In this document: positions 1 to 64,000 of the stretch, in pieces | How the letters are laid out: each line of letters begins with the position of its first letter | Position numbering within the stretch: position 1 is the stretch's first letter | NCBI RefSeq assembly: GCF_902506145.1 | Contig: NZ_LR733520.1 | Location: 312,580-376,579 of the forward strand | Source of the DNA: Burkholderia sp. 8Y | Lineage (GTDB): Bacteria > Pseudomonadota > Gammaproteobacteria > Burkholderiales > Burkholderiaceae | DNA length: 64,000 nucleotides | Direction of reading: 5' to 3' | The notes under the pieces: generated by a model | The model's database searches: none | What the model was told of the DNA's origin: nothing | What the model saw: only the letters and a program-made list of their open reading frames with translations | Position numbers and translations under genes: made by a program

Positions 1-124
1 GACGCCCGCCGAGCGCGCAAAGCAGGCGCGCTTTCTTGCGGCGCGCGGTTTCTCGGCCAGCACGATTGGAAAGATCCTGAAAGGCGGCGAGGAAGACTGG
101 ACGGACGAACCCATCGACGACTGA
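1..124 (+). CDS. recX: RecX regulatory protein, C-terminal end (partial)
   Basis: Only the last 40 codons are in the window, ending at TGA 122-124. The readable tail (ARFLAARGFSASTIGKIL, then an acidic end) is typical of the last helical repeat of RecX, which modulates RecA filaments in the cytoplasm. The gene before sucC in this group is often recX, which fits. The family call rests on a short piece, so it is likely rather than certain. Confidence 0.65.
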   Translation, partial: TPAERAKQARFLAARGFSASTIGKILKGGEEDWTDEPIDD

Positions 125-258
125 CCTTCCCGATTCATGGCACTCCGGCACGCGCGACAGCCCGCGCGCCGCCGCCCGCCATTCATCAGGCGCATGCGCG
201 GCCTCTGATACTCGCTATGCTAAAATTCAACGGTTTCCCCCGTTCCGGCTTGAGCCCC

Positions 259-885
259 ATGCCTCTTTCTCCGCCCGTTTCCCGACAGTTGCGCCATCGT
301 CGCGCGATTCGGCTGGAAGCGTTCGAGCGGGACGACGGTCTGTGGGACATCGAAGCCTGTCTAACCGATGACAAGCCGCGCGACTTTCCGCTCGCGGCGG
401 GCGTCCGGCCGCAAGGCCTGCCGATCCATGAACTCTGGCTGCGCATCACCATCGACCGCAAGCTCACCATCGTCGACGCCGAGGCGTCGTCGGAGTGGGC
501 GCCGTACGCGGGGTTGTGCGCCGAGTCGAACTCCGCGTATCGCGCACTCATCGGACTCAATCTGCTTCAGAATTTTCGTCGCGAAGCCGGCGCGCGCCTG
601 CGCGGAACGGCAGGCTGCACGCATCTCACCGAGCTGTGCGCCGTCTTGCCGACTGCGGCTATTCAAGCCTTCTCCGGCGAAGTGTGGTCCATCGAAAGCG
701 GCAGTCCTTTTGCGCAAGCCCATGCGGACTCATCGGCAGCTCAGCCGCCGTTCCAGCTCGGCCGCTGCCACGCGCTGCGCTTCGATGGCCCGGCCGTGCG
801 CGAGTACTATCCGCGCTGGCTCGGCTATGAGCCATCCCGGCCGGAAAGCCGGAGCGACGCGCAACACGAAGGGCCCGACACCTGA
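259..885 (+). CDS. DUF2889 family protein
   Basis: A protein of about 208 residues of unknown function. The core shows the family pattern: paired basic residues near the start ([11 protein letters not shown]), DGLWDIE, then [11 protein letters not shown] and the conserved GCTHLTEL block around residues 115-125. I prefer ATG 259 because family members start shortly before the RRxI segment; an in-frame ATG at 217 would add 14 residues. It sits between recX and sucC on the same strand, 116 bases before sucC. The histidines and cysteine of GCTHL could bind a metal, but that is inference. Confidence 0.8.
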
Positions 886-1001
886 CACGCTCGCCCGCCC
901 AACGCGGAACGCGCCCGGCAACGGACAAGAATCAAACAATCAGCGGTTCAAGCAATTCGAATCAGAAGTTCACTCCAACTCTCAGACTGAAGGAATCACG
1001 C

Positions 1002-2168
1002 ATGAAGATTCACGAGTACCAGGGTAAGGAAATCCTGCGGAAATTCGGCGTCGCGGTCCCGCGCGGCAAACCGGTGTTCTCGGTGGATGATGCGGTCAAA
1101 GCCGCGGAAGAGCTGGGCGGCCCGGTCTGGGTCGTCAAGGCGCAGATCCACGCGGGCGGTCGCGGCAAGGGCGGCGGCGTGAAGGTCGCGAAGTCGATCG
1201 AGCAAGTCCGCGAATACGCGAACCAGATCCTCGGCATGCAGCTCGTCACGCACCAGACCGGCCCGGAAGGCCAGAAGGTGAACCGCCTGCTGATCGAAGA
1301 AGGCGCGGACATCAAGAAGGAACTGTACGTCGGCCTCGTGCTCGACCGCGTTTCGCAGAAGATCGTCGTGATGGCGTCCAGCGAAGGCGGCATGGACATC
1401 GAAGAAGTCGCGGAAAAGACGCCTGAGCTGCTGCACAAGTTCGCCGTCGAGCCGTCGACCGGTCTGCAAGACAAGGACGCGGACGACCTCGCGCGCAAGA
1501 TCGGCATTCCGGACGCATCGATTCCGCAAGCGCGCGCAATCCTGCAAGGCCTGTACAAGGCGTTCTACGAAACCGACGCATCGCTCGCGGAAATCAATCC
1601 GCTGATCGTGACCGGCGACGGCAAGGTGATCGCGCTCGACGCCAAGTTCAACTTCGACGCCAACGCGCTGTTCCGTCATCCGGAAATCGTCGCGTATCGC
1701 GATCTGGACGAAGAAGATCCGGCGGAAGTGGAAGCGTCGAAGTTCGACCTTGCTTACATCTCGCTCGACGGCAACATCGGCTGTCTCGTGAACGGCGCGG
1801 GCCTCGCGATGGCGACCATGGACACCATCAAGCTGTTCGGCGGCGAGCCGGCGAACTTCCTCGACGTCGGCGGAGGAGCCACGACCGAGAAGGTCACCGA
1901 AGCCTTCAAGCTGATGCTGAAGAACCCGAACCTGAAGGCAATTCTGGTGAACATCTTCGGCGGCATCATGCGCTGCGACGTGATCGCGGAAGGCGTGATC
2001 GCGGCGTCGAAGGCCGTGGACCTGAAGGTGCCGCTCGTCGTTCGCATGAAGGGCACGAACGAAGACCTCGGCAAGAAGATGCTGGCCGACTCGGGCCTGC
2101 CGATCATCTCGGCGGACAGCATGGAAGAAGCCGCGCAGAAGGTCGTCGCGGCAGCCGAAGGCAAGTAA
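1002..2168 (+). CDS. sucC: succinyl-CoA synthetase beta subunit (ADP-forming)
   Basis: Beta subunit of the TCA-cycle enzyme that makes succinate and ATP from succinyl-CoA. The 388-residue length is standard. It starts [16 protein letters not shown], has the ATP-grasp domain with [10 protein letters not shown] near residue 50, and the C-terminal CoA-ligase domain with [11 protein letters not shown] near residue 310. A purine-rich AAGGAA lies upstream of ATG 1002. It forms an operon with sucD 99 bases downstream. Nothing is unusual in it. Confidence 0.98.
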
Positions 2169-2267
2169 GCGCGTTTCGCTTACCGAGCCTAAGAGAGCGT
2201 TCCACCAGATACGAATGGCGGCGCCAAGCATCTGCTTGAGCGACGCCAAACGAACAGAGGTCACTAC

Positions 2268-3149
2268 ATGTCGATTCTGATCAACAAAGACACGAAGGTC
2301 ATCACGCAGGGCATCACCGGCAAGACCGGCCAGTTCCACACGCGCGCGTGCCGCGAATACGCGAACGGCCGTGAAGCGTACGTCGCGGGCGTGAATCCGA
2401 AGAAGGCCGGCGAAGACTTCGAAGGCATTCCCATCTACGCGTCCGTCAAGGAAGCGAAGGCCGAAACCGGCGCGACCGTTTCGGTCATCTACGTGCCGCC
2501 CGCAGGCGCCGCCGCCGCGATCTGGGAAGCCGTCGAGGCCGACCTCGATCTCGCCATCTGCATCACGGAAGGCATTCCGGTTCGCGACATGCTCGAAATC
2601 AAGGACCGCATGCGCCGCGAGAACCGCAAGACGCTGCTGCTCGGACCGAACTGCCCCGGCACGATCACGCCGGACGAACTGAAAATCGGCATCATGCCGG
2701 GTCACATTCACCGCAAGGGCCGTATCGGCGTGGTGTCGCGCTCGGGCACGCTGACGTATGAAGCAGTCGGCCAGTTGACGGCGCTGGGCCTCGGCCAGTC
2801 GTCGGCGGTCGGTATCGGCGGCGATCCGATCAACGGTCTGAAGCACATCGACGTGATGAAGATGTTCAACGACGATCCCGAAACGGACGCCGTCATTATG
2901 ATCGGCGAGATCGGCGGTCCGGACGAAGCGAACGCCGCTTACTGGATCAAGGACAACATGAAGAAGCCGGTCGTCGGCTTCATCGCGGGCGTGACGGCGC
3001 CTCCGGGCAAGCGCATGGGCCACGCAGGCGCGCTGATCTCGGGCGGCGCCGACACGGCGGACGCCAAGCTCGAAATCATGGACGCGTGCGGCATCAAGGT
3101 CACGAAGAACCCGTCCGAGATGGGCCGCCTGCTGAAGTCGGTGATCTAA
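2268..3149 (+). CDS. sucD: succinyl-CoA synthetase alpha subunit
   Basis: Alpha subunit partner of SucC, 293 residues. The N-terminal Rossmann CoA-binding domain begins SILINKDTKVITQGITGKTG. The catalytic phosphohistidine lies in RMGHAGALISGG (His252). The central segment GIGGDPINGL and ETDAVIMIGEIGG are family hallmarks. It is co-directional with sucC and followed by a strong intrinsic terminator, so sucCD looks like a closed transcription unit. Confidence 0.98.
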   Translation: MSILINKDTKVITQGITGKTGQFHTRACREYANGREAYVAGVNPKKAGEDFEGIPIYASVKEAKAETGATVSVIYVPPAGAAAAIWEAVEADLDLAICITEGIPVRDMLEIKDRMRRENRKTLLLGPNCPGTITPDELKIGIMPGHIHRKGRIGVVSRSGTLTYEAVGQLTALGLGQSSAVGIGGDPINGLKHIDVMKMFNDDPETDAVIMIGEIGGPDEANAAYWIKDNMKKPVVGFIAGVTAPPGKRMGHAGALISGGADTADAKLEIMDACGIKVTKNPSEMGRLLKSVI

Positions 3150-3212
3150 GGAAGTCAGGCACGCAACGCGAGGGTTTGGTACTCTTACTGAATCCTTTCG
3201 TCCAGGCCGAAG

Positions 3213-3247
3213 AAAAAGCGAGGGAGCGCTGGCTTCCTCGCTTTTTT
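3213..3247 (+). terminator. Rho-independent terminator after sucD
   Basis: AAAAAGCGAGG, a short loop containing the AGCGCT region, then CCTCGCTTTTTTA. The GCGAGG/CCTCGC stem is flanked by A and T tracts and may work in both orientations. It lies 63 bases after the sucD stop and just before the TerC gene. Confidence 0.85.
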
Positions 3248-3272
3248 ATTTTCGGTCACCGCTTTTCGGCTC

Positions 3273-3971
3273 ATGCTTGAATTTTTCTCGACGCTCCAAT
3301 GGGGCGCGGTTTTGCAGATTATCGTCATCGACATTCTGCTCGGAGGCGACAACGCCGTCGTCATCGCGCTTGCCTGCCGCGATCTTCCCGCGACGCAGCG
3401 CACGCGCGGCATCATGCTCGGCACGCTGGGCGCCATTGTCCTGCGCGTCGTGCTGATCGCGTTCGCCGTCTTCCTGCTCGACGTACCCTTTCTTAAGTTC
3501 CTGGGCGGCCTGCTGCTTCTGTGGATCGGCACGAAGCTTTTGCAGCCGGATCACGACGCGCCCGACATCGGTTCTTCGGACAGACTCTGGGCCGCCGTGA
3601 AGACGATCATCGTCGCGGACGCGGTGATGAGCCTCGACAACGTCATCGCGATTGCGGGCGCGGCGGAAACCGCTGACCCGCAGCACCGCTTCGTGCTGGT
3701 CATTTTCGGGCTCGTTGTGAGCATTCCGCTGATCGTGTGGGGCAGCACGCTGGTGCTGAAGCTGCTCGATCGCTTTCCCGTGGTGGTGCTGCTCGGCGCG
3801 GGGTTGCTCGGGTGGATCGCGGGCGGCCTCATCATCGACGACCCGTTCATCGACCGCTGGCCCGCGCTCAACACGGACGCAGCGGGCTACGCGGCGCGCA
3901 TCGCGGGGGCGGTCGTCGTGATCGCGGCGGGCTGGGTGATGAAGCGCCGCGCGCTCGCGAGCACCGGCTGA
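3273..3971 (+). CDS. TerC/YjbE family integral membrane protein
   Basis: A 232-residue inner-membrane protein with about seven hydrophobic segments. The diagnostic pieces are IVIDILLGGDNAVVIALACR near residue 15-30 and ADAVMSLDNVIAIAGA near residue 115, the two acidic GGDNA/SLDN membrane motifs of the TerC family. Members are linked to metal (often manganese) export or tellurite resistance; the substrate here is unknown. Starts at ATG 3273 right after the sucD terminator and so is probably transcribed separately. Confidence 0.9.
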   Translation: MLEFFSTLQWGAVLQIIVIDILLGGDNAVVIALACRDLPATQRTRGIMLGTLGAIVLRVVLIAFAVFLLDVPFLKFLGGLLLLWIGTKLLQPDHDAPDIGSSDRLWAAVKTIIVADAVMSLDNVIAIAGAAETADPQHRFVLVIFGLVVSIPLIVWGSTLVLKLLDRFPVVVLLGAGLLGWIAGGLIIDDPFIDRWPALNTDAAGYAARIAGAVVVIAAGWVMKRRALASTG

Positions 3972-4092
3972 CCGCACGCCGGCGCAGCGTTAGCCGAATG
4001 GCCGACTGTCGCTGCATCCGCTGGCTCCCTACCATCGAAGCGTCTGGTTCGCATGTCGCGGCCGGACGCTTCGTGTCTTTTAGGGAGTGGCA

Positions 4093-4686
4093 ATGACGAG
4101 CATGGCTTTGTTGGTTAGGGCGCCGCGCGAGCGCGACGGCTTCAGCGCATGGCTGAAACGCGCACAAGCGGGCGCACGCGGATTCACGCTGATCGAACTG
4201 ATGATCGTGCTGGCGATCGTCGGCGTGGTCGCGGCTTACGCGATTCCCGCGTATCAGGACTATCTGTCGCGCAGCCGGGTGGGCGAGGGGATATCGCTCG
4301 CGACATCCGCGCGGCTCGCCGTCGCGGAAAACGCGGCGAGCGGCGCGGATCTGGCGAGCGCGTACGCGTCGCCGCCCGGCACGCGCAACATCGAATCGAT
4401 TCACGTGGACAGCGACACCGGCCAGATTACGATTGCCTACACGACGCGGGTCGCGCCGGCCGGATCGAACACGCTCGTGGTCGTGCCTTCCGCGCCGGAT
4501 AACGCGGACACGCCGACCGCCCGCGTCGCCCTGACGCGAGGCTCGGTGCAGGCGGGCACGATCACCTGGGAATGCTTCGCGGCGGGCAAGGCCGCTTCGT
4601 CGCTGCCTGCGCCGGGCGCGGGGCCGTCGCCCACGCAACCCGCGACGCTGCCGGGCAACCTTGCACCGCCGGAGTGCCGCGCCTGA
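4093..4686 (+). CDS. type IV pilin (PilA-like major or minor subunit)
   Basis: A 197-residue prepilin. The class III signal is [20 protein letters not shown], with cleavage after Gly30, Glu5 of the mature protein present, and an N-terminal hydrophobic helix. I chose ATG 4093 because AGGGAG stands five bases before it; this gives a leader of 30 residues, long for a pilin. The C-terminal part has two cysteines (in TWECFAAG and PECRA) bracketing a Pro/Ser/Ala/Thr-rich stretch, the usual disulfide loop. The next gene encodes a PglL-type O-oligosaccharyltransferase, so this pilin is probably its glycosylation target (inference). Confidence 0.88.
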
Positions 4687-4820
4687 ACGGCTCGCGTGCG
4701 ATGAACGAGGGCATGAGCGCCGCGCGGAACGTGGGGATTTCGTCGCATTTGCGGGCGCACGGCGCACAGCGGACGCAAAGTTTTGTATAGTGCGCCGGTC
4801 CCCGACGTTCCCAGCCCCTC

Positions 4821-6641
4821 ATGCCTTCTCAATACGCGCGCTACCTTTGTTTTGCCGTTCTGTGCCTTGCGTTGACCATTCCGTTCGGCGTCGTCAACCA
4901 CACGTATCCGATCCCGACGTTCTACGCCGAGTACAGCGCGTTGGCCTTGTATCTCGCGCTCGGAGCCACGGTCGCGATACTCGTGCGCGTGTCCGAGCCG
5001 CGCGTGCCATTCGCGTCGCCGGTGGTGGCGCTGATGCCGCTCGCGTTCGGCATCGTGCTCGTCGCGCAGACGGTGCTGCTGCCGGTCGCGCAGCCTTCGA
5101 TGAACTGGCTCGGCGGCGCCTATCTGCTCGCGTCGTTCGTGGCCGTGCATACGGGGTTCGGGCTGGCGCGCGCGGGGCTGTCGGAGAAGGCGTTGCGCAT
5201 CGGTGCGGCGGCGTTGCTGGCGGGCGGACTCTTCGCGGTGTTTTGCCAGACCGTGCAGTTGTTGCACATGGAGGCGAAGTTCGCCCCGTTCGTCGTGGCC
5301 TACAACATCGCGATTAAACGGCGGCCTTTCGGGAACATGGCGCAGGCGAATCACCTTGCGAGCGTCATCGCATTCGCCGTGGCGGGCGCGATGTATTTTG
5401 TGCAGACGCGCCGGATGCCTGTCGTCGTGTGGCTCGTCCTGTCGACGGTGCTTTCGTTCGGGCTCGCGCTCACTGTGTCGCGCGGTCCGTGGCTGCAAAC
5501 GGCGGTGGTGGTCGTGGCCGGTTTCTGGATGGCGTTCATCCGGCGACGCCCGGGCGCCGCCGACGACTTCGACAGCCCGACCGCGCGCAGCGGACGCGAT
5601 ATCCGCGCGTGGATCATGCCGATCGCGCTCGCCGTGCTGTTTGTGGTGGTCAACGCGGCGGTGCGCTGGGCGAACGTGCGGTATCAGCTCGGTCTCGCGC
5701 AATCGGCCGCGGAGCGCATGCAGGACGCGAATCAGATCGCGCCGCGTCTCGCGCTGTGGAAGTACGGCTGGACCATGTTCAAGACGCATCCGTTGCTTGG
5801 CGTCGGCTGGGGCGAGTTCCCGCGCTATCAGTTCGACATGGTGCGCGACCTCGGCGGCGTCGAAATCGCGAACAACGCGCACGACATTTTCATCGATCTG
5901 CTCGCGAAAACCGGACTGCTCGGCGTCGCGGTGCTGGCGGCGGGCATCGCCTTCTGGATGATTCGCGTGCTGCGCGCGCCGCACACGCCCGCGCGCGTCT
6001 TCGCGCTCTCGCTGCTCGGCGTCCTGATGATGCACGCGCTCGTCGAGTATCCACAGCAGTACATGTTCTTCTTGATGCCCGCGATGCTCGTGATCGGGCT
6101 TCTGGAAACGCGGCCGTTGCGGCTCGTGGCGCGGCCGCTGTCGTATGGCGTCTATGTCTTTCTCGTCGTGGCCGGTCTCGTCGCGCTGTATCCGACGATG
6201 CGCGATTACAACCGCGCCGAGGTGCTGTATTACGGCTCGCGGCCGGCGGAACAGTATCGCGACGATCCGTCGTTCCTGTTCGGCGCGTGGGGTCAGTATG
6301 GCGCGGCCACGCTGCTGCCGATGAACGCGCAGGACATCCAGGAGAAGCTGGCGGCGCATCGGCAGGCCATCGCGTTGCTGCCCGGCGAGACCGTGCTGCG
6401 CAGATACGCTGTGTTGCAGGCGCTCGCGGGTCAGCGCAGCGAGGCCCTCGATACCATGGCGCGCCTGAAGATCTTCGCGACGGAACTTAACGACTGGCCG
6501 ACGCAGCTCGCGTCGGTTTATCAGTCCATCGATGAAATCGGCGCGCCGCTGGCGGGTTTCAAGGCCGATCTGGTGAAGCGGTACGGGTTGCCGGCGGGAG
6601 CGGATGCCCGCACGGACGATGACGCCGACGCCGACGAGTGA
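4821..6641 (+). CDS. pglL: PglL-family protein O-oligosaccharyltransferase (O-antigen ligase/Wzy-like)
   Basis: A 606-residue polytopic inner-membrane protein with about ten or more hydrophobic segments. PglL_A-like N-terminus (PIPTFYAEYSALALYL), the central FGNMAQANHLA segment, and the periplasmic loop GVGWGEFPRYQF with NNAHDIFIDLLAKTGLLG, which contains the His used by Wzy_C-fold ligases. These enzymes transfer a lipid-linked glycan to Ser/Thr of pilins and other exported proteins. It lies 134 bases after the pilin gene; a TATAGT hexamer at 4786-4791 may be part of its own promoter. The hydrophilic C-terminal third (about residues 470-606) is helical. Confidence 0.9.
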   Translation: MPSQYARYLCFAVLCLALTIPFGVVNHTYPIPTFYAEYSALALYLALGATVAILVRVSEPRVPFASPVVALMPLAFGIVLVAQTVLLPVAQPSMNWLGGAYLLASFVAVHTGFGLARAGLSEKALRIGAAALLAGGLFAVFCQTVQLLHMEAKFAPFVVAYNIAIKRRPFGNMAQANHLASVIAFAVAGAMYFVQTRRMPVVVWLVLSTVLSFGLALTVSRGPWLQTAVVVVAGFWMAFIRRRPGAADDFDSPTARSGRDIRAWIMPIALAVLFVVVNAAVRWANVRYQLGLAQSAAERMQDANQIAPRLALWKYGWTMFKTHPLLGVGWGEFPRYQFDMVRDLGGVEIANNAHDIFIDLLAKTGLLGVAVLAAGIAFWMIRVLRAPHTPARVFALSLLGVLMMHALVEYPQQYMFFLMPAMLVIGLLETRPLRLVARPLSYGVYVFLVVAGLVALYPTMRDYNRAEVLYYGSRPAEQYRDDPSFLFGAWGQYGAATLLPMNAQDIQEKLAAHRQAIALLPGETVLRRYAVLQALAGQRSEALDTMARLKIFATELNDWPTQLASVYQSIDEIGAPLAGFKADLVKRYGLPAGADARTDDDADADE

Positions 6642-6660
6642 GCACCGGCTCTTGCAGCGT

Positions 6661-7152
6661 TCAGGCGGACGGCTGTGCGTCCGCCACCCAGTCCCCCGAC
6701 TTCCCGCCGTGTTTTTCCATCACGCGTACGTTTGTGATGGTCATTCCGCGGTCCACGGCCTTGCACATGTCGTAGATGGTCAGTAGCCCGACCTGCACGG
6801 CGGTGAGCGCCTCCATCTCCACGCCCGTGCGCCCGACGGTTTCCACGCGCACTTCGCAGTGCACGCCGGGAAGCGTCTCATCGACGGAAAAGTCCACCGC
6901 GACGCGCGTCAGCGCAAGCGGATGACACAGCGGGATGAGATCGGCGGTGCGCTTCGCGCCTTGAATCGCCGCGATGCGCGCGACGCCGAGCACATCGCCC
7001 TTTTTGGCGCGTCCTTCGCGGATCAGCGCGAGCGTGGCGTCGAGCATGACGATCGAGCCGCGCGCCACCGCGATGCGGCGCGTCTCGTTCTTGCCGCCGA
7101 CATCGACCATGTGCGCCTCGCCGGCGGCATCGAAATGAGTGAGTCCGGACAT
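6661..7152 (-). CDS. moaC: cyclic pyranopterin monophosphate synthase MoaC
   Basis: Second enzyme of molybdenum-cofactor synthesis, converting the MoaA product to cPMP in the cytoplasm. 163 residues, full length. Motifs: [18 protein letters not shown] at the start, [11 protein letters not shown] in the middle and [23 protein letters not shown] near the end, with the catalytic KAVDRGM lysine. It is convergent with pglL (19 bases between stops) and divergent from the signal-peptide ORF at 7310. Confidence 0.97.
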
Positions 7153-7309
7153 CGCGTCTCCTTGCAGTGGGCGCTTATCTTACCAGCGGGGTTTGAGGCG
7201 GAAACCGCGCGAAGCCGTGTCCAGGGGCACCGCCGAGCGCGCAACACTTGATACGATAAGCGCGTTCCCGTCATCACGCTGCCCGCCGGCGACGCCCCGG
7301 CTTCGCGCT

Positions 7310-7860
7310 ATGTCATCGAATCGTCCGAGCCGTGCGCTCGTGTTCGCGTTGTGCCTGAGTCTCGCCATGCCGCCGGTCGCCGTGGCGCAGACGGGCGCGC
7401 GCGCGGTGGGCGCGGCGAGCGTGATGGAGGTCGGAGACGTGCCGAAGGCGACCGGCGGGTCGAACGTGCCGGACGCGACCAACGCGACGAATACGCTAAA
7501 TGCGACGAACACCACCAGCGCGACCAGCGCAACCAGCGCGACCAACGCAAGCAACGCGACCAACGCAAGCAACGCGACTAACGCGAAGAACGCGAAGAAC
7601 GCGAACAGCACCACCAACGCGACCAACACGACTAACGCAACCAGCGCGACTAACGCAATCAACGCGACTAACGCGAGCAACGCGACGAACCCGAGCAACG
7701 CGACGAACGCCACAAACGCTACGGACACCGTAAGCGCCAAGAGCGCGACCAACGCGACCAACGCGACCAACGCCCCGAACGAGAACAGCGCGACCAACGC
7801 TACGAACGCCGTAAGCGCGAAGAGCGTCTCCAAAGCAACGAACGCAACCAACCCGCCCAC
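7310..7860 (+). pseudogene. 5' fragment of the split M48 metalloprotease gene: signal peptide plus Asn-Ala-Thr repeat
   Basis: From ATG 7310 the reading frame gives a clean Sec signal peptide (basic RPSRALVFALCLSLAMPP, then AVAQ as likely cleavage site), about 30 ordinary residues, then a long run of NAT/NAS/NAK triplets. After about 7860 the frame leaves the repeat, reads an Arg-rich nonsense tail and stops at 7954. The peptidase body at 52104 lacks precisely a signal peptide, and moaC next to an M48 peptidase is the gene order I remember for this group. I therefore infer that these are the two halves of one gene. Alternatively it is an independent small exported repeat protein. Confidence 0.7.
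7463..7858 (+). repeat. 9-bp tandem repeat encoding Asn-Ala-Thr/Ser triplets
   Basis: About 44 imperfect copies of a 9-base unit of the form GCGACCAAC or close variants (AGC, AAG, ACG changes). In the frame of the signal peptide it encodes repeated Asn-Ala-Thr, Asn-Ala-Ser and Ser-Ala-Thr. One other frame is broken by TAA codons at 7579, 7633, 7651 and 7669. The left junction of the 44-kb insertion lies at its downstream end. Confidence 0.9.
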
Positions 7861-7881
7861 CGCTTCCACTCCGTCCACTCG

Positions 7882-8622
7882 CTTGCGAGCACGGGCGCGT
7901 TTGGCGACAAGAATGCCGCTGTCGGCAAGACGGTCAATCTCAACAACAGCTTGAGCGGCGCGGACGCGGCCAACTACACGGTGGGCGGTCAGAGCACGAC
8001 CACGGCCAGCATCACGCCGAAGTCGCTGAACATCGTCGCAAACGACACCTCGAAGGCGTCCGGCTCCGCTGACCCCGCACTGACTTGGTCGATTGCTGGC
8101 AGTGGACTGGTGGCGGGCGATACGTTGGCGGGCAGCTTGTCGCGTGCCTCCGGTGAGGCACCGGGAACCTACAGCATCAACAAAGGAACGCTGGGTAACG
8201 GCAACTACGATGTCAATCTGACGGGGGGCGTTTTCACGATCACGGGGAGTGTATCGACCCCTTCCACCCCATCGACGGCTTCGACGCCTTCGGCACCGCA
8301 AAGCCAGGCGGTGACGCCAGCGCAATACACCTTCGCTCCGGTCACGTTGCAAACTCCAACCGCGGGTGAGCTCACGTATATGGCGGTAAGCGGGCAACCC
8401 GAAACGACTGCTGCGACGGCGAGCGACGATGCTCAGCGCGTGCCCGGCGCCGACCAGTCGGCGACGCCCGTATCCGGGCAGGTTCGTCTGGCATCGCAAG
8501 CGGCTTCTGCGGGACAAGATGCCAAGTTCCTAAACGTCCTTGTGGTTTCGGGCGGGATCAAACAACCGGCTGCACCTTCATCGCCGGAGACCACACCGAT
8601 CGACCCGACTGCGGCCCAATAA
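7882..8622 (+). pseudogene. C-terminal remnant of a filamentous haemagglutinin-type (TpsA) exoprotein
   Basis: In a different frame from the repeat, an open stretch reads ASTGAFGDKNAAVGKTVNL, LSGADAANYTVGG, ITPKSLNIVANDTSKASG and GTYSINKGTLGNGNYDVNLTGG. These are YDG/MBG-type repeat domains found at the C-terminal end of two-partner secretion exoproteins. The final 110 residues are Pro/Ser/Thr/Ala-rich. The TPS secretion domain and signal peptide that should begin such a protein are missing; the sequence simply starts at the junction. It is followed after 33 bases by its presumed transporter gene. Confidence 0.85.
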
Positions 8623-8655
8623 GAGCAACGTGACTGCGATGTTCGCGCGAAACAA

Positions 8656-10305
8656 ATGAAACTATCTTACGCATCAATTCCGGCGGCAGTCTTGATATTG
8701 GCCGCTTCATCCGCTTCCGCGCAACAGCAGCCGGACGCGGGGCTAACCCTGCAAGAGAACGCGCCGCGTGCGGTGCCTGCGCCTAAAGCCACGATGCCGC
8801 TGCCTGCTGCACCCGCGCCTGTGGAAGCAGCGCTTCCAGGCGGTGCTCGAGTTGTGGTGCATCAGGTGTCCGTTTCGGGCAATACGATTTTTTCGACCGA
8901 GAAACTGCTCTCGCAGCTTGGGGATTATCGAGACAGGGACTACGACTTCGCCGGCCTGACGGACCTAGCGACGAAGCTCGCCGCTTACTATCGACAAAAC
9001 GGCTATCCCTTTGCAAGCGCTTACCTGCCGCCGCAAGCCTTGGCGGATGGAAAGCTACGCATCATGATCGTGGAGGGCCGTTACGGCCAAGTGCAGGCGA
9101 CAGGCAACCCCCAACTGAAAGACCAGGCGCAGCACTTCCTGGCCATCCTCGTGCCTGGTGAGCCGATTTCCAGCCCCGCGCTTGAGCGGGCCACATTGCT
9201 TCTCAATGACCAGCCTGGGGTAAAGATCGTTCCGGTGCTTCGTCCTGGAAGTGAGAGCGGTACGGGAGACCTGCTGGTTGACGTACAGCGAGATCGCCGA
9301 GTGACTGGGGAAGTCGGTCTCGATAACTACGGTAACCGCTACACCGGACGAGATCGTGGAACGCTTAATGTGGATGTCGACAGCCCGTTCACGTTGGGAG
9401 ACCAGATCGCATTGAGGTCGCTCGTCACGGACGAAAAGCTTTGGTTCGGTTCCGCAGCCTACGCCCTGCCGCTCGGGGCCTCGGGTTTGCGTGGCAAGGT
9501 CGGTCTTGTTCACTCGTACTACTACCTGGGTTCGAACTTCAGTGCCCTCGACGCAACTGGCACGGCGGATGTCGCAACGCTCGGGCTAAGCTATGCGGTC
9601 GTGCGCTCCCAGAACAGCAACGTCAGCGTGTCTGCGACGTTCCAGCACAAGCAGTTGCACGACAAGCAAGGCGCAGTTGATTCGAGCACCCGCCGCGCGA
9701 GCGACAGCATACCTGTCGAGATGGACTTTGACGTGCGGGACACGCTGGTCGGGGGAGGCTTGACCTATGGTGCCGTGACCTGGACCCCGGGGCACCTCCG
9801 CTTGAGCGACGAGATGTATTCGCTCGACGCGAATACTGCACGAACCGCCGGGAGATATTCCAAGGTAAACGTCGATGTTGCCCGCATTCAGTCGCTCGTG
9901 CGACACCTTGATCTCTACGGACGCTTTGCGGCCCAATGGACGCGCGACAACCTTGATTCATCCGAGAAGTTCGGGCTTGGCGGCATCAACGGGGTACGTG
10001 CTTACCCAAGCGGCGAAGGTTACGGTGATAAGGGATGGCTTGCACAGCTTGAACTCCGCTACACGCTTGGTGCATTCGTGCCATATGCGTTCTACGACGC
10101 CGGCAGCGTGGCGTTGAACGCGTCGCCTTGGCAGGCAGGAGCGAACCATCGCAGCATTGGCGGTGCCGGTCTGGGCGTGCGCTACTTGCGAGGCCGCTGG
10201 AGCGCCAACTCGACGATCGCGTGGCACGTGAAAGGTGGTGCTCCGACGTCTGATACGCGAGATTCAATTCCGGTTGCGTGGGCTAGCGTATCGTACCGAT
10301 TCTGA
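8656..10305 (+). CDS. two-partner secretion outer-membrane transporter (ShlB/FhaC/HecB family, TpsB)
   Basis: 549 residues. Signal peptide MKLSYASIPAAVLILAASSASA, a Pro-rich linker, a POTRA domain (VHQVSVSGNTIFS through LRIMIVEGRYG, about residues 70-145), a second POTRA-like part, then a 16-strand barrel ending in VAWASVSYRF with terminal Phe. FGLGGINGVRAYPSGEGYGD is the conserved barrel motif (VRGY/F-type) of the loop that enters the pore. It exports a TpsA partner across the outer membrane. The only partner visible is the truncated remnant just upstream, so this transporter is probably orphaned. Confidence 0.93.
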   Translation: MKLSYASIPAAVLILAASSASAQQQPDAGLTLQENAPRAVPAPKATMPLPAAPAPVEAALPGGARVVVHQVSVSGNTIFSTEKLLSQLGDYRDRDYDFAGLTDLATKLAAYYRQNGYPFASAYLPPQALADGKLRIMIVEGRYGQVQATGNPQLKDQAQHFLAILVPGEPISSPALERATLLLNDQPGVKIVPVLRPGSESGTGDLLVDVQRDRRVTGEVGLDNYGNRYTGRDRGTLNVDVDSPFTLGDQIALRSLVTDEKLWFGSAAYALPLGASGLRGKVGLVHSYYYLGSNFSALDATGTADVATLGLSYAVVRSQNSNVSVSATFQHKQLHDKQGAVDSSTRRASDSIPVEMDFDVRDTLVGGGLTYGAVTWTPGHLRLSDEMYSLDANTARTAGRYSKVNVDVARIQSLVRHLDLYGRFAAQWTRDNLDSSEKFGLGGINGVRAYPSGEGYGDKGWLAQLELRYTLGAFVPYAFYDAGSVALNASPWQAGANHRSIGGAGLGVRYLRGRWSANSTIAWHVKGGAPTSDTRDSIPVAWASVSYRF

Positions 10306-10675
10306 AACTCCCAACCGAGAAGGGCAACGGCTGCAGCAATGCGGTCGAAGGCGTCGGATTCAGGCAAAAGCGGAAAAGCAACAAAAGCGGAGAGGCGACA
10401 TATCAGTCTCACGAAAGGCTTTTCCATGTTGCTCCAGCCACGCACGATGGCCGATAAGAAGCGTTCGGCTCTGCACAAGCCGCCGGCCATGCGCTGCACT
10501 GTTCGCTAGGGCTTAGCGCGCCGAAAGGCCCTTGCCGTTTTCATAAAATCATGCAGTCATCGTCGGCACGGCTTCTGCGGCGCCACCGGTCGCTATCGAT
10601 CGCGCACGGCGCGATTGTGAGCGAGGCAAAGAGATGTTTTGCACCCCTCGCGCTGGCGACTTTCAAAGAATTAAA
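10306..10675. other. intergenic region without recognisable gene
   Basis: 370 bases between the TpsB gene and the hybrid kinase. Small open frames exist, but none has a recognisable product or clear ribosome-binding site. No convincing terminator hairpin with a T tract was seen. Confidence 0.5.
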
Positions 10676-12256
10676 ATGACGAATTACCGCTCGCGACCGC
10701 AACTCGAACCGGCAGAGCAGAAGCTGGACCGTCTTCAACTGGCGGTGGAGGCCGCCGATATCGGCACGTTTTTCTGCCCCCTACCGCTCGGCCGGCTGTA
10801 CTGGAACGCTCGTTGCAAAACGCATTTTTGGCTTCCAGCGGACACCCCAGATGCCGAGGTCGCCATCGATACCTTCTACCGTGTGATGCATCCCGAAGAC
10901 CGGGAGCGGACGCGGGCGGCGGTTGATGCGTCAATCAGCAGTGGGACGCCCTACGACATCGAATTTCGGACCGTCTCACCGCACGGCGACGTCCGCTGGT
11001 TGCGAGCAAAAGGTGGGGCGACTTTCGATGCCGGGGGGCGCGCGGTCCGCTTCGACGGCATAACAATTGATATCTCCCGCCAGAAGCGGCTGGAGGCCGA
11101 GCGGATTGAGCTGATCCACAGCGAACGACAGCAACGGCTTGCAGCTCAGGCCGCCAATGCGGCCAAGGAGACGTTCATTGCGGCCGTCTCCCACGAACTC
11201 CGCGCACCATTGATGGCCGTTCTGGCATGGACGGACCTGCTTGACCGAGCCTCGGCCGACGCGGATTTCATCAATAACGGAATATCTGTCATCCGCCGCA
11301 ATGTGGTGATGCAGGCGCGCCTTGTCGACGACTTGATGGACGCAAGCCGCGTCGGCAGTGGGAAGTTCGCTGTCAAGAAAGAGTCAGTTACTGTGACGGA
11401 CTGTTTGCACGCTGTTCTACAGGACTTTCGGCCTATGGCGGATGAAAAAGGTGTTTTCGTCGCTGACCTTATTGCGGAGCCGGTGCAGCTTTTCGGTGAC
11501 GGGGCGCGCCTGCAACAGGTATTTGGCAATCTACTGAACAACGCCCTGAAGCACACGGACCGCGGCGGCAAGATCCTCCCGTCAGTTGTAGTCGATGGGA
11601 ACGCCGTGCGAATCAGCATCGCCGACACCGGGTCAGGGATACCGTCTGACAGGTTGGAACAAATCTTTCAGCCGTTCGTGCAGTTGGAAAACGTGGCGAA
11701 CCGTGAGGGCAGCGGTCTGGGTCTCGGACTCGCCATTTCGCGAAGCATCGTCGTCATGCATGGGGGAGACATCACCGCGCAGAGCAGTGGCCCCGGCCAG
11801 GGCGCTACCTTCACCGTGATCCTACCTGTCGGGAACGGAGATTCAGCGTTCGGATTGCTTGCAGAGCAACCGGCGGGAACTGCGTCGGCACTCGACGGCA
11901 AAAACGTCCTGCTTGTTGAGGATCACGTCGATACCTTGGAAGCTCTTTCGATCGTTCTTCGGTCTGAAAATGCGATCGTCACGGCCGCGAGGTCAGCCGA
12001 TGAAGCGAGGAGCCTGTTGAGCCTCAACCCGCCGGACGTCATTATCTCTGACTTCTCTATGCCGGCCGAGAGCGGCTTCGGCTTCATCAGAGGCTTGCGC
12101 GAAAGGGGGATCACGACGCCCGCCATTGCGCTGACCGGCCATATCGGCGGGGAAGACGAACGTGCGGCGCTAGACGCCGGCTTCAACGACTACCTGGGCA
12201 AACCGGTCGACCGTCCAAGACTTCTTGAAGCCATCGTCAGGCTGCTAGGTGGCTAA
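10676..12256 (+). CDS. hybrid histidine kinase (PAS-HisKA-HATPase-receiver)
   Basis: 526 residues from ATG 10676 (an in-frame upstream start at 10634 would add 14). No membrane segments, so a cytoplasmic sensor. A PAS fold with PAC motif spans about residues 20-140 (GTPYDIEFRTVSPHGDVRW, ITIDISRQK). The HisKA H-box AVSHELRAPL carries His173; the ATPase domain has NALKHTD (N box), DTGSGIP (G1) and GSGLGLGLAI (G2). The C-terminal receiver has DVIISDFSMP with phospho-acceptor Asp near 459 and the KP motif. No cognate regulator is adjacent. Confidence 0.92.
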   Translation: MTNYRSRPQLEPAEQKLDRLQLAVEAADIGTFFCPLPLGRLYWNARCKTHFWLPADTPDAEVAIDTFYRVMHPEDRERTRAAVDASISSGTPYDIEFRTVSPHGDVRWLRAKGGATFDAGGRAVRFDGITIDISRQKRLEAERIELIHSERQQRLAAQAANAAKETFIAAVSHELRAPLMAVLAWTDLLDRASADADFINNGISVIRRNVVMQARLVDDLMDASRVGSGKFAVKKESVTVTDCLHAVLQDFRPMADEKGVFVADLIAEPVQLFGDGARLQQVFGNLLNNALKHTDRGGKILPSVVVDGNAVRISIADTGSGIPSDRLEQIFQPFVQLENVANREGSGLGLGLAISRSIVVMHGGDITAQSSGPGQGATFTVILPVGNGDSAFGLLAEQPAGTASALDGKNVLLVEDHVDTLEALSIVLRSENAIVTAARSADEARSLLSLNPPDVIISDFSMPAESGFGFIRGLRERGITTPAIALTGHIGGEDERAALDAGFNDYLGKPVDRPRLLEAIVRLLGG

Positions 12257-12535
12257 ATCTTGCGTCTGTGCCGCGCATGCGATCTGTCGGCTCCTGCAAC
12301 CGGGTCTAGGTGCGTCATGGAAAGTTCCTCTTCCTATTTGAGGACGAGGGACTGCCGCGGCAGGTGCCTCGAGCTTTGCTGGAAAGCGAAGGGGTTACCA
12401 AGTGGTCTGCGCGCCAAATAGCGGAAACGCGCTTGCGCGCCCGAGTGTGACAGCCGTCGACCTTGTGGTCACCAACTGGGCGATGTGAGTGATGGACGAA
12501 GTACAGCGTGCCAATCTGAAAAGCGACGCCCTACT

Positions 12536-12800
12536 AAGCGCGCTTGAAGCGCCAGAATGCGGGGGCGTTTGAATAGCCAAGCTCAGTTGCGACGACGCTA
12601 AATGGCACGCCGCGACCTATAAGATTAATGGCGCGCGACAGCCTCAGTTGGCGGCGCCGGGCGGCAAGCTGGTATTAAGTTCCTGCTGGAAAAGCCGGGC
12701 CAGCGTTCTGTCGCTAGCGCCGGCGACACGTGCCCATTCCTGAAAGGTCGAAAGGTCCGATCCGAGCCTAGGTCCAGGCAGGTTCAGGAAATGGAGCGGT
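12536..12800 (-). pseudogene. AraC-family regulator remnant (C-terminal HTH)
   Basis: On the minus strand the conceptual translation reads LHFLNLPGPRLGSDLSTFQE, WARVAGASDRTLARLFQQEL, then after a one-base frame change RQLRLSRAINLIGRGVPFSV, VATELGYSNAPAFWRFKRA. This is the two-helix AraC DNA-binding domain, with LGYSxxxAFxRxFKR near its end. The frame is broken by TGA in the middle of the domain and a stop follows FKRA, so only a decayed end is left. Bases 12257-12535 next to it hold nothing I recognise. Confidence 0.75.
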
Positions 12801-13452
12801 TCGTCGCTGCATGGGCCGAATTGGCGCCGATGCCCGCAGCGGAGTGAATCGCATGGATCGGAATCTGGCCGAGCACCGCGTCATGCGCGTTGGCGGCAAG
12901 CAGCCGGGGCAGGTTCCATTCGCAGGTGGGAAAAATGCCAAGCGGGCAGTTGCTGCATGGGTCGGCGGTGCGCCGGTTGCGCCACGCCAGCAGCAGCTTG
13001 AGCATCGCGCCGAAGGCGAACAGCACCGCCGCCTTGAAGAGCCATACCGGCGTGAAGTACCTCACGCAGAACAGCCCGCTCACCAGATAACTGCCGCTCG
13101 CGAATCCCAGCAGGGTGCGCGCGAAAATCTTGAAGCGCTTCGCCTGCCAGAGCGGCTGAAGCGCAGTCGGCAGGATCAGCAGCAGATGGAAGACGACCCA
13201 CTGCGCCATCGGCCAGCTTTGCCAACTGATGGCGCAGGCCGCGGCGATGCCGAGCGGCGCACCCAGCGCGACGCAGGTGCAGCCAAGGCACAAAGGCCGC
13301 CCGAACGGCCGCACGAGGTGATGATCGTGGCGCTTGCAGTGCGGGTGATGCGCCCAGCGCAGCATGCCGGAGCCGGGGGCAAGCCGCCTCATCTCGCCCA
13401 GCGAAGGCATTGGTGCCAAGCCCTCGCCCAGGCCGTTGTCAGGCTTACTCAT
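12784..13452 (-). CDS. Cys/His-rich membrane protein of unknown function (DUF2085-like N-terminal motif)
   Basis: 222 residues, last gene of the minus-strand zinc-ribbon cluster. The N-terminus has HPHCKRHDHHLVRPFGRPLC followed by LGCTCVALG, a His/Cys motif resembling the CxxR...PLCxRCTG pattern of DUF2085 proteins, then three to four hydrophobic segments. A second cysteine group, CSNCPLGIFPTCEW, lies near residue 167. Both groups could bind metal (inference). Its start overlaps the end of the preceding 60-codon gene by 8 bases, suggesting translational coupling. It ends at the decayed AraC fragment. Confidence 0.7.
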   Translation of the reverse strand: MSKPDNGLGEGLAPMPSLGEMRRLAPGSGMLRWAHHPHCKRHDHHLVRPFGRPLCLGCTCVALGAPLGIAAACAISWQSWPMAQWVVFHLLLILPTALQPLWQAKRFKIFARTLLGFASGSYLVSGLFCVRYFTPVWLFKAAVLFAFGAMLKLLLAWRNRRTADPCSNCPLGIFPTCEWNLPRLLAANAHDAVLGQIPIHAIHSAAGIGANSAHAATNRSIS

Positions 13453-13627
13453 TGCGGCGGAACACCATTATCAGCACGCTTTTCGAGCCGCCACAGGTGG
13501 CCGTCGAAGACTGATAGACCTGCACGAGCCAGTAGCCTTCGGTGGCCATGCGGTTGGCGTGGCGTTCGCAGGAAGCGGTGTCGTACGGCTTGCCGCAGGC
13601 GCCTTCGATGGTGATGAACTTGTACAT
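13445..13627 (-). CDS. small conserved-looking protein (60 aa)
   Basis: 60 residues, MYKFITIEGACGKPYDTASC at the start, then a MATEGYWLVQVYQSST segment resembling the compact GWELV core of DUF4177-like small proteins. It has three cysteines and no membrane segment. I accept it as a gene because it is tightly packed: 30 bases after the lipoprotein gene and overlapping the next gene by 8 bases. Its function is unknown; it probably acts with its operon partners. Confidence 0.65.
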   Translation of the reverse strand: MYKFITIEGACGKPYDTASCERHANRMATEGYWLVQVYQSSTATCGGSKSVLIMVFRRNE

Positions 13628-13657
13628 GAGATTCGTCGGGTGATCGGGCGAGATGGG

Positions 13658-14362
13658 TCAGTTGGCGGTGCGCGTGGCGAGCATCGCGTAGGTAAGGGTG
13701 TCGGTATTGCTTGCGACGACCTGCAGATCGACCTTGCGTTCGGCGACCTGCACGCCGTTGACGTACAGCGTCGACTTGACGGGGTAAGCGCCCTGCGGCA
13801 CGCCTTGCGGCATCGGGATGGTGAAGCTGCTGCTGAACGCGCCCGCGCTGGCGGTCTGGTTTACCGGCTTGCGCACCGACTTGGCGATGGAGCCGTCGGG
13901 CTTGTAGATCGTTGCTTCTTCTTCGATGGCTGGGTCGGCAGTGTCGCGTTTGCCCTTCACGACCTCGATATACGAATGCAGCGTCGCCTTCTCACCCGCC
14001 GAAATCGACGCGGGCGTAAACGAAGTGCTGTACTTGACCACCGACGCCTGCTCGGGCAAGCGGCCGCCGTGTCCCGCCTGATAGTCGGCCTGGGCCTGCT
14101 GGGCGGTCTTGATCTGCTTCGCTTCATAGTCCACCGCCGCGCAGATCAGCGCCGCGATGCCCGCGCCAATCGCCGCACCGGTGGCGCGGTTGCCGCCCGC
14201 GACCAGCGCGCCGACGGCGGCGCCGCCCACACCCGCTAGAAGCGGATTGCACGAAATACTGGCGAATTTCGCTTTCGCGTCGTTCATGTCGGCGCAACCG
14301 GCCAGCACGGCGGCGAGCGTGACGCCCGCGATCAGCCGCTTCGAAACATAGATCACTTCCAT
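13658..14362 (-). CDS. glycine-zipper lipoprotein of unknown function
   Basis: 234 residues. The lipobox LAGC (Cys23) follows a short hydrophobic signal, so it should be a lipoprotein. Then comes a glycine-zipper hairpin (GVGGAAVGALVAGGNRATGA, about residues 44-70) that could insert in or span the outer membrane. The rest looks like a beta-sandwich: SAGEKATLHSYIEVVKG and GAYPVKSTLYVNGVQVAERK resemble immunoglobulin-like adhesin or chaperone folds. It is the fifth gene of the zinc-ribbon cluster, 61 bases after the polytopic protein. Confidence 0.75.
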   Translation of the reverse strand: MEVIYVSKRLIAGVTLAAVLAGCADMNDAKAKFASISCNPLLAGVGGAAVGALVAGGNRATGAAIGAGIAALICAAVDYEAKQIKTAQQAQADYQAGHGGRLPEQASVVKYSTSFTPASISAGEKATLHSYIEVVKGKRDTADPAIEEEATIYKPDGSIAKSVRKPVNQTASAGAFSSSFTIPMPQGVPQGAYPVKSTLYVNGVQVAERKVDLQVVASNTDTLTYAMLATRTAN

Positions 14363-14423
14363 TGCTTCCTCGGAGTTTCGGTCAATCGGAATCGGTCAAT
14401 CTGGAAACGCAGCGGGATGCCGC

Positions 14424-16202
14424 TTACTGAACCTGGGTCCCGCAGTTGTCGCAAAAGCGCGAATCGGCTTCGAGCGCTTCGCCGCATGCGCTGCACGACG
14501 CGCCCGCCTGGGCGCTGCGTTGCGCGGCCTGGCCGCCCAGCATGTCGCGCATCCGCGGCGACAAGAGATGCTCGGTCGCGCCTTCGCCGACGCGATTGAG
14601 CGCGTTGGCCCCGGCGATTTTCTCGATATCGCGCTGCGACGTCGGCGCGACGACGATGGTCTGCTGTTGCGCGCACTGCTCGATGAGCTGGCGGATTTCG
14701 CGGGCGTCGACGGGCAGCCCGCGCATGCCGACGATCATGCGGCGGTGGTCGCGGCCAAAGGCCACCGAATCGATCTCAGCCACCCACACGCGCACCGACA
14801 TGTCGTGCACTGCGATCACGTCGCTTTCCGTGCGCACGCGGTCGCTGAACTGCGCGCCGAGATTCATGCGCGAGCGCTGGAAATTGCCGTCGAACTGCAC
14901 CCAAACGAGCTTTGAGAGAAAGTCGAAGCGCGCCCACAGCATGTGTCCCGCGCGCAGACAGAACGCGCCGACCGCGAGCATCGCGCTGCCGAACGTGGCC
15001 CAGCCGAGCGCGGCCGATTGCACGTCGGCGGGCGAGGCCGCGAATTCCGTGGCGAACCACAGCAGGCAGATCACCGCGACGCCGATCAGCGCCACGCCGA
15101 AGGTATTCAGGCTCACCAGCCAGCGGTAGCGCGGCTCGGTGAAGGCGCGCTTGAGATCCACGCGGCGCATGTCCTCGCGCGGCAGCGGCTGGGTTTCCTC
15201 GAACAGCTGGCCGGTGAACTGACCGGACTGTCCTGCCACCGACGGCGTGTGGCGCGCATAACGGCGGTTAGGAATCTGCTCGACCCAGCGGCGCTGCAGA
15301 TGGCGCTCCAGTTCATCGAGCAGCTGCTTGGGCTGGCCGTTCATCGACACCGTGGCGATCTCGCTGCCCATGCTCGTGCGCGGCGTGACCACGGTCTGAC
15401 GCACGAGCGCGATGAAGAACAGCACGACAGCCACGCCCGCGCAGATGAGCAGCGCGAACGTCTGCGTGGTCAGCGGCAGCCAGCTTAGGTCGGGCAGGTG
15501 AGTGGAGACGAGCGGCACCACGATCGGTGCGAACACGGCCACCAGCAGCAGGCCGATGAGTCCAGCCGGGCTGAGCGAGGTGCTGGCCTGGTTGCCTTGC
15601 TCCATCGGCTTGAGCAGCAGGAAGAACGCGAAGCCGAAAAACAGCAGCGCGACCCAGGCGCGATCGGACGGATTGTCGAAGCCCACCGCGGCGATGATGA
15701 AGCTCAGGAAGGTGGCCGCGAGCGCGAGGCCCGACTGGAACTGCAGCTGCGCGAGGCGGCGAATCGGGATCGGCGCGTAGATGAGGGCGGGGATCAACGA
15801 ATAGAGCAGGCCGTTCAGCGCGCCTTTGGGCTCCTCGAACCACAGCGCGCCGGAGCGCATGCGGTTTTGCAGTTCCGCCGCGTCTTTCGTGACGCCGTCC
15901 TGGTTGCTGGCCTGGATCTCATCGCTCAGGCCAAGCGGCTGGCCGCGTCCGAAGTAAAAGCGCAGCTGCATCATGCCGATGCGGGCGTAATTGATGCCGC
16001 TGCCAAGCAGGAAAATGCCCATCGCAAGCGGCAGGAACGCCCACAGACCGTGATGGGCCGCCAGCTTTTGGCGGCTCAGCAGCAACGCCGCGATGCCGCC
16101 GAGAAACAGCAGCGCGGCGGCGGCAAAGCGGAACCAGTTCTCGACACGGAACGGATTCGGCAGGTTGAGGCGGTCGCCTTCGGAACTGAATTCAAACGAC
16201 AT
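14424..16202 (-). CDS. polytopic membrane protein with C-terminal zinc ribbon
   Basis: 592 residues from ATG at 16202, with GGAG upstream; the open frame continues upstream but overlaps the previous gene. About eight hydrophobic segments occur in three groups (residues 30-75, about 160-300 and 395-460), separated by soluble parts including LLDELERHLQRRWVEQIPNR. A cytoplasmic domain near the end (VIAVHDMSVRVWVAEIDSVA) is followed by the terminal zinc ribbon CSACGEALEADSRFCDNCG. I do not recognise the family. It begins 17 bases after the preceding stop, consistent with one transcript. Confidence 0.75.
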   Translation of the reverse strand: MSFEFSSEGDRLNLPNPFRVENWFRFAAAALLFLGGIAALLLSRQKLAAHHGLWAFLPLAMGIFLLGSGINYARIGMMQLRFYFGRGQPLGLSDEIQASNQDGVTKDAAELQNRMRSGALWFEEPKGALNGLLYSLIPALIYAPIPIRRLAQLQFQSGLALAATFLSFIIAAVGFDNPSDRAWVALLFFGFAFFLLLKPMEQGNQASTSLSPAGLIGLLLVAVFAPIVVPLVSTHLPDLSWLPLTTQTFALLICAGVAVVLFFIALVRQTVVTPRTSMGSEIATVSMNGQPKQLLDELERHLQRRWVEQIPNRRYARHTPSVAGQSGQFTGQLFEETQPLPREDMRRVDLKRAFTEPRYRWLVSLNTFGVALIGVAVICLLWFATEFAASPADVQSAALGWATFGSAMLAVGAFCLRAGHMLWARFDFLSKLVWVQFDGNFQRSRMNLGAQFSDRVRTESDVIAVHDMSVRVWVAEIDSVAFGRDHRRMIVGMRGLPVDAREIRQLIEQCAQQQTIVVAPTSQRDIEKIAGANALNRVGEGATEHLLSPRMRDMLGGQAAQRSAQAGASCSACGEALEADSRFCDNCGTQVQ

Positions 16203-16219
16203 AGGGGCTCCGCGGACCG

Positions 16220-17923
16220 TCATTCGATGGACATGTTGTTGAGCGCGCTTTGCTGGGCTGCCTTGGCGCGCTTGCGCAGCGACAAGGCCTGCGCGTTGTG
16301 CGGGTCGAGGCGCAGCACGGCATCGGCATTCGAGATCGCGCAGTCGAACTTCTTGTTGCTGAAGCAACTGGTGCCGTCCGAGAGATTGCCCGCGATGGCC
16401 GCGCGGATGGTGGCGTTTTCGCCGCCACTGGTCTCGGCGGACGGCGCACTCTTTTTGGGCTTTTCGCGCACGTGCGGCGCGGGCGCTGCGGGTTCCGGCG
16501 CGGCGGTTTGTGCAGGTGCCGGTGCTGGCGGCTCGGCTTGCGCTCGCGGTTGTGCTTGCGGTTGTGCCTCGATCGGCGCCGGGTTAGACGCTTGAGCTTG
16601 CGGCCGCGTATCGATGATTGTTGCGCCCGTGGACGCGGCGTTTGCTTCGCTTCCCGTGACCGCCGGCGCGTCGGACGCCGGTGCGTCTAACGCCGCGCCC
16701 AGCGACGGAGCGGGCATGGACGCGGCGTCGTCGGCGGGCGCTGCCGACGGTGCTTCCGATGCCGCCTTGACGAACGGCGCAGCGGATGCCGCGCTCGGGG
16801 CGCTCGCGGCCGTGTCGTCGGACGCGGCGGGGGTGTGATGCGAGCGCAGCATGAGGCCCGCGCCTACCGCCACGCCCACCACGACCACGACCACGGCTGC
16901 GCCACCGATGATCCACAGCTTCTTGCCGCCGCCCGACGCGGCAGCGGAGGCGGAAGGCGCGGCAGTGGTGGCGCCGCTTTTACGGGCGGCTTGCGCGGTT
17001 GCTGTGTCCTGCGTTTGCTTCGCTTCAGAGCGCATGGCGGAATCCGCTTCGCGCGGTGTCTCGCGTTGAATCCCGGGTTCCGGTTGCGGCTCAGGCTCCG
17101 CCTGCGGCTCGGGTATCACGGGAGATACGGTTTCCGCAGCGGCGCTATCCGCAGTCCGCGCCGCTTCGGGAGCGGCGACGAAAGCAGCTTCGGCGCGCGT
17201 CTCGTCGGTTGCGTGCGCAACGACGGGCGCTTGCGCAACTTCTACTAGAGGCTCCACGGCGTCGACCGGCGCCTCGACGACCTGCGTCGGCGCGCTGAAG
17301 TCGAAACGGCAGCCTCGGCAATAGCGCTTGCCTGGCGTGCGCACGGTCGCGCATTGCGGACAAACTTCGGTAGCCTGTGCATCGTCCGCGATCGGCGCAT
17401 CAGGGGCGCTTGCCACGAAGGCCGCCTGAACAGGTGTGTTCTCGAACGTCGCGTGCGTCTGGGGCGTGGCGCTTTCGGCGAACGTAGCCGGCGCTTCGCC
17501 GATGGTAGCCAGTTCGGATTCAGGCGCTTGCGGGGCAGTGGGGCGCGTCTCTTCGCACACCGCCTCGACAGGCTCGGGCAGCGTTTGCTGCCGTGCGGCC
17601 GCGATCGACGGTGCCGTGTTATGGAGCGCCGCGAAATCGAAACGGCACTGGCGGCAAAAGCGCTTGCCCGGCACGCGCGCCGTTGCGCACTGCGGGCACG
17701 CCTGTGCCGTTGCCGCGATGGCAGCGGCCGCCTGCAGCGTGCTATCGGGGCAGGCGTCAACCGCCGGAGCGGTGGCGAACGTGGGCTGCTCCACGGGCGC
17801 GGCCGCGTCGCGATTCAGGTCCGGGGCGGCGGACGCAGCGGCGGCGCGCAGCATGCCCATGCCGCATTGCTTGCAAAACTTTGCGCTCGGGCTATTCGAA
17901 AAGCCGCATTTCTGACAACGCAT
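16220..17923 (-). CDS. single-span membrane protein with three zinc ribbons and TPR-like end
   Basis: 567 residues. Three zinc ribbons: CQKCGFSNSPSAKFCKQCG (residues 3-21), CPQCATARVPGKRFCRQC (about 75-92) and CPQCATVRTPGKRYCRGC (about 188-205); the last two are near duplicates. A long Ala/Pro/Glu linker leads to one transmembrane helix (LWIIGGAAVVVVVVGVAVGA, about residue 330). Another Ala/Pro region precedes a C-terminal helical repeat (CFSNKKFDCAISNADAVLRL) resembling TPR/Sel1. Topology is probably ribbons inside and the TPR-like end in the periplasm. Low complexity makes homology hard to judge. Confidence 0.75.
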   Translation of the reverse strand: MRCQKCGFSNSPSAKFCKQCGMGMLRAAAASAAPDLNRDAAAPVEQPTFATAPAVDACPDSTLQAAAAIAATAQACPQCATARVPGKRFCRQCRFDFAALHNTAPSIAAARQQTLPEPVEAVCEETRPTAPQAPESELATIGEAPATFAESATPQTHATFENTPVQAAFVASAPDAPIADDAQATEVCPQCATVRTPGKRYCRGCRFDFSAPTQVVEAPVDAVEPLVEVAQAPVVAHATDETRAEAAFVAAPEAARTADSAAAETVSPVIPEPQAEPEPQPEPGIQRETPREADSAMRSEAKQTQDTATAQAARKSGATTAAPSASAAASGGGKKLWIIGGAAVVVVVVGVAVGAGLMLRSHHTPAASDDTAASAPSAASAAPFVKAASEAPSAAPADDAASMPAPSLGAALDAPASDAPAVTGSEANAASTGATIIDTRPQAQASNPAPIEAQPQAQPRAQAEPPAPAPAQTAAPEPAAPAPHVREKPKKSAPSAETSGGENATIRAAIAGNLSDGTSCFSNKKFDCAISNADAVLRLDPHNAQALSLRKRAKAAQQSALNNMSIE

Positions 17924-17965
17924 TCTAGGTCTCTGTGGTCGTGGTGGCTGGGCGGGGCGTGCTCG

Positions 17966-19123
17966 CTAGTCGACGCGACGCAGGCGCTCGCTGCCGAAGC
18001 CCAGTGAAAATTCAAGGGTGTCGTGGTCGATCACCTTGATGAGGGCGAAGTTCGTGCCATCGTGCTTCAGATAAAACTGTTTGTTGTCCTGCTTGTCGAC
18101 GACGTATTCGATCGCCGTTGTATTGCCTCCGAAGGTGGCGCTGTCGCGCGTGAATTCGATCACGCTGTTGATGGTGTTCCCCTCGCGCCATCTGCCGACA
18201 TACGTAGGCCGTGAACCGAACAGGCCGGACACCGCGCTAGCAATCTTGCTGAAAAGGCCCTCGCCCGAGCGGCTTTCGCTGCGCGCGCGGCCTTGCATCC
18301 CGCCTTGCAGGCCGTTGAGCAGCGCGACTTCGTCGTTCGCGCTCGTGCCGTTGTCGATCTGCCAGCCGTGATCGCCCTTCACCAGCGAAATGTAAGTGGT
18401 CTTGGGCAGATTGGCGAAGCTATTGGGCTCGGCGCGCTGGGCTTCCGGCGTCTTTGTCCAGGCGTCCGCGTTGCGATAGGCGTAGCCATACCTGCCTTGC
18501 GTGTGCCAGCGCTCGCCAATCTTGACCGGCTTGGTGAAATCGACGGAGGTTACCGTGAGTCCATCGGCGAAACAGAGCCTGCCGTCGTGAATCTTCTCTT
18601 CGCCCAGCGCCGTATGCGAGAACTGCTGGCCGTCGCCGAACATAAACGCATTGGCGACCGGCTGCGGCGGCCCGTAGATGCCCGCTTTGGACAGCACCTG
18701 CAGCCATTGCAGCGTGCTCGCGTCAAAGCCGCCCACCACGACGGGGTTCTTGCCGTAGGGGAAATCGCTCAGACACGTTGCGCCTGCAACCTTCGTTTTG
18801 TCGGCGTTCAGCAGATCGCCGAGATCGGACGCGGAGGGCGTGGACGGCGGCATGGCCAGGAATGCGGTGATGCCGCCCGCAACCACCAGCACGGCGACAC
18901 CGACGCCGCCCCCCAAAGCCACCTTGCGCCAGTTGCTGTCAAGCGGGACTGCGGCGGGCGCGGCCGTCGGGCCAGCGGGCTTGGGCCGGGGCGTGCCCGG
19001 GGCGGCCGTCGTGGCGGGGGCAGCGTTGGCGGCACGGCGTGCCTGTACCGGTGTGCCGCATTCATCGCAGAAGCGCGCATCGTGATCGTGCTTGCTGCCG
19101 CATTTGACGCAAAAGCGCGCCAT
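17966..19123 (-). CDS. zinc-ribbon single-span membrane protein with large C-terminal domain
   Basis: 385 residues from ATG at 19123, which overlaps the stop of the gene before it by one base (TAATG), a classic coupled start. The N-terminus is a zinc ribbon (FCVKCGSKHDHDARFCDECG, residues 4-23), followed by an Ala/Pro linker, one transmembrane helix (about 68-92) and a domain of about 290 residues outside the membrane. Two cysteines (CLSDFPYG, LCFADG) could form a disulfide there. Its end reads as repeated beta strands (FTRDSATFGGNTTAIEYVVD). No known family recognised. Confidence 0.75.
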   Translation of the reverse strand: MARFCVKCGSKHDHDARFCDECGTPVQARRAANAAPATTAAPGTPRPKPAGPTAAPAAVPLDSNWRKVALGGGVGVAVLVVAGGITAFLAMPPSTPSASDLGDLLNADKTKVAGATCLSDFPYGKNPVVVGGFDASTLQWLQVLSKAGIYGPPQPVANAFMFGDGQQFSHTALGEEKIHDGRLCFADGLTVTSVDFTKPVKIGERWHTQGRYGYAYRNADAWTKTPEAQRAEPNSFANLPKTTYISLVKGDHGWQIDNGTSANDEVALLNGLQGGMQGRARSESRSGEGLFSKIASAVSGLFGSRPTYVGRWREGNTINSVIEFTRDSATFGGNTTAIEYVVDKQDNKQFYLKHDGTNFALIKVIDHDTLEFSLGFGSERLRRVD

Positions 19124-20259
19124 TACACGCCTCCAGGTAGGTCGGCGCCACATTCGCCGCAGAACGCGTCTTCCGCTTCGGCGCCCGCGCCGCAGGCCTT
19201 GCAGGCGCGCGAGGCGGCATGGTTTTCATGCGCGAGCACCGCCGGTGCGTGCGGCGGGAGCGGCTCGGGTGCGAGCGGCGCGCGCGGCGCGGGAGACGCA
19301 GGCGTATCGTCCGCGGCAGGGGGCGCAGCATGCGCGCCGGCGAGGTTCAGGAAAATGTTGCAGATGCCGGCCAGATAGACGAGCAGTGGGAACGTATAGG
19401 CCAGCGCGCCGAGGATGCCGACGCCAACGAACGTTGCGAGCAGATAGCCGCTCATGCCGCTGCCCATCCCACCCATGCCGCCAAAGCCGGCAAACCCGAA
19501 GCCCGAGTAGAGCGACAGGAGACTGCCGCCAAAGCCGATGATGCCGCTTGCGAGCGCCGCCACGAATGCGGAGCCACCGAACACGATGGTCGAGGCGATG
19601 AAAGCCACGATGCCCACCATGAAGAGCAGGACCATCTGCTGCACGATCGGCGGCAGCAGGCGGCCGATATTAAACGCGCGGTTCATGCCCAGCGTGCCGA
19701 GCGCCGCGCGCACGCCATAGCCTTCCCAGAAGGCCGGCGCGGCGAGCGGGTTCACGACGAACATGAAGCTGAACCACAGGATACCGCCGATTACGGAGGC
19801 GATCGGATAAACGACCGTATAGAGCAGCGGCCCGAGGAATGGGATCTTGCAGATGAACAGCACGATCGCGAGCACGATCATGAAGGCGAGGAAGACCGCG
19901 ATTTCGATCAGGAAGATCGCCGCAAGCCGGGGCAGTGTCATCAGGCCCGCGATGAGTGCGTCCCGCGCGCCCAGCGTGGGGCGGCCCTGAATCTGATCCA
20001 TCAGCGTCTTGCCCGCCGCCGATACGCCGGTCGCAACGAGAATCGTCGCCGCCAGCGACCCGATGAAGGAAAACAGGCCGCCAATTACGAATGCGCCATT
20101 GCTGGCGAGCGTCCCGGCAATGCCGATAAAGATGCCTGCCACAACGAGCGCCGCGACGGCACAGGCGATAAAGAGCAGAAAGGCGCGCGTATTGCGCGCG
20201 GCATCGACGGCTTCAAGAACGACGAGCGATCCGCGGATCGCGTCTTTGGAAGATGACAT
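19123..20259 (-). CDS. polytopic membrane protein with C-terminal zinc ribbon (first gene of cluster)
   Basis: 378 residues. About eight hydrophobic segments from residue 27 to 300, including a Gly/Met-rich stretch (GFGGMGGMGSGM) between two helices. A Pro/Ala linker follows, then the zinc ribbon CKACGAGAEAEDAFCGECG at the C-terminus. The membrane part resembles YIP1/DUF975-type small membrane proteins only in general layout. As first gene it likely carries the promoter of the whole cluster in the 330-base gap beyond 20260. Probably sits in the inner membrane with the ribbon in the cytoplasm. Confidence 0.75.
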   Translation of the reverse strand: MSSSKDAIRGSLVVLEAVDAARNTRAFLLFIACAVAALVVAGIFIGIAGTLASNGAFVIGGLFSFIGSLAATILVATGVSAAGKTLMDQIQGRPTLGARDALIAGLMTLPRLAAIFLIEIAVFLAFMIVLAIVLFICKIPFLGPLLYTVVYPIASVIGGILWFSFMFVVNPLAAPAFWEGYGVRAALGTLGMNRAFNIGRLLPPIVQQMVLLFMVGIVAFIASTIVFGGSAFVAALASGIIGFGGSLLSLYSGFGFAGFGGMGGMGSGMSGYLLATFVGVGILGALAYTFPLLVYLAGICNIFLNLAGAHAAPPAADDTPASPAPRAPLAPEPLPPHAPAVLAHENHAASRACKACGAGAEAEDAFCGECGADLPGGV

Positions 20260-20324
20260 TGTTTCCCCGACAAGCAGATTCGAAAGCAGGCTTGATAACC
20301 CGTCAGATAAAGCGATGGCGCGTT

Positions 20325-20342
20325 TCTAGCGCGAACGCTAGA
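20325..20342. promoter_or_regulatory. inverted repeat in the leader of the zinc-ribbon cluster
   Basis: A perfect 7-base inverted repeat, TCTAGCG-CGAA-CGCTAGA, 66 bases before the first start codon of the cluster. In minus-strand RNA the loop would be UUCG, an unusually stable tetraloop. It may be a leader hairpin or an operator. The surrounding gap (20260-20589) contains no gene that I can support; no good -35/-10 pair was found. Confidence 0.4.
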
Positions 20343-20589
20343 GCGTGTTTACGGTTGTATTGCAAGAAACTTTAATGCGCGCTAAAGCGACATCGCCCGG
20401 TGCCGGTGAATCGTCCGGAATAGATGCGCAATAAATGGCATAAAGATTTCACCGCTGCTTCGAATATGTCGAGCAATGGTCTGGCGGTTTCAAGGGTGAA
20501 GCGCAACAGCGCGATTAATGTTTAGTGCCTTAAGGTTGACATGCTGATGCGAGCGTGGCGGCGAAGACCTCGAATGGCGAATGGAAGTT

Positions 20590-21245
20590 GCGCGGGGCCG
20601 GCTGTTCAGACTGTAATGACCGCTTTGCTTTCCGCAGTCGGCAGAAGGCCCTGAGTGCACAGGCAAATGGCATCTTCGACAACGAAATCGAACCAGTCTC
20701 TATCGCGCAGAAGAGAGGCGAGCCGACGGTCGTAAGTCAAGACGAGCATCCTCGCGACATGAACATCGAGTCTCTCAGCCGGTTGAAGGGCGTCAAGCCG
20801 CAAGGTACAGTCACTGCGGGCAATGCATCCGGCGTGAATGGCGGTGCGGCAGCACTTCTGTTGGCAAGCGCGGAAGCAGCATTCCGTTGCGGGCTCAAGC
20901 CGAAGGCGCGAATTCTCGGCATGGCAACGGCGGGAGTTGCGCCACGTATCATGGGTATCGGCCCGGCGCCGGCAGTTGTCGCACTTCGACATCATCGAGC
21001 TCAACGAAGCTGCGTCCCAGCGAATTGTGACGTTGCGCCTGCTCGGCCTTAAACCCGATGACCAGCGAGTCAACCCGAACGGTGGCGCGATCGCACTTGG
21101 TCACCCGCTCCGCGTGAGCGGAGCGCGCTTAATTACGACGGCAACTTATCAAGTCGAACGGACTGGTGGCCGCTTCGCAGGTTGCACCATGTGCATCGGC
21201 GTGGGCCAGGGTATTACGATGGCAATCGAAGAAGCTGCCCAGTAA
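20590..21245 (+). pseudogene. beta-ketoadipyl-CoA thiolase (PcaF-like) remnant, frameshifted
   Basis: Two frames together give the C-terminal half of a PcaF/acetyl-CoA acyltransferase: DRFAFRSRQKALSAQANGIF, VSQDEHPRD, GTVTAGNASGVNGGAAALLL in the first; FDIIELNEAASQRIV, NPNGGAIALGHPLRVSGARL and CTMCIGVGQGITMAIE in the second. The switch occurs near 20960-20980 and bases for about 15 residues are missing there. The N-terminal half with the catalytic cysteine is absent. Clearly decayed, as no start and no continuous frame exist. Confidence 0.85.
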
Positions 21246-21478
21246 CCTCGAACCGCGCTTCCATTCGCCTGAAAGCGCGGGTAGGCCCCTCACAGTTACC
21301 AGCTTAGACAGGGACGGCGGTCCATGGCCACGGTGACTTGTCACTTCAGCGTTGACTACCGATTCATGGTGCTGCGGAGCGCGATTTCCGTGCTTCGAGC
21401 GACCGCTTATAAATAAGGAGACGCCGCTAGAGTGTCTTCGGTTAGCGATATCGAATGTTCCTTTATGGCCGCTCTCTG

Positions 21479-22411
21479 TCATTGCTGCGTAATTTCCGCC
21501 TGCGTCGGCACAATGGTCTGGCGCAGCCGCGTCGCCGTCCGATGGCTGGACAACCCCATCAGGCTGCTGACCTGCTCGTTACTTTTCCCCGCAATCAAAT
21601 GACGTCGGCCGAAAGTGTTTCTAAGCAGGCGGGGACTCTCGTCAGCAGCGGAAAGATTCGCCTCGTGCAAGGCGGAGCGCACGCATTTGAGCAGCGTGTC
21701 AGGCTGCATTGGTTTGCCGGCCGTCGTCGTGATAAAGAGCCATTCAGTCGGGCACAGTACCGAGCGGCGCGCGTCTATGTAAGCGCATAGCACTTCAGAG
21801 GCGAAAGCATCGATAGGTACTCGACGCGCGATACGCGGCCCGTGCTTCTCAACGAAGACGGTAGGGCGCACGTCTTCGGCGTCAAGATCGTCGACGCGCA
21901 TTTGCCGGAGTTCAGCTGCGGTCACGCCTGCGCCTAGGAACAGCGCAACGATGGCCACGTTACGCAGTTGTTTGAACGATTCGGGTTTGGCGGAAGCAAG
22001 GATGTTTTGGAGCCGCGCATCGTCCTCTGCAGATAGATAGATTGGCGTTGGCTCGTCTTCGGGCCAGCTCTCGTTGGCGAGCATACCGGCGGCCGGGTTA
22101 TCGGCGCGCATCTCCATGTTCACCAAGTGTCGGGTGAAGCGGTCGATTAGCTTCAGGTAGCGCAGCCTTGTGCTCGTGCCGGGCGCGCAATCCCGCTCGA
22201 GGCCCGCGAAAAACCCCTCGACGTGGTCGGGACCGAACGTGGCGACTGACTGCCCATGGGCGACAAGATAGTCGTTGAACCTTGAAAACATCGAGCGATG
22301 CTGGATGATCGACTGTTCTGCGAACGCGCGACGGTCCGCGCCCGTCGCTTCCTCGCGTTGCCATTGTGCATACGCTTCTTTGGGATTGGACAGCCACAGT
22401 TCTATCGTCAT
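21479..22411 (-). CDS. divergent tyrosine recombinase (XerC/D-like), catalytic residues questionable
   Basis: 310 residues from ATG at 22411. The N-terminal SAM-like core-binding domain (residues 30-105: RSMFSRFNDYLVAHGQSVAT, TRLRYLKLIDRFTRHLVNM) and the catalytic fold are recognisable. However the first Arg of the usual GLRxSEL motif is Thr here (GAGVTAAELRQMRVDDL), the HxLR box reads SPRLLRNTF, the GHSS box is GLSS, and no Tyr occurs after it. The beta-hairpin Lys (VEKHGPRIARRVPI) remains. It may be inactive or bind DNA only. It borders the decayed thiolase, so it may mark an old integration. Confidence 0.75.
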   Translation of the reverse strand: MTIELWLSNPKEAYAQWQREEATGADRRAFAEQSIIQHRSMFSRFNDYLVAHGQSVATFGPDHVEGFFAGLERDCAPGTSTRLRYLKLIDRFTRHLVNMEMRADNPAAGMLANESWPEDEPTPIYLSAEDDARLQNILASAKPESFKQLRNVAIVALFLGAGVTAAELRQMRVDDLDAEDVRPTVFVEKHGPRIARRVPIDAFASEVLCAYIDARRSVLCPTEWLFITTTAGKPMQPDTLLKCVRSALHEANLSAADESPRLLRNTFGRRHLIAGKSNEQVSSLMGLSSHRTATRLRQTIVPTQAEITQQ

Positions 22412-22822
22412 AATCGATATACTGAATTTGGTAACACCCAAACCTAACGCGAAGCTGCCGCTTCGCCAACGCCCGGCCAACAAGAAAACGCACTTCCGCC
22501 TTCCAATTTGCACCGCGATTGTGTCGAGGCAGTCGTCTGGCCCGCCGACTACGAGTCCGCAGAGCACGCGAGCATCAGATTCGCCGTCAGCCCGAAATTC
22601 TCGATGAGATAACCGGCTTGCACCCCGTTCCGGCACCGCTAACGGACGCCGCCTTTAGGCGCTCGGGATTAGCGGAAATGCGAGCGTCGGAGCGCTAGAG
22701 CCAATTAGGTTCTCGGCGATAGTTGCCACACTATCGAAGCAGCGGCGTCGGCCGCAGAGGCGTGGCGCCACTACGCCCGACCAGCAAGGGGAGCGCTCTT
22801 CGAAGCCAGCATGTTCGGAGCC

Positions 22823-24691
22823 TCATGTCCTTATCGATTCCAGGAAGCCGGCTGTCTCGTGGGCGTGATTGTCAACAGGAGCGGGAAGTGACTGCAAGAG
22901 CAAGTCTGGAGCTACGGGCTTAACAAGATGTGCGTCGAATCCGGCACTGCGCGCTTTCTCCTTGTCCGCCCGGCTTCCGTAGCCCGTCACCGCAATGAGT
23001 CGGGCATTGCTCATGCGTGGCTCCGATTTCAGCTTGCGCGCGAATTCATATCCGTCGGTGCCCGGCAGTCCTATGTCAGCAAGAATGACGTCCGGTCTGA
23101 ACGCGCGTGCACTCTGCAGCGCGCCTTCGGCTTCGAATGCTGTCCGCACGTCATGACCGTTCAATTCCAGCAGCGCTGCCGTGGCCTCGACAATGTCAGC
23201 CTCATCGTCAAGAACGAGAATCTTGAGTCTCGTGGACGCAATAGTGCTTTGGCCCGAGGATGACTTTGCGTCAGTATGCGGTCCGCTGCCGTCAGCCGCG
23301 CTAGCTCTGGGCAGCCGAATGACGAAATCAGCCCATCGCTGGTCTTCCGTCTCTTGAACGGCCAGCGTACCGCCGTGCTTCTCCACGATCTGCCGCGCGA
23401 TGGCCAAGCCCACGCCGATGCCGCCCTTCGGACGATCGAGACTCGTCGGGCCTTGCACGAACGGCTCAAAGACGCGGTCGCGTATTTCGGCGGGCACGCC
23501 GGGGCCGGTGTCGCTGATCGTCACACTCACTGCGCTTTCTTCCACGTTGGTGTGGATTGAAATGACGCCTCCGGTGGGCGCGTGCTGTGTTGCGTTGATG
23601 AGCACGTTCGCAAAAACCTGGCCGAGACGGACGCGATCCACATCGACGGAGATCAGCGGGCCCGGCCACTCGACGGTCAAAGTCTGCCGGTGCGCCTCCG
23701 CGACCACGCGCACCGAATTGCACGCGTCTTCAAGGACAGATCGTAGGGCGACCCTCTCGGTCCTCAGGGAGAACATGCCGTTTGTCGTACGTTCAGCGTC
23801 GAGCAGATCGCCGAGCATGACCGACAGGGCATGAACCTGGCGGCTAACGATGTCGGTGGCGACCGCGGCACGGTTGTCTGCAGGGTTCGCCTGGCGGATG
23901 ATCTCTGCGGCACTTTGTAAAGGCGCCAGCGGATTGCGCAGTTCGTGGCTCAGCATCGAGAGGAATTCGTCGCGTTCGCGCAGCAGCAGCTCAAGGTCTC
24001 TTGTACGCGCTTCGACGCGCGCTTCCAGTTCCGCGTTGGCGCGCGCCAGTTCTGCCCGGGCAACGGCGAGGGGGTCGCTCTCGACCAACTGCCATGTCCC
24101 GTTTCGGCGAGTCAATGCGAACTGGTGACTGCTGCACACATCCAGCACATCGGCCGCCGTCGAACGCTCGAGGCAGTAGGAGCATACGCAGATGATGCGG
24201 TGCTTTCCAAGTGTTTGATTGAGGCGTGACTCATAGGCGGCGAAGTCGTGCCACCGCGTCTTATCTAGCCAAAAGGTGTTCCCGGTAACGCGCAAGCCCT
24301 CGAAGCCACGTGCGCGAGAATCTTGTTCCAAGCCAACCCATTGACTAATGACGCGATCGGCGTCGAATGTGCCGTCGCGCAGATACCAGTCCGACGCGGG
24401 CCTGAAGTTGACTTGGGAGTTGGAAATGTACTTCTTGAAGTCGGGGAGCGCCTCGACCATCGCAGTCTCGGCCTCTTCGGCAGTCAACGGGTCCGATGCT
24501 ACCCAAAGGCATCGCTCGTTGTCCTTCAACCCTGCTTCGAAATAGGGCACGAGCATGTCTAGAAGGTCGCGCTTGCTCTCATAGAACTGACAAAAGTGCG
24601 TGCCCCAGCCTGCATGGCCGATCGCATCGATGCCGCTCTTCCTGAGCGTCTGTTCCAGAGGAGAGCCGGTGCTGCCGTTGGGTTCTTTCAT
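22823..24691 (-). CDS. MEDS-domain hybrid histidine kinase
   Basis: 622 residues from ATG at 24691. N-terminal MEDS sensor (about residues 25-190: GHAGWGTHFCQFYESKRDLL, VPYFEAGLKDNERCLWV), known from DcmR-like and methylotroph regulators. A coiled-coil linker (ARAELARANAELEARVEART) leads to HisKA with MLSHELRNPL, HATPase with NATQHA, DTGPGVP and GIGVGLAIAR, and a receiver with DVILADIGLPGTDGYE. No transmembrane segments. It is divergent from the hybrid kinase at 24797, 105 bases apart, so they may share control. Confidence 0.92.
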   Translation of the reverse strand: MKEPNGSTGSPLEQTLRKSGIDAIGHAGWGTHFCQFYESKRDLLDMLVPYFEAGLKDNERCLWVASDPLTAEEAETAMVEALPDFKKYISNSQVNFRPASDWYLRDGTFDADRVISQWVGLEQDSRARGFEGLRVTGNTFWLDKTRWHDFAAYESRLNQTLGKHRIICVCSYCLERSTAADVLDVCSSHQFALTRRNGTWQLVESDPLAVARAELARANAELEARVEARTRDLELLLRERDEFLSMLSHELRNPLAPLQSAAEIIRQANPADNRAAVATDIVSRQVHALSVMLGDLLDAERTTNGMFSLRTERVALRSVLEDACNSVRVVAEAHRQTLTVEWPGPLISVDVDRVRLGQVFANVLINATQHAPTGGVISIHTNVEESAVSVTISDTGPGVPAEIRDRVFEPFVQGPTSLDRPKGGIGVGLAIARQIVEKHGGTLAVQETEDQRWADFVIRLPRASAADGSGPHTDAKSSSGQSTIASTRLKILVLDDEADIVEATAALLELNGHDVRTAFEAEGALQSARAFRPDVILADIGLPGTDGYEFARKLKSEPRMSNARLIAVTGYGSRADKEKARSAGFDAHLVKPVAPDLLLQSLPAPVDNHAHETAGFLESIRT

Positions 24692-24796
24692 GTCTTTCCA
24701 CCCATACGTGCGTGAGTTCGAGGAACACACGCTGCTAAGAAAAGTAAAATCGGCCCATTGTGCCACGCATTCATCCGAGTGCCCGGAGGACGCTAT

Positions 24797-26539
24797 ATGA
24801 AAACCGACCCCCCCGACTTGCCTGCCGACGTGTACCGGATCGTCTTCGCGCTGCTCCCCAGCCCATGCCTTTTATTGGCGGTCGACGGCCGCTACTCAAT
24901 CCTCGATGCAAACGACGCCTACCTGCGCGAGACCGTCAGCGATAGAGCCGATCTAATCGGCCGTGCGGTATTCGATGCCTTTCCCGACAATCCGGCGGAT
25001 CAAAAGTCGGAGGCGACGAAGACGCTTGGCGAGTCCCTCGAGCGCGTCATCCGTCTGCGCCGCACGGACGCGATGGCGTTGCAGCGCTACGACGTTCCGG
25101 ATCGCTCGAGCCAGACTGGCGCGTTCCTTGTGCGGTACTGGAGTCCTATCAACATCCCGCTGCTCAACCCTGACGGCTCAGTGGCATTCATCATACATCG
25201 CGTTGAAAACGTGACCGACCTTGTTGCTGACGTCCAGAGACGTGGGACGGCGCCGAGTGGCCAAAAGGACGATCGGGGGACAACGCACGTCGAAAGCGAG
25301 TCCGAGCTAATTCGTAGAAGCCGGCAGCTATCGAACTCCAATCAGGAACTGCGCAGGCTGAGCGAGGAGGCATTCGCCCTCGCTGCCCGCCTGAAGGACG
25401 AGAGCCTTCGGAAGGACGAGTTCCTCGCAATGCTCGGGCATGAGCTTCGCAATCCATTGGCGGGGCTGGCATCGGCGTTTCAGCTCATCGACATGAGCGA
25501 TGCCGCCCAAGGAGTGCCGGCCGAAATTGGCTCGCTGATCAACCGGCAGATCGGTACGCTGACCCGGCTGGTCGACGATTTACTCGACGCGTCGCGTGTC
25601 TCGCGCGGCGCCATCCAGTTGCATCGGGAAGCGATTGACCTGCGCATGGTTATCGAGACGGCCGCGTACTCCGTGCGAAGACAGTTCGAGACGAAAGGCC
25701 ATGCTCTCATCATCGACCTCGCTCCCGGCGATTACGCGATGTGTGGCGACGCCACGCGCTTGCAGCAGGTGGTTGCCAACCTACTTTCGAACGCCGTCAA
25801 GTTCACCGACTGCGGTGGAAATATTCGTATGCGTCTGTCCGCGAGCACGGCGGGCGAAGAACGAAGAGCCGTTCTCACGGTTGAGGACAACGGACGAGGT
25901 ATTCCGCAGCGGTACCTCGAGTCGATCTTCGAGTTGTTCACGCAAGTGAACAGCAAGTTCGACCGCGCGGAGGGTGGACTGGGCATCGGTCTGAACCTCG
26001 CGCGTCGATTCGTGGAGTTGCACGGCGGCACGCTTGTGGCGCGCTCTGAAGGCGTAGGCAAAGGTAGCCAGTTTATCGTCGACATTCCTCTTTCTTTTGT
26101 CGAAGACGAGCGGTCTCTGCCGCTAACTGAGCCCTTCTACGTCTTCGCCGATGACGATGTCTCCGTTCTGCTGGTGGAGGACAACGATGACGTGAGAGCG
26201 GCGACAGCTGCCATGCTGGAGTCACTCGGGTACACCGTTGAGACGGCGTCCGACGGCAACAGCGGCGTCGACTCCATGGTGGCGCAGACGCCCATGGTGG
26301 CCATTGTAGATATCGGCTTGCCTGGCATCGATGGCTTCGAGGTGGCGCGGCGCGCCAGAGACATCCTTGGAGACAAGCAGCCGTATTTGATCGCGCTAAG
26401 CGGATACAGTGGCCCTGAAGTAAGCGAGCGCGCAATCGAGAGCGGGTTCGACCGTGTATTCGTCAAGCCAATCGACATCAGGCTCCTGCGGGTATCGATA
26501 ACAGAGGCGGTGGGCAAGCGTCACCCACTTAAGACGTAG
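24797..26539 (+). CDS. hybrid histidine kinase (PAS-HisKA-HATPase-receiver)
   Basis: 580 residues from ATG 24797, preceded by GGAGG. N-terminal PAS-like domain (LLPSPCLLLAVDGRYSILDA), a coiled-coil linker, HisKA box MLGHELRNPLAGL, HATPase with NAVKFTD, DNGRGIP and GLGIGLNLAR, and a receiver with VAIVDIGLPGIDGFEVARRA and FVKP. Cytoplasmic. Its receiver output motif closely resembles that of the divergent MEDS kinase, suggesting related pathways. Neither has a DNA-binding output domain. Confidence 0.92.
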   Translation: MKTDPPDLPADVYRIVFALLPSPCLLLAVDGRYSILDANDAYLRETVSDRADLIGRAVFDAFPDNPADQKSEATKTLGESLERVIRLRRTDAMALQRYDVPDRSSQTGAFLVRYWSPINIPLLNPDGSVAFIIHRVENVTDLVADVQRRGTAPSGQKDDRGTTHVESESELIRRSRQLSNSNQELRRLSEEAFALAARLKDESLRKDEFLAMLGHELRNPLAGLASAFQLIDMSDAAQGVPAEIGSLINRQIGTLTRLVDDLLDASRVSRGAIQLHREAIDLRMVIETAAYSVRRQFETKGHALIIDLAPGDYAMCGDATRLQQVVANLLSNAVKFTDCGGNIRMRLSASTAGEERRAVLTVEDNGRGIPQRYLESIFELFTQVNSKFDRAEGGLGIGLNLARRFVELHGGTLVARSEGVGKGSQFIVDIPLSFVEDERSLPLTEPFYVFADDDVSVLLVEDNDDVRAATAAMLESLGYTVETASDGNSGVDSMVAQTPMVAIVDIGLPGIDGFEVARRARDILGDKQPYLIALSGYSGPEVSERAIESGFDRVFVKPIDIRLLRVSITEAVGKRHPLKT

Positions 26540-26745
26540 TCGCCGAATAGTGGGACTTCACAGAAGCCTCCGCAGACGCCAGGGACGCCGAGAAGAACGA
26601 AGCCGGCGACGAGGCTCACGATCGCGTTAGACCCGCGTAACCGGCGATGTACGCGAGATGCGGCAGTAGAACCATTGCCTCAGGCGCTCGAATCTAGTCG
26701 GAATGCACGAGGCCACCGGCCGCCACGCAACGACCACTGGCCTCG

Positions 26746-28380
26746 CTAAACGGGCACCCCCATGGTGGGAACACCGATGGTGGGCGTCGCTCGTGTACTA
26801 AGGTTTCTGTCAGCGTGCATCGGGTTGACGCGCGCCTCACCGATACTGAAAAATGCCACCGCCTCGCTCAATTGCCGCCCCTGTTCCTCGAGCGATGTAG
26901 CGGCGGCCGCCGCCTCTTCTACCAGTGCGGCGTTTTGCTGCGTGACTTGGTCCATCTGCGTGACGGCCTGGTTCACCTGCTCGATCCCCCGGCTTTGTTC
27001 AGTCGATGCGGCGGCAATGTCGCCCATGATTTGCGTCACCCGCGCGACAGCCTGGGTGACTTCGGACATCGTCTTGCCGGCTTCGCCCGCCAGCGTGGAG
27101 CCGTCATGAATCTTGTCCACGGACGCAGTAATCAGTTCCTTGATTTCTTTTGCAGCGCTCGACGACCGTTGTGCGAGGCTTCGAACTTCACTCGCCACTA
27201 CAGCGAATCCGCGCCCTTGCTCGCCGGCGCGCGCCGCTTCCACGGCCGCATTCAATGCCAGGATGTTGGTTTGGAACGCGATGCCCTCGATGATTCCGGT
27301 GATGTCCGCAATCTTCGCAGAGCTTGCGCTGATGTCCGTCATAGTCTCGACGACGCGCCCGACAACAGCGCTGCCCTTACGGGCGACGTCCGACGCATTG
27401 CCGGCTAGGGCATTCGCCTGTTGGGCGTTGTCGGCGTTTTGTCTTACCGCGGAGGTTAGCTCCTCCATGCTCGACGCGGTCTCTTCGAGTGACGCTGCCT
27501 GCTCCTCCGTACGGGAGGACAAGTCTTGGTTTCCCGCGGCAATTTGCGCGGTCGCCGTTCCGACCGTGTCAGCGCCGCTGCGAACCTGACCGACGACGGA
27601 GATAAGACTAACGTTCATGTCGCGCAACGCTTGCAGCAGTTGACCGATCTCATCAGTCGACGTGACAGTGACGTTGCTGGTGAGGTGGCCGCGTGCCACC
27701 GCTTGAGCAACCTTCACGGCATCGCGGACCGGGCGGGTAATCGAACGTGTCAACCAGCAGGCCAAGCCAATACCGGCAAGGACGGCGCCCAGTCCGCACG
27801 AAACCATCACGAGGCGAGCGGAAGCGATCTCTTTCATGACATTTGCGGCGCTCAGCTGTGCGTTCCTTTGCTGCAAGGCAGCCATCTGGTCCACGGTCTG
27901 CTCGGTCGCCGTTGCGGCAGGGAGGGTTTGCGCGAACATCAACTGCATGGCCTCGTCTTTCCTTTCTTCGCCTAACAATTGCAGGACCTTGTTGCGCGAT
28001 TCGATGTATGCAGCGTGCCGTTGCTTGTAGGTTGCAAGAAGGTCCTTCCCCTCTGGGGACGCGATGAGATTCGCGAGAGTCGTTTCGGCCGCAGCAATGA
28101 CGTCGTGGCTGCTTTTGATGCGCTCGCGGATGCGCTCTGCTGAGCTATTGTCCGTTTCTTCCAGCAGTTGCAGCGTGTCCTTTGCGTTAGCCCGCGTCCT
28201 GCTCTCGATCGTATGCGCTGCTTCGGCCTTGGCCCAGTCAAGCTCAATGAGTTGGCGGCTGTTGTTGCCAATGCTATTTAGGCGAATCAGTCCCGTTGTG
28301 GCTAATACAGCCAGCAGCATCAATACAAATCCGAAACCTGCCCCGATCCGGACACCGACTTTCATGTTTGCGACGTTCAC
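26746..28380 (-). CDS. methyl-accepting chemotaxis protein (four-helix-bundle ligand domain)
   Basis: 544 residues. N-terminal transmembrane helix ([20 protein letters not shown]), a periplasmic all-helical domain of the 4HB_MCP type (residues about 35-185), a second transmembrane helix, HAMP ([20 protein letters not shown]), then the signalling domain with the conserved hairpin tip [20 protein letters not shown]. The tail ([15 protein letters not shown]) shows no CheR-binding pentapeptide. Ligand unknown. It links some stimulus to CheA/CheW, whose genes are not in the window. Confidence 0.95.
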
Positions 28381-29182
28381 TTACTGTCCTTTTTGTTGAT
28401 TTTTTTTGTGCTTGCGCCCGGCCATGGCTTGCGTGCGTCAGTCAACCTTAGGCGATTGTTCTCATTACGATGAGACCGTCAGCAGTGGTACTCCCGGGTA
28501 GCACAAGGCTTAACGGGTCCTCGGGACATTTATTGACCCCGCCGGTCACAAAAACTCGGCAGCTTCGTCGATCAATCAGTAAAAGTGCCTAATGCTCTAG
28601 CGCATCGCTGAAATAACTCGAATGCAGACACTTTCCTTCAGCATCTCCTAAGGGTACCGATGCTTCCATCGTGCCTTGCCGGTGAAGCAAACGCGGCGCC
28701 GCAAGTCGAGCACCGAGCAACCAGGCCCTTTCGCCGTCCCCGTGCACCGTACGTATGGGCGCCGGCTAACGCGCCGCTCGCACCGTAAGGGCGGCCCTCG
28801 GAAGGCAAACAGGCCGACGTCATCCCGGGGCCATTAGGTCTTCGAACGGATGGAAAGGTCTGTGTAGCCTCCGTGGCTTCCGAATAGTGTCTGAACGCTG
28901 TCCGACCTGCGACGCATCCTCTCGACTTCTTGCCGACTCGGCCGCTCCACCCTTGGGCCTGACCCCGCATTTCTAGGCCGGCGTCTCGACCGTCCGGCGA
29001 CGGTTCCAAGTCAACGAAGCGCCCTCACCATAAGGAGGCAAGCGTGGCACACAGTGCAGCGACGCATAGCGGCTCTGCGCTCGGCGTCGGCGTTGCAGGC
29101 ACGGCGGCGTAGGTCGAATGCAGCGTTGCAATATTAATTTCCATGGCAACATATGTTCTACATGACACCACGAGGAGACACC
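28381..29182. other. long non-coding stretch between chemoreceptor and binding-protein gene
   Basis: About 800 bases. It contains open frames but none has a family I recognise or codon use typical of its neighbours. A purine-rich AGGAGACACC immediately precedes the ATG at 29183 and is the ribosome-binding site of the next gene. I see no clear RNA gene or repeat. Confidence 0.5.
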
Positions 29183-30088
29183 ATGGAATCGAGGCCGCTG
29201 TTCGCATCCGCTTTCGCGCTCGCCGCGCTTTTAGGCTTCACCGCGCCCAGCTACGGCGAGGACGGCCAGTCGACGCTCGACAAGATACAGCGGGTCAATC
29301 TAATCGCAATCGGCCATCGGGAGACGTCGGTTCCTTTTTCGTATGTGGATGCGAGCAACAATGTCGTTGGCTTCTCGCAGGACCTGTGCAACAAGGTGAT
29401 CGACGCTGTGAAGGCGAAGACAAAGCATCCTGATCTGCGCGTGCGTTTCATCCCGGTTACGTCCCAGAACCGCATCTCGCTCGTGCAGAACGGCACTGTC
29501 GATCTCGAATGCGGCGTGACGACCAATCTCGCCTCGCGGCAAAATCAGGTCGCGTTTTCGGATACGTTCTTCGTCGCAACGACGAGATTGCTCACCAGAA
29601 AGGACTCGGGCATCAGGGACTTCCCCGACCTCGCAGGCAAGACCGTGGTGACGAATCAGGGCACCACATCGGAACGCATTCTGCGCAAGATGAACGAAGA
29701 GAAGAAGATGAACATGAGCATCATCAGCGCGAAGGACTACGGGGAGGGGCGGGTAACGCTCGAAACGGGTCGCGCGGTGGCGTACATGATGGACGACGTG
29801 CTGCTCGCGGGCACCCGTTCATTGACGGCAAAGCCCGCGGACTGGGTGCTCGTCGGCACGCCGCAATCGTCGGAAGCCTACGGCTTCATGCTGCGCAAGG
29901 GCGATCCAGAGTTTAAAAAACTCGTGGACGACACGATGAGCGCGGTGATGAAGAGTCCCGAGATCAAGACAATGTACAACAAGTGGTTCATGGCGCCCGT
30001 ACCGCCGAAAAACATCAACTTCGACTTCCCGATGAGTGAGCAGGTTCAGAAGCTTTACGCTGCGCCGAATGACAAGGCGTTTGAATGA
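29183..30088 (+). CDS. amino-acid ABC transporter periplasmic binding protein (GltI-like)
   Basis: 301 residues. Signal peptide SRPLFASAFALAALLGFTAP ending near SYGE; then the SBP_bac_3 fold: LIAIGHRETSVPFSYVD, GFSQDLCNKVIDAVK, LVQNGTVDLECGVTTNLASR, SDTFFVATTRLLTRKDSGI. These match the glutamate/aspartate-type binding proteins. The start is set by AGGAG just before ATG 29183. No permease or ATPase gene is adjacent, so it must use a transporter encoded elsewhere or serve as a sensor partner. Confidence 0.92.
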   Translation: MESRPLFASAFALAALLGFTAPSYGEDGQSTLDKIQRVNLIAIGHRETSVPFSYVDASNNVVGFSQDLCNKVIDAVKAKTKHPDLRVRFIPVTSQNRISLVQNGTVDLECGVTTNLASRQNQVAFSDTFFVATTRLLTRKDSGIRDFPDLAGKTVVTNQGTTSERILRKMNEEKKMNMSIISAKDYGEGRVTLETGRAVAYMMDDVLLAGTRSLTAKPADWVLVGTPQSSEAYGFMLRKGDPEFKKLVDDTMSAVMKSPEIKTMYNKWFMAPVPPKNINFDFPMSEQVQKLYAAPNDKAFE

Positions 30089-30124
30089 TGTGCGTGCCGG
30101 GGGAACGCGTGCTCGGCACACTTC

Positions 30125-30679
30125 TTACTCTGGAAAGGGCAGTTCGGTTTGCCCTTCAGCTCGCATGCCGAAGGTATTCAGTGTCATTGCGACCAAAGTG
30201 TAATAGCCCAACAGTCCGACGAGATTGACTACGACCGTGTGACCGAAGCGCGCGACCGCAGCGTCATACGTCGCATCGCTGACGCGCTTCGTCTCACACA
30301 GCTCGCTCGCGAACTCGACGATGAGCTTGTCGTCAGCATCGGCAAAGTTGGGCTTGCCACGCGCCCTGAGCGCCTCGGCAACGTCCGCCGGTACGCCTGC
30401 ATCGAGCGCTATCGGAAGGTGGATGTGCCATTCCGCCTGCGAGCGCCACTGCGCTGCAATTACAAGAATCGCGAGTTCCGACAAACGCAGCGGGAGGCCG
30501 GTCTTGTACCGGCAAAACACACCGAGCTTTTGCGCTGTTTGCGCAAGCTCGGGGCTGAATATCCAGCCGAGAAAGGGTCCGTTCAGATTGCCGCGCGGAC
30601 CGCTCAGGATGTCCTGAAGCACAGCCTTCTGCTCGTCGGATGCGTCAGCGCTTTCGAAGTCGGGTAGTCTCTTGCTCAT
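30125..30679 (-). CDS. carboxymuconolactone decarboxylase family protein
   Basis: 184 residues with the alpha-helical AhpD/CMD core: RLSELAILVIAAQWRSQAEW, HIHLPIALDAGVPADVAEAL. The redox CxxC of AhpD is missing (its place carries no cysteine pair), so a peroxidase role is unlikely; a decarboxylase or lactonase-like role is more plausible. It is convergent with the binding-protein gene (36 bases between stops). Substrate unknown. Confidence 0.85.
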   Translation of the reverse strand: MSKRLPDFESADASDEQKAVLQDILSGPRGNLNGPFLGWIFSPELAQTAQKLGVFCRYKTGLPLRLSELAILVIAAQWRSQAEWHIHLPIALDAGVPADVAEALRARGKPNFADADDKLIVEFASELCETKRVSDATYDAAVARFGHTVVVNLVGLLGYYTLVAMTLNTFGMRAEGQTELPFPE

Positions 30680-30874
30680 GTCAATTCTCGTTCATCGGGT
30701 CGATGGAGCCGGTAACAGTGCCGTGCGCTCCCAGGCAAGTGCGTTCATCGACTACTGTGTCGTTAACCCGCGCCTAGCGGCCGGCGCTCGGATAGCACGC
30801 GCAGCGTGATGAGTGAAACACCTGCCAACGCGAGCCGTTCATCGCGTGCTGTCGCTCGTCGCACTCGTGGGTGA

Positions 30875-32224
30875 TTAGGCCTTCGCGCCGATCGCGCCGA
30901 TCGCGCCGAGTGCGCCTTCGATCGCGTCGCTAAGCCGCTCGACGATCGTTTCGATTTGCTCGCTCGTGGTGATGAACGGCGGAGCAAGCAAAACATGATC
31001 GCCTATCCTGCCATCGACGGTGCCGCCCATTGGGTAGACCATCAGGCCGCGTTTCATCGCCTCACTTTTGATGACCGCGTGCAGCTTGTGCTTCGGATCG
31101 AATGGTGTCTTGCTCTCACGATCCTGCACGAGTTCGACCCCTGTGAACAGGCCGCGTCCGCGTACGTCGCCCACGAACGGATGGTGGGCGTGACGTTCGC
31201 GGAGCAACGCGCGCAATTGCTGGCCGCGCACCTTCACGTTGTCGAGCAGCGCGTCTTCTGCGATTACCTTCTGTACTTCCAGCGCCCCGGCGCAGGCCGT
31301 GGCATGGCCGATATATGTGTGACCGTGCTGAAAGAAACCCGAGCCCCCGACGATCGTATCGAAGATCTCGTTGCTCAGCAGCGTCGCCCCGATCGGCTGA
31401 TATCCCGCGCCGAGACCTTTTGCGATTGCAAGGATGTCAGGCGACACCCCGTCTTCCTCGCATGCGAACAGGTAGCCTGTGCGGCCCATGCCCGACATCA
31501 CTTCGTCGAGAATCAGCAATACGCCGTGCTTGTCGCAGACCGCGCGGACCTTCTTGAAGTACTCGCGCACCGGGGGCACTGCACCCGCCGTTGCGCCGAC
31601 GACCGTTTCCGCGACGAACGCCGCAACCGACTCCGGTCCCAAGCCGAGAATCTTCGCTTCGAGTTCGTCGGCCAAACGCTGCGCGAAGGCTTCGTCGGTT
31701 TCGCCCGCCCGCTGCTCGCGATAAGCGAAGCACGGGGTCAGGTGATGCGCTTCCATCAGGAGGGGCAGGAACGGCTCTCGACGCCATGCGTTGCCCCCGA
31801 TCGCGAGTGCACCCAGTGTATTACCGTGATAGCTCTGGCGCCGCGCAAGGAAATGGCGGCGCCCGGGTTCGCCCTTCTCGACGAAGTACTGGCGCGCAAG
31901 CTTCAGCGCGGCCTCCATCGCTTCGGAACCGCCGGAGACGAAGTAGACGTGGCCAAGGTTTTTCGGGGCCGCTTCGACGAGCATATCGGCGAGCGCCTCG
32001 GCCGGTTCAGTCGTGAAGAACGAAGTGTGCGCGTAAGCTAACTGCTGCACCTGGCGTTGAATTGCCTCGATCACGCGGGGATGGCTGTGGCCAAGACAGG
32101 AGACCGCGGCCCCGCCGCACGCGTCGATGTAGCGTCGGCCTGCCGAATCGACTATCTCTATGCCATCGCCGCGTACCGCGACGGGAAGTACGGCGAGCGG
32201 CGCGCGATGCAATACGTTAGTCAT
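30875..32224 (-). CDS. class III aminotransferase (PLP-dependent)
   Basis: 449 residues from ATG at 32224 (the open frame runs further but without support). Class III features: DACGGAAVSCLGHSHPRVIE, YFVSGGSEAMEAALKLARQY, SYHGNTLGALAIGGN, LILDEVMSGMGRTG with the PLP Asp, and the lysine in AIAKGLGAGYQPIGA. It probably transfers an amino group from an omega- or beta-amino compound. The C-terminal GAIGAIGAKA comes from a short DNA repeat. Its upstream neighbour on the same strand is downstream in reading terms: the RpiR gene lies 102 bases away and may share regulation. Confidence 0.92.
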   Translation of the reverse strand: MTNVLHRAPLAVLPVAVRGDGIEIVDSAGRRYIDACGGAAVSCLGHSHPRVIEAIQRQVQQLAYAHTSFFTTEPAEALADMLVEAAPKNLGHVYFVSGGSEAMEAALKLARQYFVEKGEPGRRHFLARRQSYHGNTLGALAIGGNAWRREPFLPLLMEAHHLTPCFAYREQRAGETDEAFAQRLADELEAKILGLGPESVAAFVAETVVGATAGAVPPVREYFKKVRAVCDKHGVLLILDEVMSGMGRTGYLFACEEDGVSPDILAIAKGLGAGYQPIGATLLSNEIFDTIVGGSGFFQHGHTYIGHATACAGALEVQKVIAEDALLDNVKVRGQQLRALLRERHAHHPFVGDVRGRGLFTGVELVQDRESKTPFDPKHKLHAVIKSEAMKRGLMVYPMGGTVDGRIGDHVLLAPPFITTSEQIETIVERLSDAIEGALGAIGAIGAKA

Positions 32225-32326
32225 ACCGGTGCCCCTCCGAGGCGCGTGCAACGCGCGATGTTTTGGGGCTATCATACCGCAACATCCGTTGCGTATAGCG
32301 TCTGGGGGGTAACTGAGCGTGGTTCG

Positions 32327-33217
32327 CTAGCTGGCGGAGTATGCCCCTTGAGAGTGAAGTGCGAGTTCCGCTTCTTCCAGATTCGCGATCGCGTCTTTGC
32401 CCTCGAGCGCAAGCAGTTGTGCAATGAGCATTTCTGCAAGCGCCGACGCGGCCACAAGCGAAGGAAAGAATGACGGCGAATCGTGCGCGAAGACCATGAT
32501 GTGGTCCGCGTTGAGGGCGATGGGCGACACCGCGCTGTCAGTAATCGCGATGAGCTTGGCGCCGCGGTCAACCGCCGCCTCTGCGACGCGCACTGCTTCG
32601 ACGGAGTACGGCGCGAAGCTGACCACGACGGTCGCATGGCGCTTCGCAATGCCGCGCAGTTGCATCTCGAGCGTGCCGGCTTCGCCCGAGATCAAGCTGA
32701 CGGACGGTCGAAACAGGCGGTAACCGTAGAGCAGGGTGAAGGCGACCGGGTAACACGAGCGAAAGCCCGCGATATGTACGTGCGGTGCCTTCTTCAATAT
32801 CTTCGCCGCTTCCATGACGCCATCAGCGTTTTGTGCGAGGGTGAGCTCAAGGTTGTGAGATTGTGCTTGCGCGAGGTCGCGGCTCAGACGATTGTCGGAT
32901 CTGCCTTTAACTAGCGAACGTGCGCGAGTCGTGAGCGGCTCAGGGCGCGTGCGCACTCGGCTCACGAAAATCTCGCGAAGCTCGTTCCAGCCGGAGAAAC
33001 CGAGATGTTGCGCGAGGCGGACCATTGCGGCCGGCTGGACGTTCGCACGTTCGGCCACCTTGCGCATGGAGAGGACAGCTACTTCATCCGGGGAGTCGAG
33101 CAGGAAGGCGGCACCCGCCTGGAATTGCGGACTTAGGTCGGGGAAACGGTCGCGGATGGTCGCTGCTAGCTGATCGAAAGTGAGCACGGTGCGGTTCGGA
33201 TGATGCGGAGCTGACAT
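32327..33217 (-). CDS. MurR/RpiR-family transcriptional regulator
   Basis: 296 residues. N-terminal HTH_6 domain (MRKVAERANVQPAAMVRLAQHLGF, about residues 50-75) and a C-terminal SIS domain (VHIAGFRSCYPVAFTLLYGY, VVVSFAPYSVEAVRVAEAA, LIAITDSAVSPIALNADHIM). RpiR regulators sense sugar phosphates or amino-sugar derivatives. It is directly upstream of the aminotransferase on the same strand, so it likely controls it, by co-transcription or from its own promoter. Confidence 0.92.
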   Translation of the reverse strand: MSAPHHPNRTVLTFDQLAATIRDRFPDLSPQFQAGAAFLLDSPDEVAVLSMRKVAERANVQPAAMVRLAQHLGFSGWNELREIFVSRVRTRPEPLTTRARSLVKGRSDNRLSRDLAQAQSHNLELTLAQNADGVMEAAKILKKAPHVHIAGFRSCYPVAFTLLYGYRLFRPSVSLISGEAGTLEMQLRGIAKRHATVVVSFAPYSVEAVRVAEAAVDRGAKLIAITDSAVSPIALNADHIMVFAHDSPSFFPSLVAASALAEMLIAQLLALEGKDAIANLEEAELALHSQGAYSAS

Positions 33218-33325
33218 TTAAGCACGATCGTGAAGCTTGTTGCGAAGAAGCCCCGTAAATCGGGGACTCAAACTTACTCGGTCTTCCGGCGGGTGTTTAT
33301 TTCGCGCAGCTAGGGCAAACCAGCC

Positions 33326-33352
33326 TTAAGGCTTCACTGCGCCTGCCGTAAT
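33326..33352 (+). promoter_or_regulatory. candidate FliA (sigma-28) promoter of chemoreceptor gene
   Basis: TTAA, 15 bases, then GCCGTAAT. The consensus is TAAA-N15-GCCGATAA, so three of four and five of eight positions agree with exact spacing. It lies 74 bases upstream of the ATG of a chemotaxis receptor, a class normally in the flagellar regulon. Confidence 0.45.
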
Positions 33353-33425
33353 ACGCCTAAGACCGCAGAGTCCAGCACGGACTGCGCCGTTGCGCCGGCA
33401 TAAATAATCCAGAGAGGCTCGTAGC

Positions 33426-34982
33426 ATGAAGTTGTCGTTCGTTCAAAAACTGTGGCTTCCGTTGGTGTTGAGCCTGTTCTGTCTTGCCGGCCTGTCGTTC
33501 TACAACGCGTACCATACCCGCGACGTCCGATTGGAAGAGCGGAAGGCGGACCTGAAGCATGCGTCAGAGATTGCTCTGAGCGAAGTGAAGAGCTTCGCCG
33601 CGGCCGCCGCTACGGGCGCGATGACCCCGGAAGATGCAAAGAAGCTGGCGCTGGAAAGTGTTCGCAACATTCGCTACGGCGAGAGCGGTTACTTCACGCT
33701 CCTGAATTCGCATCCGACGGTGCTGATGCACCCCATGAAGCCTGAGATGAACGGCAAGGACGTCGGAAGCTACCGAGACCCCAACGGCGTCGCCCTCTAT
33801 ATTGACGCGGTCAAGGTCACGCAAAACGGCGCGCAGGGCTTTACGACGTTCTCCTTTCCCAGGCCCGGTTCGAGCGAACCGGTGCCAAAGATCTCGTACA
33901 ACGTGTCTTATCAACCGTGGGACTGGATTCTGATGACCGGCGTGTACGTCGACGACATTGACGCCGCTTTCCACGCCAGCCTGCTCCAGAGCTTTGGCAT
34001 TCTGCTCGCGCTGGCTATCGTGCTGTCGGGCGTTGTGGTCGTCCTGAACAGAGGCATCATGCGCTCACTCGGTGGCGAGCCGTCTTACGCGGCGCAGATT
34101 GCCAGCCGGATCGCGGACAACGATCTCACGGCCGTCGTGAATACCGTGCCAGGCGACCGCACGAGCTTGCTCTTCTCGATGAAGCGCATGCAAGAGCAAC
34201 TGACCGGCACGATCAACGCGATCAAAACATCGGCGGGTTCCATCGCCACCGCGACGAGCCAGATCGCAGCGGGAAACCAGGATCTCTCTCAGCGCACTGA
34301 GGAGCAGGCCGCGTCCCTGCAAGAAACCGCCGCCAGCATGGAGGAACTGACCTCCACGGTCACCCAGAACGCGGACAACGCCCGCCAGGCGAGCCAGCTT
34401 GCCGTGCAGGCGGCGGAAGTTGCAAGTCAGGGCAGTGGGGTCGTTTCCCGAGTGGTCGAGACGATGGAGGGCATCAACCGCAGTTCGGACAAGATCGCCG
34501 ATATCGTCGGCATCATCGAAGGCATTGCCTTCCAGACGAACATCCTGGCGCTCAACGCAGCGGTGGAAGCCGCCCGCGCAGGCGAGCAAGGCCGAGGATT
34601 CGCGGTGGTGGCGTCCGAGGTCCGGTCGCTCGCGCAACGCTCCGCGACAGCCTCGAAAGAGGTGAAGGAACTTATCCAGGACTCCGTGCAGCGCGTGCAG
34701 GCCGGAAGAACCTACGTGGAAGAAGCGGGCACGACGATGGATGAGATCACCCGCGCGGTCAAACGGGTGACGGACATCATGGGCGAGATCGCGGCGGCGT
34801 CCACCGAGCAGAGCAAAGGCATCGGACAGGTCAATCAGGCTGTGACGCAGATGGACGAGGTGACGCAGCAGAACGCGGCGCTGGTGGAGCAGGCCGCAGC
34901 CGCAGCCAACTCACTGGCGACGCAGGCGGGCGACTTGAAGGCTTCGGTGTCGACTTTCAAGCTGCAGCCCGCCCACGCTTAA
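33426..34982 (+). CDS. methyl-accepting chemotaxis protein with sCache_2 sensor
   Basis: 518 residues. Two transmembrane helices (about 9-27 and 187-208) flank a periplasmic single Cache domain: [41 protein letters not shown] and [17 protein letters not shown] are the sCache_2 signature for small organic acids. HAMP follows, then the signalling domain with [20 protein letters not shown]. Like the other receptor it ends without a CheR-binding pentapeptide. A candidate FliA promoter is upstream. Confidence 0.95.
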
Positions 34983-35045
34983 GAATCGCATCCGTAGGCT
35001 CGGGCGTTCAGTCTCAAAGCCGGCGGCGCTTGCACCGAGAGATGC

Positions 35046-35063
35046 GCTCGGGCCGGCCCGAGC
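35046..35063. repeat. perfect 18-bp palindrome after chemoreceptor gene
   Basis: GCTCGGGCC followed by GGCCCGAGC, 63 bases after the stop. There is no T tract, so a Rho-independent terminator is doubtful; it may be a protein-binding site or an mRNA 3'-end hairpin. Confidence 0.4.
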
Positions 35064-35102
35064 CCGGCGTGGGGCGTCGGTCCTAGCCCATGCGCAAATG
35101 CC

Positions 35103-35963
35103 TTATAGCGTCTTATTCGTCGTCGGCACAGCCGGGGCGGTGCCCTCCCTCGCGGCGGTGCGTTCGACTTCGACTTCGGTGCCGCGCACCGTATCCGTGA
35201 TCGTCTCCGTCCGGTTGGAGCTTTCCTTGCCGACGACCACTTCCTCGACGACGCGCGCCGTCTTCGCCACGACCGGTTGCTCAGCGGTTTCCTTAACCTC
35301 GACGAAGCCTTCCTTCAGATCCGCTGCGGTCGCCGGACGGTCCACCGCGCGGCGCTCGATGCTCGCATGCTCCTCGCGCAGATTCACGGACTCGGTGACC
35401 GGCGTCTCGGTCATTCGCGAGTACACGCGCACGCCACCGGTTTGAACCTCGCGCTTGCCGACTTCCAGCGACTCCTGCACCACCGGAAAGGCCTGCCTTT
35501 CCGCTGCCATCTCGTCCGCAGTATAGGCGGGCGCGTTGCGGTCGTATCCGGTGTAGCCCGTGTTGCGCCATTGCGCGACACGCGAATCGATGTCAATTGC
35601 ACCGGCCGCATACAGCGCGTCGCGCACGCGTTCGGTCGACGTTCCATCTGGCACGCCCACCGACAGCAGTGCGCTGCCACGACGCACCGCCTCCTGATAA
35701 TGGCCGATCTCTTCTGGGCGGTCATCGTCGCCGAACAGGCTCTTGAAGAAGTGTTCGACGCGGCCCATTGCGCCTTCGTGCGTCTCGTCAACGGGACGGT
35801 CCGTCGCGACATCGCGCGTGGCAGCGCCCGAGGTCAGCGACAAGTCTGCATCGTTCGAGTGCACGCTCATGTCTGCGCGCGCGATGCCTTCTGCTTCGAG
35901 GCGGGTCTGGGCGAGCTCGGCATCCTGGAAAGTATTAAATACACCAACGATAGTCTGGGTCAT
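35103..35963 (-). CDS. YsnF/AvaK-like DUF2382 stress protein
   Basis: 286 residues from ATG at 35963 (MTQTIVGVFNTFQDAELAQT). N-terminal ferredoxin-like 'general stress protein 17M'-type fold (residues 1-120), then the DUF2382 domain (FPVVQESLEVGKREVQTGGV, RVYSRMTETPVTESVNLREE) repeated once (FVEVKETAEQPVVAKTARVV). Such proteins are linked to stress or PRC-barrel functions, but no enzyme activity is known. Stands alone between a chemoreceptor and the insertion sequences. Confidence 0.85.
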   Translation of the reverse strand: MTQTIVGVFNTFQDAELAQTRLEAEGIARADMSVHSNDADLSLTSGAATRDVATDRPVDETHEGAMGRVEHFFKSLFGDDDRPEEIGHYQEAVRRGSALLSVGVPDGTSTERVRDALYAAGAIDIDSRVAQWRNTGYTGYDRNAPAYTADEMAAERQAFPVVQESLEVGKREVQTGGVRVYSRMTETPVTESVNLREEHASIERRAVDRPATAADLKEGFVEVKETAEQPVVAKTARVVEEVVVGKESSNRTETITDTVRGTEVEVERTAAREGTAPAVPTTNKTL

Positions 35964-36065
35964 TGCGGCATCTCCGAAAAAAAAGGCGTACGCAAGCCGG
36001 AAGGTGAAGCGCGTCCGACAAGGACCGCAACGGGCGTTCCAGCCGTCTATCGGCTTGCTTCGCAT

Positions 36066-36288
36066 TTTTAGGAGGCTGGAACCCTTTCTGATGTTGGCGT
36101 TGGGTGAGGAAATGTGAGGAATTCCCCTGTTAACTCTAGGAAAATTCCCTGCGAATTGTCAGGAATTCCCTGTTCCTGTGGGTAACGCCAGCTACACCGA
36201 GAATTTGGCTCAGTGACGCCGTTGGGTTACCGGGCCCGTAAAGGAGCTGAGCGAGGAGGGATGGCTCATTGAGTGGGAAGGCATCAAG
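36066..36288 (+). pseudogene. left part of the gene broken by the IS256-family insertion
   Basis: Joining bases up to 36288 with those after 40230 (removing one copy of the target duplication) gives a continuous frame RRWVTGPVKELSEEGWLIEW, then EGIKARRKVTALRFTLADAP and an ending at TGA 40346-40348. A TGA just before RRW breaks the frame further upstream. The winged-helix-like character (KELSEEGWLI, ARRKVTALRFT) resembles the C-terminal domain of plasmid Rep_3 initiators, but this is only an impression. Confidence 0.4.
36281..36288. repeat. target-site duplication of the IS256-family element (left copy)
   Basis: GCATCAAG here is repeated exactly at 40223-40230, directly outside the inverted ends of the element. 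Eight bases is the usual duplication for the IS256 family. Confidence 0.8.
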
Positions 36289-36408
36289 GGTAGTGTGCTG
36301 AACGATGTGCAAAAACGCTGAGGCGTCAGGAGCGCAGAGGCGGGGGTGGCCGTGGTGTAAGTTGATGAATGTCCGGTTCGTCAACCTGCCCTCGGGAGGG
36401 CTTACACC

Positions 36409-36511
36409 ATGGCCACGACCAAGCGTAGTACGAACCGGCCGTCAGCGGAAGCGCTGGTTGCCGGCGACCGGCATCTGATGAAGGCGCTCATGAAGGATGC
36501 GCTGCAGGAAG
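36409..36511 (+). pseudogene. IS256-family transposase, 5' fragment
   Basis: ATG 36409 begins MATTKRSTNRPSAEALVAGD and runs through LMKDALQE, where IS66 starts. Joining it to base 39018 restores the uninterrupted frame ALQEVLEAEMTELLG. The full gene would encode 398 residues, normal for the family. Confidence 0.9.
36504..36511. repeat. target-site duplication of IS66 (left copy)
   Basis: GCAGGAAG, repeated exactly at 39010-39017 on the other side of the IS66 element. Eight bases is the standard duplication for IS66-family elements. Confidence 0.9.
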
Positions 36512-36580
36512 GTAAGCGACTTGCCAAGGCCGTTGGTACAAGCCCGCGCGCCGGTGGCATGATGGCCTCGGGTGGAGCGG

Positions 36581-38149
36581 CTAGATAGCTTGATGTGGTG
36601 GACTGGCCGGTGCATGCAGCTTGTCAGCCACACGCCATGGCAAGAGCTCGTCGATGGCAGAGGTTCTGTGGTCAGCGATTCTTGCCAACACATAGTTCAG
36701 GTAAGCGCGCGGATCGATGTCGTTGAGGGCGCATGTACCAATTAACGAATACATTGCAGCAGCACGTTCACCACCGCTGTCGGACCCCGCAAATAGAAAG
36801 TTCTTGCGACCCAAACTTACACAACGCAGCGCGTTTTCCGCGATGTTGTTGTCGATCTCGAGCGTGCCGTCTTCGCAATAGAGCGTCAGCGCGTGCCACT
36901 GGTTAAGCGAGTAGTTGATCGCCTTGGCAGTGTCAGACTTCGACGATAACGCCTCGAGCTTGGCCTTGAGCCACGCTTCGTACTTTTGAAGCAGTGGCTT
37001 CGCTTTCTCCTGTCGTATTCGCAGCCGTTCGTCCGCAGGCTTGCCGCGAATCGAGGCTTCAATGTCCTACAACGCGCCAATGTATTCGAGCGCCTTCTGC
37101 GTCGTGTCGGACGGCGTTCGCACGTGGATATCGTAGAACTTTCTCCTCGCGTGAGCATGGCAGGCGGCTTCCAGTATTGAGCCATCAAGGAACAGCTCGT
37201 CGAAGCCCGCGTAGGCGTCCGCTTGCAGCGTCCCTGTGAAGCCAGCGAGATGAGTTTGAGGGTGGATGCCTTGCCTGTTCGGCGAGTATGCGAACCATAC
37301 CGCAGCGGGTTGCGTGGAGCCCGAGCGACGATCGTCGCGCACGTAGACCCAGAGCCGGCCGGTGCGGGTCTTTCTGTTGCCCGGTGCGAGTACGGGAATC
37401 GGCGTGTCGTCGGCATGCAGTTTGGCGGCCGACACCGTATATCGGCGCAGCGCCTCGATCAGCGGCGCGCACAACGCTTCGCACTGGCCGACCCAGCGCC
37501 CCATGCTGGCCCGGTCAAGCGTGACGCCGTCGCGTGCGGCGATCGCCGATTGTCGATACAACGGCTGGTGATCTGCATATTTCGAGACGAGGATGTCCGC
37601 GAGCAGACTCGGGTGGGCGATGCTCCGCTCAATCGGCAGTCCCGGCATCGGCAGCTGTTTGATAGCGTGGCAGCCTGGGCAAACAAGTTTTCGCCGGATG
37701 GTGCGAATGACTTTGAACGCGGCTGCAACTCGGGCGAGTTGTTCAGATATGTCCTCGCCAAGCAGCTGCAATGTTTGCCCGCAGTCCGGGCAGTTCGACT
37801 CGGGCTCGAGCACATGATCCTCACGCGCGAGGTGCGCAGGCAGCGCTTGCCTCGAAACCGCTGCGTCCGTCGTTGCAACGGGAGCGGACGCGTTTGCCCC
37901 TCGGGCCTGCGCACGCCGCACGTCTGCAACGCCGCGTCCGGCGGCCAGATCCTCGAGTTGAGTCTCGAGGGTCTCAATCTGCCGCTGCAACTGCTCGGAT
38001 TTGCGGCCGAACTGCATGCGCCTAAGTTTGTCGATTTGTGCCTTGAGCTGCTCGATCTCGATATCGCGTTCGGCAAGCAGACTACGAGCCTCGACCAACA
38101 AGGCCTTCAGGAGATCAACATCGTCAGGAAGATCGGCGCCGTTCGACAT
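36581..38149 (-). pseudogene. tnpC: IS66 transposase TnpC with premature amber codon
   Basis: The frame from ATG 38149 encodes the leucine-zipper start (LLAERDIEIEQLKAQIDKLR), the zinc-binding part (CPDCGQTL, LVCPGCHAI), and the DDE domain with ADDTPIPV (first Asp) and LQADAYAGFDEL (second Asp). It stops at TAG 37067-37069 after EYIGAL, then continues in the same frame with DIEASIRGKPADERLRI to the conserved end (DNNIAENALRCVSLGRKNFLFAGSD with the catalytic Glu) and stop at 36581. Family members usually carry Tyr at the stop position, so a single base change explains it. Without readthrough the protein lacks its catalytic Glu. Confidence 0.9.
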
Positions 38150-38179
38150 GCACGGCAGTTTACGAGTGTTCCGCGCGGT

Positions 38180-38524
38180 TTACAACATCGACAACGCGGC
38201 GGTGCGACGGGGCTGTCGCCAATCGATGCCCTCGAGAAGCATCGACAGTTGTGCTGAGCTCAGATGGATCTTCCCGCCCTCGGCCCTGGGCCAGATAAAC
38301 CGGCCTCGCTCAAGACGCTTTGCGAGAAGCCAGATTCCGTCCTCCGTGGCCCAGAGGACCTTTATAAGGTCGCCTCGGCGACCTCGGAAGATGTAGACGT
38401 TGCCACCCAGTGGATCCTCTTCAAGCACCGTTTGCACCTTTGCAGCCAGCCCCTGGAACCCACATCGCATGTCGGTTACGCCCGCAGCAATCCAGATGCG
38501 CGTACCAGCCGGCAGCGAGATCAT
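38180..38524 (-). CDS. tnpB: IS66 accessory protein TnpB
   Basis: 114 residues with the standard TnpB sequence: ISLPAGTRIWIAAGVTDMRC, GFQGLAAKVQTVLEEDPLGG, VYIFRGRRGDLIKVLWATED and an ending rich in LEGIDWR. Starts with ATG at 38524, overlapping the end of tnpA by 4 bases. Required with TnpA and TnpC for IS66 transposition; its exact role is unknown. Confidence 0.95.
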   Translation of the reverse strand: MISLPAGTRIWIAAGVTDMRCGFQGLAAKVQTVLEEDPLGGNVYIFRGRRGDLIKVLWATEDGIWLLAKRLERGRFIWPRAEGGKIHLSSAQLSMLLEGIDWRQPRRTAALSML

Positions 38525-38934
38525 GATCGCAAGCTGCTCAAGACGATTCGAAGCATCTCGGCATCGACCAAACCGTCTATCTTAACCACCACACGGCCGA
38601 CGCGGATCTCGATGGTGCCCACAGGCGACTCGGGTTTGCTATCTTCCGCTTCGGAATCGCCCGGCTGGGAGGACACGACCTGCGTCGGCGCGTCACTCAG
38701 CAGTACGACTGGCACGAGCTCGGCAGACGCAGTGTGCTGCTCGGCAAGATATCGGCGCCGCCAGGTGTACAGCATGTTCGCGTTGATGCCATGCTCACGG
38801 GCTAGTCTCGCCACCGAGACGCCCGGCTCACACGCTGCTGCTGCCAGTCGGTTCCGGAGCTCCCGTGCATAATTCGGACGGCCCGCTCTACTACCCGGCT
38901 TCGTCTCTGAGAACTCTGACAAAGTAGTGTCCAT
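38521..38934 (-). CDS. tnpA: IS66 accessory protein TnpA (HTH)
   Basis: About 137 residues from ATG at 38934 (MDTTLSEFSETKPGSRAGRP). Contains the helix-turn-helix VSVARLAREHGINANMLYTW followed by RRRY, as in TnpA of IS66 and related IS3-type OrfA proteins. The C-terminal half (IEIRVGRVVVKIDGLVDAEM) is typical. Overlaps tnpB by 4 bases, implying coupled translation. Confidence 0.93.
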   Translation of the reverse strand: MDTTLSEFSETKPGSRAGRPNYARELRNRLAAAACEPGVSVARLAREHGINANMLYTWRRRYLAEQHTASAELVPVVLLSDAPTQVVSSQPGDSEAEDSKPESPVGTIEIRVGRVVVKIDGLVDAEMLRIVLSSLRS

Positions 38935-39017
38935 CAAATCGAAAGTGATGGACAACACTTTGCTGCGTAGGGCGGTCAGCGCCTATAACGGTTGCGACGA
39001 GCCGCTTACGCAGGAAG

Positions 39018-40111
39018 TGCTCGAAGCGGAAATGACAGAGCTGCTGGGCGCTGCGCCCAATGAGCGCAGCGGGACGCGAAGCGGCTATCGCGCGGGCTAC
39101 TACGGCCGCGCTCTGGTGACGCGCATCGGCAAACTGGAGTTGCGCGTGCCACGTGATCGGCATGGCGAAATCTCAACGGCCCTCTTCGAGCGCTACGCGC
39201 GCAGCGAGAAGGCGTTGGTGGCGGCGTTGGCCGAGATGTACGTGCAGGGTGTGTCTACGCGCAAGGTCAAGGCGATTACCGAAGAGCTGTGCGGCCACAG
39301 CTTTTCGGCCTCGGCGATTTCGGCGATCAATAAAGGGTTGGATGCGACGCTGGCAAAGTTTGCACGCCGGCCACTGGAAGAAGCGTATCCGTATCTGATC
39401 GTCGACGCGCGCTATGAGAAGGTGCGTGAGTCGGGCGTGATCCGTTCGCAGGCGGTGCTGATTGCCATCGGCATCAACTGGGAAGGCCACCGGCAGGTGC
39501 TGGCTGTGGAGCTGGCCAACCGCGAAAGCCATTCGAGCTGGAAAGAGTTCCTTCTGGCGCTAAAGAAGCGCGGCCTGTCAGGCGTCGAGTTCGTCGCCTC
39601 GGACGACCACGCGGGGCTGAAGAAGGCGATTGGTGAGGTGCTGCCGGAAGCCGCCTGGCAGCGCTGCTACGTGCACTTTCTGCGCAACGCACTGGACTAT
39701 TTGCCGCGCAAGGCCGATGACGACTGCCTGCAGGAGCTGCGCTGGATGTACGACCGTCGCGACCTGCAGGAAGCGCAACGGGATCTGGCTGCGTGGATCA
39801 GCAAGTGGCAGGGAAAATATCCGAAGCTGGTGGACTGGGTCGAAGGCAACATCGCTGAGACGTTGACGTTTTACCGATTGCCGCGCGCGCATCACAAGCA
39901 CCTGAAGTCCACCAACATGCTGGAGCGACTGAATGAGGAAATCCGGCGGCGCACGCGTATCGTGCGCATCTTTCCCAACGAAGCGTCGTGCCTTCGGCTG
40001 ATCAGGGCCCTGTGTAGCGAAACGCATGAAACGTGGCTGGAAGACAGCCGTTATCTGAACATGGCCTTGCTGGCTGAGCAGAAGAAGGAGTTGTTGCGCG
40101 CTGCTGCATAG
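39018..40111 (+). pseudogene. IS256-family transposase, 3' fragment
   Basis: Contains nearly the whole mutator-type transposase: RSGTRSGYRAGYYGRALVTR, VPRDRHGEISTALFERY, the DDE residues in YLIVDARYEKVRE and VASDDHAGLKK, and the Glu in STNMLERLNEEIRRR, ending at TAG 40109-40111. An open frame also starts inside the IS66 end at 38927 and joins it, so a 394-residue chimera (35 or so N-terminal residues replaced) could be made. Restored by precise IS66 loss, it would be intact. Confidence 0.92.
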
Positions 40112-40222
40112 CGGGCGCGCGGGTTCGGCGCTGCGGGCTACGCCCTCCGCGCCGCACTCAGCGCAGATGGATCAACTGAAACCACCGGCATCCGGTTTCT
40201 GCACAACTTGACGCACACAACT

Positions 40223-40348
40223 GCATCAAGGCACGGCGCAAGGTAACAGCCCTTCGCTTCACCCTTGCTGATGCCCCTCAGGGGAAGCTACTGGAGGGGC
40301 AAAAAAAAGACCGCTACCTTAAAGAGAGAGTGGGGGTAGCGGCCTGAG
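40223..40348 (+). pseudogene. right part of the gene broken by the IS256-family insertion
   Basis: Begins with the right copy of GCATCAAG and reads KARRKVTALRFTLADAPQGK then a Lys-rich tail to TGA 40346-40348, in frame with the left part ending at 36288. Bases 40349-40467 hold nothing recognisable. Confidence 0.4.
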
Positions 40349-40467
40349 TGTCCATAGCAAGTCGTTGATACGTCCCTGCCTTGGAGAAGATGTGAGACGT
40401 CCAAGTGCTCACTACCAGAGATAACGGCGTCACATCAAAAACCTTGATACCTGGCGGCGCGTCGGCG

Positions 40468-40734
40468 TTAGCTAACTATGCGTAACCTCTTGTCGGATAC
40501 CTTGGCTCTGAGAATCGTGGCTCTGGAAGTACTGTAACTTCGGGCCAGCTGAGACACCGAAACACCTGCAGCAAGGGCCTCGCGGACCTTCTGTTGCTCT
40601 TGGGGACCAAGGGCGGACTTCCGGCCCAGCTTAACCCCTTCGGCCTTTGCTCGGGCCAGCCCGGTTTGCGGGCGCTCGATGATCCGCCTATCCACCAGCT
40701 TGGCGAACAGGGGCCGCTTGAACGCTTCCGTGCT
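40468..40734 (-). pseudogene. serine resolvase/invertase C-terminal remnant
   Basis: The last 88 codons before the stop read RRIIERPQTGLARAKAEG, KLGRKSALGPQEQQ, then VREALAAGVSVSQLARSYST and an SRATILRAK helix: the end of helix E and the DNA-binding HTH of Hin/Tn3-type resolvases. The catalytic Ser domain is absent; upstream bases read as an unrelated Arg/Pro-rich frame. A fragment only. Confidence 0.8.
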
Positions 40735-40789
40735 CCCGCTGATGGTTTCGCAGTGGACAGTCGAACCGTGACTACACTGCGGCCGCTTC

Positions 40790-41506
40790 TTAAAGACGCC
40801 CGCCACTCCTAACCCCCCGGTTACGGTCCAATGCCAGATCCCGGTCCACCGCCGAGCCACCACTTTCCTCAAACGGCGGTTGATGACGAAAGCCCGCGCC
40901 CCCGGAGACGATGGAAATGATCGCACCCACGACCAGGGCGGCGAACGAGAACCAGCTTGCGCGGGCGACGCCCCGAGCGGCCGTATCGGCTGCCTGTCGG
41001 GCATCCTGTTCGGCTTCGGGACTGGACGCGGCCGACGCCGCCGATGCGACCGCCGCTTGGACCTGCTGTTTTGCGGAATCGATGATCTGGTTGCCACCCC
41101 CGGATTGATTGGCGGCGGTCGCACCTACCTGTGCACCGGTTGCGGCGACGCTGCCTGCGGTGCTTACCGCGCCGGTGATCAGCGACGTCATGCCATAGAC
41201 GATCAACAGCGTCATAACGGCCCACGAGAGAAGGCCGTGGAGCCATCCGAGGACCGGCGAACAGCGCCCGGCATAGTACGAGCCGACAAAGACGGCGAGC
41301 ACGGTCGTGATGATCACCCATACACCGGAGCCGAAGCCAAACCCGCGTAACGCGTCAGGCTTCGACATTGGGGAGAGCAAAGATGCCCCGATGGCTGTGC
41401 CGAGCACGCTCATGATCAGATACACGATCATCGAGAGGATCACACCTGCGATGATCGCCCCCCACGACAGCCGCGGCAGGCCGTCCCGAGTCGTCAGAAG
41501 TTTCAT
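40790..41506 (-). CDS. PhnA-like/unknown integral membrane protein, tail possibly replaced
   Basis: 238 residues. GLPRLSWGAIIAGVILSMIV and GFGFGSGVWVIITTVLAVFV, then SYYAGRCSPVLGWLHGLLSW match membrane proteins often labelled PhnA-like, with a large Gly/Ala-rich loop before a last helix (ASWFSFAALVVGAIISIVSG). After that helix the expected Gly/His-rich ending is absent and the sequence (FRHQPPFEESGGSAVDRDLA) looks out of frame, right where the resolvase fragment begins. Function unknown. Confidence 0.65.
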   Translation of the reverse strand: MKLLTTRDGLPRLSWGAIIAGVILSMIVYLIMSVLGTAIGASLLSPMSKPDALRGFGFGSGVWVIITTVLAVFVGSYYAGRCSPVLGWLHGLLSWAVMTLLIVYGMTSLITGAVSTAGSVAATGAQVGATAANQSGGGNQIIDSAKQQVQAAVASAASAASSPEAEQDARQAADTAARGVARASWFSFAALVVGAIISIVSGGAGFRHQPPFEESGGSAVDRDLALDRNRGVRSGGRL

Positions 41507-41783
41507 TGATGTCTCCGATAAGTTAGTGCCTTTGTGCGGCGCTGGCGGTATCGCAAGCGCCGTGCCGGTTACGAAAGGAATACAGACGGCAAAGCGCCTT
41601 ACTGACCTAGACGGCTTCCGTTTCTGTCGGCGATCGTAGGCGCTGATGCCTCGTGGCCGCGATTTCTTCCTAGGCTAAAGAAAACGAAACAGATGACGAC
41701 ATACGAGGCATGGACGGCGGGCCGCTTTCGGACGCGCGAGCGCTCGTCCGCTTGTCGAGTGATTCGCGTATGAGGTCAGGGCT

Positions 41784-42284
41784 TTGAAATTCTTGTCGAG
41801 CATCGTTCAGCTAGTCTGCACAAGACGGTTTGGAATACCCGGTTTCGCCGCGATTGCCGGTATTGTCGTGTTGCCCAGTTTTTCGTACGCGGCCCTCGGA
41901 GCGGCAGCCGCATCGGTGCAAACCGACCAAGCGACACTGAAGGCTAGTCGATTCGCGCTGACCCGCGCCCACTACACAGTTCATGAGATGGCGCTGGAGA
42001 CGGGCACGATGGTGCGAGAGTACGTGTCCGCCTCCGGAACGGTCTTCGCGGTGTCCTGGCAGGGGCCTCAGATGCCCGACGTCCGGTCTCTGCTCGGGAA
42101 TTATGTGCAGACCGTGTCCGATGGCACGGCCGCCTTCAGGGCTGCACACGGCGGCACCGGGCCAGTCAGCCTTTCATCGTCGGCGCTGGTTGTCCAAGCT
42201 GGCGGACACATGGGTGCGTACTCCGGCCGAGCTTACATCCCCAACGCGATGCCTACTGGCGTCAACGCGAAAGACATCAAATGA
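41784..42284 (+). CDS. DUF2844 family exported protein
   Basis: 166 residues starting at TTG 41784; no nearby ATG gives a better start. The hydrophobic segment FAAIAGIVVLPSFSYAALGA ends in an AxA-type signal-peptidase site. The mature part has YTVHEMALETGTMVREYVSA, GTVFAVSWQGPQMPDVRSLL and NYVQTVSDGTAAFRAAHGG, matching DUF2844 of Burkholderiales. Its stop overlaps the ATG of the DUF3443 gene (ATGA), so the pair is translationally coupled. Function unknown. Confidence 0.85.
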   Translation: MKFLSSIVQLVCTRRFGIPGFAAIAGIVVLPSFSYAALGAAAASVQTDQATLKASRFALTRAHYTVHEMALETGTMVREYVSASGTVFAVSWQGPQMPDVRSLLGNYVQTVSDGTAAFRAAHGGTGPVSLSSSALVVQAGGHMGAYSGRAYIPNAMPTGVNAKDIK

Positions 42285-43648
42285 TTGGCAAGTCTTTTGT
42301 TCGAAGGGCGCTGCTCGTGTGTCTAGCAGTCAGCGCTGCTTCCATTTTGGTGGGCTGTGGCGGCGGCAGTCAGAGCAGCTCGGATACGGTGACTCATAGT
42401 TCGCCGGCATCCTCGACGGTGCCTGCCTCCGGAGGGGCGGCATCCGCGCCGTCCAGCGCAACGACGGCTTTGCCTTCGTCAAGTCCGAGCACGACCTCCT
42501 CGAGTCCGAGCACCCCAGCGGTACCGGCGAGTTCAAGCTCCTCAACGACGTCGGTGGCAACGCCAGCAGCGCTGGTGGCAAACAACGTGCAGACGATCTT
42601 TGTGGGCGCCAATCCTTATGGCTTTGCGAACCTGCTGATGACAAGTGTCACGGTGTGCATTCCGGATTCGTCGAACTGCCAGACCATCGATAACGTACTT
42701 GTCGACACCGGCTCTTATGGCTTGCGACTGTTCGCGTCGGCGATTTCCCTTCCGTTGCCGCAAGTCGCCTCGGGCACCAATGCGCTTGCGACTTGCGCCG
42801 CGTTCGGCTCAGGGACAACCTGGGGTACCGTCCGGTCAGCGGATATCAAGCTCGCCGGCGAAAGCGCTCCGGGCACCTCGATCCAGCTCATTTCCGATCC
42901 CGCGTACCCAACCGCGCCTCCGTCTTGCTCCAGCCAGGGCTTCCAGAGTATCGACTCACCGTCACTCATCGGCGCGAACGGCATTCTGGGAGTCGGTCTG
43001 CAGTCCGCGGACTGTCCGGCCTGCGTGACGCATGCGTATAACGTCTACTACGCCTGTTCGGCTTCGGGCTGCAGTGCGACAAAAGCCCCACTGAGCGCGC
43101 AGGTGACCAATCCAGTCAGCAACTTCGCCACCGACAATAACGGCGTGCTCGTGCAATTGCCTGCCGTTCCAGTTGGCGGCACTGCGAGCGCCACAGGCTC
43201 GATTATCTTCGGTATAGGTACTCAGACAAACAACGCGCTCGGCACGGCTGTCGTCTATACCACGGACCCGACCCGCAATACATTCTCTGCGCAATACAAC
43301 GGAACTACATACAGTTACGCGTTCATTGACAGTGGCTCGAATGGTTTGTTCTTTGATGACTCGTCGATTGCGCAGTGTTCTGGGGGCTCATCGTTCTTTT
43401 GCCCGGCCACCGCGCTCTCGTTGACGGCATCCGTGCAGGGGCTTAACGGCGCCACCAGTTTGGTCGGATTCCAGGTGGGTAATGCACAAGCCCTGCTTGG
43501 ATCAGGCGCCAATGCGATGAACGACTACGCCGGCCAGCTGGCGAGCACGTTTGACTTGGGACTGCCGTTCTTTTATGGACGCAACGTGTACACAGCCATC
43601 TCAGGGAAAGCGACGCCGGCCGGACAAGGTCCGTATTTCGCTTTCTAA
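42281..43648 (+). CDS. DUF3443 family lipoprotein
   Basis: 455 residues. Lipobox LVGC (Cys26), a Ser/Thr-rich linker of about 70 residues, then the DUF3443 domain: VCIPDSSNCQTIDNVLVDTG, SYGLRLFASAI, ASGTNALATCAAFGSGTTWG, and SYAFIDSGSNGLFFDDSSI. The paired VDTGSYGLRL / IDSGSNGLFF motifs resemble the two Asp-Thr/Ser-Gly lobes of aspartic proteases, so a pepsin-like fold is likely (inference). Translationally coupled to DUF2844. Probably anchored in the outer or inner membrane facing the periplasm. Confidence 0.88.
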   Translation: MIGKSFVRRALLVCLAVSAASILVGCGGGSQSSSDTVTHSSPASSTVPASGGAASAPSSATTALPSSSPSTTSSSPSTPAVPASSSSSTTSVATPAALVANNVQTIFVGANPYGFANLLMTSVTVCIPDSSNCQTIDNVLVDTGSYGLRLFASAISLPLPQVASGTNALATCAAFGSGTTWGTVRSADIKLAGESAPGTSIQLISDPAYPTAPPSCSSQGFQSIDSPSLIGANGILGVGLQSADCPACVTHAYNVYYACSASGCSATKAPLSAQVTNPVSNFATDNNGVLVQLPAVPVGGTASATGSIIFGIGTQTNNALGTAVVYTTDPTRNTFSAQYNGTTYSYAFIDSGSNGLFFDDSSIAQCSGGSSFFCPATALSLTASVQGLNGATSLVGFQVGNAQALLGSGANAMNDYAGQLASTFDLGLPFFYGRNVYTAISGKATPAGQGPYFAF

Positions 43649-43742
43649 GATCGGCGCCCTTACGCACCAGCGCATGACTTCGCAGGCGCTGCATGAACCT
43701 AGCAAATCACAGATGTTCAAAGTGTAAAGAAAGGAGAATTCG

Positions 43743-44958
43743 ATGGTCAGGTTGCAAAGGTCCTTGGCAGCCGTCTTGGCCGCGCTTACGGTGCTAGTCG
43801 CTTGCGGGGGCGGCAATAGCAGTGGCCTTGCCGGTAATAGCGGCGGGAGTACCGCCAGTGGTGGTAGCGGCACCGCGACCAGTTCAAGCGGAAGCGTCAA
43901 CATGGCCCTGACCGATGCCCCCGCTTGCGGCTTTGATCACGTCTATGTCACCGTTTCCTCCGTCCGGATTAACGCAAGCGCTCAGGCCGGTGACAGCGAT
44001 GCTGGGTGGAGCACCATAACTCCGGCGTCGCCACAGAAAGTCGACCTGCTGTCGTTGACGAACGGCGCGCTGCAACAGTTGGGGCAGACGGCATTGACTG
44101 CGGGCAGCTACCAGCAAATCCGGCTGATGCTCGCGGCGAACTCAACTGATCAGTTGGTCAATTCCGTCGTGCCGACGGGTGACGCCGAAACGGCACTTTC
44201 TACGCCGAGCGCGACGCAGACCGGATATAAAGTGGTCGGACAGTTTACTGTCGCGCCCGCTGCGTTGACTTGACGTTGTGCTCGACTTCAACGCCTGCAG
44301 CTCGATAGTGAAACGCGGTAACGGCACCTACAGCCTGAAGCCGGTAGTGACTGCAACGCCGACGGCGACCAGCGGGTCCATTTCCGGGGCAGTGGCATCC
44401 ACTGAGGCGGGGGCCACTGTGTTGGCAGAGCAAAACGGGGTCGTTGTTCGAGGCACTGTCGCAGACTCGAAAGGCAGCTTCATGCTGACGCCTCTTCCAC
44501 AAACCGGCGCGAGCACCCGGTACGATGTCGTGATCGTGCAAAACGGCTTCGCGACCGGAGTCATCCAGTCGGTTCCCGTCAGCGCCGGCTCGACCACGGT
44601 TGTCTCTAACTCGTCGGCACCGATTTCCCTACCGGCTTCAACGGACCAAACTGTCACCGGAACGGTGACGCCAGTGACGTCTAACGCCACAATTCGTGCG
44701 TTGCAAGCTTTCAACGGCACATCGTTTGCAGTCGCGTCCGTCAACACCAACGGCGATTCTGGCGCGTATGCACTCACGCTTCCCTCAACTCCCGCGTACG
44801 ACGGCGTGTACAGCGCGACGCTTCCTATTGCCTTTGCCGCAGCAGGTTCAGCCGCCGGCAAGTACACGATCGAAGCCGACCCGGAGTCCGGCGGGGCCAA
44901 GTCGTCGCAGGTGGATTTGAGCGCCGCCGGCGCCACGAACGTCAACTTCTCGTTCTAA
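43743..44958 (+). pseudogene. DUF4382 lipoprotein broken by a one-base frameshift
   Basis: The first part from ATG 43743 (lipobox LVAC, Cys21) contains the DUF4382 domain (VNMALTDAPACGFDHVYVTV, QKVDLLSLTNGALQQLGQTA) and stops at TGA 44271-44273 after PAALT. One T too many near 44270 explains it: removing it gives ALTDVVLDFNACSSIVKRGN and the frame continues to 44958 with a carboxypeptidase-regulatory-like domain (GAVASTEAGATVLAEQNGVV). Intact relatives are single proteins. Could also be a sequencing error. Confidence 0.85.
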
Positions 44959-45028
44959 CGCAAAGGCGAGCATGGCGGGAGATGCGCACCTTGCGCAGTC
45001 CCGCCTGCCCGTCAGGTACGGCCGCCTA

Positions 45029-46117
45029 TCACTCGACAAGCCGCGGCGGCACATAAGCTCCATAGTACGGTCCAACCGCACCGGACATTGCTGCGACCTT
45101 GTAACCCGCGATAAAGTGGCCAACGATCGCCTTGTCGTTACCGCCGGATGCACTGTCAATGTGGAATGCGGCGAAGGCAATGATGGGATGCGTTGCGCTC
45201 GTCGTTTGGTCGACGACAGGGACCAGCACATCGACATTCGTTGGGACGTACGAGTAGATGGTCGTCTTGATGCCGGACTGGATCCAAATTGAATCGCCAA
45301 TGCTGAGCGAGGTGCTATTGCCGTCCGTAATCAGGCCCCGCACAGTCGGCACGTCGTTGACGTTGGCTTGAAACGAGGTCCATTGACCGGCTTCGCACCC
45401 GTTGTAGAGCTGGCCGTTGCCAATCTGCACCTCATAGGGCATGCCGGTGCTATCCGTCGTAGGCGTCCCAGACTGCGCGTTCCAGTACTGGCTGTAAATG
45501 CACTGGCCGATGGCAACCGGAAACAGTGCATTCGGCGCGACCGTTCCGGGCGCAGCGACGACTGCCGCAGCGGTCGCACTGGCCGGGCCGCTGCTTATAC
45601 CGAAGAGCCCGGCAAAAAAGAAAGCGACGGGGCCACCATTGATACCGGTTGCGCGCGATACGGTGACTTGCACGGCAGGCGCGTCGTATGTTCCCGGTGT
45701 AATGCTCTGCGCTTGCAGGCCGGCGGGCGAGCCCGTTAAGTTCCAGTAACCGCTGGCAATGGAACCTTGCGTCAGCGTTGTTCCGTCTGATGCGTTGAGA
45801 CTGACGCCCTTCAGGGCCGCAGCCTGCGCACTGCTCCAGTTTGGGCTGCTCCCGCCGGCGAGCAAGGAACCCGCCCCTGTAAGCGCCGCGGCATCGGCTG
45901 CTGTTTGAAGCTCAGCGTGAGCAAGAAAGAGATGCCCGATATCAATTGCCAGGGCACCTACCATGAGCGCCATACTGAGCGAGAACAACATGGCGATGGA
46001 CATCGAGCCGCGCTGGTAGGCGACGGATCGGCGCACGCGAGGTGCAAGGCAGCGCTCCGGCCGGCGGCGACGACCGTCATGCAGCTTTTGGCGAGGTCGG
46101 ACGAGGACGCTGTTCAC
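45029..46117 (-). CDS. TadG-like Flp pilus assembly protein
   Basis: 362 residues from GTG at 46117, overlapping the stop of the TadE gene by 3 bases. RGSMSIAMLFSLSMALMVGA then IDIGHLFLAHAELQTAADAA, ALTGAGSL is the TadE/G-type transmembrane segment and N-terminal signature (Tad domain). The large C-terminal part is exported. No other tad/flp genes (ATPase, secretin, prepilin peptidase) are nearby, so it depends on a system elsewhere. Confidence 0.88.
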   Translation of the reverse strand: MNSVLVRPRQKLHDGRRRRPERCLAPRVRRSVAYQRGSMSIAMLFSLSMALMVGALAIDIGHLFLAHAELQTAADAAALTGAGSLLAGGSSPNWSSAQAAALKGVSLNASDGTTLTQGSIASGYWNLTGSPAGLQAQSITPGTYDAPAVQVTVSRATGINGGPVAFFFAGLFGISSGPASATAAAVVAAPGTVAPNALFPVAIGQCIYSQYWNAQSGTPTTDSTGMPYEVQIGNGQLYNGCEAGQWTSFQANVNDVPTVRGLITDGNSTSLSIGDSIWIQSGIKTTIYSYVPTNVDVLVPVVDQTTSATHPIIAFAAFHIDSASGGNDKAIVGHFIAGYKVAAMSGAVGPYYGAYVPPRLVE

Positions 46118-46692
46118 TCGTAGTTCATCACGGCGGTAGCGGACAGCACGATGGGGCCGGTGATCGTCGTCAACGCCGAACCCATAAAGAGACCTTGATA
46201 TGAGTAGGAGAGGGTGACCGTGAGTGGGCTGCCGGTTGCCGTTCCGCTGGACTGATCGACACTAACCGTTGCCACATCGCTCGTATTGCCACTCAATAGC
46301 GAACCTTGCAACGCCGTGTTTGCCACCGCCGTAATCTGAGACACCGTAAGCGGCGGAACGCTCAGGCACGTGCCTGCCCGTGCAGCAGTGCGGGCCGCGT
46401 TGGTAAGCGCGGCTTTGTCGTACATCAGCGCGCTCGCGTCAATGATGCCGAACAGCACCATGAGTAAGAATGGCAACAGGATCACAAACTCGATCACGAT
46501 CGAGCCGCTCTGCCGTCTGCCGTGACGCGCTACCCGCAGTTCGGCCGCTCGCTGCTGTTTGACGGCACGACCAGTAATGCACGTGTGATTTTCCACTTCC
46601 TTTACCAGAACGCTGTGCGGTACTCGAATTAAACGCTGCGTATCGGCCAACGTCGCAATTCCAATGGTCCAATGGTCATCAATTGCCGCCAT
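46114..46692 (-). CDS. TadE-like pseudopilin
   Basis: Up to 192 residues. The TadE motif GSIVIEFVILLPFLLMVLFG, then DASALMYDKAALTNAARTAA is clear. The region before it (about 58 residues) is longer than usual and the start is uncertain. It precedes and is coupled with the TadG-like gene. TadE and TadG are thought to be minor pilins of the Flp/Tad pilus. Confidence 0.85.
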   Translation of the reverse strand: MAAIDDHWTIGIATLADTQRLIRVPHSVLVKEVENHTCITGRAVKQQRAAELRVARHGRRQSGSIVIEFVILLPFLLMVLFGIIDASALMYDKAALTNAARTAARAGTCLSVPPLTVSQITAVANTALQGSLLSGNTSDVATVSVDQSSGTATGSPLTVTLSYSYQGLFMGSALTTITGPIVLSATAVMNYE

Positions 46693-47111
46693 TAAATGCG
46701 ATCGCAGGGCGTAAGCGCGTCACTCAACTGCGGTAACCAGACCCGATGAGTACGGCGTCGGGCGGCATCCTAGCAAATTCTGATTAAGGCATGCTTAAGC
46801 GCCTTCACGGAGGACACCGCAAGGTCTGTTTGTTGTTTGTCGACCTTTCTGCAGCGCGAAGAATGAAAGACGCAACATAACGCTGGGCGCCTGAAGCCTC
46901 GGCGGATTGTCACGGCTCGGCACCCCGAGGCTATTTGTCGATTCGGGAGCCGGACGCTGTGAAAGCAGACGGAAAGTCGCAGGCAGCAGAGCGCTATGCG
47001 TCCATGAAGCAGGCCTGTTTAACAACAGATGTTGTAGCGAAGAGACCGAATTATAACGGACACGCTTCCGTCTGTTGTACTATTCGACCTAGCCCTTGGA
47101 ACAGACAACGC
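46693..47111. other. intergenic region between TadE and receiver gene
   Basis: 419 bases between divergent genes. AT content rises around 47030-47060. No gene, repeat or hairpin that I can support. Confidence 0.4.
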
Positions 47112-47579
47112 ATGTTTGCGCATCGAACCGCTATCTGGTCTGACCGCACCGTCGAACCACGGCACGCGCGAGCTCTGCGTTTATTGGTCGTCGATGATTA
47201 CGAGCCAGGGGCAGAAGCTCTGACGGCGGCTTTTGCGACGGACGGATTCGACGCACGGTGCGTCTATAGTGCGCTCGCCGCACTGCAATTGATGGAGACA
47301 TGGGTTCCCGACATCGCGGTGCTCGACATCAACATGCCGGAAATTAACGGCTTCCCTCTTGCCGTCCTATTGCGTCAACGACCGTCTACTTCGAAAATCG
47401 GCATCATTGCGTTCACTGCGCTGGATCAGTCAGTCGTTAGAGCCGGCAATGTCGAAGGCAGCTTTGATGCTTATTGCCAGAAGGCCGGCGCGCCTACACT
47501 GCTCTCGGGTCTCGTCACACGCATGCTGACTGCTGAGAACAAGCGCAAGAGGCTTCGGCAGAAACTGTCGAGCTCGTGA
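47112..47579 (+). CDS. single-domain response regulator
   Basis: 155 residues from ATG 47112. A lone receiver: LRLLVVDDYEPGAEALTAAF (acidic pair), IAVLDINMPEINGFPLAVLL (phospho-acceptor Asp), IIAFTALD (Thr switch). The KP position reads CQKAGAPT, so the conserved Lys is kept. No output domain. A longer open frame starts at 46935 but that part has no family features. It could receive phosphate from one of the hybrid kinases in the segment (inference). Confidence 0.85.
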   Translation: MFAHRTAIWSDRTVEPRHARALRLLVVDDYEPGAEALTAAFATDGFDARCVYSALAALQLMETWVPDIAVLDINMPEINGFPLAVLLRQRPSTSKIGIIAFTALDQSVVRAGNVEGSFDAYCQKAGAPTLLSGLVTRMLTAENKRKRLRQKLSSS

Positions 47580-47704
47580 GGAATGCGACTGGTGGCGCGC
47601 CTGTCTCGCATTGTTCGACGGCGTTAGCCCCATAGCTGCGCGCGTCCACCGCTCTTCACGGAACAGGCGCTGACGGTGATGAGCGCGTTGCGCTGGCATT
47701 GTCG

Positions 47705-48211
47705 TTAGCTCGTTTCGCTGCTGTTAGCCTGCGATTCCCGTATCGCAAGGCGCACGTCGTCACCCAGCGGAGAAACTCGGGCGCTTCTGATGAAGCCCTC
47801 GATCCGTTCTCGTGCGAATGCCAGGTCACGATAGGTGATGCGGCGCAACTGCTCATCATGCAGCTGCAGAACTTTCTCAAAAACGGTCGGAGTTTCGGCG
47901 TCAATGAACCAATGGTCGCCATGTTTCCCGCGAGACAGACGTGCATTCAAGTTCTTCTCGGCACGCGCGTACAACTTTAGCGGAAGCGCGCCGAAGCCGT
48001 TCTCCTGAAGGAAAAGTGTCATGTAAAACACGCGCAGCAGCTCGTTGAACTGATAAGCCGCTCCGCTTCCTTCGCGCCGGCATGCGGCGAGCGCAAGATG
48101 GATGGCCAGGCACATCTTACTGGCGGTCTCAATTGGCAACGGAAGCAACATGGCGCGGGTTAGCGGACGACGCGGGCGGGCCGTGCGGCGTGAAATCGAC
48201 GAGTTTGCCAT
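47705..48211 (-). CDS. conserved hypothetical protein of Burkholderia type
   Basis: 168 residues, helical throughout, LTRAMLLPLPIETASKMCLA, QFNELLRVFYMTLFLQENGF, VFEKVLQLHDEQLRRITYRD. I recall similar proteins labelled 'Fis family regulator' in Burkholderia, though no HTH is visible to me. Its start overlaps an ISL3-type transposase remnant on the other strand. Confidence 0.55.
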   Translation of the reverse strand: MANSSISRRTARPRRPLTRAMLLPLPIETASKMCLAIHLALAACRREGSGAAYQFNELLRVFYMTLFLQENGFGALPLKLYARAEKNLNARLSRGKHGDHWFIDAETPTVFEKVLQLHDEQLRRITYRDLAFARERIEGFIRSARVSPLGDDVRLAIRESQANSSETS

Positions 48212-48377
48212 GCATAAAGGGCATCGCTACGCCACCCTAGTGGTCAATCGAATCAACCGTCAGGTGCTCTGGATTGGGCCCGGGCGCTCACGGGAGACAG
48301 CACGCGCGTTCTTCGAGCAGCTACCCGAGTGCGTGGCCGCACGCATTGGAGCCGTTGCCATCGACATGACCACGGCT
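48183..48377 (+). pseudogene. ISL3-family transposase remnant
   Basis: VRREIDEFAMHKGHRYATLV, VNRINRQVLWIGPGRSRETA, RAFFEQLP and AVAIDMTTA are the DDE-ISL3 catalytic core start (DE... and the second Asp). The flanking parts of the transposase are missing on both sides. Confidence 0.85.
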
Positions 48378-49575
48378 TGTGACTGCTGCGCAGGCGCTCA
48401 AAATCCTCACGGCGACCGCCGCACATCAGGCTTTCCACCCGTAACCGTTCCACTCGTTATCGACGGCGTTGCCGTACAAACCTTTGACGGTGCCGGAGGA
48501 GGCACCACGCAAAACGTTTTAATTGTCAGTGGCACGAGCGCGCCAGGAGCTGCGTCCGGGTTCAACCCAAACGAAGTGCTCTCTACACCGCGAACCCGGA
48601 TTGCACTAGCGAAATGTGCATCGCCAACCATCCAGAGCGGCGCCTCGATTGACGAGAAGTTTGTTATTGTCAACGACGGCAACGAAATGTCCGGGGTAAC
48701 GAGCGCTCAGCATCTCCCGGGTTGCCCCTCCTGCGGTCGATGGCACACTTTGCGACAAGGGCTGTGAGGTGGTATCTAGAAAAGCGCTCACCATATCAGA
48801 TCACGGAAGGCTCGCGGCCAGCACGAGCGTTGAGAAGCCATCCACCACCGAGTCGGCAGTGCTGCCGCGGCCTTTACCATAAAGGCTCGCGCTGGCATTT
48901 GCCCTGCCTATTTCTCCGGTGGCGTGTTAGCGAGTTGCTGCCTAGCGGACGCAGCTACGGCAGCCCCGATGCGGAGAAGCGGCGAATTAACCGAAGCAAA
49001 ATGCGGTCATGTAGTCCGCGCTAAGCTCAGAGCCGTGCACTTGGCCCAGCCTTCGCTCAATACATATAGTCGCACCGCCAAAATAACTAACCGGACGTTC
49101 GTGCAGCAGCTGGACCGCTGCAACCAATGACTGAAAGCACTCATTCTCTTCCTCCAAGCGGACCTCACAGCGGCGACCGGCCATCAACGCAGCGCACTAT
49201 CGATGCGCCATTGACCGGGTTGAGGCAAAACTTACTCAGTCTGAATAATTGCAGCGTGGCCCATTGTGCGGTAGGCCACATTAGCCGTCGAGCAAGCGAT
49301 GCAGTATCCCCCTGTACTTACGCGTCGTCTGGCGCGCTAGACGGCAAAGGAGGCACCGAATCTCGTACGGAACCGGTCAGCATCGCGCGGAGCCGCGAAG
49401 TTCGACGATCACTCTGTTTCGGTCTGCCGCGATAGTGAGACGGCCGTTTGCTTGAAGCAGGACAATAGCCTGATCTGCGACAACGGCCCGCAGCTAGTTT
49501 TTACGGTGACGCAAAAATAGCCACGTAGATTAGCACTCCCAACGTTGCACTCGTTTAGGCAAAGACGATGGTTCC
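48378..49575. other. long region without supported gene
   Basis: About 1.2 kb after the ISL3 remnant. Several open frames of 60-100 codons exist on both strands (for example minus 48407-48682), none with a family or ribosome-binding site I can defend. It looks like eroded DNA. Confidence 0.5.
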
Positions 49576-50502
49576 TCAGAACTGGGGGGACTTGCCGCTG
49601 AAATTTCGCCCATGACGGACGTAGCGCAAAAAGACAGGAATACATGTTAGCTGCGCCGCGAACAATCGCAGCGACGCATCGTCGTCGATGATAACGGCCT
49701 TGAGCTGATAGGGATCTGTGTGAACGCTGTTCCATCCGAGGTTGCAGGTGCGGGCCGTCATGTAACCGGCCGCTTTAATGAAACTAAGTTCCCGTCCCGT
49801 GTAGTTGCCGTTCGGAAATGCGAAATGTTCACATTTCTCCCCGATCAATGACTCTAACTCTGACTTGCAATCCGCGATTTCGGAATAGCACTCTTTATCA
49901 TCGCACCGTGTCAGAATAGGGTGAAACCGAGTGTGAGCTTGGAAATCAACGTACGGTCGCATTTCTGAGATCTGATGGAGCGTCAACCCCGACGCTTCGT
50001 TGAACTCGTCCTGTCTGTATCCCGCGGTAGCTAACTCAGCAAGGCGCTCTGCATTAGTGAGCCGCTTCAGGCGCTCGACACCCGCCGGCGTCGCGCCGGA
50101 GTACAGCCACCAGTGTTTCCGTGGTTTTGCGACGAACTGACTACATAAGAAGATAGTGGGACGAACATTGTGGCGTATGAAAACCGGTAGCAAGTCGGCA
50201 TTGCCGATATTGCCGTCGTCTAACGTTATGGCCGCGCGAGGGACGCCGTTTCCGGGTTCTTGCACAGCGGAAAGAGGAACCAGGTCGCATATGGACCTGA
50301 GATAGCTCAGGTGTTCGTCGAGCACCTGCGGCTTGGGGTCATGGTAGACGAGGACTGCCACGCGGTCCCGCCACAGTAGGGCGCGCGTTGCACGGTCAAT
50401 GCCCAGCAATGAGATGAGTTGCGCCAATGACTCTCTCAGCAACGCCTTGGTAGATAGCACGATCGTATGTGGTAAAAGTTTTGAACTGGCATCACCCGTC
50501 AC
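49576..50502 (-). CDS. polysaccharide deacetylase family protein
   Basis: 308 residues. NodB-type motifs: AITLDDGN (the metal and catalytic Asp pair), FQAHTRFHPILT (HxxxH metal ligands) and FAFPNGNY. The middle contains an insertion with a GYRQDEFNEASGLTLHQISE segment. It removes acetyl or similar groups from a polysaccharide. Without a signal peptide it may act in the cytoplasm or at the inner face. It lies divergent from the Wzz-like gene, consistent with an exopolysaccharide locus. Confidence 0.88.
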   Translation of the reverse strand: MTGDASSKLLPHTIVLSTKALLRESLAQLISLLGIDRATRALLWRDRVAVLVYHDPKPQVLDEHLSYLRSICDLVPLSAVQEPGNGVPRAAITLDDGNIGNADLLPVFIRHNVRPTIFLCSQFVAKPRKHWWLYSGATPAGVERLKRLTNAERLAELATAGYRQDEFNEASGLTLHQISEMRPYVDFQAHTRFHPILTRCDDKECYSEIADCKSELESLIGEKCEHFAFPNGNYTGRELSFIKAAGYMTARTCNLGWNSVHTDPYQLKAVIIDDDASLRLFAAQLTCIPVFLRYVRHGRNFSGKSPQF

Positions 50503-50909
50503 TATGGAAAGGGTGCGACGTACGGAGGAGGGTAACCCTCGAATGGCTATTGTAACGGCTGCAAATTAAGGAATCACGATGATGTAGTGTCGGCCAGAAC
50601 AAAATAGGTGCTCACGCTAGGCAGGTCCGAACAAGGCAAGTGCGCGTGTGTTAGCAAGTCCGGTATAGGCGGTCGACCACACACCGATTGCAATAACAAT
50701 ATGTATGCGTCTTGAGCAGAAGTATCGCCCCTGCTATCCTTCGTTCGTATATGTAGGAAACCGAATGGTTCTGGATGCAACAGCGATATCCACTGAGGAT
50801 TAGAGCGCGAAGCGCCGTCCCAGATACGATTGCAATGACTGCCTCGGCAACCAATGGAAGTAGCGTTACGGTTGTCTGTTAGCTTAACGATCAATCCGCC
50901 GGAGCAGCC
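50503..50909. other. promoter region of exopolysaccharide genes
   Basis: 407 bases between the divergent deacetylase and Wzz-like genes, richer in AT than the surroundings. No gene supported. It probably holds promoters for both; I could not single out convincing boxes. Confidence 0.45.
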
Positions 50910-52103
50910 ATGAGACAAGAGGTAGCGTTAAGCCAGAAGGTGGCCACGAACGATCCACCTCGCCATGTCATGTCGCACGTTGACGCGATCTACGACGGAA
51001 GGAGGCTGGTCGCCATGGTCGCGGTCTCGATCGCCCTGGCTGGTGCCGGTTACGCGTTCATCGCGAAGCCCGTCTACCGGGCAGACATTCTTGTCCAGCT
51101 CGAAAGGGTTCAGCGCGACACATCGAAAGACGTGTACGGCGATGTGTCGACAATGTTCGACGCAAAGTCGGACTCCACTGGTGAAATGGAAGTACTAGGA
51201 TCGCGTCTCGTGGTCGGTCAAGCCGTTGACAAGCTCAAGCTCGTCGTCAACGCGTCGCCGCGCTATGTTCCAGTAATCGGAGAATTCATCGCCCGCTACG
51301 TACGTGGCGTCTCGAACCCGTGGCCCGGCGGATACGTGTGGGGCCAGGAAAAAATCGATGTCTCCCGTTTCGATGTTCCGCCGAGCCTGTATGGCCGTCC
51401 GTTCGAAATCACCATATCGACCTTACGCACTTATGAGCTTGTCTACGGTGATATCAGGGTTCACGGCATCATCGGACGCGATGTGCATGCGACCACGCCG
51501 TGGGGACCCCTTGATATACAGGTGAACGCGCTCGAAGCTCAGGCCGGCGCAAGGTTCATCGTTAAGCGATTTTCTCGGGTCGAGGTTGTCGGAGCCGTCC
51601 GTAGCAAATTATCTATTACAGACAAAGGAAAGGACGCAGACGTTATACGCGCCTCTTATGACGCGGCTGACCCGGTTGGCGCGGCGGCGGTTCTCAACGC
51701 GATCGCCGACGCTTATTTGAAACAGGATCTACAGCGAAAGTCTGAGGAGATTGCACGTTCACTTAACTTTCTTCGTCAGCAATTGCCTGAACTCAAGAGC
51801 CGAGTTGAAGCGTCAGAACGGACACTCAATGCATACCGGGCGCAGCACGGCACAGTCAGCCTTGGCGACGAGGCGACAACCTTGCTTCGCCGATCGGTGG
51901 AAGCACAGCGGCGACGGGTAGATCTTGAAGAAAAGCGACGGGAGCTTCTATCTCGCTACACGGTCGAGCATCCCGCGGTCAGTTCTATCGATTCTCAACT
52001 GCGTGTGGCAGACGACGAGATAAATCGCATAGCCCAAGAGACAGCGTCATTGCCGCCGTTGGAGCAGAACGTACTTGGCCTCCAACGTGGCCTGTGGCGA
52101 TAG
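50910..52103 (+). pseudogene. Wzz/GNVR polysaccharide co-polymerase (BY-kinase N-terminal part), truncated
   Basis: A Wzz domain with one N-terminal transmembrane helix (LVAMVAVSIALAGAGYAFIA), adjacent EMEVLGSRLVVGQAVDKLKL and a coiled coil, then GNVR core LPPLEQNVLGLQR. At the last residues (QRGLWR) the sequence diverges and stops at TAG 52101-52103. Intact proteins go on with about 40 residues including a second transmembrane helix, then usually a tyrosine-kinase domain of about 250 residues. The break coincides with the right junction of the accessory segment. Confidence 0.85.
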
Positions 52104-54404
52104 CGTGCCGCCGGAACCGTCGCCGACGGCGTATTCGGGGTCTACGGCGGCGCCGAAAGCCGCTTCGCCAATCGGCCGGGCGCGATGGCCGGCCTGCGCG
52201 CGCCGCTTTCTTCCGTCCAACTGCCGGACCTCGGCGACGGTTCCGGCGGCACGCTATCGCCACAGGCGGAGCGCAAACTCGGCGAGCGGATGATGCGCGA
52301 AGTCCGCGCCGATCCGGACTACCTCGACGACTGGCTGATACGCGACTATCTCGACTCCATCGCATCGAAGCTTTCCGCCGCCGCCGCGACGCAGTACCTC
52401 GGCGGCTATCGCCCGGACTTCGAACTCTTCGCCGTGCGCGATCCTCAGATCAACGCGTTCTCGATGCCCGGCGGCTTCGTCGGCGTCGACACCGGGCTGA
52501 TTTCGGCGACGCAGACGGAATCGGAACTCGCGTCCGTCATCGGGCACGAGATGGGGCACGTGCTTCAGCGCCACATTGCGCGCATGATCAGCGCGCAGGA
52601 AAAGAGCAGCTACGCGGCGCTCGCGGCCATGCTCGCCGGGCTGCTCGCGGGCGTGATGGCGCGCAGCGGCGATCTCGGCATGGGCATCGCGATGGGTGGG
52701 CAGGCCTTCGCCGTCGACAATCAGTTGCGCTTCTCGCGGGCAGCCGAGCACGAGGCGGATCGCGTCGGCTTCCAGATGCTCGCGGCCGCCGGCTACGATC
52801 CCTACGCCATGACGGCGTTTTTCGAGCGGCTCGACCGCGCGTCGATGGCCGATAACGGCGTACCGCCCTACGCGCGCACGCATCCGCTGACGACCGAGCG
52901 GATCGCCGATATGGAGGACCGTGCCCGGCGCGTGCCGTACCGGCAGCCGCGGCAATCGCCGGAATATGCGTTCGTGCGCGCCCGGGCGCGCGTGCTTCAG
53001 GTGAATTACGCGAGCGACTATCGCGAGGTTGCGAGCCGCCTCAAATCCGAAATCGACGATCAAACCGCGCTGAATCCCGCCGCGAACTGGTATGGCATTG
53101 CGCTGGCGCGGTCGCTGATGGGCGATTACGACGCGGCCAACGATGCGCTCGCGAGAGCGCGGCGGGTCTTCGAAGGCGATGAGGCCAGCACGGCGGCGGC
53201 TTCGGTGCAGGCGCGGCGCGAACTGGCGCAGAGCGTCGAGGGCGCTGAAAAGCGCGATGCGCGTTCCGACGATCAGCGCCGCCCGCAGCAGCAAAAGCGT
53301 GCGTCGAGGGCGCAAGGCGAAGGCGTCGCCGCATCGGCGCGCGGCGTGTCGGGTTCAGCGGCGGACGCTCGCGCCGCGACGGAAGCGCCGCGCTCATCGA
53401 CGCATAGCGACGAAGCGCGATCTTCTCAAGCAATCAACGTTCAAGGCGAGTCCGCATCAGCGGCCAACGCTCGCGTCGGAAACCCAGTTCCGCGTGCGCC
53501 CGTGGTTGGCGCCGGAACGCTATCTTCTCAAGCAGCCAATGTTCAAGGCGCGTCCGTTTCAGCGGCCAACGCTCGCGCATCGACGGACGGTCCGCGTGCG
53601 CCTGCGCGTGGCGACGAAGCGCGATCTTCACAAGCAGCCAACGTTCGAAACGCGCCCGCTTCAGCGGCGAACGCTCGCGCCGCGACGGAAGCGCCGCGCT
53701 CATCGACGCATAGCGACGGAACGCAGTCCTCTCAATCAGCCAACGTGCAAGGCGCGTCCACAAACGGCCCAACCCCACAAACCGCTGCTCCCGCGAAGCC
53801 CTTGCCGCCAGCAGTCTCGATGTCCTCGCTCCTCAGCAGCAGCGCATACGGCGCATTGAACCCCACCAACGCCGAACCCACCGCGCCGCCCGCCGCTGAA
53901 AGCCCGCCCATCGCGCTTCCGCCCGTGCGCGTCGTCGCGCAGCACGCCGCCCGCAGCACGCCGAGTCTCGACGTGCTCGCCGCCGACATCGCGCGTCGTG
54001 CGGGCCGTTACGACGCCGCCGCGCGCCTCGCCGATATCGCGCAGACGCGCTGGCCGAATTCGCACGCGGCACTCGACGTGCATCTGCAATCGCTGATCGC
54101 CGCGCATCGCTACGAGGAAGCGCAGACGCTCGCGCGCCGCGAAACGCGCGCCGAACCGGCGCGTGCCGACTGGTGGCTCTATCTCGCGCAGGCAAGCGCG
54201 GGCCTCAACGATCCGCTTCGCCAGCATCAGGCGATGGCCGAGAAACTCGCGCTCGACGGCGCGTGGCCGTCCGCGATCCGACAGTTGAAGGAAGCACGCG
54301 ATGTCAAAACCGCGAGCTTCTACGACCTCTCGACGATTTCGGCGAGGCTGCGCGACTTCGAAGCGCGCTACAAGGAAGAGCGCGCCGAGGAGAAGAAGAG
54401 CTGA
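52104..54404 (+). pseudogene. 3' part of the split M48 metalloprotease gene (BepA-like), signal peptide missing
   Basis: Open from 52104 and with ATG at 52185 (739 codons to 54404). Before that ATG the frame reads GTVADGVFGVYGGAESRFAN, clearly coding. Peptidase body: LPDLGDGSGGTLSPQAERKL, HEMGH zinc motif (residues 121-125 from ATG 52185) and AAEHEADRVG with the third ligand. A TPR-like C-terminal part follows a long repeated linker (53373-53759). Relatives are periplasmic outer-membrane quality-control proteases (BepA/YfgC) with signal peptides. None is present here; I infer that it lies 44 kb away at 7310. If made from 52185 the protein would stay in the cytoplasm. Confidence 0.85.
53373..53759 (+). 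repeat. 102-bp tandem repeat in the M48 linker
   Basis: Nearly four copies of a 34-codon unit starting at 53373, 53475, 53577 and 53679 (the last is partial). Each ends in a SAANAR-like block and contains SSQAxNV. The result is a Ser/Ala/Asn/Gln-rich disordered linker between the catalytic and TPR-like parts. Confidence 0.85.
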
Positions 54405-54408
54405 CGCT

Positions 54409-54990
54409 TCACGCTCTCGACGCGGCGCGCGCAGCCGGACTCGCGACGAAACCGAAGCGCGTCCCGACTTCCGCGCGCTTCAGAGGCCGCAACGGCAAGT
54501 CGGTTTCGTCGCGCCAATGGAAGACGCCGCCGCGCGGAGCGTCATCGAACGTGGCGTGACTCGAGAACAGCTCCAGATCGTGATCGTGCAGTGCGGCGAC
54601 GCGCGGCGGCGTGGCGTCGTCGGAGAAGAGCAGGGCGCCTTCGTCGTCCAGCCACGCGTGCGCCGGCTCGAACGGCGCGCCGGTGTGGTCGGTCAGCCGC
54701 AATGCGCCGTCCATCGCGGAAAGCCGCACGATCCACGGCGTGTAAGCCAGCTCCACATACACGCGCTGCGGCCCGTTCTGGAAGAACCATTGGCCGTCGG
54801 CGTCGCGCTCGTAGTTGCGGTTGATGAAGCCAATCAGCGCCTCATGGCGAATGGGATCGCCGAGCGCGCCCGCAGCCTGCGCCGCCTCATCGCGCATGCG
54901 CCACTGGCCGCGCCGGTCGAGCAGCAGCCACCCCGTGCAATGCGGCACGTTGGGCCATTTGGCCAGCGCCTGCTTGACGATCTCATCCAT
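54409..54990 (-). CDS. conserved hypothetical protein (DUF2946-type in my memory)
   Basis: 193 residues starting MDEIVKQALAKWPNVPHCTG. It includes WFFQNGPQRVYVELAYTPWI and LELFSSHATFDDAPRG, a pattern I have seen in a betaproteobacterial unknown family, whose exact Pfam number I am not sure of. Soluble and rich in Trp. It lies 3 bases before the YheT hydrolase gene ends in reading terms, so the two are likely cotranscribed. Confidence 0.75.
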   Translation of the reverse strand: MDEIVKQALAKWPNVPHCTGWLLLDRRGQWRMRDEAAQAAGALGDPIRHEALIGFINRNYERDADGQWFFQNGPQRVYVELAYTPWIVRLSAMDGALRLTDHTGAPFEPAHAWLDDEGALLFSDDATPPRVAALHDHDLELFSSHATFDDAPRGGVFHWRDETDLPLRPLKRAEVGTRFGFVASPAARAASRA

Positions 54991-54993
54991 GAT

Positions 54994-56100
54994 TCATTCG
55001 CCCGGAAGAAAGTGTTCGAGATAGCCGAACACACGCGACGAAAGCCAGTCGATGCGTCCCGGAAACGGCCCCGTCATGAAGCCGACATGGCCGCCGTGGT
55101 TCGGTTGATCCAGCGTGACGGACGCCGATACTTCCGCCTGCGAAGGCAGCGCGCGCTCGGGCAGGAACGGATCGTTGCGGGCGTTCAGCACGAGCGTCGG
55201 CACCTCGATGCGATTGAGTTGCGCTCGGATGGTCGCCGTGGACCAGTAATGGTCGGTGTCGCGAAAACCGTGCAGCGGCGCGGTGACGACATTGTCGAAT
55301 TCATGGAGCGTGCGCGCGGCGAGCACCGCGTTGCGGTCGTACAGGCCCGGATACTGGTCGAGCTTCGCGAGCGCCTTCTTTTTCAGCGACTTCAGGAAGC
55401 TGCGCGTATAGATCATGCCGAAGCCCTGCGAGATCGCCTGGCCGCCCGCGTGAACATCGAGCGGCGCGGAAATGGCGGCGGCGGCGCTCACCAGCGACGC
55501 GTCCGTGCCGCGTTCGCACAGCCAATGCAAAAGCACGTTGCCGCCGAGCGACACGCCCGCCGCGACGATCGGCCCCGCGTGCGTTTCGCGCAGACGCCGC
55601 AGAATCCAGTCGACTTCCGCGCCATCCGCGAGGTGATAGAAGCGCGGCAGCCGGTTCAACGGCCCGCTGCAGCTGCGAAAGTGCGGCACCACGCCGTGCC
55701 AGCCGCGCGCATGGGCGGCGGCCATCATCGTGCGGGCGTAGTGGGAATCGGAGTTGCCTTCGAGGCCGTGAAACAGCACCAGAAGCGGAGCAGTCGATAA
55801 AGAAGCAATCGATGCCGGACGCGCGGCGTCATCGTGCGCGAGCCAGTCCACGTCGATGAAATCGCCGTCCGGCGTATCCCACCGTTCACGCCGGTAGCGC
55901 ACCGCCGGCTTGCGCCCGAAAAGCGCGGGGACGATGGTTTGCGCGTGGCTCGTCGGCAGCCAGCGCGGCGCGCTGTAGAGCCATTGAGAGACGGGTTCGG
56001 CCAGCACGCGGCCCGCAGCCTGCGCCGTTTCCTTCAGCGCGACGGCGGGCGCCTTGTCCACGAACGACGAATCGTGTTTCAACAACGGATCGCGCTTCAT
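54994..56100 (-). CDS. YheT-family alpha/beta hydrolase
   Basis: 368 residues. Motifs: PLLVLFHGLEGNSDSHYART (oxyanion region), VPHFRSCSGPLNRLPRFYH, nucleophile elbow AAGVSLGGNVLLHWL, and QPNHGGHVGF with the catalytic His near the end. A membrane-associated hydrolase of unknown substrate. It starts at ATG 56100. Upstream on the strand is the NTF2-like gene. Confidence 0.92.
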   Translation of the reverse strand: MKRDPLLKHDSSFVDKAPAVALKETAQAAGRVLAEPVSQWLYSAPRWLPTSHAQTIVPALFGRKPAVRYRRERWDTPDGDFIDVDWLAHDDAARPASIASLSTAPLLVLFHGLEGNSDSHYARTMMAAAHARGWHGVVPHFRSCSGPLNRLPRFYHLADGAEVDWILRRLRETHAGPIVAAGVSLGGNVLLHWLCERGTDASLVSAAAAISAPLDVHAGGQAISQGFGMIYTRSFLKSLKKKALAKLDQYPGLYDRNAVLAARTLHEFDNVVTAPLHGFRDTDHYWSTATIRAQLNRIEVPTLVLNARNDPFLPERALPSQAEVSASVTLDQPNHGGHVGFMTGPFPGRIDWLSSRVFGYLEHFLPGE

Positions 56101-56148
56101 GGCCTTCTCCCCGGCGTGCGTCTTTCTGTGCTTCCTGACTGCGGTCGT

Positions 56149-56613
56149 TCAGTGCAGCGGTCCTTGCCCGTGACGCAGCTTCGCGGCGAACTGGCCGGCC
56201 GCTTCGATCGGCATTTCGCTCGCGTGGATATGCGCGATGCGCCATTCGCCGCGCTCGTGGACCATCACATAAGTCGTGAAGATCATGCGCGGCGCGGCGG
56301 TCCCGGCCGGCTGATGCGCCTCTGCAATGGCATACACGGCGGTTCCGAGGCTGTCGTACACGCGAATGTCGAGCGGCTCGATGGTGACGGCCTGCGCGCC
56401 GAACTGCTTGCCGAGGCCCGCGCGAATGCTCTCGAGACCGTGCAGATGCGTGCCGTCCGCGCAGATGCAGGTGGCGAATTCCTCGTCGATCCAAAGCGAC
56501 ATCACAGCGTCGATGCTGTTGTCCGCGACCGCCTGATAGTAAGCGTTGAGAGTGTCGGCGGCGGCTTCGAATAGGCGGGCGAAACGTGGCATGGGCTCGT
56601 GGGTCTCTGGCAT
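56149..56613 (-). CDS. NTF2-like (SnoaL/SgcJ-type) protein
   Basis: 154 residues with the cone-shaped SnoaL fold: TLNAYYQAVADNSIDAVMSL, WIDEEFATCICADGTHLHGL, YDSLGTAVYAIAEAH and RMIFTTYVMVHERGEWRIAH IHAS. Many such proteins are unassigned in Burkholderia. Two starts are possible (56613 or 56592). It is 48 bases from the YheT gene. Confidence 0.8.
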   Translation of the reverse strand: MPETHEPMPRFARLFEAAADTLNAYYQAVADNSIDAVMSLWIDEEFATCICADGTHLHGLESIRAGLGKQFGAQAVTIEPLDIRVYDSLGTAVYAIAEAHQPAGTAAPRMIFTTYVMVHERGEWRIAHIHASEMPIEAAGQFAAKLRHGQGPLH

Positions 56614-56758
56614 TCGGTGCGCAACGCCGTGTCACGGTGGCGTGCCGCATCGGTCATGGTTCAAAGCATGCCTCCGTTCGGAGACACTCGCGTGTCCGCG
56701 CCCGCACACGAAAAGCCGATGCCGCCGCAAAGCCGCGCCGCAGCGCAAGCGTGGCGCG

Positions 56759-57832
56759 TCAACGATGCGCGAGCAGCATGCCGCGCAGATCGCCGAAAAC
56801 CTGTTCGGCGGAGAGTTCGCGAAGGCAGTTCAGATGGCCGAGCGGACACTCGCGGGCAAAGCACGGACTGCATTCAAGGTGGAGCCATTGTACCTTTGCG
56901 ACGTCAGACAAGGGCGGCGTGTGGCGCGGATCGGTCGAGCCGTACACCGCGACGAGCGGCCGCCTGAGCGCTGCGGCGACGTGCATCAGGCCGGAGTCGT
57001 TGGTGACGACGGCGCTCGCTCGCGCGATCAGCGCGCAGGCTTCGCCGAGCGATGTCTGACCGCACAGATTGCGCACGTTCGGCGCGCGTTCCGCGATGGC
57101 CTGCGCGACCGCCGAATCCTTCTTGGAGCCGAGCGCGACGATGCGCGCGTACGGAAACGACTGTGCGACGAACTGCGCGAGCGACGCGAAATGCTCCGGC
57201 GGCCAGCGTTTCGCCGGACCGTACTCCGCGCCGGGGCAGAACACGACGAGCGGCGCGCGCGTATCGAGATTAAAGCGCGCCGACACGCGCACCGCTTCGT
57301 TCGGATCGGATTCGAGGCGCGGCACGGGCAGGAGCTGCGCGTCGGTCGCCTCTGCGTCCTGCGCTTGCGCGAATCGGTCGACGAACGGCAGCTTCGCACC
57401 CGGCGCATAGGCGAGCGCGGCGTACTGCGCGGTCATCGGCGGGCGCTCGGTCTTCGGCGGATTCGGATGGCGCACGTTCAAAAGCCCGTAGCGGCTCTCG
57501 CCCTTGTAGCCGATGCGCAGCCGGATGCCCGCCATCCACGGAATGAGCGCGGACTTGGCGGAGTTGGGCAGCACGTACGCGGCGTCGTAGCCGACATCGC
57601 GCAAGTCGCTCGCGAGCTGCCAGCGGCGCAGCAGTTGCAGCTTGCCGTGCGCGAGGTCCGTCGCGTAGACGTCGCGAATCTCGGGCATGCGTTCGAGCAC
57701 GGGCGCGACCCACGTCGGCGCGACGGCATCGATCGCGATGCGCGGATGGAGCTTTCGCAAAAGCGTGAACAGCGGCTGCGCCATCAACGCGTCACCGATC
57801 CAGTTCGGTGCAATAACCAGCGCACGGCGCAT
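56759..57832 (-). CDS. waaF: ADP-heptose:LPS heptosyltransferase II
   Basis: 357 residues from ATG at 57832 (MRRALVIAPNWIGDALMAQP). Glycosyltransferase family 9: GDALM near the start, FCPGAEYGPAKRWPPEHFAS in the second domain and VTNDSGLMHVAAALRRPLVA, YGSTDPRHTPP for donor binding. Adds the second heptose to the lipopolysaccharide inner core in the cytoplasm. An upstream extension of the frame to 57925 has no family features. Confidence 0.95.
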   Translation of the reverse strand: MRRALVIAPNWIGDALMAQPLFTLLRKLHPRIAIDAVAPTWVAPVLERMPEIRDVYATDLAHGKLQLLRRWQLASDLRDVGYDAAYVLPNSAKSALIPWMAGIRLRIGYKGESRYGLLNVRHPNPPKTERPPMTAQYAALAYAPGAKLPFVDRFAQAQDAEATDAQLLPVPRLESDPNEAVRVSARFNLDTRAPLVVFCPGAEYGPAKRWPPEHFASLAQFVAQSFPYARIVALGSKKDSAVAQAIAERAPNVRNLCGQTSLGEACALIARASAVVTNDSGLMHVAAALRRPLVAVYGSTDPRHTPPLSDVAKVQWLHLECSPCFARECPLGHLNCLRELSAEQVFGDLRGMLLAHR

Positions 57833-58018
57833 CAGTCGTTTTCCGATCTCAGAATATAGGCGCCTCGCCGCAACGGGCGGCGAGGCGTCGGTCGTGGGGA
57901 TGTCATGGCGACGGCGTGCGAGCAAGCCAACGCGGGGAACGAAAGCGCGCGCCCGGCAGGAACCGGCACGCGCACATCCGCCGACGCTCGCGAATGACTC
58001 GCAAATACTTCGGCGCGT

Positions 58019-58213
58019 TCAGTGGCCCTTGATGACTTCGCCGTCCTTCAGTTTGTAGCGCGTGCCGCAATACGGGCAGCGCGCTTCGCCGTGCGTCACG
58101 TCGAGAAACACGCGGGGATGCGCGCTCCAGCGTTGCATCTTCGGATTCGGGCAGAACGCGGGAATATCTTTCGCCGACAATTCCACCAGCGGCATTTCCT
58201 TCAGGTCGCTCAT
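58019..58213 (-). CDS. small zinc-finger protein (CHCC type)
   Basis: 64 residues. PAFCPNPKMQRWSAHPRVFL, HGEARCPYCGTRYKLK: a Cys, a His and a CPYC pair form the zf-CHCC site, as in the NDUFS6-type family. Located directly between waaF and ilvE, with ATG at 58213. A short gene often missed. Confidence 0.9.
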   Translation of the reverse strand: MSDLKEMPLVELSAKDIPAFCPNPKMQRWSAHPRVFLDVTHGEARCPYCGTRYKLKDGEVIKGH

Positions 58214-58287
58214 TGCACTCTCTTTCAATGTCGTTCGTTGCTGTCGTCTGTCGCATGAAGGCGAGCCGCGTGGCCCGCCGCGCTGCG

Positions 58288-59208
58288 TCAGACTTTTGCG
58301 AGCCAGCTCGCGTACTTTTCGTTCTTGCCGCCGACTACGTCGAAGAACGCGCTCTGCAGCTTCTCCGTGATCGGGCCGCGCTTGCCCGCGCCGATCGTGC
58401 GGTTGTCGAGTTCGCGGATCGGCGTGACTTCGGCGGCGGTGCCGGTGAAGAACGCTTCGTCGCACGTATAGACTTCGTCGCGCGTGATGCGCTTTTCGAT
58501 GACCGGAATGCCGAAGTCGCGCGCCAGCGTGATGACCGTGTCGCGCGTAATGCCGTCGAGGCACGACGACAAGTCCGGGGTGTACAGCTTGCCGTTGTTC
58601 ACGAGGAAGAAGTTTTCGCCGGAGCCTTCGGACACGTAGCCGTCCACGTCGAGCAGCAGGGCTTCGTCGTAACCGTCGGTGACGGCTTCCTGATTCGCGA
58701 GAATCGAGTTCACGTACCAGCCGGACGCCTTCGCGCGCACCATCGACACGTTGACGTGATGGCGCGTGAACGACGACGTCTTCACGCGGATGCCCTTCGC
58801 CAGCCCGTCTTCGCCGAGATACGCGCCCCACGGCCACGCGGCGATGGCCACGTGAATGGTGTTGCCCTTCGCCGAGACGCCGAGCTTTTCCGAACCGACC
58901 CAGATGATCGGGCGGATATAGCACGATTCGAGCTTGTTCTCGCGCACGACTTCGAGTTGCGCGGCTTCGAGCGTCGCGTGGTCGATAGGCACTTCCATCT
59001 GGAAGATCTTCGCCGAGTTCAGAAGACGCTTGGTGTGCTCCTTCAGGCGGAAAATGGCCGTTCCCTGCGCGGTCTTGTACGCGCGCACGCCCTCGAATAC
59101 GCCCATGCCGTAGTGCAGCGTGTGCGTCAGAACGTGGATGTTGGCGTCTCGCCAGTCGATCAGCTTGCCATCCATCCAGATCTTGCCGTCGCGGTCGGCC
59201 ATTGACAT
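58288..59208 (-). CDS. ilvE: branched-chain amino acid aminotransferase
   Basis: 306 residues, fold class IV. MADRDGKIWMDGKLIDWRDA start, LTHTLHYGMGVFEGVRAYK, SCYIRPIIWVGSEKLGV, RAKASGWYVNSILANQEA with the PLP lysine, EGSGENFFLV, GITRDTVITLARDFGI and AFFTGTAAEVTPI. Makes leucine, isoleucine and valine from 2-oxo acids. It is 74 bases upstream of the zinc-finger gene, on the same strand. Confidence 0.97.
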   Translation of the reverse strand: MSMADRDGKIWMDGKLIDWRDANIHVLTHTLHYGMGVFEGVRAYKTAQGTAIFRLKEHTKRLLNSAKIFQMEVPIDHATLEAAQLEVVRENKLESCYIRPIIWVGSEKLGVSAKGNTIHVAIAAWPWGAYLGEDGLAKGIRVKTSSFTRHHVNVSMVRAKASGWYVNSILANQEAVTDGYDEALLLDVDGYVSEGSGENFFLVNNGKLYTPDLSSCLDGITRDTVITLARDFGIPVIEKRITRDEVYTCDEAFFTGTAAEVTPIRELDNRTIGAGKRGPITEKLQSAFFDVVGGKNEKYASWLAKV

Positions 59209-59966
59209 ACGGTTCTCCTAGCTGTCTCGTTCAGAAATTCGATGAATCCCGTTAAACCACGATGAATCCGTGCGCTCCGCCCGTTGCCGGGGCTGCGGGC
59301 TTCGGGGGCGGTCAAAGTCCATCATTTTAGCGTCTTTTCACATTCGGTCTGGAGGGGAAGCGCCTTTCACGCCGCTATAATTTGCCTTTCGCCGCGAACG
59401 TGAAAAAACAGCGTCGATTTTCGGGCGGTTTATTCCGGCGAGGCAAGGCGAGGCGGCCGCCGCGGTTCGGCCACGCTCTCGCCAAATACGCGGAATCAAG
59501 AATCACCGGCTAGAGCGGCCGGGGCGATCGGTTAAAATGACGGTCTTTCCTGTCGCATGGAGCGAGGTCGAAAGTGAGTCCGGCAGTCACCGCATCGGTT
59601 CCGAAGCTCGCCGCCTCCGGCTTGTCCGCCGCGCCCGTGTCTTTGGGTTTCCTGCGTCTTCTCCAGCTTCCTTTCTCCCGCGTCTCCCCCGAACCACGGC
59701 ATCCTTGCGCGGCAGGCGCGGTCAGGAATTGCCGTGACGGCGGCGCCCGGCGACATCAACGCTCGCGCTCCGCGACAAGCTCGATGTCGTTTCGCCCGTT
59801 GCGAGCAGACGTCGTCGTCCGTCGAGGCGCGCGCTGCTCGTTCCGCTTGCGCGTCTTTCAGTTCCCCGTTTCCGTTTTCAGGCCCCGCGCCGAATATTCA
59901 ACGAACCGGCCGGTGCTCTTCCGGCCATCTTCGCCCGAACCGCTTTTCTGACTAACGTTGACTCCC
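59209..59966. other. divergent promoter region between ilvE and pgk
   Basis: 758 bases. A perfect TATAAT lies at 59376-59381 on the plus strand but without a convincing -35 box at 16-18 bases. Open frames at 59537-59955 lack family features. Likely contains the promoters of ilvE and of the pgk cluster. Confidence 0.45.
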
Positions 59967-61157
59967 ATGACGAAAGTACTGCGTTTCACCGATCTGATCG
60001 CCGAAGGCAAAGTCTCCGGCAAGCGCGTGTTCATCCGCGCGGACCTCAATGTTCCGCAGGACGACGCCGGCAACATCACCGAGGACACCCGCGTGCGCGC
60101 CTCGGTCCCGGCGATCAAGGCGGCGCTCGACGCCGGCGCGGCCGTGATGGTCACGTCGCACCTCGGCCGCCCGACCGAAGGCCAGTTCAAGCCGGAAGAC
60201 TCGCTCGCGCCGGTCGCGGCGCGTCTGTCCGAGCTGCTCGGCCGTGACGTGCCGCTTGTCGCGGACTGGGTGGACGGCGTGGACGTGCAGCCCGGCAGCG
60301 TCGTGCTGCTCGAGAATTGCCGCTGCAACAAGGGCGAGAAGAAGAACGACGACGGCCTCGCGCAGAAGCTCGCGAAGCTCTGCGATATCTATGTCAACGA
60401 CGCGTTCGGCACCGCGCACCGCGCCGAAGCGACCACGCACGGCATCGCGAAATACGCGCCGGTCGCGTGCGCGGGACCGCTGCTCGCCGCCGAGCTCGAC
60501 GCGCTCGGCAAGGCGCTCGGCAACCCGAAGCGCCCGCTCGTGGCCATCGTCGCGGGCTCGAAAGTGTCGACCAAGCTGACCATTCTGAAGTCGCTCGCCG
60601 AGAAGGTCGATCAGCTGATCGTCGGCGGCGGCATCGCGAACACGTTCATGCTGGCCTCGGGCCTCAAGATCGGCAAGTCGCTGGCTGAAGCGGATCTCGT
60701 CGGCGAAGCGAAGGAGATCATCGGAGAGGCGCGTGCGCGCGGCGCGTCGGTGCCCATTCCGAGCGATGTCGTGACCGCGAAGGAATTCGCCGCGACCGCG
60801 AAGGCCGAAACGAAGCCCGTCGCCGATATCGCCGACGACGACATGATCCTCGACATCGGCCCGGACACCGCGAAGGCGCTCGCCGCGCAGCTCGCGACGG
60901 CCGGCACCATCGTGTGGAACGGCCCGGTTGGCGTGTTCGAATTCGACCAGTTCGGCAACGGCACGAAGACGCTGGCGCAGGCCATCGCGAATTCGTCGGC
61001 GTTCTCGATCGCGGGCGGCGGCGACACGCTCGCGGCCATCGCGAAGTACGGCATTCACGACAAGGTCAGCTATATCTCGACCGGCGGCGGCGCGTTCCTC
61101 GAGTTCCTCGAAGGCAAGACGCTGCCGGCGGTGGAAGTGCTCGAGTCGCGGGCGTAA
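59967..61157 (+). CDS. pgk: phosphoglycerate kinase
   Basis: 396 residues from ATG 59967 ([20 protein letters not shown]). [79 protein letters not shown] and [16 protein letters not shown] are all standard. Glycolytic step from 1,3-bisphosphoglycerate to 3-phosphoglycerate, making ATP. First of the pgk-pyk-fba cluster. Confidence 0.98.
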
Positions 61158-61520
61158 CGCCCGGTGACGGCCCGAACTAATCCGGCGAAAGAAGCAAGGA
61201 AGGGCGCGCAGGCAGCCGGCGGCGCGCAAGCGGATGTGACCGGCAGCGGCATTCAGCCGGATGCGGCTCGCATCATCGAGGAGGCGGCTTCTCTGGAGGA
61301 GCCGCTTTCGCAAGCCGACGCATCGGCGCAGGCGTTAGTGGAAGAACAGGCGGCTCCGGTCGTCACCATCGGCGGCATGGCCGTTCATGCCGCTCAGCCC
61401 ATCGATAAAGCGACGCCGGCACGAACCGGCGCGCGCGCGCAGCCAGTGAGCAACACCTCACTGCAAGCGCAACGTGCTCGCAGCCTGGTTACGGCCGTTC
61501 CCAAAGAGACGAGGAAAGAC
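61158..61520 (+). other. open in-frame stretch before pyk
   Basis: 363 bases with no stop in the pyk frame from 61164. The 119 codons read as an Ala/Gly/Gln/Pro-rich, disordered sequence. GAGGAAA just before ATG 61521 is the likely ribosome-binding site of pyk itself. I treat this as a spacer. Confidence 0.5.
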
Positions 61521-62957
61521 ATGCATCGCGCCACCAAGATTGTTGCCACCATCGGTCCGGCGTCGAGTAATCCGGACATCCTGCTGCAGATGATGCAGGC
61601 CGGGCTCGACGTCGTTCGCTTCAACTTCTCGCACGGCACCGCCGACGATCATCGCCAGCGCGCCGAGTGGGTGCGCGAGGCGGCGCGGCAGATCGGCCGC
61701 GAAGTCGCGATCATGGCGGACCTGCAAGGCCCGAAGATTCGCGTCGGCAAGTTCGAGAACGGCAAGACCATGCTCGTCGCAGGCAACACGTTCGTCCTCG
61801 ATGCAAACTGCGAGCTGGGCAACAACGAGCGCGCTGGCCTCGACTACAAGGACTTGCCGCGCGATCTGCGCGCGGGCGACGTGCTCTTGCTGAACGACGG
61901 CCTGATCGTGCTCGACGTCACGCGCGTGATCGGCGAAGAGATTCACACGACGGTGAAGGTCGGCGGCGAGCTGTCCAATAACAAGGGCATCAACCGGCAG
62001 GGCGGCGGCCTGACCGCGCCCGCGCTGACCGAGAAGGACATGGAGGACATCAAGACGGCGATGTCGCTCGGCGCGGATTTCGTCGCGGTGTCCTTTCCGA
62101 AGAACGCGACGGACATGGAAATGGCGCGGCAACTCGCGAACATCGCGGGCGCGCCGTACGGCATCAAGCCGAAGATGATCGCGAAGATCGAGCGCGCCGA
62201 GGCCATTCCCGCGCTGCAAGGCATTCTCGATGCGTCCGACGGCATCATGGTCGCGCGCGGCGATCTCGCGGTGGAAGTCGGCAACGCGGCGGTGCCCGCG
62301 CTGCAAAAGCGCATGATCCGCATGGCGCGCGAGTCGAACAAGCTCGTCATCACCGCCACGCAGATGATGGAATCCATGATCCACGCGCCCGTGCCGACGC
62401 GCGCCGAAGTGTCCGACGTGGCCAACGCCGTGCTCGACGGCACCGACGCCGTGATGCTTTCCGCTGAAACGGCGGCGGGCAAGTATCCGGTCACGACCAT
62501 CGAAACGATGGCCGCCGTGTGCGTCGAAGCGGAGAAGTCCGAGGAATCGCAACTGGACCGCGACTTTCTGGACCGCACGTTCACGCGCATCGACCAGTCG
62601 ATCGCGATGGGCGCGCTGTTCACCGCGTTTCATCTCGGCGCGAAGGCCGTTGTCGCGCTGACGGAATCCGGCTCGACGGCGCTGTGGATGTCGCGCCACT
62701 GGACGCATGTGCCGATCTTCGCGCTGACGCCGCGCGTGGGCAGCGAGCGGACGATGTCGCTGTATCGCAACGTCACGCCGCTGCATCTGGACACCAACAT
62801 GGACCGCGATACGGCGCTGAATCAGGCGCTTGAAGCGGTCGTGTCGAAAGGCTACGCGGCGCGCGGCGACATGGTCGTGCTGACGGTCGGCGAGCCGATG
62901 GGACAGGCGGGCGGCACGAACACGCTGAAGATCGTGCGCGTCGGCGACCATTTCTGA
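61521..62957 (+). CDS. pyk: pyruvate kinase
   Basis: 478 residues from ATG 61521 (MHRATKIVATIGPASSNPDI). Motifs: VVRFNFSHGTADDH, AIMADLQGPKIRVGKF, MIAKIERAEAIPALQGIL (catalytic Lys and Glu), IMVARGDLAVEVG, VITATQMMESMI, MLSAETAAGKYPV. Converts phosphoenolpyruvate to pyruvate and makes ATP. Usual length for the group; the longer possible frame upstream is probably not translated. Confidence 0.97.
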   Translation: MHRATKIVATIGPASSNPDILLQMMQAGLDVVRFNFSHGTADDHRQRAEWVREAARQIGREVAIMADLQGPKIRVGKFENGKTMLVAGNTFVLDANCELGNNERAGLDYKDLPRDLRAGDVLLLNDGLIVLDVTRVIGEEIHTTVKVGGELSNNKGINRQGGGLTAPALTEKDMEDIKTAMSLGADFVAVSFPKNATDMEMARQLANIAGAPYGIKPKMIAKIERAEAIPALQGILDASDGIMVARGDLAVEVGNAAVPALQKRMIRMARESNKLVITATQMMESMIHAPVPTRAEVSDVANAVLDGTDAVMLSAETAAGKYPVTTIETMAAVCVEAEKSEESQLDRDFLDRTFTRIDQSIAMGALFTAFHLGAKAVVALTESGSTALWMSRHWTHVPIFALTPRVGSERTMSLYRNVTPLHLDTNMDRDTALNQALEAVVSKGYAARGDMVVLTVGEPMGQAGGTNTLKIVRVGDHF

Positions 62958-63171
62958 TCGGCGCCTCGTTTTTCGAGAAGCATGCGCGGTCAAGCGCCGC
63001 GCGAAATCTCGCAGCAGTGCAAGGCGTTCGCGGTTAAAGCCGCGAACGCCATAGAGCGCGCAAGACGGCTTGTCGCAAGTCGTTGCCACCAAAACGCCGG
63101 AAGCTGCCTGAGCGAGTCAAGAGCAGAACCGTGCGCGCGAAGGATTTCGTTTCACATCCTGGAGTTTGACA
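62958..63171. other. pyk-fba intergenic region
   Basis: 214 bases. TTCGCGGTTAAAGCCGCGAA near 63027-63046 is an inverted repeat (TTCGCGG/CCGCGAA) that may end pyk transcription or regulate fba, but it lacks a T tract. Confidence 0.45.
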
Positions 63172-64000
63172 ATGCCTCTCGTATCAATGCGTCAATTGCT
63201 GGATCACGCAGCCGAACACGGCTACGGTCTCCCGGCATTCAACGTGAACAATCTGGAACAGGTGCAGGCCATCATGTCGGCGGCGAACGAAGTCAACGCG
63301 CCCGTCATCATGCAAGCGTCGGCCGGCGCGCGGAAGTATGCGGGCGAAGCGTTCCTGCGGCATCTGATCGAAGCGGCGGTGGAGTCGTATCCGCATATTC
63401 CGGTCGTGATGCATCAGGATCACGGACAGTCGCCTGCGGTGTGCATGGCCGCGATCCGCTCCGGTTTCACGAGCGTGATGATGGACGGCTCGCTCGAAGC
63501 AGACGGCAAGACGGTGGCGTCCTACGAGTACAACGTCGAGGTGTCGCGCAAGGTGGTCGAGTTTTCGCATTCGATCGGCGTCACGGTCGAAGCCGAACTT
63601 GGCGTGCTCGGCTCGCTGGAAACCATGAAGGGCGACAAGGAAGACGGCCACGGCGCGGAAGGCACGATGACCCGCGAGCAGTTGCTGACCGACGTCGAGC
63701 AGGCGGCCGACTTCGTGAAGCTCACGCAGTGCGACGCACTCGCGATTGCCATCGGCACGTCGCACGGCGCATACAAGTTTTCGAAGAAGCCTACTGGCGA
63801 TATTCTCGCCATCGACCGCATCAAGGAAATCCATCAGCGCATTCCGAACACGCATCTGGTGATGCACGGCTCGTCGTCGGTGCCGCAGGAATTGCTCGCC
63901 GAAATCCGCGAGTTCGGCGGCGACATGAAGGAAACCTATGGCGTGCCGGTTGAGGAAATCCAGGAAGGCATCAAGCACGGCGTGCGCAAGGTGAATATCG
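63172..64000 (+). CDS. fba: class II fructose-bisphosphate aldolase (partial)
   Basis: First 276 codons from ATG 63172; the rest is outside the window. [55 protein letters not shown] (zinc His and catalytic Asp), [33 protein letters not shown] and [11 protein letters not shown]. The calvin-type (CbbA) class II aldolase, for glycolysis and gluconeogenesis. Continues the pgk-pyk order. Confidence 0.97.

Follow-up and report, generated by a model that had tools for sequence, protein, structure and literature searches.

BepA, also named YfgC, is the described protein with which the protease at this locus is best compared. BepA is an M48 metalloprotease of Escherichia coli (PMC7950410), and the gene in the window shares with it the HEXXH motif (as HEMGH), the region of the zinc-binding glutamate (AAEHEAD), the HPX4R plug motif (as HPLTTER; motif definition from PMC7950410) and an N-terminal signal-like sequence, the last judged by eye. 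The window is the whole 64-kb stretch of DNA that was analysed, bases 312580-376579 of contig C2 (3,117,014 bases) in an assembly of 37 contigs and 6.28 Mb. The gene differs from BepA in three respects: its right half, whose best NCBIfam match is M48_BAM_BepA (E 1.3e-85), reaches 288 bits when scored alone against an equivalog cut-off of 570; it carries long low-complexity arrays, both in an N-terminal linker and after the catalytic domain; and it is split in the assembly. Two kinds of artefact also resemble the locus. Repeat-induced misassembly in bacterial genomes likewise produces breaks and wrong joins at repeats (PMC5771137), whereas the sign here, in a draft, is an exact 127-base overlap at either end of a single contig that is very probably misplaced. 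In amplified DNA libraries, artificial palindromes likewise place a perfect short-range inverted copy at a join (PMC6218980).

The break points in the protease gene lie at 7879|7880 and 52089|52090 and enclose 44,210 bases. The window is made up of A, C, G and T alone, and its joins are accordingly free of Ns. The features of the locus, in window coordinates, are as follows.

4821-6641, plus strand: Wzy_C/PglL_A ligase (Pfam)
6661-7152, minus strand: moaC, the conserved left neighbour of the M48 gene (Pfam MoaC, E 2.5e-57)
7310-7879, plus strand: 5' part of the BepA-like M48 gene, assigned by comparison with the N-termini of relatives
7879-7880, no strand: left junction, where the M48 5' part meets the start of the 44-kb contig (127-base run with contig C35, extending 0 bases leftward)
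7880-52089, no strand: the segment, very probably one misplaced assembly contig (exact 127-base runs at its ends; Pfam content)
7880-8622, plus strand: 3' part of an fhaB-like adhesin gene with an MBG domain (MBG_2, E 1.4e-18); its 5' part is on C35
8656-10305, plus strand: fhaC/shlB two-partner secretion transporter (ShlB, E 1.3e-29; POTRA_2, E 4.9e-18)
21479-22636: integrase (Pfam)
37067-40111 and 48102-48767: IS genes (Pfam)
50910-52089, plus strand: 5' part of a wzc-like tyrosine-kinase gene (WZC_N and Wzz); its 3' part opens contig C18
51963-52089, plus strand: exact overlap with the start of C18 and, reverse-complemented, the start of contig C13 (127 bases each)
52089-52090, no strand: right junction, a butt join of the 44-kb contig to the M48 3' part (runs stop at 52089; inverted repeat from 52090)
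52090-52126, plus strand: fold-back arm, a perfect reverse complement of 52231-52267 (37 nt, 100%, 104 nt between the arms)
52127-54404, plus strand: 3' part of the BepA-like M48 gene with the catalytic domain (Peptidase_M48; NCBIfam M48_BAM_BepA below cut-off)
54994-56100, minus strand: alpha/beta hydrolase, a downstream neighbour (Abhydrolase_1, E 1.1e-13)
56759-57925, minus strand: heptosyltransferase, waaF-like
58288-59208, minus strand: class IV aminotransferase, ilvE-like

The left fragment of the M48 gene is an open frame with an ATG at 7310, headed by a start that resembles a signal peptide by eye, and includes a 9-bp tandem array at 7473-7809 (37 copies; Tandem Repeats Finder) that encodes an Asn-Ala-Thr linker. 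The right fragment is a 739-codon frame from 52185 that remains open 5'-ward as far as a stop at 52101-52103. Its translation contains HEMGH, AAEHEAD and HPLTTER and matches Pfam Peptidase_M48 (PF01435, E 2.9e-34), and Pfam with a limit of E 0.001 found no TPR family in this half. Upstream of its first ATG, and in frame with it, the right half encodes the peptide GTVADGVFGVYGG, and relatives have a similar peptide. Judged by family, the predicted role of the protease is outer-membrane quality control of the BepA kind, as described in PMC7950410. A 102/204-bp tandem array is also present within the gene at 53343-53759, 3' of the catalytic domain.

Much of the first-pass annotation agrees with these observations. 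The two fragments and their breaks are present, with ends within tens of bases of where it had placed them; its left half, a signal peptide and repeat, and its catalytic right half were both recovered; and its flanking ligase, moaC, heptosyltransferase and aminotransferase genes are recognised by profile. Its neighbour 'YheT' is an alpha/beta hydrolase by Pfam, the name YheT itself being that reader's label. The right half had been said to begin abruptly in a frame that is coding upstream of its first ATG. The upstream coding is borne out by the in-frame peptide, but the right piece opens with 37 bases (52090-52126) that repeat 52231-52267 as a fold-back.

That the two halves were once one gene had also been proposed, and comparison with moaC-adjacent M48 genes upholds it. 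The best 80 of 140 related loci served as relatives, and the best named relatives of the M48 protein belong to Caballeronia, which makes the host probably a member of that genus. One open frame spans the break point and reaches HExGH in 79 of these 80, and a minus-strand moaC lies less than 1 kb upstream, again in 79 of the best 80. A frame was counted if it was open with a Met upstream and ran through the FGxYGG motif to HExGH; the count thus stops short of the far C-terminal end (locus L035 ends at a contig end), and in L084 the frame terminates 288 codons past FGxYGG, the counted region being that up to HExGH. The lone exception to both counts is L029, from Candidatus Paraburkholderia kirkii, in which the match has no in-frame N-terminal part upstream and no moaC was found in the locus. 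Between moaC and the point that matches 52185 there are 342-751 bases in the 79 relatives (best 80 of 140), against 45,033 in the window. The M48 protein of Caballeronia sp. GAFFF1 (L005) is 51% identical to the left half over 183 aa and 75% identical to the right half over 739 aa, and that of L086 (genome G012) is 46% identical to the left half over 170 aa. Both L005 and L086 have an N-A-x linker of like kind. By eye, the N-termini inspected in the remaining relatives look shorter than those of these two linker-bearing proteins. Because a single frame with moaC as its neighbour is found in 79 of the best 80 relatives, 7310-7879 and 52127-54404 are parts of a single BepA-like M48 gene.

The idea of two separate genes, one for a small repeat protein and one for a shortened protease, could appeal to the possible start codon in each half, yet 79 of the best 80 of 140 relatives have both parts in one frame at this place and the left half aligns with the N-terminal part of this very protein in L005 and L086, which leaves the idea a vanishingly small probability. 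A Pfam search for M48 domains in the source genome returned four places, one of them that of the window. A second intact copy of the gene was considered and rejected, the other three places resembling the right half weakly (35% over 51 aa, 26% over 182 aa and 30% over 188 aa).

By Pfam, the segment between the halves holds the fhaB 3' part, fhaC, kinases, the integrase, chemotaxis genes, IS genes, Tad-like genes and the wzc 5' part. It starts within the fhaB-like gene and ends within the wzc-like gene, so that both end genes are cut. When segment DNA from 8656-12256 was used as the query against 24 genomes other than the source, only partial matches were obtained, in three of them, and with this query the native order of the segment was not found in these 24 genomes, so that gene order in relatives gave no help in placing it. 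The transposase genes at 37067-40111 and 48102-48767 are of IS66 type, Mutator type and, in part, ISL3 type. At 20555-22636 a thiolase fragment (profile positions 173-259 of 260) adjoins the phage-type integrase gene, and the two perhaps mark the edge of an older island. Three adjacent minus-strand frames with zinc-ribbon matches occupy 14424-19153.

Both ends of the segment coincide with exact matches to other contigs. At the fhaB end, the segment matches C35 (105,847 bases) near the end of that contig, within a 258-base repeat: window positions 7880-8006 equal C35:105514-105640 over exactly 127 bases, with 0 further to the left. The final 127 bases of C35 also occur at C35:105463-105589, and no suffix of the contig longer than exactly 127 is repeated. 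The end of C35 and the start of the segment are two different 127-base stretches, 51 bases apart, of the same fhaB repeat. A short repeat piece would lie between them; the last 400 bases of C35, used as a query against the source genome, brought up no contig that represents this piece separately. At the wzc end, the segment matches the first bases of C18 over 127 bases at 100% and the first bases of C13 over 1180 bases at 98% on the reverse strand. The largest k-mer that the assembler SPAdes permits is 127. Four runs of this one value are what the ends of an assembly graph give, and a biological break has no reason to fall there.

The genes cut at the segment ends also continue on these contigs. 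The fhaB frame of C35 is open from 102339 to the contig end (1169 codons), and its frame agrees with that of the window in the shared bases. The wzc frame is open from the start of C18 and runs for 389 codons to a stop. On the Wzc model PRK11519 (720 positions), the window piece covers 24-377 and the C18 piece 337-718. Because the cut fhaB and wzc genes continue there, the sequences that truly adjoin the 44-kb piece are most likely those of C35 and C18, rather than the M48 gene. The stretch C13:1-1180 (L098) is a 98% identical copy of the wzc-like gene, so a polysaccharide cluster seems to be duplicated in the source genome.

The features expected of a mobile element at the segment ends were looked for in turn. 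No abutting target duplication or att repeat was found; the longest direct run shared between the segment ends is 5-6 bases. Terminal inverted repeats were also not found, the abutting inverted match being 1 base and the longest inverted shared run 7 within the end 60 bases. For shared runs of this kind the random mean is 5.9 and the 95% point 8, so the ends have no more in common than chance would give. No integrase or transposase lies at a segment end, all being internal, and ARAGORN found no tRNA in the 64-kb window. Insertion of a mobile element was rejected on the absence of end repeats and the internal position of the integrase and transposases, and a tRNA-targeted island on the absence of a tRNA from the window.

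The right junction has a further peculiarity. The 37-base fold-back begins at 52090, immediately after the last base of the 127-base overlap, and it contains the stop codon (52101-52103) that closes the upstream frame of the right half. In 79 relatives (from the best 80 of 140), the longest exact inversion at this place has a maximum of 12 bases and a median of 8. A fold-back native to the M48 gene was rejected on this comparison, and the fold-back is read as an artefact at the end of an M48 contig.

A similar join is found at C5:586778 (L117 position 8779), which begins a 127-base exact run with the end of C18 and the start of contig C23 that extends 0 bases leftward. The gene ending on C18 is a group 1 glycosyltransferase (Glycos_transf_1, E 3.1e-21); its 5' part is on C18, and C5 has its last 98 codons, beginning at the join. 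Among frames of at least 120 codons around C5:586778, none crosses the join. Because a glycosyltransferase gene is cut there at an exact 127-base run, this type of join is not unique to the window. It was the one other case examined closely in the search for similar joins.

The 44-kb segment is almost certainly no insertion and is most likely an assembly error, an assembly-graph contig butt-joined into a break in the protease gene, because 127-base runs occur at both ends and the cut genes continue on other contigs, and because end repeats are lacking, a fold-back lies at the right junction and a like join exists at C5:586778. A de Bruijn graph with k=127 probably underlies the draft, and SPAdes would be the likely assembler. 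The M48 gene would have come out as two contig ends close to its repetitive linker, with the fold-back artefact on the right-hand end, and the graph contig of 44,210 bases would have been bounded on the left by the fhaB tandem repeat and on the right by the duplicated wzc gene. Scaffolding or gap closing may then have set this contig into the gap, end to end and without Ns; we infer the order of these steps and the kind of program behind the join. In the cell, the likeliest place for the 44-kb piece is between what the assembly gives as C35 and as C18, and the M48 gene of the source strain most likely runs unbroken beside moaC, its protease probably being uninterrupted. Read in this way, the locus offers a clear case of a draft-assembly join that mimics the disruption of a gene by an accessory island, and fixed-length exact overlaps with other contig ends offer a quick test of split-gene claims in short-read drafts.

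The first-pass annotation had instead described a 44-kb accessory segment inserted in the genome and a protease disabled by it. A real insertion or translocation that removed the protease would fit the complementary halves of the gene, the lower GC content of the segment (0.609, against 0.649 and 0.656) and the presence of an integrase and transposases within it. Such an event, however, leaves unaccounted for that each end falls at an exact 127-base run shared with other contigs and that both end genes continue elsewhere in the source assembly; the ends also lack any duplication or inverted repeat, the integrase and transposases are interior, and the window has no tRNA. A real insertion is consequently judged highly unlikely, and neither the insertion nor the loss of the protease is supported, the segment ends being graph ends with continuations on other contigs. 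Assembly error had been named beforehand as an outcome that could overturn that annotation, and it is where the evidence points. Were the insertion true, a BepA-like protease would have been lost and an adhesin and polysaccharide block gained, which would be of moderate interest.

A second, moved copy of the fhaB-to-wzc region could truly sit inside the M48 gene with its ends at repeat boundaries by chance, a periplasmic quality-control protease being lost and a two-partner secretion and polysaccharide block gained at a single stroke, but this is exceedingly improbable. Alternatively, a chimeric DNA fragment or chimeric long read from library preparation could have linked the 44-kb piece to the M48 gene and so led the assembler astray. 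With its perfect match, the fold-back at 52090-52126 resembles a template-switch product, and PMC6218980 and PMC13141652 report artificial palindromes and inverted-repeat chimeric reads from amplified and ligated libraries. A chimera has no reason to end exactly at 127-base runs on either side, however, and while it may account for the break at the M48 contig end, it does not account for the choice of ends of the 44-kb piece, so that as the origin of the join it is extremely unlikely.

Further shared runs link C13, C37, C2:1843247 and C5:915362, of which four of six pairs are exactly 127 bases and two of six are 126. The stretches C2:1843247-1843373 and C5:915362-915487 (L131 and L132) share these 126-127 bases with the ends of C13 and C37, and it is possible that they are further joins or correctly resolved repeats.
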